Assembly (NCBI RefSeq): GCF_040436345.1
Contig: NC_133224.1
Location: forward strand, 12,329,519-12,393,518
Source of the DNA: Pagrus major
Lineage: Eukaryota > Chordata > Actinopteri > Spariformes > Sparidae
DNA: 64,000 nt
Direction: 5' to 3'
The notes under the pieces are model-generated. The model had not been told where the DNA came from. It worked only from the letters and a program-made list of their open reading frames with translations, and searched no databases. The position numbers and the translations under genes are program-made. Numbering within the stretch: position 1 is the first letter of the stretch; each line of letters starts with the position of its first letter. Shown here piece after piece: positions 1 through 64,000 of this stretch.

Positions 1-331
1 GCCACTTGTGTTTTGTTCTGAGAGTTGTTTTGAACACTCGTTTATTAGAGAAGACAGACGTGTTTTTGTTTTGTGTTTTGAATAAGAATTAGTATTAGTA
101 TAGGCCTTGTTTTGTTTAATTGATTTCATTGCTTTGGCACTCCACCTCCCTCCTTTCCTCCCCCACATTTTGTAAACCTTGGCAATTTGTGTGTTAAGTG
201 CACCATAGATAAATCATTTTTCTTTAACCATTAAACTTGTCTCATCCCAATTCTTGATTTGTCATGTTGCCGTTCCCTGTTCCCACCTGGACGTAACAAA
301 GGGATGTAACATAGATAATTTACATATAATC
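1..331. other. Left edge, no gene recognised
   Basis: AT-rich sequence with a pyrimidine-rich stretch around 140-175. I see no splice-supported coding exon. The style (C-rich tract, then an A/T-rich tail) could be the end of a retroelement, but no diagnostic motif is present. Confidence 0.3.
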
Positions 332-1460
332 ATGTAGTGTAGCTGAAAATTGTAATTTTTTTATGAAAGTGCAAAAATGTTCATGATGGTCCATTTAGCA
401 GAGGTCCAGGAGGAGCTGTTTCAGCCTCTATAGGTCAATCCCAAAATAACACTGAACAATGATGAACATGAGTGTTAGGAAAGACTGGAAAAGTGTTTTA
501 ATGAAAAATTACAAAATCACGGTTTGAAAAATACTATAACAATAGGCACTTTGACCTACATTAATAATGACACACATCTTAAGGTCTGCCTGTGTCTGAT
601 GATATACTATGAGCTCATAGAAAATGCTACAGCTTGAAGCAAAGGCCTGGAAAGACTAGAAAGTGTGTACAAACGGCTCCACAGTTTTCCTCAAAGTATT
701 TGGTATCCATTGCAAAAACTGGCAGGTCAAACAATCTGTCATTAAGTAGCTTCCTGTGAACAATTTGTGTCACTTGATTTACCATTTACATACGTAAATA
801 ATAAAATAACAGTACATCTGACACAGATCATTCTCAGACAATTATATTTAAAATATCTCTGATACTTGTCATAGGTGTACATTTGAATGATTTCCTATAT
901 AAAAAAAAAATGTTTTGAAAAGTGAAAGTTACTGGAGGCTCCCTGTGGTGCAGGTACACAAAGTCTATATCCCCACGAGGATCAGGCTGAAGTCCCTTCG
1001 GCATCTGACGTGGTGGAAACACTGACGGATTCCTTCACACAGGTGTCAACCTGAGAGGATCATGATGAGTCCAGTGTGATGCAGACACTGAGGTATCTGA
1101 AGCCGTCCAAAAAGTCCACTGTGAGCTCCTTTGTCTGGCTGACATTCACAGACAGTTTGCTCTCCTGGCTGATCAAAGGTAGAGGGAAGCCTCCAACAAA
1201 CCAAAATGCTGACATTATCCATGCAATACAGGATTTAAAATATACACTATTTAACATTTAGTCATGAAGCGTAGCTGAAAATGTTTCAGTTTTGTCCACT
1301 GAGTGATAAGCTTTAGCTCCCTCTGTAGGCCAATCCCCCCAAAATCTACATATTTTAAAAAATCTACCAGTGTTAGTATTAATCAATAGACGCTTTGACC
1401 TACATATATACACTTAGTTTGGGGATTTCTGGCTCTGACTCCAGTGGACTTGGAGCTCAT
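332..1460. repeat. Degenerate tandem duplication of the UBL-A 3' flank
   Basis: Two stretches, about 332-640 and 1255-1460, share the same order of short matching blocks: TGTAGCTGAAAA or CGTAGCTGAAAA, a 'TAGGTCAATCCC/TAGGCCAATCCC' block, a 'CTTTGACCTACAT' block, and a 'GAGCTCAT' block. The second stretch directly abuts the stop codon of UBL-A, so the first looks like a diverged copy of the same 3' flank. This suggests that another UBL copy once lay to the left. The match is interrupted and old. Confidence 0.5.
940..1257. other. Short unassigned ORFs, possible UBL relic
   Basis: On the minus strand, 1257-1060 encodes a plausible beta-strand-rich stretch containing KLSVNVSQTKELTVDFLDG, which I cannot assign to a family. 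On the plus strand, about 985-1005 resembles the end of UBL-B exon 2, with a CTGAAG...GGCATCTGA-like block. Neither has a clear exon context. They could be relics of a duplicated UBL gene or chance ORFs. Confidence 0.2.
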
Positions 1461-1659
1461 CATTTGGGCCCTTGTCTTTCCATACTTTGATTTCTGCCAT
1501 CCCTGTCACCCATTCCACCATCTCCCTCTTCTGGACCAGGCCCTCTGCCCGGTAACTTTAAAACCGTGTAAATTACTGACATGTGTCGGATTCCATAACT
1601 ACACAGCAGAGCATGTTTCTCCAGACACATGCTTCCATAGATCAGTTCCAGTTCGTGTT

Positions 1660-1724
<65 letters not shown>

Positions 1725-2245
1725 GTCAAAATGAGGCACTAACAACATTTCTTCAAAATAAATCCCAAAGATAGGCCTAATATTTCCTAATATTTACAGC
1801 CTAATTCTCTAATTCTTCAAAAAAAAAAAAATGTTTTTTTCCTTAGGGTTAGGGTTAGGGTCTTGGACCCACTGTCTTCCTACATGGTCCTACACTAGCA
1901 ACCATCTAATGTTAAAGGTTGTGTGTACTGGTGTAAAGTGGCTGTTTAAATGTGAACACGTGTTGGTCGTATGTATTAATGTGATTCTACCTCGTGATTC
2001 TAAGATTAACTGGACCAATGGCAAATCTCTCCCACTAGCACATCATTTGAGTTTAATAGACAATAACTTAACTTAATGTTAACTGTGATCTATACAGTTG
2101 TGATTCTACCTTGGATCCCGAAGACAGACAATATCTTCTCCTTCAGCTGCAGCACTGTGATGCTCTTTAACTGCTCCTCGGTGTCACACAGCTCGATGAT
2201 CCTTTCGTCCCCGCAGGGTGTATACACTTTGACCTTCACAACCAT
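1460..2245 (-). CDS. UBL-A, ubiquitin-like protein without a C-terminal Gly-Gly
   Basis: Two exons on the minus strand: 2245-2110 (donor GTAGAA) and 1659-1460 (acceptor TGCAG), joined in phase 1, giving about 111 aa. Residues 1-79 form one ubiquitin-like beta-grasp domain. The C-terminal part, YGIRHMSVIYTVLKLPG, aligns with the ubiquitin segment that ends in LRLRGG and with UBL-B. I chose the ATG at 2245 (MVVKVKVY) because it lines up with the UBL-B start; the longer frame upstream opens only with GTG. In place of the terminal Gly-Gly the protein reads LPGRGPGPEEG and continues for about 30 Gly/charged residues. Unless it is processed in an unusual way it cannot be conjugated like ubiquitin or ISG15. 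A perfect ISRE lies about 85 bp upstream. A (TG)30 tract abuts the 3' splice site in the transcript. Confidence 0.72.
1663..1722. repeat. (CA)30 microsatellite at the UBL-A splice acceptor
   Basis: Thirty uninterrupted CA units. In the UBL-A transcript this is (UG)30 ending two bases before the AG that starts exon 2, so it replaces the normal polypyrimidine tract. Confidence 0.95.
1843..1860. repeat. Short telomere-like TTAGGG tract
   Basis: Three consecutive TTAGGG units inside the UBL-A intron. It is too short to mark a chromosome end and is best read as an interstitial telomere-like repeat. Confidence 0.8.
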
Positions 2246-2327
2246 TTCTGCGGTGTCTGTAGCTTCTGCTGCGCTCTTCACGACAGGTCACCTGAACAGG
2301 AAACTGACGAGCTGAATAAAATCAAAT

Positions 2328-2340
2328 ACTTTCACTTTCA
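2328..2340 (-). promoter_or_regulatory. Perfect ISRE upstream of UBL-A
   Basis: On the minus strand this reads TGAAAGTGAAAGT, an exact GAAANNGAAA interferon-stimulated response element. It sits 83-95 bp upstream of the UBL-A ATG in the correct direction. IRF9/STAT1/STAT2 and other IRFs bind such sites in known interferon-stimulated genes. That UBL-A is interferon induced is inference from this site. Confidence 0.75.
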
Positions 2341-2965
2341 TCCTTCACATGAAAAACAAAAAGACATACAACAGACTTTTACTGAACACAAAACGTGTAT
2401 CCAGCTCTTACCTGGAGACATCTAACCTCACCTATTTACTCTCACTGTGAGAAGGTTTTAAATCTTTTTTTGATTTCTGTTTTTAAAAATCATAATCATC
2501 GGTCGACCACGTTTTGTGAGAATCGCCCGAGTAATAAAGTAAAACTTGAAAGTCTGAAGTTCATGAGTGCCCAAAGATAAACTACTTCATATTCACCGCA
2601 GATAATAATGTCATTTAACCGGTAATAGACACGTTTTTATCCTGTCACGTTTAATTATGAAGGAGGCTTCATGTTGAGTGCACAAAGTAATGACTACAAT
2701 AATGACACCGTTTAGATTGGTTGATAACCTGACTTTCACTAGATTACATGCACTTTTAAATACATTCAGACTGGCACCATTTCTATCAGCTGACACGTCG
2801 GCAATTATCCAATAAAGAAATGAATAAACTCACGTTTTGCCCTGACTTGTTGGTAGTCGCTGCTCTGGTGGAAAGTCTTCACGACGGATGCTGCGACATT
2901 AACAAACCACCCGTTACAAACGAAGGCGGAAGTTGTCTGTCTCCAACACTTTTTTCTTTGCTTGC
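2341..2965. other. Region upstream of UBL-A, non-coding
   Basis: AT-rich, with no supported exon. A more GC-rich patch at about 2830-2935 could be a 5' untranslated exon or promoter for a minus-strand transcript, but I find no decisive splice evidence. Confidence 0.35.
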
Positions 2966-3105
2966 TTAAAGGGGCAGTAGCTTATGTAGTTAAAGAGAAG
3001 AAATTCAAACTCAGAATTGTAATATTTACAATAGTAATGAGGTAATAATACAAACTCAGACATGTATTTTTACGTAAGTGAGTAAACACGCATGATTTAT
3101 TTAAA
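2966..3105 (+). mobile_element. MITE family 1, left half
   Basis: The first of several copies of a short TIR element whose ends read AAAGG(G/T)GCACTATGTAGTTTTG. This copy keeps the left end and the internal 'AATTCAAACTCAGAATT' and 'GAGGTAATAATACAAACTC' blocks, then stops. Fuller copies are at 4648, 9222 and 29790. Confidence 0.65.
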
Positions 3106-3195
3106 CAAACATGTACTATGCAACCTACTGTGCATCTTACATTTTCTGTGGGTTATCTTTAATACTTAAGTTTTCTATACTGATTGTGTGTTTAA

Positions 3196-3375
3196 TAAAG
3201 GTGCACTGTGTAGTTTGGGGGAAAATCGTCATTGACTGGTTTTTATGTCTGAACAAACTAAATAAACAAATGAAACTTAAAGGACAACACAGTTTCATAC
3301 TGTTTTACTTTGTTTATATGTGGCGGACCCTGCCACCTTTCAAGCTTCAAAAAGTGCTCTGGGGACAAGGACATT
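3196..3375 (-). mobile_element. MITE family 1, other half, inverted
   Basis: Runs from a terminal AAAGGTGCACTGTGTAGTTT through the hallmark centre TGTGGCGGACCCTGCCACC. The same centre recurs at about 4750, 27369, 29960 and 36511, which defines the family within the window. Confidence 0.7.
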
Positions 3376-3559
3376 TTTCCAACCAGGGACAGGATCTGAG
3401 AGAGGATAAAAGCAGTGGAGCAGGTTGGAACCAAAGGTGATGAACGAGGAACTTGATGTTGGCGTATTATTTGAAATTAAAGCAGAATATTTTCTGGGTC
3501 TTTGATATCTTAATACATATAAATATATATTTGGTGAGACTTTATAATATCTGTCATAT

Positions 3560-3780
3560 CATTAAAATAAACGATTGTAATTTATAGGTAATTAAACTTT
3601 ATTAAGCAGGTATTTAACTGGTAAGAAGCAATATTTCACGATTTATTAGCAATTAATTATTGATGTTCATAATACTTTTTGATTGGTATATAAATACTGT
3701 GTGGTTCATTTATAAACTTTATTTGGATGAATTGAAACTGATGTTTTTAACTTTAAATTCAATTAAATTCAGTAAGTAAG
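3560..3780. repeat. Interspersed AT-rich repeat, family 2
   Basis: Shares blocks such as TTTATTAGCAATT, TACTGTGTGGTTCATTTATA and TTGGATGA(G/A)TTG with 21235-21770, where the block occurs twice, and with 30300-30555. It may have travelled with the gene-unit duplications or be an independent transposon-derived repeat. Confidence 0.6.
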
Positions 3781-4647
3781 AGCAATGACCAGAAGGTGGC
3801 GCCATTGTCCAGGAGTTTAAAGGTGTGACGTTTGCCAGTGAAAACAGCAGCACCACCTCCATGACCCCAGCATGTAGTTTCAAAAGGCCAGTTTGAGTGA
3901 CACATAGTCCAGGTTTCAGTAGGATTAATGACTTTTTGTCCAATACATTTACTCAGTGTACAACTTTTTCTATATTCTCATTATGAAACAATAGAGTTGT
4001 TGCTGTACATTCTCACATCTGTGTCTGAAGTATTTAAAGTATTATTGTACATCTAAAACAGACATGCAGCAAGAATCTTTCCTACATTTATAATTTGTGG
4101 TGAAACATTATTCACATTATGATTTTACTTTCAAAACAGTTGACCAGTTTATAAAATATGATGTAATATTATGATCTAAACCACCAAAAACCAGATAAAA
4201 CAGATAAAATAACTTCACCTCACAACATTTAAATACTATTGACATTTTGATACTTTTGCTAATAATACTAATATACTTTTACTTAAGTTTTTTATCATAG
4301 TTACATAAATAGATTATCCAAGTATTTCTTCTACAACTTGTGTACAGTGATTTCACCAATGTATTGTGGTTAGACAAGCTACTTGCAGCAGCTCAAATAA
4401 GCAGATTTAAGGGTCTTAGTTAACATTTATTTATATTGTTGGTTTTTGTTACACTTCCTGACTGACCCCCTCAGTGCATCACTGCTAAAAATAGAAATGA
4501 TTCAAGCAAACCAATATCACGTAGGCTGTGTATTTTTTTTATTTTTTTATTATAATACAAGAAAAACAGCAATGCAATGTGTGGAGACTGAACAAATCAG
4601 CAAGTGAAGAAAAACAATGAAAAAACAATCCAACAGAAACAGTAAAT
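3781..4647. other. Intergenic, downstream of RBR-A
   Basis: AT-rich sequence with no supported exon. A TTTATT at about 4538-4543 is AATAAA on the minus strand and could be the RBR-A polyadenylation signal, roughly 410 bp past its stop. Confidence 0.4.
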
Positions 4648-4913
4648 TAAAGGGGCACTATGTAGTTTTGAAAAATAAAATTAAAACTCAGAATTTTAAT
4701 ATTTAAGATATCAATGAGGTAATAATAACTGTTTGAAGCCAGAAAGGTGGCAGGGTCCGCCACATATCAACATAGTAAAACAGTATGAAATTGTGTTTAC
4801 AGTGTGAGTTTGGTTATTTAATTTGTTGTTGTTTGGCATGAAAAAAATCAATGAAGATCTTTCTCTTCTGATTAAAATGTCTTCCCCCAAACTACGTAGT
4901 GCACCTTTAAAGT
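4648..4913 (+). mobile_element. MITE family 1, near-complete copy
   Basis: Both inverted ends are visible: TTAAAGGGGCACTATGTAG on the left and CTACGTAGTGCACCTTTAA on the right. Both are bounded by TTAA, which would suit a piggyBac-type target, although this is not proven. It is about 266 bp long and lies just past the RBR-A stop. Confidence 0.75.
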
Positions 4914-4951
4914 AATTTATATTTTTATGCAGTGTGATGTGGTCCCAGAGT

Positions 4952-6496
4952 TTAGAGTCTCTGCCACACTGGTATAGAGGTCTGTCTGGGAGCTACACCA
5001 GTGGAACAAACTGTAAAATATGAGTTTGGGTTGAGTTCCTGGCACTCTTCAGTGGTGTTCAGGCACACGAAACAGAACTCTACCTTACACCGGGGACATA
5101 TGACGTTTTTACACTGACTTCTGTTGTGCTCCACCAGCAAACCACAGGTGGGACAGGCTCGGATGGAGGGGCAGCCATCGACCCCCTCCACATCCTCGAA
5201 GACGATATCAGAACAGGTCCACAACATTTCCAGCGGGCTCTGGCAGTCATTGTTTTCACAGCGGTCTGAACGAGGAGCTGGACCTTTCCATTCCTTCAGA
5301 CACTGCCAGCAGAATATATAAAGCCTGTTTCTGTCAGCTGTGCATGCTGTGCATTGAACACTCAGATCATTGAGATCAGTCCTCACCACACGAGACTTGC
5401 AACCAGGACACTGTGAAGAGAAGTCACATGAAAAATGGAGATGTTTTAAATTGTCTCGCATGCTAAACATTGTAAACAAGTTAATATGATTTCTAAAACA
5501 GATACTTACGACTTTGACGTTCAAGTAACTCCTCGCAGCGTTACTGAATATTTTCTTCTCAAATTCTGCCATTTCTTCAGGAGTCAGAAGAGCCATTTTA
5601 CAAACCACCTCGAAGGACCACTCACCATCACAGTTAGTTTGTCCACACACAAATCCACACTTGCCCTTAAAAAGAAAATCAAAGAAAAAAAGATAGATAG
5701 ATAGATAGATAGCTTTATTAATCCACAAGGGAACTTTCACTGTCTAAGTGTACTGTTACTTCTAAGAAACAATAAAATGGTTCATAAAACATGTATTAAG
5801 TAATGGTAAAGGTTAAAAACATCAGTTGCAACTATAAATTACAATCATTTATTTAGATGACACGATACATATTATAAAGTCTTACAATATGTATATATAC
5901 ACACACACATATGTATGTATGTATGTATTAAGATATCAGAGACCCGGAAAAAACACTATGCTGCTCTGCATTTTGTCAGAATAAAGTTAAGTCCCTTTAG
6001 ATGTCTTTAAATGTCATCATGAAGGTGATGTAAACATCATACCTGGTCCAACAGCCTGCGACACCAGTCGGTGAGAGACATCGGAGTGACAGCGTGACCA
6101 CAGGGCATCTTTGCTCTGAGAGACTTGTAGTCGTTACACAAAACTATGAGACACACAAGAGAAGATGTGCAGCTATAATTAAGGACTTTTAATTTTAATA
6201 GAAGCCCTTATCAATATTTGTTCAGCTCATATCATAAATGTCAGATTTGTCTACTTACAGTCTAATTCATCATCTCCGTCCACAAATGTGAGCGTGGGGT
6301 CCTGCGGGTCATAACACTTCTCCTGGTCGCTCGTCCAATCGTCTTCTCTGTCAGCACCGTTCACCTCTTCATCGGACACAAAGTCAGATTCCCACTCATC
6401 ATCAGCCACAATTCTGCGAGGTTCTGGAGATTCATTAGTTTTAACATTTCCTCTCTGTTTTCTCTTCTTCCGTCTGGTCGACAGCTTGCTTCCCAT
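4952..6496 (-). CDS. RBR-A, RING1-IBR-RING2 E3 ligase with myristoylation-type N-terminus
   Basis: Four exons on the minus strand: 6496-6259, 6143-6043, 5665-5510 and 5410-4952. All junctions are GT-AG with continuous frame, giving 317 aa. The N-terminus MGSKLSTRRKKRKQRG fits an N-myristoylation signal followed by a polybasic patch, then an acidic linker. Residues 82-127 form an atypical RING1 (CGH...C...C). The IBR starts at CPGC (166) with regularly spaced Cys pairs. RING2 is about 251-281 (CPTCGLLVEHNRSQC...FCFVC). Cys265 occupies the position of the catalytic Cys that accepts ubiquitin as a thioester in parkin- and HHARI-type RBR ligases. It is shorter than most RBR ligases. It shares a 209-bp divergent promoter with UBL-B, so that modifier is a candidate substrate; this is inference. 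The orthologue is not identified. Confidence 0.85.
5689..5735. repeat. GATA repeat with retroelement-like tail
   Basis: (GATA)n followed by CTTTATTAATCCACAAGGGA. This resembles the 3' terminal sequence of abundant fish non-LTR elements (CTTTATTGATCCCCAAGGG). It lies in RBR-A intron 2. Confidence 0.5.
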
Positions 6497-6705
6497 GTTG
6501 ACTTACTCTCATACGCAATCCAGACTGATGAGTGCTCTGCCTTATTACTGTGAGGCGTTCGTGGTTTCTGTGAAGTCATGTGATTTGGAGTTGCCCCAGG
6601 GCAGGTGTGGCATTTTTCTTCTTCTTCTTCTTTTGACATCACTCATTGGATCATTTGCACCTGAACTAACGCACCTGAGGAGCGCTCTCCTCACCAACAG
6701 GCAAA
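6497..6705. promoter_or_regulatory. Divergent promoter of RBR-A and UBL-B, with GAS site
   Basis: The 209 bp between the two start codons must hold both promoters and 5' leaders unless distant exons exist. At 6566-6574 it contains TTCTGTGAA, a TTC-N3-GAA STAT/GAS-type site, followed by GTCATGTGAT. The same two blocks recur at the same place upstream of RBR-B and RBR-C with different central bases. No clean ISRE is seen here. Confidence 0.6.
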
Positions 6706-7306
6706 ATGGGAATCCAGCTGAAAGTACATGGACCCAAAGGAGAGGAGAAGATCATCGACCTGTGCGACAGTGACAAGGAGCTGAAGAAGATGACTGTGAC
6801 ACAGCTGAGGGTTAAAATAGGTCGAGAAATGAGGATAAGTACGTTTAAAGTCTCTTTTCTTTATCATGTTATATATTTTTTAAAATGTACTTTAATGCAG
6901 ACGGGGTAATGTTATTTAAAAATCATTCATCAATCATGTTATCATTAAAATTGACTGAAATCTAATGTTGATTTATTTCAAACAATAAATATGAGGTACA
7001 AACAGCACAGATAAATAAATCAAAGTTAATTTTTATGGTCAATAGTCAAATGAAACGTTGTTTTTTATTAGGGAAAAAGTCCTGAACAAACATGTTATCA
7101 AATCCAATTCTTGTGAATTTCCATTGAGTGAATGCTTTTTTTTTAAATTTCTATTTATTTATTTATTTATTTATTTCTCCTCAGCTGAAGATATCCGGAT
7201 AATCTTCAGGACCGAGCCTCTGGAGGAAAAATCCCTGCTGTCATCCTACGGCATCCGACACATGTCGACCATCCACACAGTACTGAAGTTACCCGGAGGC
7301 ATCTGA
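6706..7306 (+). CDS. UBL-B, one-domain ubiquitin-like modifier ending in Gly-Gly-Ile
   Basis: Two exons: 6706-6838 (donor GTACGT) and 7185-7306 (acceptor CTCAG), joined in phase 1, giving 84 aa. The whole protein is one ubiquitin-like fold. GIRHMSTIHTVLKLPGGI aligns with the last strand and tail of ubiquitin (...LVLRLRGG). The Gly-Gly is followed by a single Ile, so the product looks like a precursor needing removal of one residue before conjugation, as for ubiquitin and ISG15 precursors. ISG15 has two such domains and this has one. An AATAAA lies at 7386-7391, 80 bp after the stop. It is divergent from the RBR ligase and upstream of a USP, which fits a dedicated modifier. Target proteins and E1/E2 are unknown. 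Confidence 0.85.
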
Positions 7307-7385
7307 TGTGGACCAGACGCAGAAGAAAACACCCACAGACTAAAACACTGACATCAGAAACAAATAACGCTGAAATGAAAAAACA

Positions 7386-7391
7386 AATAAA
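7386..7391 (+). terminator. UBL-B polyadenylation signal
   Basis: AATAAA 80 bp after the UBL-B stop codon, at the usual place for a short 3' UTR. Confidence 0.6.
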
Positions 7392-7578
7392 ATGTATTTA
7401 ACTTACAGGTGTCTTTTGTGTGTTCTTGTTAGCCTAAATGTAAAAAATAAATAAATAAATAAAATCAATTTAAAAAAAATAATAAAGTAGGTCTAAAATG
7501 GCAATTGCCCTAGCTGGTGACCTTTCGTTAAAAAAAAAAACAACATTATTATTATTATTATTATTACCAATATGTAGG

Positions 7579-7782
7579 CTAATACCACTACTCAAAAAGA
7601 GTTTGGGATATTGGGATATGGGTGCATATATTTTGCCCAACATCATATTTGTTGCTTCAGTGTTTTACTCATGGAGAGTCACGTGTATCTGAGTTATGGT
7701 AAAATTGTTTTGTTTGTTTGTGGGGCAATATAAAACTCAAATATCTCAATATCCCTAACTAATTTTGAGTAGTATTTCCACA
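7579..7782. mobile_element. Palindromic MITE, about 200 bp
   Basis: The left arm (AATACCACTACTCAAAA...GGGATATTG) is answered by its reverse complement at about 7748-7778 (CAATATCCC...TTTTGAGTAGTATT), with further inner pairing. Foldback elements of this form in fish are usually derived from Tc1/mariner-type transposons. The family is not proven here. Confidence 0.6.
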
Positions 7783-9221
7783 TGTGTCTATACTATCGTC
7801 AACTACGTGTTTATGTTTATAATGTATAAATCTAAAGGACTCAAAACCAGTTTGGACAGAGAGAAATTTTGTCCATCTACCAATTCATTCCTGACATGAA
7901 GCACATGTTCAGTTTTAATAAGCTGAACATGAGTCATTAATACTGTCAAGCAGCTGGTTTTTGCGTTTTTCTTTTCTCTTCCTTTAGAAGAAACTGGTGT
8001 GCCAAATGGATACTTTCATTGTAACTGGGTGTGTCAGTCAATGATGTTTGCCATAAGTATTTCATTTCATTGCATTTCTCGGAGCTGCAAGAGAAACACT
8101 GACCTGAAACCAAAAGTGTTCTGATCAGGAGATTAACTACTGCACATACCTGAATGTAGCTGGGCTACATTCTGCTAACAGGTAGACAAAACAAGAACAC
8201 GGATGTGTTTATCACTTTTTGTAAATGACTGGAATTAAAAAACAACCACAGGAATGTAACTTTTCTACATTCTGATTGTGGATGGGAAAACACCAGGTAG
8301 CATCACATTCTTGTATGTCTTTCCAAGCCAACTTTTCCGCACTGTGAAAATCAAAATACAGAGCGGCTCTACTCTCAGACTACCTCAGTGCTACTTTGGA
8401 TGGTTATGTGCTGCTGCCGCTGTGCGAATAGTGACAATCGCTCTCTGCAAAATTCAACGGAAAAACTTTGGAGGGTAACTCTGCATTTTCTTTTCTTCTT
8501 TATCAAAATTAGAAGACACTATTTGTTGCTAAATTTAAAATTTATTGCTGCTGTCTTGCAGCTGGGCTTCTAAAAAAAAAGGGTCTGGCCTGGCCTGGCC
8601 TGGCTTGTAGGCGGTGCGTTCAAGTCACTGAAAGGAAACCACATCTTCCACTAAACCTGACTGGTTTCATTGATGGACTGCCGTCAGTAAGTATTACCGG
8701 ATTTTTCTCCATGTTTCTTTACAACTGAAGTATCCTGTTGTTTTAAAGTTATTCCAAGCTGCAATGCGGATATTTATTGTGTTTTTTATGTTGTTATCTT
8801 GTTAACTGTCATTGCTCGCTTGGGTGAAAATTGTGAATATTATAAGAAGTTTAATTGTATGTAATGCATAATTAATATACAGGTATTGTGCGAGTAATCA
8901 ATCTGTGTTTCCTCTTAAATAACCTACAGATCTGTCAGATAAATATCTGTTTTAAGTCCTGCTCTTTGCAGCTTTTCTAAATGGCATACAGTAGCCTGGG
9001 GTTTTTAATAACTTCTGTGATATTTCCTCATACAACAACATTAATGTCAATAATAAAAGGTTGACTGCCACTGATGTTGAGAAATTCAGGCAGCAAGTTG
9101 TGCAGATAAATGCAATCATTTTGAGTTTTTTGCCGGATTTGAATATTTAATAGGCTATTTACTAGTTCACTGTAACCTTACAGACACAGACAGTTGTGGG
9201 TCTGAGAAGGTAGAAGCCACA
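7783..9221 (+). promoter_or_regulatory. USP-A upstream region and 5' untranslated exon
   Basis: This stretch is related to 21880-22430 (USP-B) and 37720-38225 (USP-C), with shared blocks such as CTGCACATACCTGAATG and AGAACACGGATGTGTT. A likely untranslated first exon ends at 8686 with the donor CCGTCA|GTAAGT. The equivalent donors are 22428|GTAAGT and 38221|GTGAGT. Upstream of it, GAAAGGAAACC is a weak IRF-like match (AANNGAAA). The exon start is not determined. Confidence 0.5.
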
Positions 9222-9553
9222 CAGAGGGCCCTATGTAGTTTTGGAGAAAAAAATTCAAACTCAGAATTTTCATTCTTACAGTATTAATTAGGTAATAATA
9301 CAAACTCTGATATATTTATTTTTTCCATAACTGAATAAACAAGTTTCTCTCAGAGGAAAATAAGGTCCCCAGATACAAACAAAGTAAAACAGTATGAAAT
9401 TGTGTTGTCCTTTAAGGTCAGTTTGTTTATTCAGTTTATTCAGCCATGAAAACAAAGAGCTTGTTTATTTAGTTTGTTGAGGCATAAAAAGAATGAAGAT
9501 CTTTCTCTTCTGATTCAAATTCCACCCCCAGAACTACACAGTGCACCTTTAAT
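9222..9553 (+). mobile_element. MITE family 1, full-length copy
   Basis: About 330 bp with a left CCCTATGTAGTTTTGGAG-type end and a right CAGAACTACACAGTGCACCTTTAA end in inverted orientation. It lies in the 5' leader intron of USP-A. Confidence 0.7.
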
Positions 9554-9598
9554 CACCTAATTAAATAAGATAAAATAAAAGGAGATTCAAGAGGAAAG

Positions 9599-12500
9599 AT
9601 GAATAGCTCCAGAAAATCGACCCTCTACGACGGATTGAGAGCAGTAGCAGAGACATTTAAACAAAAAGGTAATTAGACTTAGGTGAAGTTAAGATAACTG
9701 TAGGTCACTTAGGATAGAAAACAGAAATAAAAGTAAAAGGCCCAAAATGTACATCAGAATTATTCATGTGATTGGTGTTAGTCAATTTAGTTTTGGAGAC
9801 CAATCCTTTAAATCACAACATCCATGACAAATTGTAAGGTCCCTCATGTGATTTTGTGCTGTGGTCTACTGTTGCTTATATTCTGCATATTCCTGTCATA
9901 ATCTGACATGTTTAAATTAATGGAGATGGTTTTTGACAATGCATTTTCTTTCTTTTAAGTGACTAAGCCACAGAGTGAGACACTCTATTATGGCCTGATT
10001 AATCAGGGAGCCACATGTTACCTCAACAGTGTCCTGCAAGTTCTCTTCATGACAACAGAGATCCATGACAGGTTTGAAACAGCTGCAAAACAAGTATTGT
10101 CAAGTATTAACAGAAGAGATTGTTTTGTTTGATGTGAGACTGGAAAGCCACAATCATAAAAGTCTGCCATATTATCAAGTGTACACCCATGACGTCGCAT
10201 TTTTTAGAGCCAGAAGTTACCATTTTAGACAAGAGGTGGAGGTGGGGACAAGACTGGTTGGATCTGACTGGGAACCAAATGACATGCTGTGGTAACACCT
10301 TTTCAATCACAATCACAATGGGACCATAATTTACTAAATTAACATCATGCTGTGTTGAAGAAGACTTGAAATTACCGTCGCAAACCGTAACTAACCAGGA
10401 AACTGTTTTCTGGAGTAATGTATCAAGTAAGAAGTAGGGTAATTTTCTCATAAGCTTATGTACAATCAGACTTCATTTTGGAACCAGTGGAATCGCCCTT
10501 TGCTGGCCATCAGAAGGAATGCAGGTTTAAGGAACTTCCGAATTTGGCCTCACTTTTCAGACCGGAAAGCTCCATCCATATATTATACAGTCAATGCATA
10601 TCTTTTTAAAGCTGCTGCAGATGGCACATTGGCTTTTACAGTTCAACTACATTGTCAAAAATATACAGGCTGGTGACATAAAAGCTTGTAATACAATAAG
10701 CTACCCTCTTCTCTAAAGGTTGGATCCAGAATCACAGGTCACAGATCAGGAGCTGGGAATCCTCTTTAAAAAACTAAAAGAAACAACATGTGGAACACAA
10801 AACATCACAAAGACTTTGGAGATCAAAAATGGTAAGTTGGACAGGGATCAATAGAAAAACATCAAAGAGCATCAAGATGGAGGGTCACATAGCATCTGTA
10901 GATTCACCGAAATGGATTTAGTATACTGGATTAAATCTCACGAATCATTCTGCAGTTAAGCAACAGCGTGATGCTGCCGAATGCCTGGAGTTGATTTTAC
11001 ATAAGGTCAGCCCACAGGCCTCTCAGGTGAGCACAAAAAATCTACAATGCTATTTACAGAATAACAAATCAGAATGCTTTGTGATGATAGACTTTTTTAT
11101 GCACAGGTTTTCCAAGGACAGCTGACATACACAATAAAATGCTCCAAAGGCCACATCATCAATGAAGAGACGAATCCATTCTGGACTCTTCCACTGCCGC
11201 TGAAAGATACTCATGATTCAACCTTCAGTGTGGTGAGCAGAAAAAGTTCAGAGTTCTAGTTTAGTGTTTTAATATGATGTGACCATGCTGATCTAATTTG
11301 CAATTTATTACGATATTTGTTTCCACAGGAGAGCAGCTTTAAGAGGATTTTCCAGACAAAAACATACACTGGAGACAACATGGTGTGCTGCAATGAATGT
11401 AACAAGAAGACAGTAGCAACAAGTGTGAGTTTTGACCACAAAATGAAAACACAAACTGAAGGCTGGTAATTTTTCTACTGGAATAAAATGAAAATGGCCT
11501 GTTAGTTTACAATACTGAGATAAAGGATATAGGGCTCTATTTTGCGCTTGGCGCAAAGTGGTGCACAACACACAAGAGTGTCGTTGCTAGTTTCTGACCA
11601 ATGCAGTTGTCATTTTTATGCCCAGCTGCCATGTTGTTTAAGCAGCAAATGTACTTGCGCCCATCTATGTGCTCCTGGGGGTAAGATGCGCCTACATAGA
11701 TGGCTTCACAACGCGTGTACACACAACTTTTGTGATTAGAGAGACTGCTTTCAGTAATTTTAAGCATTTCTATGTGCACAGCAGTGTCACTGCAGCAAAT
11801 AGCGTGGCACATTCAGGCAGCATAACTAAAAGCTGTAGTTATAAACCTGACAGGACAGGGGAAACTCTTCAGAGGAAGAGGCTTCTGCGAATAATATTTT
11901 TTAGACCGCTCTGATGGAGCTCAGGATTTATCAGGGGGACAGCTGCTTTACTCCGCAGGTCCGCAGGATGACACCCTTATTGATTTGTCTTATGCCCAAA
12001 ACACACCTATGACTAATTAAGAGCATACAGCCCCTTTGCGCCATGCACCTTACTTTGCACATAGGTTAACTGCCTTAAAACTAGCAAAAGGGAGTTGGAC
12101 ACACCCTAAGCTCACTTGCACCATGGACTTTAGACCATGCATCACACATCCTTGAAACAGGGGGCATAGTCTTTAATAACGTTTCTTGTGTTATTTAGGG
12201 TTGTGAGATGGTGGACTCTCCTCAGATCTTGATTCTTCTCCTCAAGAGATTTGACTTTGACTACAACACCATGTCACATTTCAAATCAGACTGCTGTGTG
12301 GAAGTGCCATGTGAATTACAGTTGAAGGCAAGGATAAGTCATTTTTATCTGTGATTTTTATTTGAATGGTCTTAATTTCTTTTAAAATCTTTTCATGTTC
12401 CTGACTGTGTTCTTCATTGTAGAACAAGACATACAAACTGTATGGGATGGTGGATCACATGGGCAGTCTAAGAGGTGGACATTACACAGCCACCATCCTA

Positions 12501-15500
12501 TCTGATGAGGACAAAAACTGGTACGAGTTTGATAATACTCGTGTCAACAAGGTAAGGAAGACTTTACTTAATCTGTTCCATTAGGATATTGCATATTCAA
12601 AACATACCAACAGAAAGATCAAACATTAAATACAATTTTGTTGTCATTGTTTTTTTGTTTTGTGCTGCAGGTTAAAGAACAGCCATTTGCAGCAACTGGG
12701 CCTTACAAGTACGTTTGATGGAACTTATTTTGTTGTATTTTATCAGTAATAATATTTGAGACGTATTAAAAAAGTATTCACTGTTTGCTGTCACCTTAAA
12801 ATTAGCTCCAGGACTGTCTATCTACTCACGTACAGAGGTAGGACTACAAGAAAACAAAAGAGTTCATTTAGGCCATTACTGTAATATTAACAGATCGTTG
12901 CTAAATATGTTTTGTCTCTTCAATTCAAAGCCGCTGAGTCGCAGATGTCCCCTGAGACGAGAAAGCTGGATGATCTGAGACAAGACGATGTGGAACCAAA
13001 GAGAAGCTTGGAAAAGGATGTTGATGATAAAGATAAGGGACAAATAAGACAGAATGACACAGATGAGTTACAGAAGACAAGTGATGAGGCATTAAGCAGT
13101 CAGACTGGAGGAGAGAAGGGTACTGCCGAAACTGAAAAGATTGTTTTGGATGATGAAGTCAGATCAGAGACTGAGCCTAAAAGTGAGCTCTTGAACAGAG
13201 AGAAGCCAAGAGAGGAGAAGGAGGATATAGCAGGAGAGTCAGAGTGTGAAAGGTTTGGATCACATGATAAAGATGATAAGTCAGATGGAGAAATAAGTCA
13301 TATCAGAGATGTAAAAACTGATGAGAACTGTGGAACAGCCAGTGAGGTAGAAAACAGTGTAGATGTAGAAGCACAGGACAATCTGAATGTAAATGTTGGA
13401 GAACAGTCGAAAGACTCCTGTGAACAACATCCTGATGAAGAGACAAAGACAGAGAAGGAGGAACAAAGAGGTAAAAAGAAGAACATGTGTCCTACTGTCT
13501 GCAATTTCTATCAAGAGAATCAGTGTGTGTCTATGGCAGCAAACAAAAATGACCACTTTTATTGACTCCATGTGATTTATTTTATACATTTAAATACATT
13601 ATGCAAAAGTGCATTGATGACCTACGTACAGTATACAAACAATATTAAAGTATCTTTTTCCAGGTTACGTTACATGGAGGTATATGTTGACATGTTTGAC
13701 TTTTTCATGTTTTCTTCCCCTCCAAGCCACAGAGTGTCAGAAGCCTGTTGAGACCACTTCAGAGGATCTGACAGAGGTGGAAGAAGAACAGGGTGAAGAT
13801 ATTGGTCCTGAAGAACTGAAAGAAGACGAAGAACCCAAAAGAAATAGCAAAAGAAACACTGATGATGAAGAAACCACACAGATGGGACATAGTGCGGAGG
13901 ATGAGGGACAGATGAGAAAAGATAGGAAGGAAGAGAGACCTCAGGCTAGTGGAGAGGAGGGTGATGCAGAAAATGTAGAGACTGACACATCAATTAATAA
14001 TCAGTCAACAGCGAGTGAAGTGAAAAGCAGTGCAGGTGAAGAGGCACAGGAAAATGAAGACAGCAACACTCAAGAAAACAGCAAGTCTGAAGAGTTAAAT
14101 GAAAGTAGAGTAGAAGATGCTTCTGTTAATGGTGGAGAACAGTCGAAAGACTCCTGTGAACAACATCTGGATGAAGAAACAAAGACAGAGAAGGAGGAAC
14201 AAAGAGGTACAAAGAAGAACACGTGTCCTACTGTCTGCAACATGTATTAAGAGAATCAGTGTGTGTCTACCACAGAATACAAAAACAACTACTTTTATTG
14301 TCTCTTTGTAATTGATGTTATACATTCAGACACTATGTAAAAGTGCATTGATGAGCTATACACAGTATACAAACAACACTCAAGTATCTATTTCACAGAC
14401 TATGTTACATAGATGTTGATATTGACATGTTTGACTTGTTCATGTTGTTTCATTACTGAATTTATTACTTTTATTTCCCTCCAAAGCCACAGAGTGTCAG
14501 AAGCCTGGTGAGACCACTTCAGAGGATCTGACAGATGAGGTGGAAGAAGAAGAGGGTGAAGATATTGGTCCTGAAGACCTGAAAGAAGACGAAGAACCCA
14601 AAAGAAATAGCAAAAAAAACACTGATGATGAAGAAACCACAGAGATGGGACATAGTGCAGAGGATGAGGGACAGATGAAAAAAGATAGGAAGGAAGAGAG
14701 ACCTCAGGCTAGTGGAGAGGAGGGTGATGCAGAAAATGTAGAGACTGACACATCAATTAATAACCAAACAACAGTGAGTGAAGTGAAAAGCAGTGCAGGT
14801 GAAGAGGCACAGGAACATGAAGACAGCAAAACACAAGAAATTAACAAGTCTGAAGAGTTAAATGAAACTAGAGTAGAAGATGCTTCTGTTAATGTTGGAG
14901 AACAGCTGAAAGACTCCTGTGAACAACCTCTGGATGAAGAGACAAAGACAGAGAAGGAGGAACAAAGAGGTACAAAGAAGAACACGTGTCCTACTGTCTG
15001 CAACATGTATTAAGAGAATCAGTGTGTGTCTACCACAGAATACAAAAACAACTACTTTTATTGTCTCTTTGTAATTGATGTTATACATTCAGACACTATG
15101 TAAAAGTGCATTGATGAGCTATACACAGTATACAAACAACACTCAAGTATCTATTTCACAGACTATGTTACATAGATGTTGATATTGACATGTTTGACTT
15201 GTTCATGTTGTTTCATTACTGAATTTATTACTTTTATTTCCCTCCAAAGCCACAGAGTGTCAGAAGCCTGGTGAGACCACTTCAGAGGATCCGACAGACG
15301 AGGTGGAAGAAGAACAGGGTGCAGATATTGGTCCTGCAGAACTGAAAGAAGACGAAGAACCCAAAAGAAATAGCAAAAGAAACACTGATGATGAAGAAAC
15401 TACACAGATGGGACATAGTGCAGAGGATGCGGGACAGATGAGAAAAGATAGAAAGGAAGAGAGACCTCAGGCTAGTGGAGAGGAGGGTGATGCAGAAAAT

Positions 15501-16903
15501 GTAGAGACTGACACATCAATTAATAATCAGTCAACAGTGAGTGAAGTGAAAAGCAGTGCAGGTGATGAGGCACAGGAAAATGAAGACAGCAACACACGAG
15601 AAAACAACAAGTCTGAAGAGTTAAATGAAACTAGAGTAGAAGATGCTTCTGTAAATGTTGGAGAACAGCTGAAAGACTCCTGTGAACATCTGGATGAAGA
15701 GACAAAGACAGAGAAGGAGGAACAAAGAGGTACAAAGAAGAACACGTGTCCTACTGTCTGCAACATGTATTAAGAGAATCAGTGTGTGTCTACCACAGAA
15801 TACAAAAACAACTACTTTTATCGTCTCTTTGTAATTGATGTTATACATTCAGACACTCTATGTAGAAAGTGCATTGATGAGCTATACACAGTATACAAAC
15901 AACACTCAAGTATCTATTTCACAGACTATGTTACATGGATGTTAATATTGACATGTTTGACTTGTTCATGTTGTTTCATTACTGAATGTATTACTTTTAT
16001 TTCCCTCCAAAGCCACAGAGTGTCAGAAGCCTGGTGAGACCACTTCAGAGGATCCGACAGACGAGGTGGAAGAAGAACAGGGTGAAGATATTGGTCCTGC
16101 AGAACAGAAAGAAGACGAAGAGCCCAAAAGAAATAGCAAAAGAAACACTGATGATGAAGAAACCACACAGATGGGACATAGTGCAGAGGATGAGGGACAG
16201 ATGAGAAAAGATAGGAAGGAAGAGGGACTTCAGGCTAGTGGAGAGGAGGGTGGCGCAGAAAATGTAGAGACTGACACATCAATTAATAACCAAACAACAG
16301 TGAGTGAAGTGAAAAGCAGTGCAGGTGAAGAGGCACAGGAACATGAAGACAGCAAAACACAAGAAATTAACAAGTCTGAAGAGTTAAATGAAACTAGAGT
16401 AGAAGATGCTTCTGTTAATGTTGGAGAGCAGTTGAAAGACTCCCGTGAACAACATCTGGATGAAGAGACAAAGACAGAGAAGGAGGAACAAAGAGGTAAA
16501 ATGAAGAACATGTGTCCTACTTTCTGCAACATTCATTAAGAGAAAAAGTGTGTGTCTTTGGCAGCATACAAAACAGACCACTTTCATTGGCTCTCAGCGA
16601 TTTATTTCATAAATTCAGATGTATTATGTAAGAGTGAAAATAGCACAAGAGGTTGTTTTCCAAACCTACATCACACAGGACTATATGCTGACATTTGGGG
16701 GCTGTAAATCATGATCATTACTTAATTTATTACTTTTCTTGCACTTCAAAGCCACAGACTGTCAAAAGCCAGTTGAGACCACTTCACAAGATGTGACAGA
16801 CGAGGTGAAAGAAGAACAGGGTGAAGATAAACTGAAAGGAGACGAAGTGGAACACAATAGAAAAGTAGGAGAAATAGACACTGGTGGTGAAGAGACAGAG
16901 TGA
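9599..16903 (+). CDS. USP-A, ubiquitin-specific protease with tandem acidic exons
   Basis: Sixteen exons, about 1177 aa. Exons: 9599-9668, 9960-10071, 10719-10831, 10956-11026, 11107-11232, 11329-11424, 12199-12327, 12423-12551, 12671-12708, 12806-12837, 12931-13470, 13727-14206, 14487-14969, 15250-15729, 16013-16495 and 16752-16903. Residues 24-305 are a compact USP domain: Cys box GLINQGATCYLNSVLQVLF (Cys43), a CNEC pair in a small zinc-finger-like loop, and a His box GGHYTA (His259) followed by WYEFDN. All key residues are present, so it should be an active cysteine protease that removes ubiquitin or a ubiquitin-like protein. The Cys box resembles USP47-type enzymes more than I can prove. 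The remaining 870 residues are Glu/Lys/Asp-rich and come from duplicated phase-1 exons. Intron 7 uses a GC donor. There is no transmembrane tail, unlike USP-C. ATTAAA at 17263 is a possible poly(A) signal. Confidence 0.83.
11531..12150. mobile_element. Probable non-autonomous DNA transposon in USP-A intron 6
   Basis: It begins GGGCTCTATTTTGCGCTTGG and is rich in GCGC/GCGCA-type motifs, ending near ATGGACTTTAGACCATGC. This opening is typical of a widespread fish MITE group. I did not identify exact terminal repeats or a target duplication. Confidence 0.4.
13727..16495 (+). repeat. Four tandem 763-bp exon-plus-intron units in USP-A
   Basis: Exons 12-15 start at 13727, 14487, 15250 and 16013 (spacing 760, 763, 763) and are 480, 483, 480 and 483 bp long. 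Both the exons and the roughly 280-bp introns between them are nearly identical, so the unit duplicated as genomic DNA, recently. Every exon starts with CC and ends with G (phase 1 to phase 1), so any copy number keeps the frame. Each encodes about 160 residues of acidic repeat beginning ATECQKPVETTSEDLT and ending EETKTEKEEQRG. Exons 11 and 16 are older, diverged members. Confidence 0.9.
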
Positions 16904-17610
16904 GGAACAGATGAGCATAGACTGAGGGAAAGAGACATTTAGCTATCAAGCTTTATTAGATATGAGACTTTAACTGCATTATTTTCATGCCAACAAACTT
17001 AATTTTTGTCGTGCATAAAGTTTTCAAGAGCTGCTCAAACCTCTGTTTTGTCTCATGACACTATTGAGTCTGTGCTAACACTTTCTCTTTTCAATTTCTC
17101 AAGGTCAAACTCAAAAATATACTCAGTAACGTGGTTGATAACTGGCACTGCACAGGAAACTCTGTTGTTCCGATTCTTTAAATCAATATATTTTTTGCTC
17201 TTGCATATGTGCCCTGTGTTTTATGTGTGTTAAATGTATGCATCCAACAACCAGTTGCCCCAATTAAAGTGATGAATTGAATGATTGAACCTCAATTGTG
17301 CTTTTTATTTACTGTTATATTCGCTTGTTATTTTATTCTCTTAAAGATATAAAATGTAACATTTCTGCATTAAAATGCCTAAAAATTACAAGACGTCTGT
17401 CATATGTTTTGTTGAGTTGTGCCTTACATTAGCCAAAAATTTTTCCAGCAATGTTCGAACCCACAGAAATCCTGATTGTATTCAATAAAACGGTGAGTTT
17501 CATTTAGTAGCCTGTGGCTATAACTTCTTGGAGATCAGACAGTGAGGAAGGAAGTTGGCTAAAGTGACTAAAAATAACGAGTCACATCATTTTCATCTGC
17601 AGTAGACTGT
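16904..17610 (+). other. USP-A 3' region
   Basis: Probable 3' UTR, with ATTAAA at 17263-17268. A short TTTCTCAAG acceptor-like site near 17103 may be a relic of the terminal exon that encodes the membrane anchor in USP-C, but no transmembrane segment is encoded. Confidence 0.4.
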
Positions 17611-18150
17611 ATTCACATGGCAGCCATTTTCCTGTGACCTCACGTTCAGGGTGAAAAGCTCAAATGTCGTACAGCTGTGAACAATTGACAAATAATTATC
17701 ATTTCACCGCTGCTGGTGAAAATTCAGGGGACATCAAGCCATATTTCAAAGTAAAAGAAAATAAAAATTGAAAACCCATTAGCTAAAATTAATATTCAAC
17801 CACTTATTAGCTAACATTACTGTGTGTTCCCTGTATGGTGTTACAGTGAAAATGTAATGTTAACTAGGAAGTAGTTGAATGCTAATATTAGCTTTTGTCT
17901 AGCAGAAGCTAAGGGGTTAGCAAATATGTTGTTTTATCTTGAAGTATGGCCCGAAGTCCAGATTGTCATTATTCATTGTCTGTTCAATGACTGACCAATC
18001 AGGAAGAGGTGAAATGATAATCATCATGTCATTATAAGATAATCTTTAATGATTTGTCAGATTTCCTAAGTTTACATGACTAGAACACAGCAGGTCTACA
18101 GCATTTGAGCTTCCTACCCTGAGTGAAGTCACAAAAAAATGGCCACCATA
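17611..18150. mobile_element. 540-bp foldback element
   Basis: A long imperfect inverted repeat. The left arm from 17611 (CATGGCAGCCATTTTCCTGT, AGCTCAAATG, TTAGCTAA..ATT) is matched in reverse by the right arm ending near 18150 (ATTTGAGCTTCCTACCCTGA, AAAATGGCCACCAT). Homology extends to the centre near 17,850. No coding potential. It lies between USP-A and the 3' end of RBR-B. Confidence 0.7.
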
Positions 18151-18821
18151 TATTACTTTACATTACAAAATAAAAATATTACTTCCAAGCAATATGACAT
18201 ATAGAATACACATATCCAAATCTTCAGGACAAAGTTGACAAGAAGAAAAAACTTTATTGTTTACCCTTTGTGTATAAAATGCAGATATTTGTCTTTGCTT
18301 ACATGCACAGAAAATGGATTCCATTAATTTTACCTTACATTTAAAAAAAAACTACAAGTAACATCCAAACAAGACACAATAAAACACACTGACATAGCAA
18401 CACAACAGAATCTATATTAAGAAAAAACATAATACTGAATACTGAAAAATGTGAAATGAACAAATACTGACATATCCAACATAATCAGGATACACAGAGT
18501 TTCAAATATTACAAATACCATAACACATGACTACAGTTTAGATTTTACTTTTTACAAATTGTTGAAGTAAATGTTTCGTGGCGAGAAGGAAGTCATTCTC
18601 ATGTGAGTAAAAGAAATGATTGAATGAATGAATGAATGAGTACAGGTACAAATAAATATCTCAGAATCATAACTGTTCTTTAAAGGTGGTGCGGTTGAGC
18701 TCTTGCCTGAGTAATAACAGTCATGATGGTTGGCATTATGAGGAACCTTTTCAACACAAGAACAAAGAGGGAAAATAAATAAATTAAAAAGGCTGTATTG
18801 TACTTTTTGAGATCACAGGTT
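18151..18821. other. Intergenic, downstream of RBR-B
   Basis: AT-rich, with no supported exon. TTTATT near 18253 could be the minus-strand poly(A) signal of RBR-B. Confidence 0.4.
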
Positions 18822-20310
18822 TCAATTAACAGAATATGTCCTGTGCCACACAGGTATAGATCTCTGCCTGGGTGTTACACCAATGGGGCAAAGATTGTAT
18901 GGGTTTATCTTCAGACACTCTTCGGTGATCTTCAGGCACACGAAACAGAATTTCACCTTACACCGGGGACAGATCATGCTTTTACACTGATTTTTGTTAT
19001 GCTCTACCAGCACACCACAAGTGGGACAGGCACGGATGGAGGGACAGCCGTTGACCACCTTCACATCCTTGAAGATGATATTCGGACAGTTCCTCAATAT
19101 GTCCAAAGGATCTGGGCAGCCGTCATTGTCACAGCGGTCTGAACGAGGAGCCCATCCTTTCCATTCCCTCAAACACTGCCAGCAGAACCTATAAGTCCTT
19201 CCCTTGCTAGCTGTGCACACCGGGCACTCTACATTCAGATTGGAGAGATCGTTTCTCACCACACGAGACTTGCAACCAGGACACTGTGAAGAGAAAATGA
19301 ATTAGATGTTTTTAAATTGACTGTTGTAGTCACATGTGCAACTATTTAATGTTAACAAGCAAATAAAAACAGAATACACTTACTTGTTTGATGTCCAAGA
19401 AATTCTTCGCAGCATTGTGGAACATTTTCTTCTCAAATTCTTCCACTTCTTCAGGAGTCAGAAGAGCCATTTTACAAACCTCCTCGAAGGACCACTCAAC
19501 GTCACAGTTACCACACGCAAATTCACACTTGCCCTTAAAGAGAAAATCAAAGAAAAAACTTTAAAGAGTGAAAAAGAAAACAGTGAGCAAATTCTTCAGC
19601 AGCTGCAAACTATTGCTTTAATGGTTTACTACAACTAACCAACGTCAATGTCAAGTGCAAAGTATATTTACCCAGATATAATGAAACCGTCTAAATGAAA
19701 CCGTCGCTCTCCATTTTGTCAGTTTAGTAAGTTTAGTCCTCATCAATGTCACTGAATTTCATCATGAAGGTGTAATCGTACCTCCTCATCCAACAGCCTG
19801 AGACACCAGTCAGTGAGAGACATCGGAGTGACAGCATGACCACAGGACATCTTTGCTCTGCGAGACCTGTAGTCGTTACACAAAACTACGAAACAAACAC
19901 AAGCTATGATTAACAACTTAAAAATCAGTAGGGAAACTAAATCCTCTGTAATAGAAGCTCTTATTTGTATTTGTTCAGCTCATCTACTTACAGTCCATTT
20001 CATCTTCTCCATCTACAAATGTGAGCGTGGGGTCTTGAGGGTCATAACACTTCTCCTCGTAAGTTGTCCAACTCCTGCTGTCTTCAGAGATCTCATCATG
20101 AGCGACAACGTTGACTTCATGGGACACAAAGTTGTCTCTATGAGACACATTGTCATATGTGTCAGGCACAACGTGGTCTCTGTAAGTCGAAACATCAAAT
20201 CCTTCGTAATCCAACGCAGCAGCCTCATTTCTGGGTGGTTCTGGAGGTCTAATCTTAACTCTTTTTTTGAATTCCTTCTTCTTCCGTCTGATTGACAGTT
20301 TGCCTCCCAT
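18822..20310 (-). CDS. RBR-B, RING1-IBR-RING2 E3 ligase
   Basis: Four exons on the minus strand: 20310-19992, 19885-19782, 19533-19384 and 19283-18822. GT-AG junctions and continuous frame give 344 aa. The N-terminus MGGKLSIRRKKKEFKKR is again a myristoylation-type start with a polybasic patch. It is followed by a long linker with short internal repeats (NVSHRDN, FVSHEVN, VVAHDE) and then the conserved YEEKCYDPQDPTLTFVDG block. The RING1-like region is about 108-155, the IBR starts at residue 192, and RING2 holds the expected catalytic Cys291 in CPTCGVLVEHNKNQC. Two residues are missing from the CGQTNCD loop of RBR-A. Exon 1 is the longest of the three paralogues. The zinc-binding core is conserved and looks functional. 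No UBL gene follows it on the opposite strand. Confidence 0.83.
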
Positions 20311-20460
20311 GTTGACTCAGTATGCTACACTCCCATGCAACTGACTGACTGACTGACTGCTCCACTTTAAAGGGATAGTCTGCCTGAGGTGTGATCGTCC
20401 TCTTCCGTGAAGTCATGTGATCCGAAGATGGTATCTGAGTGTGTGACTGCAACCAAAGAA
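20311..20460. promoter_or_regulatory. RBR-B promoter with GAS site
   Basis: TTCCGTGAA at 20403-20411 is a TTC-N3-GAA site followed by GTCATGTGAT, in the same relative place as at RBR-A and RBR-C. The plus-strand UBL that would normally read away from here is absent. Confidence 0.55.
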
Positions 20461-23395
20461 TGAGAAAAGAGAAAAGAAAATATCTTAATGATAGACACCA
20501 GAATGCATAAAGCAATTAAATGAATGACAGGAAACAATAATGAATACAATGGTTGATGAGCAGATTAAGGGAAGTTGTGGGTGTATATTTACAAGTTTTC
20601 TTTATAACTGTAATAATAATAGGCCCACTGATATCAATTGAAGGCTAATAGTACTGTAAATATTGTCAAAAAATAATACAATAAGAATAATTGCATACAT
20701 GTTTAAAAGGCACAAAATTAATATAATAAAATCTGACTTTAGAAAAGGATCATTGATTCATGCCACAATAAATGTTAGCAAAGTACATTTCTGTAAAACC
20801 TCGGATAGTTTTTTTTTATTTCTGTTTCTCATGTCACAACACTGTGTTTGTGCTCTGCTTGGACTTATGCACACAAAAAAACACTTGGTTGTGGTTATAA
20901 TATCATCATGATTTGCCTTGTAATACCTGTTTCTTTTCATTGTGTTGTGCTAAATAAAATTACCCTGAAAAACTCTCAAGCCAGAATGACTCAGAACCTG
21001 TTTGGACTCAGGGGAATGTTTGGTTCAGTTAATTGTGCGTCATCATTCCTGCCAATCAGGTGGTTTTTGTTTTTATCTTCCTTGACATGAATCTGGTGGA
21101 GGTTTTTCATAACTGGGTGTGTCAATCATCGTGTTTACTGACACTCTCATCAGATCATCAGATGACGGTAAAACATCTTGAGATGGGGTTATGTCCTCTG
21201 TATTTTTTTTTTTCTGGGTCTTTAAATTTATAGTTAATGAAACTTTAGTTAATAGTTATTTCACTGTTAACAAGCAATTAAATGCTTTATAAACTATTTA
21301 TAGGCAATTGTTTATTGTAAAGTTGCAATTGATGTTTGTAATAATAAATACTGTGTGGTTCATTTATATACATTATTTGGATGAGTTGCAACTGATGTTT
21401 TTAACCTTTACAATTACTTAATAAATGTTTTATGAACCATTTTATTGTTTTTTAACAGTAAAATAACAATACATTTACCATTTGTTAATGATGGCTATTA
21501 TCATAAGTGCTTAACAAGCAATTAAATGCTTTATAAACTATTTATTAGCAATTGTTATATTGCAAAGTTGCAACTAATGTTCATAATAGTTTGTAAATGG
21601 TTGATAAATATTGTGTGGTTAATCTAAAAAACATTATCTGGATGGCTATTAGAGAGTTGCAACTGATGTTTTCAGTCTTTACAATTGATTTATGGCCCAT
21701 TTCATTGTTTCTTAACAGTGAAATTACTTTACTTAATCGAATAAGCTTTTAATGATGGTTATTATAAAGTGTCACCCATGTCAGAAATATGTTTAATACA
21801 ATATAAACAATATGATCCTGTCAGAATCTGAGTCTAATGTGTGCTGGCACTCAGTCACGATTGTGTTTTGGTGAGAAACGCTGACCAGAAAAATGAAAGT
21901 GTTTTAATCAGCAGGAGATGCTGCACGTACCTGAATGCAGCAGGACTACATTCTGTCAACAGGTAAACAAAACAAGAACACGGATGTGTTAATGATTTTC
22001 TGTAAATGACTGGAATGAACAACACAACCACAGTAATGTAACTGGACTAGATTCTGGTGGTGAATGAAAAAAAAAAAAAGATGAAGAGACATGCAGCATG
22101 AGCTTCCAGATCAGCTGTGACAGTGATCCTGCAGGGCGGGTCTACACTGTGTATCCGGCCCATTGCTGTCACACCATGGTTCGTTGTCCAAGTGACAGAA
22201 GTTGTGATCAGGCTTTTCTGCAAAATGGAAAGGAAAAACTAAGCAGGGTAACTCCAGATTCTGATTTTCATCAAATTAGAGAGGCTCGCAGCGGGGTTCC
22301 TAGAATATAACAGGTGCATGTTAATATTGATTACTGACTGTCGGTCAGCCATCAATAGTTTGAACACTGGCAGCCACATCCTCCTCTGGAAGATACCGAG
22401 TTCAGTATGTATGCGAAACCCGGCCGTCAGTAAGTATTACAGATTTTTTTTTTTTTTCTTACAGCAAAAAATATCTTTAGTTTTGTTATTTTAAAGTTAT
22501 TTCAAGCAGAAATATGTTTTGAATCTTTAACCATAATAATTCTGTTTTCTTTTCTTTTTTCTTTTCTGTAATCGGGTCATTTACCCGTTGGATTAAACCG
22601 GTGAATATCGTACGATGTATTATTATATGCGATGCAAATGCAGAGGTTCACAAAAATACACCATCTTCAATAGGTGACAGACTCGAGTTTTGAGTTTTCC
22701 CAGTTGTTATTGAAAGCATCATTCCGCTGATACTGTTGTAGATATTCTGTGAATGGCATTAATCAATAGGTTCATAATCATGACTTCTTCGATCATTTAT
22801 TAACCGAGAGAGACGTTCAGGCAGCAACTGTTACAAAGTTTTTGCTGGATGGAAATATTAAGTTAACAATTAGTTTATACAGGCATGTTCAGTCGTGGGT
22901 CAGTTTGTAATTAATTTGATCTCGTATTAGATAATTAGTCAATAATAAGAATAAAAACAATCAATCAATCTAAATTTCAGACACATTTTCTCCACACACT
23001 TGTTTTTATGCTTTGGTGTAACTCCCTTACATTTTGTTGTTCGTGATGAAGACATCTTTGTTGAATATCTACAGTAAATGTTCCCTGTGGTGTCTGAAGA
23101 GTTAGTATAAGCAAGTGAAGGAATAGCGCCCCCTGTTGGGCAGGACTGCATGTCATAGGGCCTTTGGTGTGGCTCTGAAGGTGTTAAGGTAGCCAGATTT
23201 CACAGTGATGGATCATTTAGAAGAAAGAGGTATTGGTTGGTGAATGTCAGAAACACATATGATGATATAAAAACCTGCTAAACCGGAGGACGTGCATATG
23301 TAACACATTGTGGTTGTGGTTGACTGACATTGAGTTGTTCGCCTGACTAAAACAAGATAAACTTTTTGTCTTCAGCCGGAAATCCATGAAGAAAG
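20461..23395 (+). other. Unit 2 interval: repeats, USP-B upstream region and 5' exon
   Basis: I searched this stretch for the UBL blocks found in unit 1 and saw none. It holds a flank shared with unit 3 (TAAATAAAATTACCCTGA at about 20950 and 37430; CTTGACATGAATCTGGTGGA at about 21082 and 37496). It also has a double copy of repeat family 2 (21235-21770) and the USP-B upstream region, which resembles units 1 and 3. A likely untranslated exon ends at 22428 (GGCCGTCA|GTAAGT). Confidence 0.5.
21235..21770. repeat. AT-rich repeat family 2, two tandem copies
   Basis: The block TTAACAAGCAATTAAATGCT, TTTATAAACTATTTA, GCAATTG and TTGCAACTGATGTT occurs twice, at about 21268 and 21508. Relatives are at 3560 and 30300. 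Confidence 0.7.
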
Positions 23396-26300
23396 ATGGC
23401 TACCTTGGACAGTAAGCGGACTGGCCACCGAGAGCAGTGGGGGAAATCCTTGAAGATTGACAACAGATCACCTGGCACCACATTACGTCATATCAGAGGT
23501 GAGACATATAGCTAATGAAGGAATTGGCCATCTCGAGCACCAGGTATTGATAGTTGGAGCTAACGCAACAAAAAAATATAGACAGTACATACCTTGAGTG
23601 ATTGATTATTTTGGTCAATGTAGTCTCCTGTTGCTCTGAATTTTTGAACATTTTCCGTATTCCTGTTACAATCTGACGTGTGAATGAATGGAGATGGTGA
23701 ACTGATGGGTGTTTTTCTTTCTTTTAAGTGCCTCGGCCACAGAAACCTCATTGTGGCCTGATTAATCAGGGAGCCACATGTTACCTCAACAGTGTCCTGC
23801 AAGTTCTCTTCATGACGACAGAGATCCACAACAGGTTTGAAACAGCTGTTTTCTTCTGCTAATAAGTGGCAAAACAAGTATTGTCAGGTATTAACAGAAA
23901 GCGTTGTTTTGTAGAGTGATACGTCTGATAGTCAGTGCTGCATCGGTTTCAAGATTTCTTCTTCTTTTATTGAATGACACTCCAACATTGATGTTGTCGA
24001 TGTCAATGCATTCAGTCAATATTCTCCAATAAATTTCCCTCTTCCCAAAGGTTGGAACCAAAAACGCACTTCCCAGATCAGGAGCTGATTAACATCTTTG
24101 GACAACTGAAAAAAACACCATGTGAAACCAGAGGACTCACTTTCTCTTTGAAGATTGAAAATGGTGAGTTGAGCAGTGAACAGCAAAACATTACACATGA
24201 AGGAAGGTCACATAGCAGCTGTTTTAGTGGAATTAGTATTCTGGATTAAATCTCATGAATTACTCTGCAGTTGATCAACAGCGTGATGCTGCTGAATGTC
24301 TGGAGATGATTTTACATAAGGTCAGCCCACAGGCCTCTGAGGTGAGCACTTAAAATATCTACAATGTTATTTACAGGGGGACAAATCATAATGCTTTGTG
24401 ACGATAGACTTTTTTTATGCACAGGTTTTCCAAGGACAGCTGACATACACAATAAAATGCCCCAAAGATCACATCATCAATGAAGAGACAAATCCATTCT
24501 GGACTCTTCCACTGTCTCTGAAAGATACCTATGATTCAACCTTCAGCGTGGTGAGCAGACGAATCTCAGAGTTCTAGTTTAATGTTTATAGCATCGATAT
24601 AGCACCCACTTGTGTTATTGTGAAAAGATGAGACATGGAGGAAAATGACACGGTCCTTAGAAAATCGCACGCTGGTAAAGTTAAAAGCAAGCTTGTTTAT
24701 TATTATTTTATATTATAAATTTCAGTTCATAAGTGCAGTTTTTTTAATTGTTTTGTTATGTTTCTGGAACATGAACATGAAGTTGTTTTGTTTTGTATTT
24801 TCATTTGTTCGTTTGTTTGTTTGTTTTTTATCCTTGACTGGGTTTGTTTATTCAAAGTTTGCATATTGTTTGAAACAGTTGTAAAAACCACTACTGCCCC
24901 TAAATTAGAAAAATGCTGTTAGTAAGTTGAACACACTTCAAATAAGGCTGTGAAGTGTTTAGTGGAAGCAATTGTAAAACTGAGAAAAACAGTATTGGAA
25001 AACAAGTTTGTCTATAGTAAATATAAATCAGAAAAGAATAAAATCATCACCATCAGTCAGATGGGTTTGGGTTGCCAGGTTGTGGAAAATGTTTGCTTGT
25101 CTTTTTAGCTAGCTTTTCGATTCATTAAGGACACCCCTCCAATGTATTGGAAAAGGGCAGCAGGACATCTGTACCTAAATTAATTTATAAACTGCTTAGA
25201 AATTATTTTAACTGCCTGCTTATTATGGTACAATCTCAGAACCTGCCAGTAAGTTTTGCAGTGTTAGTAAATAAATAAATAAATAAACCATTGCAACATT
25301 TGTGTTTTTTCAGGAAAGAGGCTTACAAAGGGTTTTTCAGACAAAAACTTTCGGTGGCGACAACATGGTGTACTGCAACGAGTGTAAAACGAAAACAGAG
25401 GCGACCAGTGTGAGTTGTGAGAAATGTTAAACGGGAATCAAATGGAGATTTTGCATGTTCGTTTACAAAACTGTCTGTAGTGTTCAATAATCGTTCTTGT
25501 GTCATTTAGGGATGTGAGATGACGAAGCTCCCTCAGAACTTGATTCTGCTCCTCAAGAGATTTGACTTTGACTACAACACCATGTCACACGTCAAATCTG
25601 ACTGCTGTGTGGAAGTGCCACGCGTATTGAAGACAAAGGCAAGAGGAAGTAACTATGTGTTTGTTTTCTTTAAAATCGTTCCCCTGTATCTGACTGTGTT
25701 CTCCATTGCAGAACAAGAAGTACAAACTGTATGGGATGGTGAATCACATGGGCAGTCTAAGCGGTGGACATTACACAGCCACCGTCCTGTCCAAGAAGGA
25801 CAAAACCTGGTATGAGTTTGATGACGCTCATGTCAAAAAGGTGAGCATTAATTTAACTCAACCATCAGTGACACAAAACCTGATGAGTAAGATCAATAAC
25901 ACCTTTTAATCTGATGAAATGTGCTTCTCAATGGTGTAGGCTGAAGAACAACCGTTTGCAAAGAAGATTTACAAGTATGTTTGATGGATCCCATTTTATC
26001 ACATCTGTAAATAATTGGATTTTCTGTTTCTCACTTTCTGTTTCTGACTGAATGTTGTTAACTTTTTGTTATTCTAAAAATGATTGTTCATCAGTTCCAG
26101 CACTGCATATCTCCTCATGTACAGAGGGAAGAACAAAGGTAAGACAACATTTAATTTTTGTCTTTGTTATTATTAACAGGTTGTTACTGAATACATGCAA
26201 TATATTACTTTTCCTGCACTTGAAGGCCTCTGTATCTCAAGATCTGCAAGAAAAAAATGACAAGTTAAATAAAGTTAAAGACAAAGAATTGCAGTAGAAT

Positions 26301-26896
26301 GAATTACTTGTCTGAATAAGCTAAGATATACTTTTTGTCTTCAGGGGGAGATTCAAGCGGAAAGATGATTAGACCGATCAAACAAAGATTGAAAATGAAG
26401 AGAGCCGAGAAGAAGCAAAAAGGTAATGTAGATTAATGCAGGCCGCTTGGTGGATAGAAAATAAAAATAAAAGTAAAAGAGAGCCCACAATGTGCACCAG
26501 AATTGTTCTTTTATTTGGTTTATTTCACGCAGCCACAACAACTGCACCCTTACAGGATGTACATCATGAAAATATGATTATTCTGACTTACTGATCATCG
26601 TTATTTTGTTAATTATATCATTTTTCTTCCTCTTCAAAGCCCTAAAGTCTCAGATGTCCAAAGAGACCATGCCAGAAGATGTGACAGGTGAGGTGGAAGA
26701 AGAAGAGGGTGAAGATATTGGTCCAGAAGAACAGAAAGAAGACGAAGAACATCAAGAAAATGTCAGCGAACGAAACACTGATGATGAGGAAACCACACAG
26801 CCTGGACATCATGAAGAAGATGAGGGACAGATGAGAAAGGAAAGGGAGGAAGAGAGACTTCAGGCTGGAGGAGAGGAAGGTGATAGAGAAAATTAA
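23396..26896 (+). CDS. USP-B, ubiquitin-specific protease with short acidic tail
   Basis: Twelve exons, about 428 aa: 23396-23498, 23729-23834, 24051-24163, 24271-24341, 24425-24550, 25314-25409, 25510-25638, 25712-25840, 25940-25974, 26095-26138, 26345-26422 and 26640-26896. Frame is continuous. Cys box GLINQGATCYLNSVLQ (Cys52), CNEC pair, His box GGHYTA (His268) and WYEFDD are all present, and the USP fold closes with YNSSTAYLLMYR. Intron 7 uses a GC donor (AAAG|GCAAGA). Exon 11 is unusual: it matches the translation-start exon of USP-A and USP-C, including GGAAAGATGA, yet here reads through in frame. Exon 12 is one acidic exon homologous to the USP-A repeats and ends at a TAA. A skipped piece at 26226-26296 has an extra G that breaks its frame. 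The exon 11-12 usage needs transcripts, and the gene may end differently. Confidence 0.75.
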
Positions 26897-27067
26897 ATCA
26901 ATAACTGTAAATGAAGGCAACCATATAAAACATACTTACAAAAGAACACAAATGTATCTTTTTCCAAGGCTACATTAATCTGGAGTGTACATTGCGTGAC
27001 ATATCTTATGCTTACTGGTACTGATGCTGATCATTACTGAATATTTAACGTTTCCTCCACTTCCAAG

Positions 27068-27368
27068 TCGCAGAAAATCGAAAGCCTGCTGTGACCACTT
27101 CAGAGGATCTGACAGATCTGGAAATAACAATCTTCTAGAAGAACTGAAAGGAGACGAAGCGGAGCGCCAAAAAAAAGTAGGAGAAAAAGACACTGATAAT
27201 GAAGAAAAACACAGATTTTATAACTCATAAGAGGGAGGAATGGGTGAGAATAGATTGACAAAAAATTGACTTTGTGTTAAATAACACGTTTGTGAAATTG
27301 TAATTGATTTCATGTTTTCTTTCCCATCAGGTGAGAATTCTCCTCGATCCGGCCAGAATACGTCCAAG
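27068..27368 (+). pseudogene. Broken terminal exons of USP-B
   Basis: 27068 onward matches the acidic repeat exons (AAGCCTGCTGTGACCACTTC) but reaches TAG at 27136-27138 after a frame disruption. 27331-27368 matches the start of the USP-C terminal exon (ATCAG acceptor, then GAGAATTCT). It is cut at 27369, where a MITE begins, and the part that encodes the transmembrane segment in USP-C is missing. Confidence 0.6.
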
Positions 27369-27562
27369 TGTGGCGGACCCTGCCACCTTTCTAGCTTCAA
27401 ATAGTGTTCTGGGATGTTATTTTCCTCTGAGAACAGCTTGTTTATTCAGTTATGGAAAAACATAAATATTTCTGAGTTTGTATCATTTCCTCATTAATAT
27501 TGTAAATATTAAAGTTCTGGGTTTGAATTTCTTCTCCAAAACAACATAGTGCCCCTTTAATA
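27369..27562 (-). mobile_element. MITE family 1 fragment in the USP-B terminal exon
   Basis: Starts exactly at the centre motif TGTGGCGGACCCTGCCACC and runs to a terminal CAACATAGTGCCCCTTTAA. It replaces the rest of the USP-B terminal exon. Confidence 0.7.
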
Positions 27563-29061
27563 TAAGGAGGAGGAGAGGTCTGACTTTAACACGTATGGTA
27601 TCCTATACTGGTGCAGAAAAGCAAATCGCTAATCTCTTTAATCAAGAACATAATTAGTGTATGAATCAACAAATATGAAAATGATGTGATTGACCATCAT
27701 GTGACAAAACAAATGTACAGTTGTATGAATTTTCTATGTTCAGTTTGAAATAAAAACATGAAACAAATGACTGTAATACTGTATATTACATAAGTGTCAT
27801 AAAATTATAGGCTACACCTGAACAAAATGATAAGAAGTTGTAGAAAATGCTTTTTAATGGCTGTCAGAGGATGTTTTCTTTATTTTGTTTAGTTTGATTC
27901 TGACGATCTGATGATTGTCATACACACTGATACACACTATCACACTGTTGGGATGATATTAGAAATATAACCCAACATTTATAAAAAAAAATTCAAACAG
28001 TATTTATTATGATATTCTTCTTTCAGATAACAGAATAGATGTAACTTTCTCATCATAAATGAATAAAGAAGACAGAAGAAAAGCTAATATATTAAGATTT
28101 ATGTGTCTTTCTGAGTCATAATACCCTTCTTTGTGACAATTAATTTATTTTTAGTTAACTTATTATTGAGGGATAACTTGTTCTCTCTCCTACCCTTTGA
28201 CACACAATCCAGATAGAGGTCATTTCATATCCAAATAAGCCAACACATGAAAATGCCTCCAACATTTTTACTTATATTTGATTAGTTGATTTTTCTCCTT
28301 TTATTTTCATATCATATTTATTCGTCCGGTATGAAAGTATAACACATTTTCTCATACAATATCATTAACGTGCGACGGCATATTGAAGTTAACCAAAGCT
28401 CCCACCACAGTTTGACTTTGGTTCTTATCTGTTTTTTATTCTTTGCTCTCTTCTAAACTCTACAGTACAAGTGAAGTAGGTTAGTTTAATAAGAGCTACA
28501 CACTGTGATACTTCCTGACTTCACTTTGGCACAGATTAGGACCTGTTCACCTCATCAGACCCCGAACAGAGCTCACTGCAGCTGCTCTGCATCACTGATA
28601 AAACATCAAATACAAACCAAAAGCATATATTTTTATTTTACAGGAAAAACAACAATGTCATGTTAGGAAAATAAACAAATGATTTGTAAAAAGAAAAAAA
28701 GCATAAGATAAAACAACTGCATGTGAAATTATTGATTTAATACATTATGGATATCAAAATGATAAGTGTACTGTGAGATAACATTAAAGAAGTTGAAGCA
28801 AAATGACAAGACATTCTTGATGCAAATGTTTCAGTTGTACAGAGAAGGAAGAAATTCTCATGTTGTTATATTTTTCAAAATTTTTATGTTAAGGTGCAAA
28901 AAGTATCTCAGACTCTTAACTGTTACTGAAAGCTTGTATGGGGTTAAATTCCTTACTAAGTAATAACAGCTGTGGTGTTTGGCATCATGATGAACACTTT
29001 CAAAGAAAAGGAGAAGTAAAAAAGTTGCATATCTTTAGATGACAATATCCAATAAACAGAA
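27563..29061. other. Intergenic between USP-B and RBR-C
   Basis: AT-rich. An AATAAA near 27749 could serve a USP-B transcript. TTTATT near 28632 could serve RBR-C on the minus strand. No other exon is supported. Confidence 0.4.
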
Positions 29062-30986
29062 TCATCTCCTCCGCCACACAGGTATAGATCTCTGTCTGGG
29101 TGCTACACCAGTGGGGCAAAGACCGTATGCGTTTTGCTGCAGACAGCCCTTGTTTGATTTCAGGCACACGAAACAGAATTTCACCTTACACCGACGACAG
29201 ATCATGCTTTTACACTGTTTTTTGTTATGCTCTACCAGCATACCACAAGTGGGACAGGCACGGATGGAGGGGCAGCCGTTGACCCCCTTCACATCCTTGA
29301 AGACGATATTCGGACAGTTCCTCAATATGTCCAAAGGATCTGGGCAGCCGTCATTGTCACAGCGGTCTGAGCGAGGAGCCCGACCTTTCCATTCCCTCAA
29401 ACACTGCCAGCAGAACCTATACGTCCTTCTCTTGCTAGCTGTGCACACCGTGCACTCTACATTCAGATTGGAGAGATCCTTTCTCACCACACGAGACTTG
29501 CAACCAGGACACTTTGAAGAGAAGTCACATGGAAAATGAATGAGAATGAGAAACTATTTATTGTTAACAAGGAAATTTGAATCCTAAAAACAGAATACAC
29601 TTACTTGTTTGATGTCCAAGTAACTCTTCGCAGCGTTGTGGAACATTTTCTTCTCAAATTCTTCCACTTCTTCAGGAGTCAGAAGAGCCATTTTAGAAAC
29701 CTCGTCGAAGGTCCACTCAACATCACAGTTAGTTTGGCCACACACAAATTCACACTTGCCCTTCAAAAGAAAAACAAAGAAAAACCTTTGAAGGGGCAGT
29801 GTGTATTTTCTGAAATGAAATTCACACTCAGAATTTTAACATTTAAATATTAATGAGATAATAATACAAACTCATAAATGTGTATTTTTTTCTTTAACCG
29901 AATAAACAAGTTGTTCTCAGAGGAAATAAGGTCCCCAGAACACTTTTTGAAGCTAGAAAGGTGGCAGGGTCCGCCACATATATACAAAGTAAAACATTAT
30001 GAAATGGTGTTGTCTTCTAAGGTTCATTTGTTTAATCAGTTTATCCAGTCATGAAAATAAAAAAAATGTTTATTTAGTTTGTTTTACTTCCTCAAAACTA
30101 CATAGTGCACCTTTAAATGTGGAAAAAAAAAATACTGAACCATTTTTACAACGACTGCCAACTATTGCTTTTATGATTTATTGCTATTAGGAACAACAAC
30201 AGCGTCAATTTCAAAATATTACCTTCCCCCTGAAAATAAAGCTTTTGTATTGTCTATCAGCTGAGGAGTCACTTTATGTCACTTTGATATCTTGATATAA
30301 ATATTTGGTAACATTTTATAATATAATATAAACTATTTATTAACAATTGTTTATTGGAAAGTTGCAACTGATGTTCGTGATAATAAATACTATGTAGTTC
30401 ATTTATAAACATTATTTGGATGAGTTGCAACTGATGTTTTTTAACCTTTACAATTACTTAATGAATGTTTTATGAACCATTTTATTGTTTTTCAACAGTA
30501 AAATAACTATAAATGTATCATTTATTAATAATGATTATTATTATAAAGTGTTAATATCCAATTTCCATAGATATTATGTCCTTGGCAATTATAGTTCCTG
30601 TCAAAATGCAGAGAAATGCACAGATTTATACTACAGTCTTCATAATGTTCTGATGGATGGGTGAGGGTGGGGGTGGGGGGCATGACCTCAGTTTGTCTAA
30701 AATCCTACAGCCCTGTATGTAAATACAGTTTTATTACACAAGCAGCCGCTTTCCACTCAAGAAATGAAATAATTCAGTAACACGTCTGTAAATGTCACGA
30801 TGAAGGTGTAAACATCATACCTCGTCCAACAACCTGCGACAATGATCGGTGAGAGACATCGGAGTGACAGCGTGACCACAGGACATCTTTGCTCTGAGAG
30901 ACTTGTAGTCGTTACACAAAACTATGAGACACACAAGAAAAGATGTGCAGCTACGATTAAGGACTTGTAATTCAATAGTGTGTAAA

Positions 30987-31073
<87 letters not shown>

Positions 31074-31278
31074 AATAATAAAGGAAGGGAAAAGGAAATG
31101 TGAAAAGTGAAATTGTACTCGACTACTTACAGTCTAATTCATCTTCTCCGTCTACAAATCTAAGCGTGCGGTCCTTTGGGTTATAACACTTCTCCTCTGA
31201 GGTTGTCCTCGTCCTGACATGTTCTCTCTGTCTCTCTCTCTCTGTCCTCTCCTTGCGTTTGGATAATTTGCCTCCCAT
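29062..31278 (-). CDS. RBR-C, RING1-IBR-RING2 E3 ligase, short N-terminus
   Basis: Four exons on the minus strand: 31278-31131, 30921-30821, 29760-29605 and 29511-29062, giving 284 aa. Exon 1 encodes only 49 residues and begins MGGKLSKRKERTERERQREH, so the myristoylation-type start and the basic run are kept while the linker is shortest. The conserved KCYNPKDRTLRFVDGEDELD block follows. In RING1, TDWC of the other copies is TDHC. The IBR starts at residue 136 and the expected catalytic Cys235 sits in CPTCGMLVEHNKKQC. One RING2 position reads ICRRC instead of ICPRC. All Zn-binding Cys in IBR and RING2 appear present. Intron 1 carries a 94-bp AAT repeat and intron 2 a MITE and repeat family 2. 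Confidence 0.83.
29790..30116 (+). mobile_element. MITE family 1, full-length copy in RBR-C intron 2
   Basis: The left end GAAGGGGCAGTGTGTA and right end CTACATAGTGCACCTTTAA enclose the shared centre GGTGGCAGGGTCCGCCACAT. Confidence 0.75.
30300..30555. repeat. AT-rich repeat family 2
   Basis: Close match to 21300-21480, including TTGGATGAGTTGCAACTGATG and AATGTTTTATGAACCATTT. Confidence 0.65.
30987..31080. repeat. (AAT)n microsatellite
   Basis: About 31 trinucleotide units with one interruption, in intron 1 of RBR-C. Confidence 0.95.
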
Positions 31279-31529
31279 GTCGACTCACGATGTTTACCCT
31301 CTGACATGAAACACCGTCTGATTACTGCTCGGCCTTATCACTGACAGGCTGTGAGGCGTTCAGGGTTTCCCTGAAGTCATGTGATTTGAAGTTGCCCGAG
31401 GTGACTCGTTGTTTTCTTTCTGCTTTTATCTTTAACATAATTTAAAGGCTTGTTTGTACCTGAACTAACACACCTGAGGAGCACACAGAGTCGAGGATAG
31501 TGGTCGCACTGAACGGGCTCAGTGGCAAA
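31279..31529. promoter_or_regulatory. Divergent promoter of RBR-C and broken UBL-C, with GAS site
   Basis: TTCCCTGAA at 31367-31375 (TTC-N3-GAA) and the adjoining GTCATGTGATTTGAAGTTGC match the RBR-A/UBL-B promoter. The CACCTGAGGAGC block that precedes UBL-B is also conserved. Confidence 0.55.
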
Positions 31530-31697
31530 ATGAGAATCCAGCTGAAAGTGTGTGCTGTGTATTTCTGCTGTGTATTTCTACTGAGTGCTGTGTATTTCTA
31601 CTGTGTTTTTTACTGTGTGCTGTGTGTTTCTACTGTGTATTTCCACTGTGTGCTGTGTTTCTACTGTGTATTTGTACTGTGTGCTGTGTATTTATAG
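31500..31697 (+). pseudogene. UBL-C, start of a UBL gene overwritten by minisatellite
   Basis: ATGAGAATCCAGCTGAAAGT at 31530 matches the UBL-B start (MGIQLKV against MRIQLKV), with a conserved promoter upstream. After seven codons the homology ends and minisatellite sequence begins. The frame stays open to a TAG at 31695-31697, with an in-frame upstream ATG at 31500, so a promoter-driven transcript would encode a short Cys-, Val-, Phe- and Tyr-rich hydrophobic peptide. I see no second UBL exon on the far side of the minisatellite. Confidence 0.7.
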
Positions 31698-34600
31698 TGT
31701 GTATTTCTACTGTGTGCTGTGTAATTCCACTGTGTATTTCTACTGGTAATGTATATTTATAATCTGTACTGTGTACTTTGTATTCATAGTGTATTGTGTA
31801 TGTATACTGTGTGCTGTGTATTATTACTTTGTAATGTGTATTTATACTATGTACTCTGTTTTTATACTGTGTGATGTGTATTTATACTGTGTGATGTGTA
31901 TTTCTACAGTGTGATGTGTATTTCTATTGTGTGAGGTTTATTTCTGCTGTGCATTTCTACTGTGTACTGTCTATTTCTACTGTGTATTTCTACTGTGTAT
32001 TTCTATTGTGTATTTCTACTGTCTATTTCTACTGTGTGATGTGTACTTCTACTGTGTGAGGTTTATTTCTACTGTGTATTTCTATTGTGTGATGTGTATT
32101 TCTACTGTGTTAGGTTTATTTCTGCTGTGAATTTCTACTGTGTACTGTGTATTTCTACTGTGTATTTCTATTGTGTATTTCTACTGTGTGATGTGTACTT
32201 CTACTGTGTGAGGTTTATTTCTACTGTGTATTTCAATTGTGTATTTCTACTGTCTATTTCTACTGTGTGATGTGTATTTCTACTGGTTGAGGTTTATTTC
32301 TACTGTGTATTTCTACTGTCTATTTCTACTATGGGATGTGTATTTCTACTGTGTGAGGTTTATTTCTACTGCGTATTTCTATTGTGTATTTTTACTTTCT
32401 ATTTTTACTGTGTGATGTGTATTTCTACTGTGTGAGGTTGATTTCTACTGTGTATTTCTATTGTGTGATGTGTATTTCTACTGTGTGAGGTTTATTTCTG
32501 CTGTGAATTTCTACTGTGTACTGTGTATTTCCACTGTGTATTTCTATTGTGTATTTCTACTGTGTGATGTGTGATTCTACTGTGTGAGGTTCAGTTCTGC
32601 CGTGCATTTCTACTGTGTATTTGTACTGTGTACTGTGTATTTCTACTGTGTGAGGTTTATTTCTGCTGTGTATTTCTACTGTGTATTTGTACTGTGTATT
32701 TCTATTGTGCATTTCTACTGTGTGCTGTGTATTTCTACTGTGTATGTCTACTGTGTATTTCTACTGTGTGTTGTGTATTTCTACTGTGTAGTTCTACTGT
32801 GTATTTCTACTATGCATTTCTACTGTGTGGTGTGTATTTCTATTGTGTATTTCTACTGTCTATTTCTATTGTGTGACGTGTATTTCTACTGTGTGAGGTT
32901 TATTTCTACTGTGTATTTCTACTGTGTATTTCTATTGTGTATTTCTACTGTGTATTTCTACTGTGTGAGGTTTATTTCTGCTGTGTATTTCTACTGTGTA
33001 TTTGTACTGTGTATTTCTATTGTGCATTTCTACTGTGTGCTGTGTATTTCTACTGTGTATGTCTACTGTGTATTTCTACTGTGTGTTGTGTATTTCTACT
33101 GTGTAGTTCTACTGTGTATTTCTGCTATGCATTTCTACTGTGTGGTGTGTATTTCTATTGTGTATTTCTACTGTCTATTTCTATTGTGTGACGTGTATTT
33201 CTACTGTGTGAGGTTTATTTCTACTGTGTATTTCTACTGTGTATTTCTATTGTGTATTTCTACTGTGTATTTCTACTGTGTATTTCTACTGTGTGAGGTT
33301 TATTTCTACTGTTTTTTCTACTGTGTTTTTCTACTGTGTATTTCTATTGTGCATTTCTACTGTGTGCTGTGTATTTCTACTGTGTGTTGTGTATTTCTAC
33401 AATGTAGTTCTACTGTGTATTTCTACTGTGTGGTGTGTATTTCTACTGTGTATTTCTATTGTGTATTTCTACTGTCTATTTCTATTGTGTGACGTGTATT
33501 TCTACTGTGTGAGGTTTATTTCTACTGTGTATTTCTACTGTGTTTTTCTACTGTGTGAGGTTTATTTCTACTGTGTATGTCCACTGTGTATTTCTACTGT
33601 GTGTTGTGTATTTCTACAATGTAGTTCTACTGTGTATTTCTACTGTGTGGTGTGTATTTCTACTGTGTATTTCTACTGTGTTTTTCTACTGTCTATTTCT
33701 ATTGTGTGATGTGTATTTCTACTGTGTGAGGTTTATTTCTACTGTGTATTTCTACTGTGTGAGGTTTATTTCTACTGTGTATTTCTACTGTGTGAGGTTT
33801 ATTTCTACTGTGTATTTCTACTGTGTATTTCTATTGTGTATTTCTACTGTCTATTTCTATTGTGTGACGTGTATTTCTACTGTGTGAGGTTTATTTCTGC
33901 TGTGAATTTCTACTGTGTACTGTGTATTTCTACTGTGTATTTCTATTATGTATTTCTACTGTGTGATGTGTATTTCTACTGTGTGAGGTTCAGTTCTGCC
34001 GTGCATTTCTACTGTGTATTTGTACTGTGTACTGTGTATTTCTACTGTGTGAGGTTTATTTCTGCTGTGTATTTCTACTGTGTTTTTCTACTGTGTATTT
34101 CTATTGTGCATTTCTACTGTGTGCTGTGTATTTCTACTGTGTGTTGTGTATTTCTACAGTGTAGTTCTACTGTGTATTTCTACTATGCATTTCTACTGTG
34201 TGGTGTGTATTTCTACTGTGTATTTCTACCGTCTATTTCTATTGTGTGACGTGTATTTCTACTGTGTGAGGTTTATTTCTACTGTGTATTTCTACTGTGT
34301 ATTTCTATTGTGTATTTCTACTGTGTATTTCTACTGTGTGAGGTTTATTTCTACTGTTTTTTCTACTGTGTTTTTCTACTGTGTATTTCTATTGTGCATT
34401 TCTACTGTGTGCTGTGTATTTCTACTGTGTATGTCCACTGTGTATTTCTACTGTGTGTTGTGTATTTCTACAATGTAGTTCTACTGTGTATTTCTACTGT
34501 GTGAGGTTTATTTCTACTGTTTTTTCTACTGTGTATTTCTATTGTGCATTTCTACTGTGTGCTGTGTATTTCTACTGTGTATGTCCACTGTGTATTTCTA

Positions 34601-36450
34601 CTGTGTGTTGTGTATTTCTACTGTGTGGTGTGTATTTCTACTGTGTATTTCTATTGTGTATTTCTACTGTCTATTTCTATTGTGTGACGTGTATTTCTAC
34701 TGTGTGAGGTTTATTTCTACTGTGTATTTCTACTGTGTATTTCTATTGTGTGACGTGTATTTCTACTGTGTGAGGTTTATTTCTACTGTGTATTTCTACT
34801 GTGTATTTCTATTGTGTATTTCTACTGTGTATTTCTACTGTGTGAGGTTTATTTCTACTGTTTTTTCTACTGTGTTTTTCTACTGTGTATTTCTATTGTG
34901 CATTTCTACTGTGTGCTGTGTATTTCTACTGTGTATGTCCACTGTGTATTTCTACTGTGTGTTGTGTATTTCTACAATGTAGTTCTACTGTGTATTTCTA
35001 CTGTGTGAGGTTTATTTCTACTGTTTTTTCTACTGTGTTTTTCTACTGTGTATTTCTATTGTGCATTTCTACTGTGTGCTGTGTATTTCTACTGTGTATG
35101 TCCACTGTGTATTTCTACTGTGTGTTGTGTATTTCTACTGTGTGGTGTGTATTTCTACTGTGTATTTCTATTGTGTATTTCTACTGTCTATTTCTATTGT
35201 GTGACGTGTATTTCTACTGTGTGAGGTTTATTTCTACTGTGTATTTCTACTGTGTTTTTCTACTGTGTGAGGTTTATTTCTACTGTGTATGTCCACTGTG
35301 TATTTCTACTGTGTGTTGTGTATTTCTACAATGTAGTTCTACTGTGTATTTCTACTGTGTGGTGTGTATTTCTACTGTGTATTTCTATTGTGTATTTCTA
35401 CTGTCTATTTCTATTGTGTGACGTGTATTTCTACTGTGTGAGGTTTATTTCTACTGTGTATTTCTACTGTGTTTTTCTACTGTGTGAGGTTTATTTCTAC
35501 TGTGTATGTCCACTGTGTATTTCTACTGTGTGTTGTGTATTTCTACAATGTAGTTCTACTGTCTATTTCTATTGTGTGATGTGTATTTCTACTGTGTGAG
35601 GTTTATTTCTACTGTGTATTTCTATTGTGTATTTCTACTGTCTATTTCTATTGTGTGACGTGTATTTCTACTGTGTGAGGTTTATTTCTACTGTGTATTT
35701 CTATTGTGTATTTCTACTGTCTATTTCTATTGTGTGACGTGTATTTCTACTGTGTGAGGTTTATTTCTACTGTGTATTTCTACTGTGTTTTTCTACTGTG
35801 TATTTCTACTGTGTGAGGTTTATTTCTACTGTGTATTTCTACAGTGTGAGGTTTATTTCTACTGTGTATTTCTACTGTGTATTTCTATTGTGTGACGTGT
35901 ATTTCTACTGTGTGAGGTTTATTTCTACTGTGTATTTCTACTGTGTTTTTCTACTGTGTATTTCTATTGTGTATTTCTACTGTGTGCTGTGTATTTCTAC
36001 TGTGTATGTCTACTGTGTATTTTTACTGTGTGCTCTGTATTTCTACAGTGTATTTCTACTGTATGAGGTGTATTTCTGCAGTGTATTTCTACTGTGTGCT
36101 GTGTGTTTCTATTGTGTATTTCTACTGTGTGCTGTGTATTATTACTGTGCAATGTGTATTTCTACTGTGTGCTGTGTGTTTCTACTGTGCAGTTCTACTG
36201 TGTATTTCTACCATGCATTTCCACTGTGTATTTCTACTGTGTGCTGTGTTTCTACTGTGTATTTCTACTGTGTGCTGTGTATTTCTACTGTGTGAAGTGT
36301 ATTTCTGCAGTGTATTTCTACTGTGTATTTCTATTGTGTGCTGTGTATTTCTACTGTGTGCTGTGTGTTTCTACTGTGCAATGTGTATTTCTACTGTGTG
36401 CTGTGTATTTCTACTGTTCATTTCCACTGTGTGCTGTGTGTTTCTACTGA
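31551..36450 (+). repeat. 4.9-kb minisatellite of 13-bp TGTATTTCTACTG units
   Basis: The unit TGTATTTCTACTG and close variants (TGTGAGGTTTATT, TGTGCTGTGTATT) fill the interval with almost no other sequence. Larger blocks repeat too: the same run of variants occurs at 32652 and 32967, 315 bp apart. Because 13 is not a multiple of three and the unit holds no stop in any plus frame, long open frames (up to about 300 codons) appear in all plus frames. They are not genes. Confidence 0.95.
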
Positions 36451-36454
36451 ACTT

Positions 36455-36664
36455 AATAAACAAACTCTTTGTTTTCATCACTGAATAAACAAACTGTCCT
36501 TAAAGGACAACATGTGGCGGACCCTGCCACCTTTCTAACTTCAAACAGTGTTCTGGGGACCTTATTTTCCTCTGAGAAACAGCTTTTTTAATTCAGTTAT
36601 GGAAAAAATAAATACTTCTGAGTTTGTATTATCACCTCTTTGATACTGTAAATATTAAAATTCA
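36455..36664 (-). mobile_element. MITE family 1 fragment
   Basis: Internal sequence (CCTTAAAGGACAACA), then TGTGGCGGACCCTGCCACC, on to the AAATATTAAAATTC block. It borders the right end of the minisatellite. Confidence 0.65.
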
Positions 36665-39255
36665 CCGTAGATTCACCACGACTTTCTGCAGTTTTCATTT
36701 TACTATTACTGCTACTAAAGCTTCCCTTAACTTATGCAGGAATTGAATAAGCAGACAGCATTGAATATCGTTCCAACTTTACCTGACTGATTCAGGAAAG
36801 ATGTGAAAAAATGTTCTGTGGTTGTTAAATGTGATTAAAGAACATATTATTTCTGCATAATCCAAATATCCAGGCTACAAAGCAGCCTACTTAAGGGATA
36901 ATAAGTTGCATGACCTAGATACTTATCATGATTCACCTCTTGGCTGATGGACAGCTTCTTTAAAAACCAGTTTTGAAAATAGAAAAAACTCCCTCAGCTC
37001 TTTGTCACCCACAAAAACAAAAGATAATTTTAAAAAAATACAGTAAATATCTGAAATTAGTTGTCTTTACGGTTTAGAAGGATACATTTTTTTTAAACCC
37101 AGTCAAGGTTTGTGCTTGTTTGCTTGCTCAGGACCTAACGTGAAAAGATTGTTGTATAATCACTTCAGTTGCTGGATTTGTCATCACTGAATCATTTCAA
37201 CAATTTGGCTTGTTGGGGAAACTTCCTGGCACACAACAGGGGGAGAAAACCTGCAGCTTCAGTGTCGCCTGACGGCAATCAGCCAAATATTGTGTGTGAG
37301 GAGAGCATTGATAAAGTTTGTATGATATGTGAAAGAGATGATAATACAGCATGTGGATAAAACTAGGCGTGCAGTAAATGTAGTGCTCTGAACATAAAAG
37401 CTCTTCTGTTCTTTATTTTCTTTGTGTTGCTAAATAAAATTACCCTGAGCGACATGTGTGTCATCATTCCTGCCAATCGGGTAATTTTTCTTCCTTGACA
37501 TGAATCTGGTGGACACTTTATTATAACTGGGTGTGTCAATCAACATGTTTACGGGCACAGATGAATGCAGCATCTTAAATTATTTGGTTTATCCTGAATG
37601 AATGTTAGATTCACAGTGAACACCATGACATCCACCTTATTAGCTGCTAAAAATGATCCTAACAAAAACTGTGAAGTTAATTATGATCACTCATCAAGGA
37701 TACACAAAGTTTTTAAGTGAGAAACACTGAATTGAAACTAAAAAAGTTTTGATCAGGAGATACGCTACTGCACATACCTGAATGTAGTTGGACTACATTC
37801 TGTCAACAGGTAGATAACATGGGAACACGGATGTGTTTTTGACTTACTGCAAATGACTGGAATAAAAAAAAAACAACAAAAAAAAAACAACCACAGGAAT
37901 GTAACTGTTCTTCATTCTGGTGGTTGATGGGAAAAGAGTCGCAGAGCATGACCTCATTCTGACTTTCCTTCCCGAGCCAATAGGCGGCTTTCACAGTCTC
38001 CTCTGCAAAAGTCAAAGGAAAATCTGTACGGGGTAGGCTGACACCAAATTTACTTTTCTTCTTCATCAACACAGAAGACATTTTCTTTAGTCGCTAAATT
38101 TAAATGTCTATTCTTGGATTGAATGAAACAGGTTTAACTACATATTTTAATTGGCAAGGCTGTCAGTGAGCTCAAGACACTGAGAGGAAACCTGACTACT
38201 TTCTCTGATGACCGGCCGTCTGTGAGTATAACCAGATTTTTCTCTTTATTTCTTTACAGCTGATATATCCTCAGTCCTGCTGTTTTAAAGTCATTCAATT
38301 TGGTTTGAGTCTGTGCAGATATTTATTATGTTTTGTTATTGTCAGTAGGATTTTAAAATTAAAGAAATCAATCACAAACAAAAAAAATGAAGAGCTTTGA
38401 GAAGTTCTATAGTTTCTTAATAAGTAGCCTATCCTTGTTGGATCTGTGTCTTTATTGCCAGTGGAGAATTGGACTGGAGTATTTTCAGAGTTTACTAGTT
38501 TACTGTGAGCTTGTTCAGACACGGACACTTGTGGGTCTGAGAAATTAAAAGCCACATCAAGTAGAAATACTGATTTGGACTTAGAACCAAGTGGTAACCC
38601 ACACATGGATAGTTTTAGTGATAACATGCCACTTCATGAATTTTAAGAATTTATATGTGTGTGCATGTTGAGACCAGCTAACATCAGGCACACTTTTGCT
38701 TTGGTTTGACTTCTATGCTTCTTTTTGGGAAAGATTGTTTTGTTGTTTGAAATTTTGTTTTAACATCTAAATGTAAATAAGTGGACATAGGGCGCCACCT
38801 CTTGGACTTTAGACTGCACAACAGAAAGATTTTAGTTTGGTTGTGGCATTCAGTATGGACAGTTGATCATTTCATTGTAACCATTAGTGTAATGTCTTGC
38901 AGTCCTTCAGTTCTCTAACCAAGAAATTTAAAGAAAAAATAACATGTTTATGCAGACAGATTTCACAGTGATGGGTAATTTGGAAGAGAGAGGTATTCAG
39001 CCAGGCTGTAGTGGATGAGGGTGCACACTGTGAAAAGAAATATCCAAACTTCTAAGCTAAAGCTAAAGGCACAGGATCTTAAAAAAAAACACTGTACATG
39101 ATATGACATTGTAACATAAATAGACTGTGTCAAAAACTGGAGGCACAGACATACAGTTTATAACAATTTGCATGACTGAAATGGAAATAGATTGTCTACC
39201 TAATAAAATAAAATAAAATAACATTATATCTTCAGGGGGAGAGTCAACAGGAAAG
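36665..39255 (+). promoter_or_regulatory. Unit 3 interval, USP-C upstream region and 5' exon
   Basis: No supported coding exon before 39256. From about 37420 it matches unit 2 (TAAATAAAATTACCCTGA, CTTGACATGAATCTGGTGGA, AACTGGGTGTGTCAATCA), and from 37720 the upstream regions of USP-A and USP-B. A probable untranslated exon ends at 38221 (GGCCGTCT|GTGAGT). The coding exon follows a CTTCAG acceptor near 39236. Confidence 0.5.
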
Positions 39256-42200
39256 ATGAGTAACTCCAGGAAACGACCCCTGGAGGAAGGGAAGTCTGCA
39301 TCAGAGAAGAGGAAAGCAAAAGGTAATAAAGACTGATAATAACATATTCCTGTCATAATCTAACATTTATAAATTAATGAAGATGGTGTAATGACACTGT
39401 GTTTTTCTTTCTTTGAAGTGACTCAGCCACAGAGACTTCATAATGGCCTTTATAATCAAGGAAACACATGTTACCTCAACAGTGTCCTGCAAGTTCTCTT
39501 CATGACGACAGATTTCCACGAAAGGTTTGAAACAGCTGTTTTTATCAGTAGCAAAGTTGCAAGACAATTATGACAAGTGTTAACAGAGAACATTTAGTAG
39601 AGTGATACATCTGAGTGTATCCAGTCGTCAGTGCTGTTTGATGAGGAGATAATCTGTTCAAAGAAAAGGCAAATCAAGTATTCTAATCTTTGATTTGTTT
39701 AGTCAAATTTCAGCTTCTTCAATTAAGGTGCTTCACAGACATTTACAGGCTTCTCTAGTTCTCTAACATTAGAAAACATATACATGCTGGTAGTGTCCAA
39801 AGCTTGTAATCCAGTAAACTACCCTCTCTCCAAAGGTTGGATCCAAAATCAAAGATCACAGACAAGGAGCTGAGGAAAATCTTTGAAAAACTGAAAGTAA
39901 CAACATGTGGAACAGAAAACATTGCAAAAGCTTTTGAGATTAAAAATGGTAAGTTGACCAGTGATCAATAGTACAAAAGGGACGGTCATATAGCAGCTGT
40001 AGATTAACTGAAATGCTTTGGTGGATTGAGTATACTGGATTAAATCTCATGAATCATTCTGCAGTTAATCAACAAAGTGATGCTGCTGAATGCCTGGAGT
40101 TGATTTTACACAAGGTCAGCCAACGGGCCTCTAAGGTGAGCACTTAGTAAAGCAAAAGTGTAAGTAACAGGTCAATAAATGTGAATGTTGTGTTGTAACT
40201 GATATATCTTTCTCAAGGTTTTCCAAGGACAGCGGACATACACAACAAAGTGCTCCAAAGATCACGTCATCAATGAAGAGACAAATCCATTCTGGACTCT
40301 TCCACTGCCACTGAAAGATATCCAGGATTCAACCTTCAGTGTGGTGAGCAGATAGTTCAGAGTCAAGAAGTCTGGAAGGAGGAAAATTAAATAAATATAG
40401 TGTTTGTAATGTTTGCATTGTTTTTGTTGGTGCATAAATGTAAGTGGCATAGAGCCAGTCTGTCTGCTCTATCTAATGATACCAGCTTACACAGACAATG
40501 AATGAGAAGGGGGCTGCTATAGCAACATAATCTTCACCTGAAACTAACTGCTGGTGACAACATAACTACGTATAAATACCAAAAGTTCAGTATGTTTTTT
40601 AATTAATGCAACAATTGTGTTTCTACAGGAAGGAGGCTTTCAGAGTATTTTCCAAACAAAAACATTCAATGGAGACAACATGGTGTACTGCAACGAATGT
40701 AAAAAGAAAAGAGATGCAACCAGTGTAAGTTTCCATCACAAAAGTTAAGTTTCCAAACATCAACTATGACTTGAACGAATGTTTTCAGGGGGGGTTTGCA
40801 GCAAAAATGGCTGATTTCATGTCAGCTTCTCTGAAAATACTGCGATGCATGTTGCAACGTTTTAGATGTGTTTTTGCAATGAAATAGCAGGAGCAAGAGA
40901 AAATTGTCAAACTAGAAAGTAGGTTTGGTGACGTACACGTACGGCTCATCGGTTTGCACAGGGGACTATTATGATTGGTGGAACCCATTGGAAACTAAGA
41001 TGATTGGTAAAATTTGCGGGAAAGTGGCTGTGATCTTACAACATTGCAAGGTTGTTCAGAATTCTGGTGGGATTGGATTAATTGCAGCGTCGCAAAAGCT
41101 TTTGAATGTTTGTTTACAATTGTGTTTTTTAGGGATGTGAGATGACAGAGTTCCCTCGGAACTTGATTCTACTCCTCAAGAGATTTGACTTTGACTACAA
41201 CACCATGTCACATTTCAAATCAGACTGCTGCGTGGAAGTGCCATGTGAATTACAGTTGAAGGCAAGGAAAAGTCATTTTTATACGTAATTTTCACTTGAA
41301 TGGTCTCAGTTGCTTTTAAAATCATTTCATGTACCTGACTGTGTTCTTCATTGTAGAACAAGAAGTACAAACTGTATGGGATGGTGAATCACACGGGCAG
41401 TCTAAGAGGTGGACATAACACAGCCACCATCCTGTCCAAAGAGGACGACACCTGGTACGAGTTTGATGACACTCATGTCAGAAAGGTGAGGGACAATTTA
41501 ACTCATCCATCAGTTTGACCAATGTCAAAAAAATGTAATTTTAAATAGATGTTTGTTGAACGTTGCTCTTGTTTTTGCAGGTTAAAGAACAACCATTTGC
41601 ACAAACCAGGACTCACAAGTATGTTTGATTATTTCCATTTAATCAAGTCTGACATAGTTGAAGGAACAGTCTTACCACAAGGTGTCAGAGCTTTCCATTG
41701 CTTCATAAAGTCTTCAGCAAATAGAGTATGTCTGCCCAGTTTTAAAGGAATAGTGGAAAAACTCTGGCCATATTCTCCAAATAACACCTCTAAAGTTGCT
41801 GAGAAAACCATGTGATATGATTGAAAGCTTCAGAACAGCTACACTGTTAAATGGACCTTCTGGTGACATTGTAATGTCAACTTCTCATGCCAACTATATA
41901 TTCTATTATCTATCTGGAAATGTTTGCTGTATGTTCTCAACTTTTTGCTGCTTTGTGCAACGATAACTTCAATATGACTGTTCAACAGTTCCTGCATTGC
42001 ATATCTGCTCTTGTACAGAGGTAAGATCACGAAAGTGCATCAAGAAATCTTCAAAGCATGTAATATTTACAGATAATTAATCAATATATGACTTTTCTTC
42101 TACTTGAAGCCTCACGGAGTCAGAGAGACGAGGGGAGAGAACGACAGGATGAAACTGGTCATCTGGATCAACAGACGGGACACAAAGTGGAACACAAAAG

Positions 42201-42724
42201 AAGATTCAGGGAAAGTGCAGGTGATAAAGAAAACAGACAAGCTCAAGACAGTCGAGAACAGATGAGAAAAGAGAGGAACAAAGAGTCATTCAGCCATCAC
42301 TACAGAGGAGAGGGGGGTCATCCAGAGCATGAAAAGAAAGTTTCAAGCTTCACCAGGGACCAGCACAGGGCCCCAGCAGAAGAAGATGTTTTCCTCCTTA
42401 AAAAACAAACCACAGCCTACTCCAGTAAACAACACCCAGACAGTAGGACAAAGCCAGATAAGAGGATACAAATGAGCAAAAAAGAGGAAGGTGAGGTGAA
42501 AAAGTCTGTAAAATGAATCCCTCTTCATTAAAAGTGTTTGTCTGAGGAAAATAACATGTGAATGTCTGACTTTCCCATCAGATGTGAATTCTGCGCAACC
42601 CTGCGCAAGTCCAGCTGACATCCTGAAGAATCCTCTTGTTATCGGTCTCATCGTTGTTGGTGTTGTTGTTGTTGCATTAATTGTGATCCTTCCTATTACT
42701 CTATCAACTCCAAACCAACCTTGA
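39256..42724 (+). CDS. USP-C, ubiquitin-specific protease with C-terminal membrane anchor
   Basis: Twelve exons, 476 aa: 39256-39322, 39419-39524, 39836-39948, 40065-40135, 40218-40343, 40629-40724, 41133-41261, 41357-41485, 41581-41618, 41989-42020, 42110-42490 and 42582-42724. Cys box GLYNQGNTCYLNSVLQVLF (Cys40) and CNEC pair are intact. The His box is GGHNTA (His256), where the aromatic Tyr usual after His is Asn. WYEFDD is kept. Intron 7 uses a GC donor. After the USP fold (ending SCIAYLLLYR) comes about 125 residues of charged linker. The last exon encodes a hydrophobic helix of about 23 residues (VIGLIVVGVVVVALIVILP, about 448-470) and only six residues after it, which is the form of a tail-anchored protein with its protease domain in the cytosol. 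It is the only USP copy here that keeps this anchor. Confidence 0.83.
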
Positions 42725-43095
42725 TAGAGAGAGCAGGGAACCCGTGATGTCAGCACTGGACGTGGGTTCAGAAATGTCAAACAGCAACTTGATATCAAGA
42801 TGACAGCTTTTAGTGTTATTAATCAACTGTGATTCTTAATTTTTGTATTCCACCCACCCAACTGGAGTCTGCCAGTGTATAATATATAGAAATTTGAAAC
42901 AACATTCTGCACATCAACAATCTTTATCTCAGCCTTCTGTTTCTGTGTTTTTTGTTGTATATTGTTACTTGATGATCTCTATGTCTTTATTCATTCAGTT
43001 AATCTTATATTTATTTTATATTTTGTCATGTTTTGTCATGGGAGAGGGAAATTGTGATATCAAAGGGGCGTCTGTTATCCTCACAGTAATCTGTG

Positions 43096-43260
43096 TGATG
43101 GTAAAGTGGTAGTGCAGGGAGGCTGCCTCATGGGAGACCTGGGTTCAATCCCCAGCCGTCCCAGACTTCCCGCCAAGGTGGAACAGGTTCAAGGCGCCCA
43201 TGGTGAAGACAATCGCATGTGCTGCATGCATAAGAAGCCATGCAACAGTCTATAAATATC
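43096..43260 (+). mobile_element. tRNA-derived SINE-like element
   Basis: Contains a pol III B-box-like GGTTCAATCCC at 43142-43152, preceded by a plausible A box (GTAAAGTGGTAGTGCAGGG). The 3' part is unrelated to tRNA, as in SINEs. It is not a functional tRNA, because no cloverleaf can be completed. Confidence 0.55.
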
Positions 43261-43439
43261 TTCAAACAATATTTTATTCTTTATTTTTCATTATTCTGGT
43301 CTTTAAGACTTTAAGTCTCCATCATGCATAAAAAATAAATGTATGTATATATGTGTGTTAGTAATAAATAAATAGATAAATATAGTGCCTGTGATGTTTT
43401 TGTTTTGGGGTTAGGGTTTGTTGGGTTAATGGTCATTGA

Positions 43440-43960
43440 GGCCATTGGGGAAAATGGTGTCCAGCTTCTGGTCCAGAGTCTTTCTGCCCTCTTTCTCTGC
43501 CCGCTGGTCCAGCGGTCATTGTTTTATACCACTGTGATGATTAAGTTATTGCTGGAGTGGGTTTGAAAGTGGTGGACCATGTGGGTGGAAAGTCTGCCTT
43601 CCCCGATATTGTAAAGGTGCTGCTGGAGTCTGGTGAGGATGGTGTGCCCTGTTTGACGTAGTGTTTATTGCAGGTGGTGCATGTGATGATGTAGATTATA
43701 TTTTGGGAGGTGAGTGATAAAGTTCCTAGTGAGGGGAAACCGGTTCTACTGTGTGGATTGTTAATGAATTTCCTGTTCCTGTAAAGTTTATTATGTATTG
43801 TAGGTGGTGTTTTGCTATTGTCGGGTTGTTGTGTGTGTTTGTAGTTGGTTTTGATGATGTGGTGTAGTCCTGTGGTTCTGAGGGAGAAAGTGGAGACAAA
43901 GGGGATGAGGTGTTCTGAGGAGGCTGTGTGGGTGTTGTGTAGTTTCAGGCGAGTCCCACC
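43440..43960 (-). mobile_element. Penelope-like retroelement remnant, GIY-YIG region
   Basis: Read on the minus strand, this gives IIYIITCTTCNKHYV followed, after a frame change, by TRLQQHLYNIGEGR and THMVHHFQTHSSNNL. That order of a CxxC, a Y-V/G-Q-T-like turn and R-x-x-x-H fits the GIY-YIG endonuclease of Penelope-like elements. It is broken by frameshifts and lacks a reverse transcriptase in this window. Confidence 0.45.
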
Positions 43961-43964
43961 CCCA

Positions 43965-43996
43965 GGGTTAGGGTTAGGGTTGGGTTAGGGTTTGGG
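43965..43996. repeat. Interstitial telomere-like tract
   Basis: Three to four TTAGGG units, slightly degenerate, beside SINE-like copies. A shorter GGGTTAGGGTTT lies near 43408. Confidence 0.75.
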
Positions 43997-44059
43997 TCTT
44001 AGGCCTTCTGCTCTGGGTGAGGTCCTTATGGAGGTTAGCTGGGTCTATGTGTGTCATAT

Positions 44060-44200
44060 ACAGTGAAACAAGGTCTGGCTCAGTGGCAGGGCACCCATCC
44101 CTTGTGCGGGAGGCTGGGGTTCAAGACCCTGGTCCCCCACACTTAGGAGGGTGCCATCTGGAATTTTGGTAGTTGGAGTGTGGATGAAGGAGTGAAAATG
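44060..44200 (+). mobile_element. tRNA-derived SINE-like element, second copy
   Basis: A box TGGCTCAGTGG at 44076-44086 and B box GGTTCAAGACC at 44118-44128, about 42 bp apart as in tRNA promoters. Confidence 0.6.
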
Positions 44201-44224
44201 CTTGAGTGTACCATAACTATTGAT

Positions 44225-44410
44225 GAAGTGGTTGGCTTGGTGGCATGGTGCCTGTCCGTCATTCGGGGGACCTTGGTTCAAGACCCACCTCCCCCACACA
44301 GGAGGTCACCAAGGCTGTTTTCTTAATGCATGTGGGTAAGAAGCAGCTGTAGAGATGGATCAATGGGAACCAATCAGGATAGCCGCCCATGGCTCCCCAC
44401 CCGTATAGCG
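44225..44410 (+). mobile_element. tRNA-derived SINE-like element, third copy
   Basis: A box TGGCTTGGTGG at 44233-44243 and B box GGTTCAAGACC at 44275-44285. It shares the 5' half with the copy at 44060 but has its own 3' body. Confidence 0.6.
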
Positions 44411-45117
44411 ACCCGAGCTGGTAGGGCAAATGCCTAAAAGGTAAAATCAACAATAAAAACATAATCAAATATATAAATGTTTTAATAAAACAGCCCCAAA
44501 TAAACACACAGACACACAAAAGCTGGGCTTTAATTTAAATAAAGTGCTGAATAAAAGTGCTCAGTCACATAAATAACAATAAATAGTGCATCGTTAATTT
44601 AAAATTAAAATATCATACACACACACACACACACAATTATATACATCCATATGTGGACCCTCAATATACAGTATTATTGAGTCATTATGTACAATAAAAG
44701 TTGCACTCTCCCGTGAAGAGCCAACAGTTTGGGACTGGAATGTGTGTGGACTGCGTATATGGTTGATAAAATCTGATAAAATTTGTAAAAATCATAATAA
44801 GGGTTTCATAAGAATTAAAGACATGTTTTGGTTATAAGTTGGATGATTTTTATTCAAATATAATGCAGTTAAAACTGTTGTAGGAAGGGGGAGAGGGAAG
44901 ATAGAAGATAGGAGGGGGAGTTGTGTTATATAAGGAGGTGGGAAATATCATTCCTGTGGGGAAGGAAGGATGGATTATTTCAGTTCCGGGTCTGCACCTG
45001 TGGGTGGGGTGGATTAGTGAAAATCATTTAGGCCTTTTGGAGTGGTTGTGCCTAATTTGTGTCTCTGCTCTCTTTCTCTACCCACTAGTACAGCGGTCCA
45101 GCTTTTGAATCTCATAG
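44411..45117. other. Intergenic, repeat-rich, no gene
   Basis: A short (CA)n at about 44613-44634 and otherwise unremarkable AT-rich sequence leading into the satellite. Confidence 0.4.
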
Positions 45118-48100
45118 TTGTAGTTAGAGGCAGGCTTGCAAAGTGAATGGTGAAATTTTTCAATTGTTCCTGCAGGGGGTGTTTAGGAGCGTGTTTTGGG
45201 CCGTTTAGAGCGTGCTGGCATCCCTCTGTACGGACACTTTTTCGGGTCTGGATTCAAGGTTAGAGGCAGGGATGGATCAGAGGTGAAATTTGACAAAGTG
45301 TCAGGGGCAAAAATTTTCAATTGTTCTTCCAGGGGGTGTTTAGGAGCGTGTTTTGGGCCGTTTGGAGCGTGCTGGCACCCCTCTGTACGGACACTTTTTC
45401 GGGTCTGTGGTGAAGGTTAGAGGCAGGCTTGCAAAGTGAATGGGATGGATCAGAGGTGAAATTTGACTAAGTGTCAGGGGCAAAAATTTTCAATTGTTCT
45501 TCCAGGGGGTGTTTAGGAGCGTGTTTTGGGCCGTTTGGAGCGTGCTGGCACCCCTCTGTACGGACACTTTTTCGGGTCTGTGGTGAAGGTTAGAGGCAGG
45601 CTTGCAAAGTGAATGGGATGGATCAGAGGTGAAATTTGACTAAGTGTCAGGGGCAAAAATTTTCAATTGTTCTTCCAGGGGGTGTTTAGGAGCGTGTTTT
45701 GGGCCGTTTGGAGCGTGCTGGCACCCCTCTGTACGGACACTTTTTCGGGTCTGTGGTGAAGGTTAGAGGCAGGCTTGCAAAGTGAATGGGATGGATCAGA
45801 GGTGAAATTTGACTAAGTGTCAGGGGCAAAAATTTTCAATTGTTCTTCCAGGGGGTGTTTAGGAGCGTGTTTTGGGCCGTTTGGAGCGTGCTGGCACCCC
45901 TCTGTACGGACACTTTTTCGGGTCTGTGGTGAAGGTTAGAGGCAGGCTTGCAAAGTGAATGGGATGGATCAGAGGTGAAATTTGACTAAGTGTCAGGGGC
46001 AAAAATTTTCAATTGTTCTTCCAGGGGGTGTTTAGGAGCGTGTTTTGGGCCGTTTGGAGCGTGCTGGCACCCCTCTGTACGGACACTTTTTCGGGTCTGT
46101 GGTGAAGGTTAGAGGCAGGCTTGCAAAGTGAATGGGATGGATCAGAGGTGAAATTTGACTAAGTGTCAGGGGCAAAAATTTTCAATTGTTCTTCCAGGGG
46201 GTGTTTAGGAGCGTGTTTTGGGCCGTTTGGAGCGTGCTGGCACCCCTCTGTACGGACACTTTTTCGGGTCTGTGGTGAAGGTTAGAGGCAGGCTTGCAAA
46301 GTGAATGGGATGGATCAGAGGTGAAATTTGACTAAGTGTCAGGGGCAAAAATTTTCAATTGTTCTTCCAGGGGGTGTTTAGGAGCGTGTTTTGGGCCGTT
46401 TGGAGCGTGCTGGCACCCCTCTGTACGGACACTTTTTCGGGTCTGTGGTGAAGGTTAGAGGCAGGCTTGCAAAGTGAATGGGATGGATCAGAGGTGAAAT
46501 TTGACTAAGTGTCAGGGGCAAAAATTTTCAATTGTTCTTCCAGGGGGTGTTTAGGAGCGTGTTTTGGGCCGTTTGGAGCGTGCTGGCACCCCTCTGTACG
46601 GACACTTTTTCGGGTCTGTGGTGAAGGTTAGAGGCAGGCTTGCAAAGTGAATGGGATGGATCAGAGGTGAAATTTGACTAAGTGTCAGGGGCAAAAATTT
46701 TCAATTGTTCTTCCAGGGGGTGTTTAGAAGCGTGTTTTGGGCCGTTTGGAGCGTGCTGGCACCCTTCTGTACGGACACTTTTTCGGGTCTGTGGTGAAGG
46801 TTAGAGGCAGGCTTGCAAAGTGAATGGGATGGATCAGAGGTGAAATTTGACTAAGTGTCAGGGGCAAAAATTTTCAATTGTTCTTCCAGGGGGTGTTTAG
46901 GAGCGTGTTTTGGGCCGTTTGGAGCGTGCTGGCACCCCTCTGTACGGACACTTTTTCGGGTCTGTGGTGAAGGTTAGAGGCAGGCTTGCAAAGTGAATGG
47001 GATGGATCAGAGGTGAAATTTGACTAAGTGTCAGGGGCAAAAATTTTCAATTGTTCTTCCAGGGGGTGTTTAGGAGCGTGTTTTGGGCCGTTTGGAGCGT
47101 GCTGGCACCCCTCTGTACGGACACTTTTTCGGGTCTGTGGTGAAGGTTAGAGGCAGGCTTGCAAAGTGAATGGGATGGATCAGAGGTGAAATTTGACTAA
47201 GTGTCAGGGGCAAAAATTTTCAATTGTTCTTCCAGGGGGTGTTTAGAAGCGTGTTTTGGGCCGTTTGGAGCGTGCTGGCACCCCTCTGTACGGACACTTT
47301 TTCGGGTCTGTGGTGAAGGTTAGAGGCAGGCTTGCAAAGTGAATGGGATGGATCAGAGGTGAAATTTGACTAAGTGTCAGGGGCAAAAATTTTCAATTGT
47401 TCTTCCAGGGGGTGTTTAGGAGCGTGTTTTGGGCCGTTTGGAGCGTGCTGGCACCCCTCTGTACGGACACTTTTTCGGGTCTGTGGTGAAGGTTAGAGGC
47501 AGGCTTGCAAAGTGAATGGGATGGATCAGAGGTGAAATTTGACTAAGTGTCAGGGGCAAAAATTTTCAATTGTTCTTCCAGGGGGTGTTTAGGAGCGTGT
47601 TTTGGGCCGTTTGGAGCGTGCTGGCACCCCTCTGTACGGACACTTTTTCGGGTCTGTGGTGAAGGTTAGAGGCAGGCTTGCAAAGTGAATGGGATGGATC
47701 AGAGGTGAAATTTGACTAAGTGTCAGGGGCAAAAATTTTCAATTGTTCTTCCAGGGGGTGTTTAGGAGCGTGTTTTGGGCCGTTTGGAGCGTGCTGGCAC
47801 CCCTCTGTACGGACACTTTTTCGGGTCTGTGGTCAAGGTTAGAGGCAGGCCTGCAATGTGAATGTTCCTCCAGGGGGAGGCAGTCTTGCAAAGTGAATGG
47901 GATGGATCAGAGGTGAAATTTGACTAAGTGTCAGGGGCAAAAATTTTCAATTGTTCTTCCAGGGGGTGTTTAGGAGCGTGTTTTGGGCCGTTTGGAGCGT
48001 GCTGGCACCCCTCTGTACGGACACTTTTTCGGGTCTGTGGTGAAGGTTAGAGGCAGGCTTGCAAAGTGAATGGGATGGATCAGAGGTGAAATTTGACTAA

Positions 48101-51100
48101 GTGTCAGGGGCAAAAATTGGGGGTGTTTAGAAGCGTGTTTTGGGCCGTTTGGAGCGTGCTGGCACCCCTCTGTACGGACACTTTTTCGGGTCTGTGGTGA
48201 AGGTTAGAGGCAGGCTTGCAAAGTGAATGGGATGGATCAGAGGTGAAATTTGACTAAGTGTCAGGGGCAAAAATTTTCAATTGTTCTTCCAGGGGGTGTT
48301 TAGGAGCGTGTTTTGGGCCGTTTGGAGCGTGCTGGCACCCCTCTGTACGGACACTTTTTCGGGTCTGTGGTGAAGGTTAGAGGCAGGCTTGCAAAGTGAA
48401 TGGGATGGATCAGAGGTGAAATTTGACTAAGTGTCAGGGGCAAAAATTTTCAATTGTTCTTCCAGGGGGTGTTTAGGAGCGTGTTTTGGGCCGTTTGGAG
48501 CGTGCTGGCACCCCTCTGTACGGACACTTTTTCGGGTCTGTGGTGAAGGTTAGAGGCAGGCTTGCAAAGTGAATGGGATGGATCAGAGGTGAAATTTGAC
48601 TAAGTGTCAGGGGCAAAAATTTTCAATTGTTCTTCCAGGGGGTGTTTAGGAGCGTGTTTTGGGCCGTTTGGAGCGTGCTGGCACCCCTCTGTACGGACAC
48701 TTTTTCGGGTCTGTGGTGAAGGTTAGAGGCAGGCTTGCAAAGTGAATGGGATGGATCAGAGGTGAAATTTGACTAAGTGTCAGGGGCAAAAATTTTCAAT
48801 TGTTCTTCCAGGGGGTGTTTAGGAGCGTGTTTTGGGCCGTTTGGAGCGTGCTGGCACCCCTCTGTACGGACACTTTTTCGGGTCTGTGGTGAAGGTTAGA
48901 GGCAGGCTTGCAAAGTGAATGGGATGGATCAGAGGTGAAATTTGACTAAGTGTCAGGGGCAAAAATTTTCAATTGTTCTTCCAGGGGGTGTTTAGGAGCG
49001 TGTTTTGGGCCGTTTGGAGCGTGCTGGCACCCCTCTGTACGGACACTTTTTCGGGTCTGTGGTGAAGGTTAGAGGCAGGCTTGCAAAGTGAATGGGATGG
49101 ATCAGAGGTGAAATTTGACTAAGTGTCAGGGGCAAAAATTTTCAATTGTTCTTCCAGGGGGTGTTTAGAAGCGTGTTTTGGGCCGTTTGGAGCGTGCTGG
49201 CACCCTTCTGTACGGACACTTTTTCGGGTCTGTGGTGAAGGTTAGAGGCAGGCTTGCAAAGTGAATGGGATGGATCAGAGGTGAAATTTGACTAAGTGTC
49301 AGGGGCAAAAATTTTCAATTGTTCTTCCAGGGGGTGTTTAGGAGCGTGTTTTGGGCCGTTTGGAGCGTGCTGGCACCCCTCTGTACGGACACTTTTTCGG
49401 GTCTGTGGTGAAGGTTAGAGGCAGGCTTGCAAAGTGAATGGGATGGATCAGAGGTGAAATTTGACTAAGTGTCAGGGGCAAAAATTTTCAATTGTTCTTC
49501 CAGGGGGTGTTTAGGAGCGTGTTTTGGGCCGTTTGGAGCGTGCTGGCACCCCTCTGTACGGACACTTTTTCGGGTCTGTGGTGAAGGTTAGAGGCAGGCT
49601 TGCAAAGTGAATGGGATGGATCAGAGGTGAAATTTGACTAAGTGTCAGGGGCAAAAATTTTCAATTGTTCTTCCAGGGGGTGTTTAGGAGCGTGTTTTGG
49701 GCCGTTTGGAGCGTGCTGGCACCCCTCTGTACGGACACTTTTTCGGGTCTGTGGTGAAGGTTAGAGGCAGGCTTGCAAAGTGAATGGGATGGATCAGAGG
49801 TGAAATTTGACTAAGTGTCAGGGGCAAAAATTTTCAATTGTTCTTCCAGGGGGTGTTTAGGAGCGTGTTTTGGGCCGTTTGGAGCGTGCTGGCACCCCTC
49901 TGTACGGACACTTTTTCGGGTCTGTGGTGAAGGTTAGAGGCAGGCTTGCAAAGTGAATGGGATGGATCAGAGCTGAAATTTGACTAAGTGTCAGGGGCAA
50001 AAATTTTCAATTGTTCTTCCAGGGGGTGTTTAGGAGCGTGTTTTGGGCCGTTTGGAGCGTGCTGGCACCCCTCTGTACGGACACTTTTTCGGGTCTGTGG
50101 TCAAGGTTAGAGGCAGGCCTGCAATGTGAATGTTCCTCCAGGGGGAGGCAGTCTTGCAAAGTGAATGGGATGGATCAGAGGTGAAATTTGACTAAGTGTC
50201 AGGGGCAAAAATTTTCAATTGTTCTTCCAGGGGGTGTTTAGGAGCGTGTTTTGGGCCGTTTGGAGCGTGCTGGCACCCCTCTGTACGGACACTTTTTCGG
50301 GTCTGTGGTCAAGGTTAGAGGCAGGCTTGCAAAGTGAATGGGATGGATCAGAGGTGAAATTTGACTAAGTGTCAGGGGCAAAAATTGGGGGTGTTTAGAA
50401 GCGTGTTTTGGGCCGTTTGGAGCGTGCTGGCACCCCTCTGTACGGACACTTTTTCGGGTCTGTGGTGAAGGTTAGAGGCAGGCTTGCAAAGTGAATGGGA
50501 TGGATCAGAGGTGAAATTTGACTAAGTGTCAGGGGCAAAAATTTTCAATTGTTCTTCCAGGGGGTGTTTAGGAGCGTGTTTTGGGCCGTTTGGAGCGTGC
50601 TGGCACCCCTCTGTACGGACACTTTTTCGGGTCTGTGGTCAAGGTTAGAGGCAGGCTTGCAAAGTGAATGGGATGGATCAGAGGTGAAATTTGACTAAGT
50701 GTCAGGGGCAAAAATTTTCAATTGTTCTTCCAGGGGGTGTTTAGGAGCGTGTTTTGGGCCGTTTGGAGCGTGCTGGCACCCCTCTGTACGGACACTTTTT
50801 CGGGTCTGTGGTGAAGGTTAGAGGCAGGCTTGCAAAGTGAATGGGATGGATCAGAGGTGAAATTTGACTAAGTGTCAGGGGCAAAAATTTTCAATTGTTC
50901 TTCCAGGGGGTGTTTAGAAGCGTGTTTTGGGCCGTTTGGAGCGTGCTGGCACCCTTCTGTACGGACACTTTTTCGGGTCTGTGGTGAAGGTTAGAGGCAG
51001 GCTTGCAAAGTGAATGGGATGGATCAGAGGTGAAATTTGACTAAGTGTCAGGGGCAAAAATTTTCAATTGTTCTTCCAGGGGGTGTTTAGGAGCGTGTTT

Positions 51101-51584
51101 TGGGCCGTTTGGAGCGTGCTGGCACCCCTCTGTACGGACACTTTTTCGGGTCTGTGGTGAAGGTTAGAGGCAGGCTTGCAAAGTGAATGGGATGGATCAG
51201 AGGTGAAATTTGACTAAGTGTCAGGGGCAAAAATTTTCAATTGTTCTTCCAGGGGGTGTTTAGGAGCGTGTTTTGGGCCGTTTGGAGCGTGCTGGCACCC
51301 CTCTGTACGGACACTTTTTCGGGTCTGTGGTGAAGGTTAGAGGCAGGCTTGCAAAGTGAATGGGATGGATCAGAGCTGAAATTTGACTAAGTGTCAGGGG
51401 CAAAAATTTTCAATTGTTCTTCCAGGGGGTGTTTAGGAGCGTGTTTTGGGCCGTTTGGAGCGTGCTGGCACCCCTCTGTACGGACACTTTTTCGGGTCTG
51501 TGGTCAAGGTTAGAGGCAGGCCTGCAATGTGAATGTTCCTCCAGGGGGAGGCAGTCTTGCAAAGTGAATGGGATGGATCAGAGG
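45118..51584 (+). repeat. 173-bp tandem satellite, about 37 copies
   Basis: The unit boundary CCAGGGGGTGTTTAGGAGCG recurs every 173 bp (for example 45331, 45504, 45677). Units are nearly identical except the first, which is degenerate. Marked variants define a higher-order pattern. The insertion variant (GGTCAAGG...GGCCTGCAATG) is at 47831, 50099 and 51502, and the short variant (AAAATTGGGGGTG) at 48111 and 50379. The first two of each are exactly 2268 bp apart. The array runs into an assembly gap, so its true length is unknown. Confidence 0.97.
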
Positions 51585-51684
51585 NNNNNNNNNNNNNNNN
51601 NNNNNNNNNNNNNNNNNNNNNNNNNNNNNNNNNNNNNNNNNNNNNNNNNNNNNNNNNNNNNNNNNNNNNNNNNNNNNNNNNNNN
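51585..51684. other. Assembly gap, 100 N
   Basis: Exactly 100 undetermined bases at the end of the satellite array, the usual placeholder for a gap of unknown size. Linkage between the left and right parts of the window depends on the scaffolding. Confidence 1.
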
Positions 51685-51839
51685 ATAACACTTTTCAAAA
51701 TCTCATCGACACTGATTTGTTTTGATTTGATGATTATTTTACTAGTTTTCACTTGATAGGGCAATTTACCTGTATTTATAGGCCAAATACATGCTATTTC
51801 CCTTGTGTCCTGTAGGGGACTTTGCCTTATTATGAAACT

Positions 51840-52290
51840 TAAAGGAATAGTTCACTCTAGAACAAAATTCAGTCATTATCGACTCACCCTCATGCTGATG
51901 AGAAGTCCGGTGTAGTTTCTTATTCCTCAAAGTGCAGCTGGAGACCCGCGGTGCTACCCTTCGGCAGCAAAAATCCATCTTACGGGCGTAATTGGCGTCC
52001 GAGAGGAAAAGGTCCATAAAACTACACAAAAACTTTGTAATATTCCTCCATACTGCTCGTCTGCTGCAATCCAAGTGTCCTGAAGTGGCGACATCCAGAG
52101 TTTACTCGAAACGACGTCATTTAGTACATTTTTCTAGCCTAAACAGTCACTATGCTATATTTGCCTGGAGGCACGCTCCCACGTTAAATGACGTTGTTTC
52201 GATCTGTAACACCCTTTTGGGGATGTTTTGTGAAGACTCCAGTGGTTTTAAGAGAGTGCTCTTCAAGGATAGTGACAGATAAATAATTTC
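51840..52290. mobile_element. Fish interspersed element (AAAGGAATAGTTCAC type)
   Basis: Opens with AAAGGAATAGTTCACTCTAG followed by TTCAGTCATT and CTCACCCTCATG, the start of a repeat very common in teleost genomes. The right boundary is approximate. No coding capacity. Confidence 0.55.
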
Positions 52291-53078
52291 CTCTAAAAAA
52301 AAAAAAAAACTTATAGTACAGCTGCTGTGCAGAAACCAATTCACTTTAAATCTTATCTTCTCGACTGAGGAGTCAAAGAATAAAAGGATTTTTCCCTGCT
52401 CTCATATGTTTCTAGGCCCACTGAAACTTGTTTTTAACTGTGCAAATGACTTTGACTTCAAATGCACATCATTCTGTACGGGGCACAAGGGGCGCCAAAT
52501 GGTTTATGATTTTTAAAATGATATGAATCATATGCTTTGCACTTTACAATCACCAGTTCTAATCCAAATTGAGTGTGTGTGTGTGTGTGTGTTAGCTAAA
52601 ACCCTTGGAATAGTACTGTTTTGCACAGTTTTTTCCTTGTGCTGCCACTCTGTAACTGAAGAGTGTTCAGTTTGGCAATGTGGTGCAGCCTCAGTTTGTG
52701 GAACACAGACGTAACCAGTGACATCAGCACAAAATGGTGATTGTCAATGCCAAACTGTGTTTCTTGAATGTGCCCCCCAAGAAAAAACACATCCTCTGAA
52801 CCAATCTCAGCCCGGACAAACTGACGGATCAAGGCCACTTTGACAGCTTGCCCTGATGTTGACTGTCGAATGAAACGCTCAGCTGATCTGACCACCTTCA
52901 CTGTGCCCTCAGAAGGAATCATCAGCCCTCCTTTGTTTTTCAGTGTGAGCAAGTGGTAGCTCTGATCAAATGATGTGGGTACAGCATCAATCACCAAACT
53001 ACCACGGCACACATCGCATGACAGCTTCTGCAAAACTTGGCGAACGACAAACCCTGAGATGTAAACAAGGGCATTGTC

Positions 53079-53081
<3 letters not shown>

Positions 53082-53160
<79 letters not shown>

Positions 53161-53175
53161 TGTGTGTGTGTGTGT
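53082..53175. repeat. (TA)n(TG)n microsatellite
   Basis: About 38 TA units then seven TG units, at the point where the P-like gene loses exon continuity. Confidence 0.95.
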
Positions 53176-54216
53176 GCACATACAGTATATAAAAAAATTA
53201 AATCCCAACCTGATGCCCTGATTGAATTGAAGAGGAGCTCCAAGTGATATAAAGCGGTAGGTGCAGATGTACCGCTGACGCTGAAGCTGTTCTGGAATCA
53301 TCAACATCAGGGTGTCAATGTTGATGATGAACCCCATGACAGATAGGTACCTTCACAAGACATGTGACATGTTTTGTCAATATTATCATGGCAAACCAAG
53401 ATACCTCAAGAGAGCAGTACATGATTTTGTTCATTTGTAGATGTTAAAGCAACAAGAAACAATATTATAACAGAAATGGGAAAGCTTGAAAACATCAACA
53501 CTGCCATACATACCATTATGACACCTCTAAGGAATGAAAAACACTGAAGATAGAAGTCCAACAGAAACAAAACAGGAGACTGCAAAAACATTGGAACCAG
53601 GGAACAAAGCATCATATGAACTTATGATGCAGCATATGGAACAAGAGAACATAATAGGACTGGGCAATATATCATTATACATATAATAATATTATAATAT
53701 ATATATTTTGTGTAAAAGCACCAATAGTCACCCCTACAATATTCTCTCTATATCAACAGAGGTATTTGATCAAAATTACATATGGTTTTATACATATTGC
53801 CCAGCCTAGAACAGAACATCATATGAACTTGATGTCATAAACTTATGAACTCTTCATGCAAACAAAAGCTTCACTATTTCCTAAAACCTCTTTGATCGGT
53901 GAAGGGGTGTGCCATCTTTCATCACCAAACTCATCAAGTAGTCCCTGCCTCTCGACAAGAATTCTACACTCTCTGCCCAATTCAAAGAACCCAGGGGAGC
54001 TTTGAACCCTTTGGCATGGGGATTGCGGCTGTTCATGATGTCGAAGAGCCTGTCAATTATCTAAAAGCAAATGTCTGCATTAACAGGAAGCATCTGAATC
54101 ATCACCATAAACAATAACATGTTCCCATGGGTCATTAGCCTAATTTCTAAAATATAAAAAGGAATTACTATTTGGAGCATGGCCAGTAAATGTTAAATAA
54201 AAAAAAGCTTTGCATT

Positions 54217-54491
54217 AGGGCTGCACGATTACTCGTTAAAAACCCAATCTCGACATATGTAGGTGATCGCATTTCTAAATGACTACGGGGAGCTTTTATA
54301 AGCTTTTGATTGCAGTCCGCTGTCAGTCCCTGTAGCTTTAGTAACCAGATACAGCACGTTGTGTAGAACAAGCGGGAAAGAAGAAGTTGGGAACACATTA
54401 GTCAGCCTCCTCTTTTTTGAACAAGAATCATGAGCTCAATTCTTAGGGAGAAAAATTGTGATACACATTTTAGCAACATTCTTGCAGCCCT
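54217..54491. mobile_element. hAT-type MITE in the P-like gene
   Basis: Ends are AGGGCTGCACGATT at 54217 and its inverse TTGCAGCCCT at 54491. This is a common fish hAT MITE terminus. A clear target duplication was not found. Confidence 0.55.
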
Positions 54492-56639
54492 GGCTTGCGT
54501 GTATGTTACTATTAGTATTATTTTAGTATTACCTCAATGAATTCAGCTGTTGCGTCACAGTGTTGAAACTGTGAATAGCCAAGGTCCCTCAGTGTGCGCA
54601 GAGCCACTGTCACAGAGCGACTCAGTGTCTGTGCAGCCAGGGACACCTTCATCTTCTGTGAGTCAAAATTCACATGCTTGTTTGATACCTTGTTTGCAGC
54701 ATGCAATCCATCTTTTGTTTGGACAGTATTCAGATGAACAATGTATCTCCAGTTGATCTGGCCTGTGGTGCTGGTTATTGGACTGTAAGCCTGCAGCATA
54801 TTCCGTGCCAACTTCAACATGTGGCAAGCATCCATCATCACAAACACCCTGTCACCAGTCACCGGATGTGGGAAGAATGTTTTTAAAGGCTCAACAGGAT
54901 TTCCCTTTAGCTGGCACCCAAGTTGGTTGCACATGCGCACATTGGAGGCATGCCCATCCATTGTGACACATACCACTCTTATGCCGCGCTCATGCAGTTC
55001 CTCCAACGCATGAACAAGTAGAACCTCCTGTGTCTCTGGCGACAGGGACTTGGTCAGGTAGTAGGCAATTGGAGCCTTCCAATGGCCTTGTAGGCCAACA
55101 ACCATAAAAACAAGAGCCTCAGTGGCAACATCCGTCTCATTCATACCATCCCCCATATCCACAAATCCAGACATTTTCTGGGTATGAGGATTATACTGGA
55201 CATGTTGTTTAATGGCCATGGCATCCAACATAAGACACACACATCCATATTTAGCTCGGTCTTCCTCTTGTCTTCTTTTCAACATGTCCAACATCATCAT
55301 GTTGAGGCCAGGCTTGGCATCCACAGAACTCATCCACCTTGGTAAGAAGAAAAAGCAGTTATTTAACATGGATGCCCTGATCAGGATTTTTTCGGCTGAT
55401 CACTGGAACCAGTATTGGCCAGTACCCAGTGGCAAACAATTAACCTCAGAGAGTGGGATCTATTTAAGGCCCTCTATTTATTGTTTATCATAATTTAGTC
55501 ATGGTAATGTTAATAAAGATAAGTGTAGCTATGTCCACCTTTCATAACAGGATAAAAAAAGAGAAAAAATGATTCATATAACATGAACAATACCTTTGCA
55601 ATGTATGTGGATGTGGGAGATTAATATGGAGAGATTCTCTCAGATAGTTGTACGCCTTCGGACCATGTAAGTGGAGAGTGACAGCAAACTCCCTCTGGTC
55701 CTTGGTGTATTCGTGGCTCTGTTTTGACAGGAGGTTTATTGGAAGATCTGAAATTCAATTAGAACAGGCTAATTAGTAAGTACCCTTGAAACAACTAGGA
55801 GTCTTAACAAAGATTGGAAAGTATGATACACTTAAGTTCAAATTCTCTCCAAATTTGTATTTTCATTTTACCTGAGTATAAATCGAGCCGCTCTTTCAAC
55901 TCTTCATTTATAATTTTCTTCGCCCTGAGATCCTCCAGAAGTCCACACACAGTGTTCTTTGCCCTCCTTTCTCTGTCCTTCGCGTTCCTCTTCTCTCTTT
56001 CCAGACTCTCCACCCTAGCTAAGGCTTCACTGAGTCTGGCCCTCAGATCGTCAGGTGATGAAGGCAGTGCATAGGAGTGGTCCTAGTAGGAAAAACAAGG
56101 ATGAAAATATCATAAATAAATGTCATGTTTATATTACATCACTCAGTCACAGTCCATCACATCTCTGCTAGTACAATGTGCCTCAACTGTCCTACATTCT
56201 TAATCTCATCACTCCTCAGTTGTACTGCCAGCACTGTGTGTGTGCGTGTGTGTGTGTCAAGGACATGTTTCAATGTATGCATGTGTGTGTACGTGAGTCT
56301 GTCTGAAAGAGTGACAGAGTGGGAAGTGGTGGGAGTGACAAGAGGTTTGAATATAACCAGAATAATGATACTCACAGCTGTTTGAGGCAAGGGCGAAACT
56401 TTAGTTTCAGAAGTGGGGGGGACACAAGTAGGAACGGCAAATTTGTGCGCGCATAGTGCGCTCGATTTCTGCCTGCGTAGAGCTTAAATCATGCCATTTC
56501 TATTTAACCCTAGCCTACTATTTTGTCATTAATACATTATTATACAATTTCTACCCTTAAGCCATCACCACTCTAAACAACACACTGTAACCATATTAAA
56601 CACAGCCCATGCACATGCAATAACTCCACACTATGAGCA

Positions 56640-56917
56640 CTTAATAATGGACACTAATATGCAATACTTACTGTGATGCACTGACTGTGATGCATATGAT
56701 GGCAATGTGTGTGTAGAACTGTGGATGTGCAGTGTGTCTGTGTGAGAGTATGTGTGTGTGAATGCGAACTAGCTATTTATTTTAATATGCTTTTACTTTT
56801 TTTTAGACACATTTCAACTTTTTTTTTTAGATATATGTATTTATTATTATTTATTTATAATTTCGTTGTGTGCTATACGATGACAATAAAGAATCTTGAA
56901 TCTTGTGACCTCTTTCT
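56640..56917 (+). mobile_element. LINE 3' tail inside the hAT element
   Basis: ACGATGACAATAAAGAATCT followed by a repeated TTGAATCTTG is the typical 3' end of fish CR1/L2-type LINEs. Only the tail is present and the left boundary is approximate. Confidence 0.4.
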
Positions 56918-57065
56918 CTCCGGGCATCCTTTATTTTTCACAACATGCCACATAACAAAAAAGAATGCACATTTTACCCATGGAGACTGCTCATGCCAAT
57001 TTTCATGTCTGTATCACGATTCTGCCTAAAATCAGCTCTTAGTCATCAGCTTCAGTACCTTCTCC

Positions 57066-59195
57066 TCACTTGAACGAACCAAACACATGCTTCCTGTACT
57101 CATTTGCAAGGATAAACTCCTGGCAGATTTTCTCCTTGCTGACTTTATCCAGCATTTCTTTGTGTATGTGGCAGATCGCAACATTGTTTAGGCGCATTTG
57201 CACCATTGTGCTTCTCAGCCAGGTCTTCAATCTTCGCAGAGCACTGAAGCTCCTCTCTGCTTCAGCAGAGGCTGCTGGAACAACCATTAGGAGTCGTACA
57301 AGTGCTTCTACTTCGGTGAATAGGCCACGGACCTCAGGCAACTGACTCCTCAGAATAGCTGTGGCCTCTGAAGTGGTTGTGTATGGGTATTGGAGCTTAA
57401 ACATACTCAACTGCACCTCCAATGATCTCTGGCTCAACTCTGGATACTGGTCCACCACTGCAGTGTCCATCTCCCCAGTTAGGAGGACTTTCTCCAGCTT
57501 TGCCAACACTTCCACGCCACTCTGATCAAACTTCTCCTTCATCTGCATGTCCACCATATCCAGGACTTTGAAGAAGTCAGCTCTGTAGTATTCTTCTGGG
57601 GTTGTGGATGAGTATGCAGTAGCATTGCCAGTGAAGCGTTTTGGTGGACGGCGGATGTGGGGCATTGTTATGGGCATAATATTTAGCTTGGTGATCATCT
57701 CTGTTGTGTGACTGTACATCTCCTGGAACTTCTCCTCAGTTCTCTTTGCCCTCAGGGTGGTCCTCACACAATCTACTGCAGACAGCATTCCATACACAGT
57801 TTGTGTTTGCTTCTGCAGTGTGGAATTAAGGCATTCCAGCTCCTCGATTACTTCATTGACCATCATGAGTCCTAGCACTGTGGTGCCTCTTCCAAATCTC
57901 TCCAACAGACCTCTCGCTGTCACACCAGTGTTTGAGGCATCTGTTTCGGCCATGTCCTCTAAGCTGAGTAGCACAGATTCGTACTGATGTAGCACAGATC
58001 GGATTGCTGGAGTCCTGGTCGTCCATCTTGTTTGACACAGGGGCTGCAGTTTGCTAACTTCACCTGATGCAGTAGATGCAATGTTCACAAATTTTGTTTT
58101 GTACTTGCCTGATAATTTGTAAAGACAGCCAAGTTTGTGGAGCCATTCCAGGGCATTAGATGTCAGTGATGAGGCTGTACAAGCAGCTTGGGCAACCAGA
58201 TTTACACAGTGGGGGCCACAGTGTACATACAAAGCCAGTGGCTGCATCTCTCTTATCCTGGCCTGTGCTCCTTTGCTGTTGCCGGACATATTCGCAGCCC
58301 CATCGTATGTCTGTCCACGCAGACCAGACAGCGGCAGACCCAAGCGCAGCAACACATCTGTGGCGACTTTAGCCAGGTTTTCTCCTGTTGTGCTTGTTAC
58401 TTCATAAAACCCCAAGAAGACCTCATGAGGGACCAAATCATGATCTACATACCGAACACATATGGCTTCCTGTTCAGTGCCTTCTATGTCCTGTGTTCCA
58501 TCGATCATAATGGAGTACTGGAGGAGAGGCAGCTTATGAATTGTGCTAATGATATCCCTAATTATGCTGTTTGCAAATAGATGTAAAATTTCATTCTGGG
58601 TTTTGGAGGACATGAAGTCATGTTTTCTTGTTGACAGCCATTTCGCTAGGCCAGGGTCATCGTCACTTCTTACTTTCAATAACTGGCTGAAGTTTCCCTC
58701 ATCAGCTGCATGGCCCCTAAGAGCAGCTCCCTGGCGAGCCAAGAGCTGTACAGAGCCCACAATTTTCATAAGACACCGTCTTGCTTCCTGCTGCTGGGCA
58801 GCTTTGGCTGAAGATAACTGCACATCTATTGGTTTTGTTTTGTGGCACTGGGTAGTGACAGCAACTCTGTGTGCATTGCTTTGGGCGTGTTCAGTAAATT
58901 TTTGAGTTGCCTTTTTCCAGTTGTGGAAACCGTTTTTGGAAAATGTTGGATCTGCATTCTTGGCCAGGTTTGATGTTTCATGTTCAAAAGCTTGGGCACA
59001 GAAAAAACATAGGATTCCATTGACTCCTGGTTTATAGTGGAGCCAAGGAAATTCACGGTACCACTTCTCTTGGAATCTTAGGGTTTTGTTGGTGAGCTGC
59101 TGCTCTACAATGACTTTTGGGCTAGCATGGTTGGGTTCTATTTCCTGCCTGCCTGCCTGCACTTCTTCACTTGTGCCTGTCTCCACAGATTTCTC
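57066..59195 (-). CDS. hAT transposase, ZMYM1/TTF-type
   Basis: One long exon of about 709 codons on the minus strand, from an acceptor TTTCATAG|GAG at 59195 to the stop at 57066. The first in-frame Met-like codon is GTG, so an upstream exon should supply the true start. It opens with a TTF/ZMYM-type zinc finger (WYREFPWLHY...GILCFFCAQAF...H). A DDE-type catalytic region with an hAT insertion domain follows (SIMIDGTQDIEGTEQEAI, GQTYDGAANMSGN, VHCGPHCVNLV). It ends with the hAT dimerisation region (VPAASAEAERSFSALRRLKT). The frame has no internal stop, so this copy is young or still active. It is the gene of the surrounding hAT element and not a host gene, as far as can be seen. Confidence 0.85.
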   Translation of the reverse strand, partial: EKSVETGTSEEVQAGRQEIEPNHASPKVIVEQQLTNKTLRFQEKWYREFPWLHYKPGVNGILCFFCAQAFEHETSNLAKNADPTFSKNGFHNWKKATQKFTEHAQSNAHRVAVTTQCHKTKPIDVQLSSAKAAQQQEARRCLMKIVGSVQLLARQGAALRGHAADEGNFSQLLKVRSDDDPGLAKWLSTRKHDFMSSKTQNEILHLFANSIIRDIISTIHKLPLLQYSIMIDGTQDIEGTEQEAICVRYVDHDLVPHEVFLGFYEVTSTTGENLAKVATDVLLRLGLPLSGLRGQTYDGAANMSGNSKGAQARIREMQPLALYVHCGPHCVNLVAQAACTASSLTSNALEWLHKLGCLYKLSGKYKTKFVNIASTASGEVSKLQPLCQTRWTTRTPAIRSVLHQYESVLLSLEDMAETDASNTGVTARGLLERFGRGTTVLGLMMVNEVIEELECLNSTLQKQTQTVYGMLSAVDCVRTTLRAKRTEEKFQEMYSHTTEMITKLNIMPITMPHIRRPPKRFTGNATAYSSTTPEEYYRADFFKVLDMVDMQMKEKFDQSGVEVLAKLEKVLLTGEMDTAVVDQYPELSQRSLEVQLSMFKLQYPYTTTSEATAILRSQLPEVRGLFTEVEALVRLLMVVPAASAEAERSFSALRRLKTWLRSTMVQMRLNNVAICHIHKEMLDKVSKEKICQEFILANEYRKHVFGSFK

Positions 59196-59283
59196 CTATG
59201 AAATATGAAAATAGATCATGTTCATTCCTTCCTTTCTTTATCAACAAACCAAAATCACCTAACCATTTATACAACACATTAAC

Positions 59284-60840
<1,557 letters not shown>

Positions 60841-61972
60841 ATTAGTTAGCTAGCTACAATAGCGTATAGAGTAACGTTAGAAATACCAGTAATGACTAAT
60901 CAACCCACATTTTCTTTCTTTCTTTTTAGTCCCGTTCCAAATAACGACTTTAAGTTGAGCTGTCGGGTCCTTTTTCATTGTTTTGCTGCTGTGCCGCGTC
61001 CTGTCTGTCTTTGATTGAGCACGTAGTGAGAGCGGAGGGGGGAGGGGAGGGGGGGCTTCCGTGCGGTCAGTACGCGCCGGAATTACAGCCTGTGCCTACT
61101 GTTAGTTTTCAAACTGTAAAAAGTGGGGGGGACAAAAACATGATTTTGAAAAGTGGGGGGGACATGTCCCCCCTGTCCCCAGTGGAAATTGCGCCCTTGG
61201 TTTGAGGTATAGCAAGTACTTATTACTCACAACATTGGGCACAGGCAGGGGTTTGGTCTCTTGGACGAGCTGTGAACAGTCCACTGAGAAGCTCTCTTCA
61301 GCCTTCTTCGAGGTCTGAGAAGGCCTGGTAGCCACAGGCTAAATTAAAGGATAAAATATTGAAATTATCTCACAAAATACATCATTGATTCCTTCACATT
61401 CATACAGGAATATGAATATGTGTGGCATTGACTTATCTAATCCTTACAGCCTAGTGATACACCTACCCTTTGGAGATGAGCTGGGAAACAGAAGACAGAA
61501 GGAACAGCTCCATCTCTGATCCTGACGGTCTGACCTGTTCTGTCAAAGTCCTCCTGTCTGAAGTGCTCACTGCAGAGCCTGGATGATGAGCTAGCAGAAA
61601 ACCCTTCCCTTCTCAGAGCTGTTTGCCACTGCTCTCTCAGCCCTTTATCTTTGGGAAACCTACATAGTATGAGAAAAGTTAGCTAAGCAACTTACAACAA
61701 TCAGAGTAGTTAGTTCGAGGCAATTTAGTTAAATACGATTGACTTCTTCGTTGTTTGGAGGCTAGTTTCACCGCGGGAATTCATAGTATTATGCGCGGGA
61801 CTTTGTAGTATTATCCACAAAGTAAGCACATTCTGTTCTAAAAATGATGTTATAATGATCAAATACAATCAAAAGTAATTGTTCAGTCTTACCTGTGAAA
61901 GGTAATCCCATGGGATCTGGTTTCGATTGTCAAACGGTTGAAACATTTCCAAGCAGCACACGAATGAGGCAT

Positions 61973-63240
61973 CCTCCGATCGCTCCAGTTTGCCTCCTCC
62001 AATATGGCGGCGACGTTGACATACGGTCCAGCGCTCAATGAGGCATCTACGTATATATGTCTATGCTCAGCACTATGTCAACTTTTTTGAATCTGGGAAT
62101 TTTGAATCTGTGAATATATTTCCAACTTTACCGAACTCCAAATCTGTGTAATAAATTGTATCAACCCAGAAACAGCTGCAGCAACTTAATAGACATTACA
62201 GAGCATGTGAATGACCATTATATACTTCATCATAATGTTTGCACACCTTATACACACAAACTTTTTCTAAATTTTAATAGGGGCCGAAAGAAAACATCAT
62301 TACTGACTTGTTAGAGATATACTGATTCCGATACCAGAACCAGAATTGAAAATTCCTCAAAATTATGCAGAAGCACATTTATCCAAACTAACAGTTGTAG
62401 TATTACCAGCAGGAGACTATTGATGTGTGGAGTGATTTTGGTGACACTACAGTGAGTAATAGTGAAGTTATTTGGAGTATCTCTTTTCGGTGTTGCACTT
62501 TGTAGACGATCCCTACACCCTCGTCTCACAGATGGCTGACCATAGAGATCAATGTTATTTGTCCAGCCCGGAGGACCGCTTGTTTTGATGAAAATACGGT
62601 TGTAGCTCGTTGTCTACCTTACTACGGTAGTAAAGAGTCGTCGTTTGTGTTTTAACAATGTTTCACTTCTGAGTTATTGATCCGGGAAGTTCGAATCTGT
62701 GAATATATTTCCAACTTTACCGAACTCAGATAGTGTGCAAACTTCAACCTTTTTTGACCACTTGAGAATAAATGAAATTGACAAAAATACCACCAAAATA
62801 CCACATTAGGACACTAAGGGGTAGCCAAGAGGGCTCTCTCCAGTGAAACAGGGGTGCTTATATTTTATACCGCTGTGTCTACTTGATTATTGTATTAACA
62901 GCTAGCCGGGTATGGCCAGCGCACTTCTAGCTTGTCATTGTGTGTGTATGCACTTGGGTGGCTTGATTATGTTGGCTGACTTATATGGCTGTGTGGCTGT
63001 ATGGGTAGCCAATACAATGTTTTGGAGCACATTATTGCTAATATTTTCTTCTTCTTAAACAGCCAATTAGCAGTTGTGTTGATTAATTATCAGCAGGTTG
63101 ACAACCACAGGGCTACGTCGACGTTGTAGGGTCTTAGATAATGACATAACCAGAAGACATAGGCTACATGAATATCCAACATTTGTATGTAAAAGAAAAA
63201 TCATTAAGTGTCTTAGGCTGAGGTTGTTATTAATTTAACA
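61973..63240. other. Upstream of the P-like gene, mostly non-coding
   Basis: CCAATATGGCGGCGACG just upstream of the THAP exon looks like a YY1-type core promoter element. A 35-bp block starting GAATCTGTGAATATATTTCC occurs at 62104-62138 and again at 62693-62727. No other gene is seen. Confidence 0.45.
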
Positions 63241-63330
63241 AAAAGTGTGCTCACCCTTGCTGCTTCTTCGACATTTCTGCCAAGTCTTCAATGATGATGG
63301 CGCAGGCACACGCTCAATTTGATTGGTCAA
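63241..63330 (-). other. Possible first exon of a minus-strand gene
   Basis: On the minus strand an ATG encoding MSKKQQ is followed by a good donor (CAAG|GTGAGC) near 63254. Upstream is a GC-richer stretch with an inverted CCAAT box (GATTGGTCAA). It could be the true start of a transcript running left, or chance. Confidence 0.25.
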
Positions 63331-64000
63331 AGGTGCGCACGGCTCTTGACAGCGCCGCCACAATGTATACATGAATGGGTCACAGGAGATATTTTGTGGC
63401 TTGCTAAATAAAAAAGACTATGGATGACGTTCAGTATATTGAAGATGTATATGTGCAGTACAACTTATATAAAGCATTTAAATTGTCAATTTTGCCAATC
63501 AGAGGGAAAACGACGGTCTGTTAATGCCATAAAAAATGTACTTCCTCTGTTAATTTTAAGAAGTAGGCTAAAATTACTTATATTGTTTTCCTGATGAGAG
63601 GACATAAAAACAATGACATAACCTGTTAAGTCACATTAGAATGTAAAATGGTATTTTAGATTTATTTTATTAATTAAATAGGTAAATATGTTCGATTGTG
63701 ATGTAGATTGTAGAACATTACTGCTATTTAAGGATGAGCGAGGTATAGTATGTCAGAAAAGATGGCATTTAACTGTGTTAGTCTGTGGAAACAATATCAA
63801 TCTGAATTGAGAGAGAAATAATATAAATATTTGACATTTTAGAGGGCTTTAATTTTGAAATTCCACATCAGAACTTCCTGATATTATATGAGTGAGTCTC
63901 TGAGGTGGAGTACTATCAGTCTGAAGTGAAATTAGTCTGTGGAAACAGGTAGTTTCCTCCCAATATCAATCTGAATTAAGAGAGAAATATTATAAATATT
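63331..64000. other. Right edge, non-coding with a direct repeat
   Basis: About 50 bp around GTCTGTGGAAAC...AATATCAATCTGAATT recurs at 63778-63830 and 63932-64000, with a short insertion in the second copy. Nothing else is supported. Confidence 0.5.

Follow-up and report, generated by a model that had tools for sequence, protein, structure and literature searches.

Are the genes for a protein modifier, for the enzyme that attaches it and for the enzyme that removes it kept side by side in a fish genome as a working system, or merely as neighbors? The question is raised by a 64-kb window of Pagrus major (NC_133224.1; the whole stretch of DNA analysed), in which three RBR E3 genes on the minus strand and three USP genes on the plus strand all form open spliced models, each unit carrying one of either kind as the first-pass annotation had described. 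Models were hand-built from exons, with GT-AG introns throughout except for one GC-AG intron common to all three USPs, and the window holds eight spliced genes in total with open frames and consensus splice sites. The same annotation placed a ubiquitin-like gene (UBL) head to head with the E3, now or formerly, in two of the three units, and this is confirmed by an intact UBL_B in unit A and a 26-base relic in unit C. Its word "triplicated" holds for the RBR and the USP and fails for the modifier, with one intact UBL in three units. The features of the window are as follows.

1460..2245, minus: UBL_A, left of units A-C; exons 2245-2110 and 1659-1460; 111 aa; LKLPGRGPG plus a tail, without terminal Gly-Gly
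2329..2339, no strand: ISRE-like CTTTCACTTTC upstream of UBL_A
4952..6496, minus: RBR_A, RBR E3; exons 6496-6259, 6143-6043, 5665-5510 and 5410-4952; 317 aa; start MGSKLS; IBR domains
6497..6705, no strand: common promoter region of RBR_A and UBL_B, 209 bp; E-box and GAS-type element at 6566-6582
6706..7306, plus: UBL_B; exons 6706-6838 and 7185-7306; 84 aa, ending LKLPGGI; Pfam ubiquitin
9599..13565, plus: USP_A; 11 coding exons, 516 aa, acidic tail; Pfam UCH E 1.3e-36
13621..16900, plus: repeated acidic tail exons 3' of USP_A; four similar copies and a diverged piece; candidate USP_A exons
18822..20310, minus: RBR_B; exons 20310-19992, 19885-19782, 19533-19384 and 19283-18822; 344 aa; start MGGKLS; IBR
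20403..20419, minus: E-box and GAS-type element, RBR_B promoter
23396..26896, plus: USP_B; 11 coding exons, 402 aa; Pfam UCH E 9.1e-40
29062..31278, minus: RBR_C; exons 31278-31131, 30921-30821, 29760-29605 and 29511-29062; 284 aa; start MGGKLS; IBR
31367..31383, minus: E-box and GAS-type element, RBR_C promoter
31524..31549, plus: UBL start relic of unit C; interrupted by the minisatellite, ATG at 31530; 25 of 26 bases as in UBL_B, E 2.9e-6
31549..36449, no strand: minisatellite array where the unit C UBL would stand
39256..42724, plus: USP_C; 12 coding exons, 476 aa; Pfam UCH E 7.5e-37; last exon (42582-42724) a hydrophobic C-terminal stretch

The candidate ligases carry Pfam IBR domains in all three window copies. 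At the expected RING1 position there is a Cys/His-rich stretch that gives no Pfam match to RING1. A profile of RING2 hits ARIH1 (E 0.001) and ARIH2 (E 0.028), and all seven aligned RBR copies have the Cys at the position of the ARIH1 catalytic residue, which upholds the earlier claim of an intact catalytic Cys. Unlike ARIH1 and ARIH2, the RBRs here are short and have no Ariadne domain by Pfam. Their MG(S/G)KLS start, which we take to be a myristoylation-like motif, is confined to the three window RBRs and is therefore probably not ancestral, other start codons being assumed for the copies at 12.313, 20.82 and 8.92 Mb. An AlphaFold2 model of RBR_A exon 4 (seven-row alignment) reached a mean pLDDT of 40 and is unusable. 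No viral or bacterial relatives of the RBRs were confirmed in IMG/VR and GTDB contigs, nor any viral relatives of the USPs in IMG/VR.

The UCH domain is present in all three window USPs with both the Cys and the His boxes, as previously noted, the His box of USP_C reading GGHN. The first zinc pair in the window USPs has lost a Cys that a USP at 8.92 Mb retains. Among PDB chains, the closest to USP_A is USP47; the C-terminal end of USP_C is hydrophobic as judged by eye. At least five further USPs without an adjacent UBL lie to the left.

The ATG of UBL_B (6706) faces that of RBR_A (6496) across 209 bp, and both UBL_B (Pfam E 7.7e-6; score 26.0 bits, cut-off 25.4) and UBL_A (E 2.7e-8) belong to the ubiquitin family. 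The UBL is a single, intron-split domain with an LKLPGG tail, in which Pro occupies the position of ubiquitin Arg74. It had been described as ending in Gly-Gly: the LKLPGG is indeed present in UBL_B, with one Ile behind it, so that the Gly-Gly is not terminal as encoded and processing is needed. UBL_B thus has the ubiquitin-type domain and, after processing, the terminal Gly-Gly of conjugated modifiers; UBL_A has the domain without the Gly-Gly. An old UBL copy carries LTA behind its Gly-Gly. Among the 11 copies whose second exon was read, Gly-Gly is lost in four and buried before a long tail in three. Neither tblastn nor blastn found a UBL in unit B. In a pair of young UBL copies, 14 codons differ, against little change in the intron and flanks (replacement sites against non-coding, p = 5e-5); when coding changes are considered by themselves, the share of replacements does not reach significance (p = 0.13). 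With that coding-only value, and with gene conversion as a possible alternative, diversifying selection in this pair was set aside.

The arrangement is not peculiar to the window. Throughout the 786-Mb genome, all 25 RBR matches at E <= 1e-3 fall on chromosome C10, as does every one of the 15 UBL matches (E <= 1) left when 19 polyubiquitin matches are taken from the 34; four of the 22 IBR_1 matches are on C10, each within RBR/UBL/USP regions. The order RBR (minus), UBL (plus), USP (plus) recurs at C10:8.918-8.929 Mb, 3.4 Mb from the window, with identities to unit A of 67-68% for RBR exon 4, 46-48% for the UBL and 49% for the USP. A further group of RBR, USP and decayed UBL stands at 20.82 Mb, 8.5 Mb from the window. 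In repeated C10 blocks, a UBL tag, a candidate attaching enzyme and a candidate removing enzyme adjoin one another, several of them behind the same interferon-type promoter element.

That element, CACRTGAYTTCNNNGAA, joins an E-box to a STAT1/GAS-type site and occurs in all seven aligned RBR/UBL promoters, which are related to each other and on which it was defined; it is missing from the promoter of an eighth, broken RBR. It also precedes the 8.92-Mb USP, a stretch outside the defining set. Genome-wide there are 63 sites in 786 Mb (57 for the reversed control), and the RBR/UBL/USP regions hold eight against 0.02 expected. The E-box reads CACATG in the window RBR promoters versus the canonical CACGTG in the other four. 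Within 500 bp upstream of the first coding exon, CACRTGAYTTCNNNGAA is absent from all three window USPs; upstream of USP_C lies one ISRE-like site. Of a promoter duplication at 8.92 Mb, the 75-bp part alone is taken into account, the longer part being a repeat found at scattered places in the window. As a marker of other immune genes, the combined E-box and GAS element was rejected: 12 sites cluster at C12:28.19-28.37 Mb, and a single 6-kb stretch sampled there, with two of the 12, held no gene recognizable from a reading of its seven frames of at least 100 aa.

GAS, E-box and ISRE sites are all present in the RBR and USP promoters at 8.92 Mb. Their order and spacing presumably differ from those of mammalian CIITA promoter IV. 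That promoter likewise combines GAS, E-box (CACGTG) and ISRE, with the GAS written TTCNNNNGAA there and TTCNNNGAA here, and neither GAS nor E-box is reported for grass carp CIITA (PMC6540827).

Few interferon-tied ubiquitin-like modifiers are known in vertebrates, namely ISG15 and FAT10. The analogy first drawn with ISG15, HERC and USP18 is apt as logic: like the ISG15-UBA7/UBE2L6/HERC5-USP18 system, the locus combines an interferon-linked ubiquitin-like modifier with a ligase and a protease. As was also recognized, ligase class and domain count differ, the ligase being RBR instead of HECT, and here the genes are physically linked. ISG15 has two ubiquitin-like domains and an LRLRGG tail, and the genome has ISG15-like frames, each combining two UBL domains, at C5:37.17 Mb, on a chromosome other than C10, on which ground an origin as ISG15 is rejected.

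Closer relatives may exist for the enzymes. In the available text of PMC12234341, ARIT is an RBR clade published in 2025, annotated RNF144 or ARI5 in fish and, like the RBRs here, without a membrane domain or further domains; a salmon USP18-like clade, sister to USP18, is USP47-related. In Atlantic salmon both respond to IFN-gamma (log2 fold 13.45/11.59 for ARIT, 4.93 for USP18-like), and that text mentions no UBL or USP linkage for ARIT. The RBR and USP of this locus may belong to these clades, matched by description only; the window USPs differ in their acidic tails, and USP_C in its hydrophobic end. An RNF144A-A gene (5.2) and a USP47-like gene (3.1) with the near-consecutive ids LOC110500498 and LOC110500501 appear in the same table of changed genes in trout (PMC8467531). 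The claim that no named system has this form stands for the three-gene linkage, of which, as of the UBL, no description was found in the accessible open-licence PubMed Central literature, and may not stand for two of the three gene kinds.

A linked modifier-ligase-protease system is partly supported, because linkage extends beyond one block, Gly-Gly is kept in the short-tailed UBLs, catalytic residues are kept and an interferon-type element is common to the promoters. We tentatively read the observed linkage, motifs and promoter element as an interferon-gamma-inducible UBL conjugation/deconjugation cassette, with a probability of about 45%, in which charging, transfer and cleavage are predicted steps. 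The common promoter would be switched on by STAT1 together with IRFs and a factor binding the E-box, for example USF. The USP would cut the UBL precursor after Gly-Gly, removing a single Ile or, in the old copy, LTA. Charging of the UBL would then fall to an E1 and an E2 of the cell; neither is among the modelled genes of the locus, which leaves the earlier label "self-contained" unsupported. The RING2 Cys of the RBR would accept the UBL for transfer to targets, perhaps at membranes given the myristoylation-like start of the window RBRs and the hydrophobic end of one USP, and the USP would take it off again. Induction in Pagrus major is predicted from data on other fish, and the membrane site and the target are likewise conjectural. 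A stronger version, a dedicated IFN-gamma-controlled system of ray-finned fish that is separate from ISG15 and whose modifier is under diversifying selection in an arms race, is one we would entertain with some doubt.

Block duplication alone can account for linkage, and the chief competing explanation builds on this: an interferon-induced cluster of ubiquitin-pathway genes without a common modifier, where block duplication of an interferon-responsive region has left the UBL as a neighbor of RBRs and USPs that act on ubiquitin or ISG15. The proximity of the USP to USP47 with its motifs kept, the presence of ISG15-like frames and the survival of RBR and USP copies with no intact UBL adjoining, as in units B and C, all agree with such a cluster. 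It accounts less readily for the continued linkage, in highly diverged groups, of three types of pathway gene, one of them a modifier with Gly-Gly, or for the single promoter region common to UBL and RBR both at 12.313 Mb and in unit A, and on balance we consider it unlikely, if a serious contender.

The UBL might also act without being conjugated, regulating the RBR in trans or occupying the USP as a product. Ubiquitin-like folds are known regulators of RBR ligases, Parkin being controlled in cis by its own Ubl domain; a regulator would fit this pattern, and UBL_A is open with an ISRE-like site despite having no terminal Gly-Gly. Retention of Gly-Gly in all four short-tailed UBLs, whose remaining sequence is now only 46-57% identical to that of UBL_B, makes this decidedly improbable. 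Least probable by far is that the tandem array is in decay and has kept little function. Broken copies do exist, both of the RBR (at 21.45 Mb, with stop codons and no promoter element, and in pieces near 12.32 Mb) and of the UBL (unit C, 20.83 and 21.44 Mb), against which stand the eight open window genes and an omega of 0.15-0.41 for RBR exon 4 in 19 of 20 computable pairs.

Taken together, the cassette resembles the antiviral tagging system built on ISG15 and would be a second counterpart to it that has yet to be described. It makes the directly testable prediction that UBL, RBR and USP are induced together. If true, it would add a further interferon-tied modifier and offer a rare case in which the pairing of enzymes with their modifier can be read from the genome through a linked ligase and protease, and it might assign a function to two IFN-gamma-responsive fish gene clades that have no known role.

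Three units, A, B and C, lie in the window, a stretch of the chromosome-sized contig C10. The genome totals 786 Mb over 25 contigs and was judged from its gene content to be that of a ray-finned fish. As the first-pass annotation had proposed, each unit carries an RBR E3 ligase gene on the minus strand and a USP protease gene on the plus strand, with open predicted models for all six genes. The same annotation placed a ubiquitin-like gene (UBL), present or past, in two units: UBL_B stands in unit A with RBR_A and USP_A, and what unit C holds, beside RBR_C and USP_C, is a 26-base remnant of a UBL start at the onset of a 4.9-kb minisatellite. Unit B consists of RBR_B and USP_B, and a UBL looked for there was not found. 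The spliced models are predicted, having been built by hand from a comparison of the units and then checked for open frames:

RBR_A, RBR_B, RBR_C: minus strand, 4 exons each, 317, 344 and 284 aa
USP_A, USP_B, USP_C: plus strand, 11, 11 and 12 coding exons, 516, 402 and 476 aa
UBL_B: head to head with RBR_A, 2 exons, 84 aa, ending LKLPGGI
UBL_A: 1460-2245, left of the span first annotated, minus strand, 2 exons, 111 aa, LKLPGRGPG plus a tail

All three window USP models have a GC-AG intron 7. Their C-termini are less certain, as USP_A and USP_B may continue into more acidic exons; the last residues of USP_C, NPLVIGLIVVGVVVVALIVILPIT, look by eye like a membrane anchor, and tblastn found no second exon resembling the terminal exon of USP_C in the rest of the window.

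Pfam recognizes IBR_1 and IBR in all three window RBRs, where it did not detect RING1, and UCH in all three USPs; among PDB chains, USP_A comes nearest to USP47 (E 2e-23). RBR_A as a single query gave no match at 1e-3; a seven-row profile of RBR exon 4 reached RING2 of ARIH1 (E 0.001, 0.0044) and ARIH2 (0.028), their catalytic Cys lining up with a Cys of the profile. The RBRs and USPs are members of their respective superfamilies. Pfam ubiquitin matches UBL_A and UBL_B, the latter barely above cut-off, and UBL_B residues 29/30 to 83/84 align with ubiquitin and with the second domain of ISG15. By its sequence, UBL_B is a predicted ubiquitin-family protein with a processable Gly-Gly. It is not ISG15: two-domain ISG15-like frames lie at C5:37.17 Mb, on another contig, and these five tandem frames (163-178 aa, 37.166-37.179 Mb) are taken to be the ISG15 copies.

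Among 11 UBL copies with the second exon read, both window models included, four are short-tailed (LKLPGGI, VKLPGGI, LKLPGGI, IKVPGGLTA), with 1-3 residues after Gly-Gly. In three the motif precedes a long tail (LKLPGGGG, LRMPGGGG, LRLRGG), and four have no Gly-Gly, namely UBL_A (LKLPGR) and three others, at 20.833, 21.444 and 21.448 Mb. The position of ubiquitin Arg74 is Pro in 7 of 8 readable tails.

The first-pass observation was right, and its extent is larger than was stated. Counted as exon-level matches, which are lower bounds, all 25 RBR_A matches at E <= 1e-3 fall on C10, as do 52 of 57 for USP_B, the other five being weak (best 1.9e-4; C4, C20, C23). UBL_B has 34 matches at E <= 1, of which 19 lie within frames of tandem ubiquitin, on C12 and C13, and the remaining 15 on C10 (two weak, E 0.47 and 0.82). 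As background, 18 of 22 genome matches of IBR_1 lie on chromosomes other than C10. Five C10 regions, chosen because searches had matched there, were mapped by tblastn, 12.22-12.39 Mb counting as one:

8.915-8.931 Mb: UBL (+, one stop), RBR (-), USP piece, UBL (+), USP (+)
10.95 Mb: UBLs only
12.27-12.31 Mb: tandem USPs (-); the Cys box is recognisable in six, of which one is shortened
12.312-12.322 Mb: UBL (-), RBR (+), UBL (-), USP pieces, RBR pieces; the window is next
20.82-20.83 Mb: RBR (-), USP (+), decayed UBL (+)
21.44-21.45 Mb: decayed UBLs, one RBR carrying stop codons

All three gene kinds occur in three regions and RBR with UBL in four, some copies decayed; the regions are not independent trials, because they have a duplication history in common. 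No copy of the USP tandem at 12.27-12.31 Mb adjoins an RBR; the stretches read there (L014-L017) hold at least five minus-strand USPs whose Cys box is complete, plus a shortened sixth, with acidic tail exons. Behind the 8.92-Mb USP, an open 696-aa frame rich in lysine and acidic residues (L022:1404-3491), without a Pfam match, is probably its C-terminal tail.

For RBR exon 4, seven copies were compared in 21 pairs: omega is 0.15-0.41 in 19 of these and 0.71 for B/C, a young pair, and one pair is saturated; the window USP pairs give 0.42, 0.45 and 0.64. UBL values are 0.17-0.46 in four of six pairs; a fifth is saturated, and the sixth, a young pair (12.312 / 12.316 Mb), stands apart. This pair shows 15.5 replacement versus 0.5 silent differences, charge reversals in exon 1, and differences at 16/254 coding versus 12/763 non-coding bases (p = 2e-4); restricted to the coding part, the test falls short of significance (p = 0.13), and the differences could also stem from gene conversion.

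The promoters share a candidate control element. An E-box with a STAT1/GAS-type site, CACRTGAYTTCNNNGAA, occurs in all seven aligned RBR/UBL promoters (A, B, C, 12.313, 12.317, 20.82 and 8.92 Mb), with the GAS part lying 61-141 bp before the start of the RBR, the four starts outside the window being assumed. The E-box is CACATG in the window copies versus CACGTG in the other four; the flanks of the 8.92-Mb copy align poorly with the others, and at 12.317 Mb the intact RBR is gone. An eighth RBR (21.45 Mb) has stops in frame, and the element is absent from the 20 kb read there. Genome-wide the pattern has 63 sites versus 57 in a reversed control. Eight lie inside the RBR/UBL/USP regions, which total 264 kb, versus 0.02 expected, an enrichment that is descriptive, because the copies are related to one another and seven of them served to define the pattern. 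On C12, 12 sites fall within about 180 kb (28.19-28.37 Mb), 11 of them TTCACAGAA, with no clear gene in the 6 kb examined (L029). Of the eight sites in the RBR/UBL/USP regions, the one outside the seven aligned promoters precedes the 8.92-Mb USP, whose promoter has 271 bp in common with that of the neighboring RBR at 86%, a repeat dispersed in the window, and a further 75 bp at 89% with E-box, GAS and ISRE. The element lies within 500 bp of the first coding exon in none of the three window USPs, which counts against shared control. UBL_A-type stretches hold an ISRE-like CTTTCACTTTC at four positions, two of them 84-89 bp before the start. Mammalian CIITA promoter IV likewise joins GAS, E-box and ISRE, according to an excerpt of PMC6540827. 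The repeat and other features of the window are:

3240-3366, 9364-9552, 27369-27478, 29869-30084, 36512-36624: dispersed repeat between units, both orientations, also upstream of the 8.92-Mb RBR and USP
45269-51535: 173-bp tandem satellite, about 36 copies, within strongly positive GC skew
54518-55399: 293-aa frame, TNP-like RNase H and GTP-binding insertion domains, P-element-like transposase
57066-59195, minus strand: open 709-aa frame, hAT-type transposase (DUF4371 and hAT dimerisation)

Genes that match by description respond to immune challenge in salmonids, as excerpts of three papers report. Work on Atlantic salmon describes two clades, an RBR group named ARIT and a USP18-like group; the log2 fold changes under IFN-gamma are 13.45/11.59 for ARIT and 4.93 for USP18-like (PMC12234341). 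A study of parasite infection in trout lists LOC110500498 (RNF144A-A, 5.2) and LOC110500501 (USP47-like, 3.1) in one table (PMC8467531), and LOC110500498 is among the genes that a virus stimulated in at least three leukocyte populations (PMC11258392). These excerpts mention neither this UBL nor its linkage with RBR and USP genes; the near-consecutive trout identifiers suggest linkage, without proving it. A locus linking modifier, ligase and protease, whose biochemical core we infer, is a plausible interpretation, and one that is now testable.
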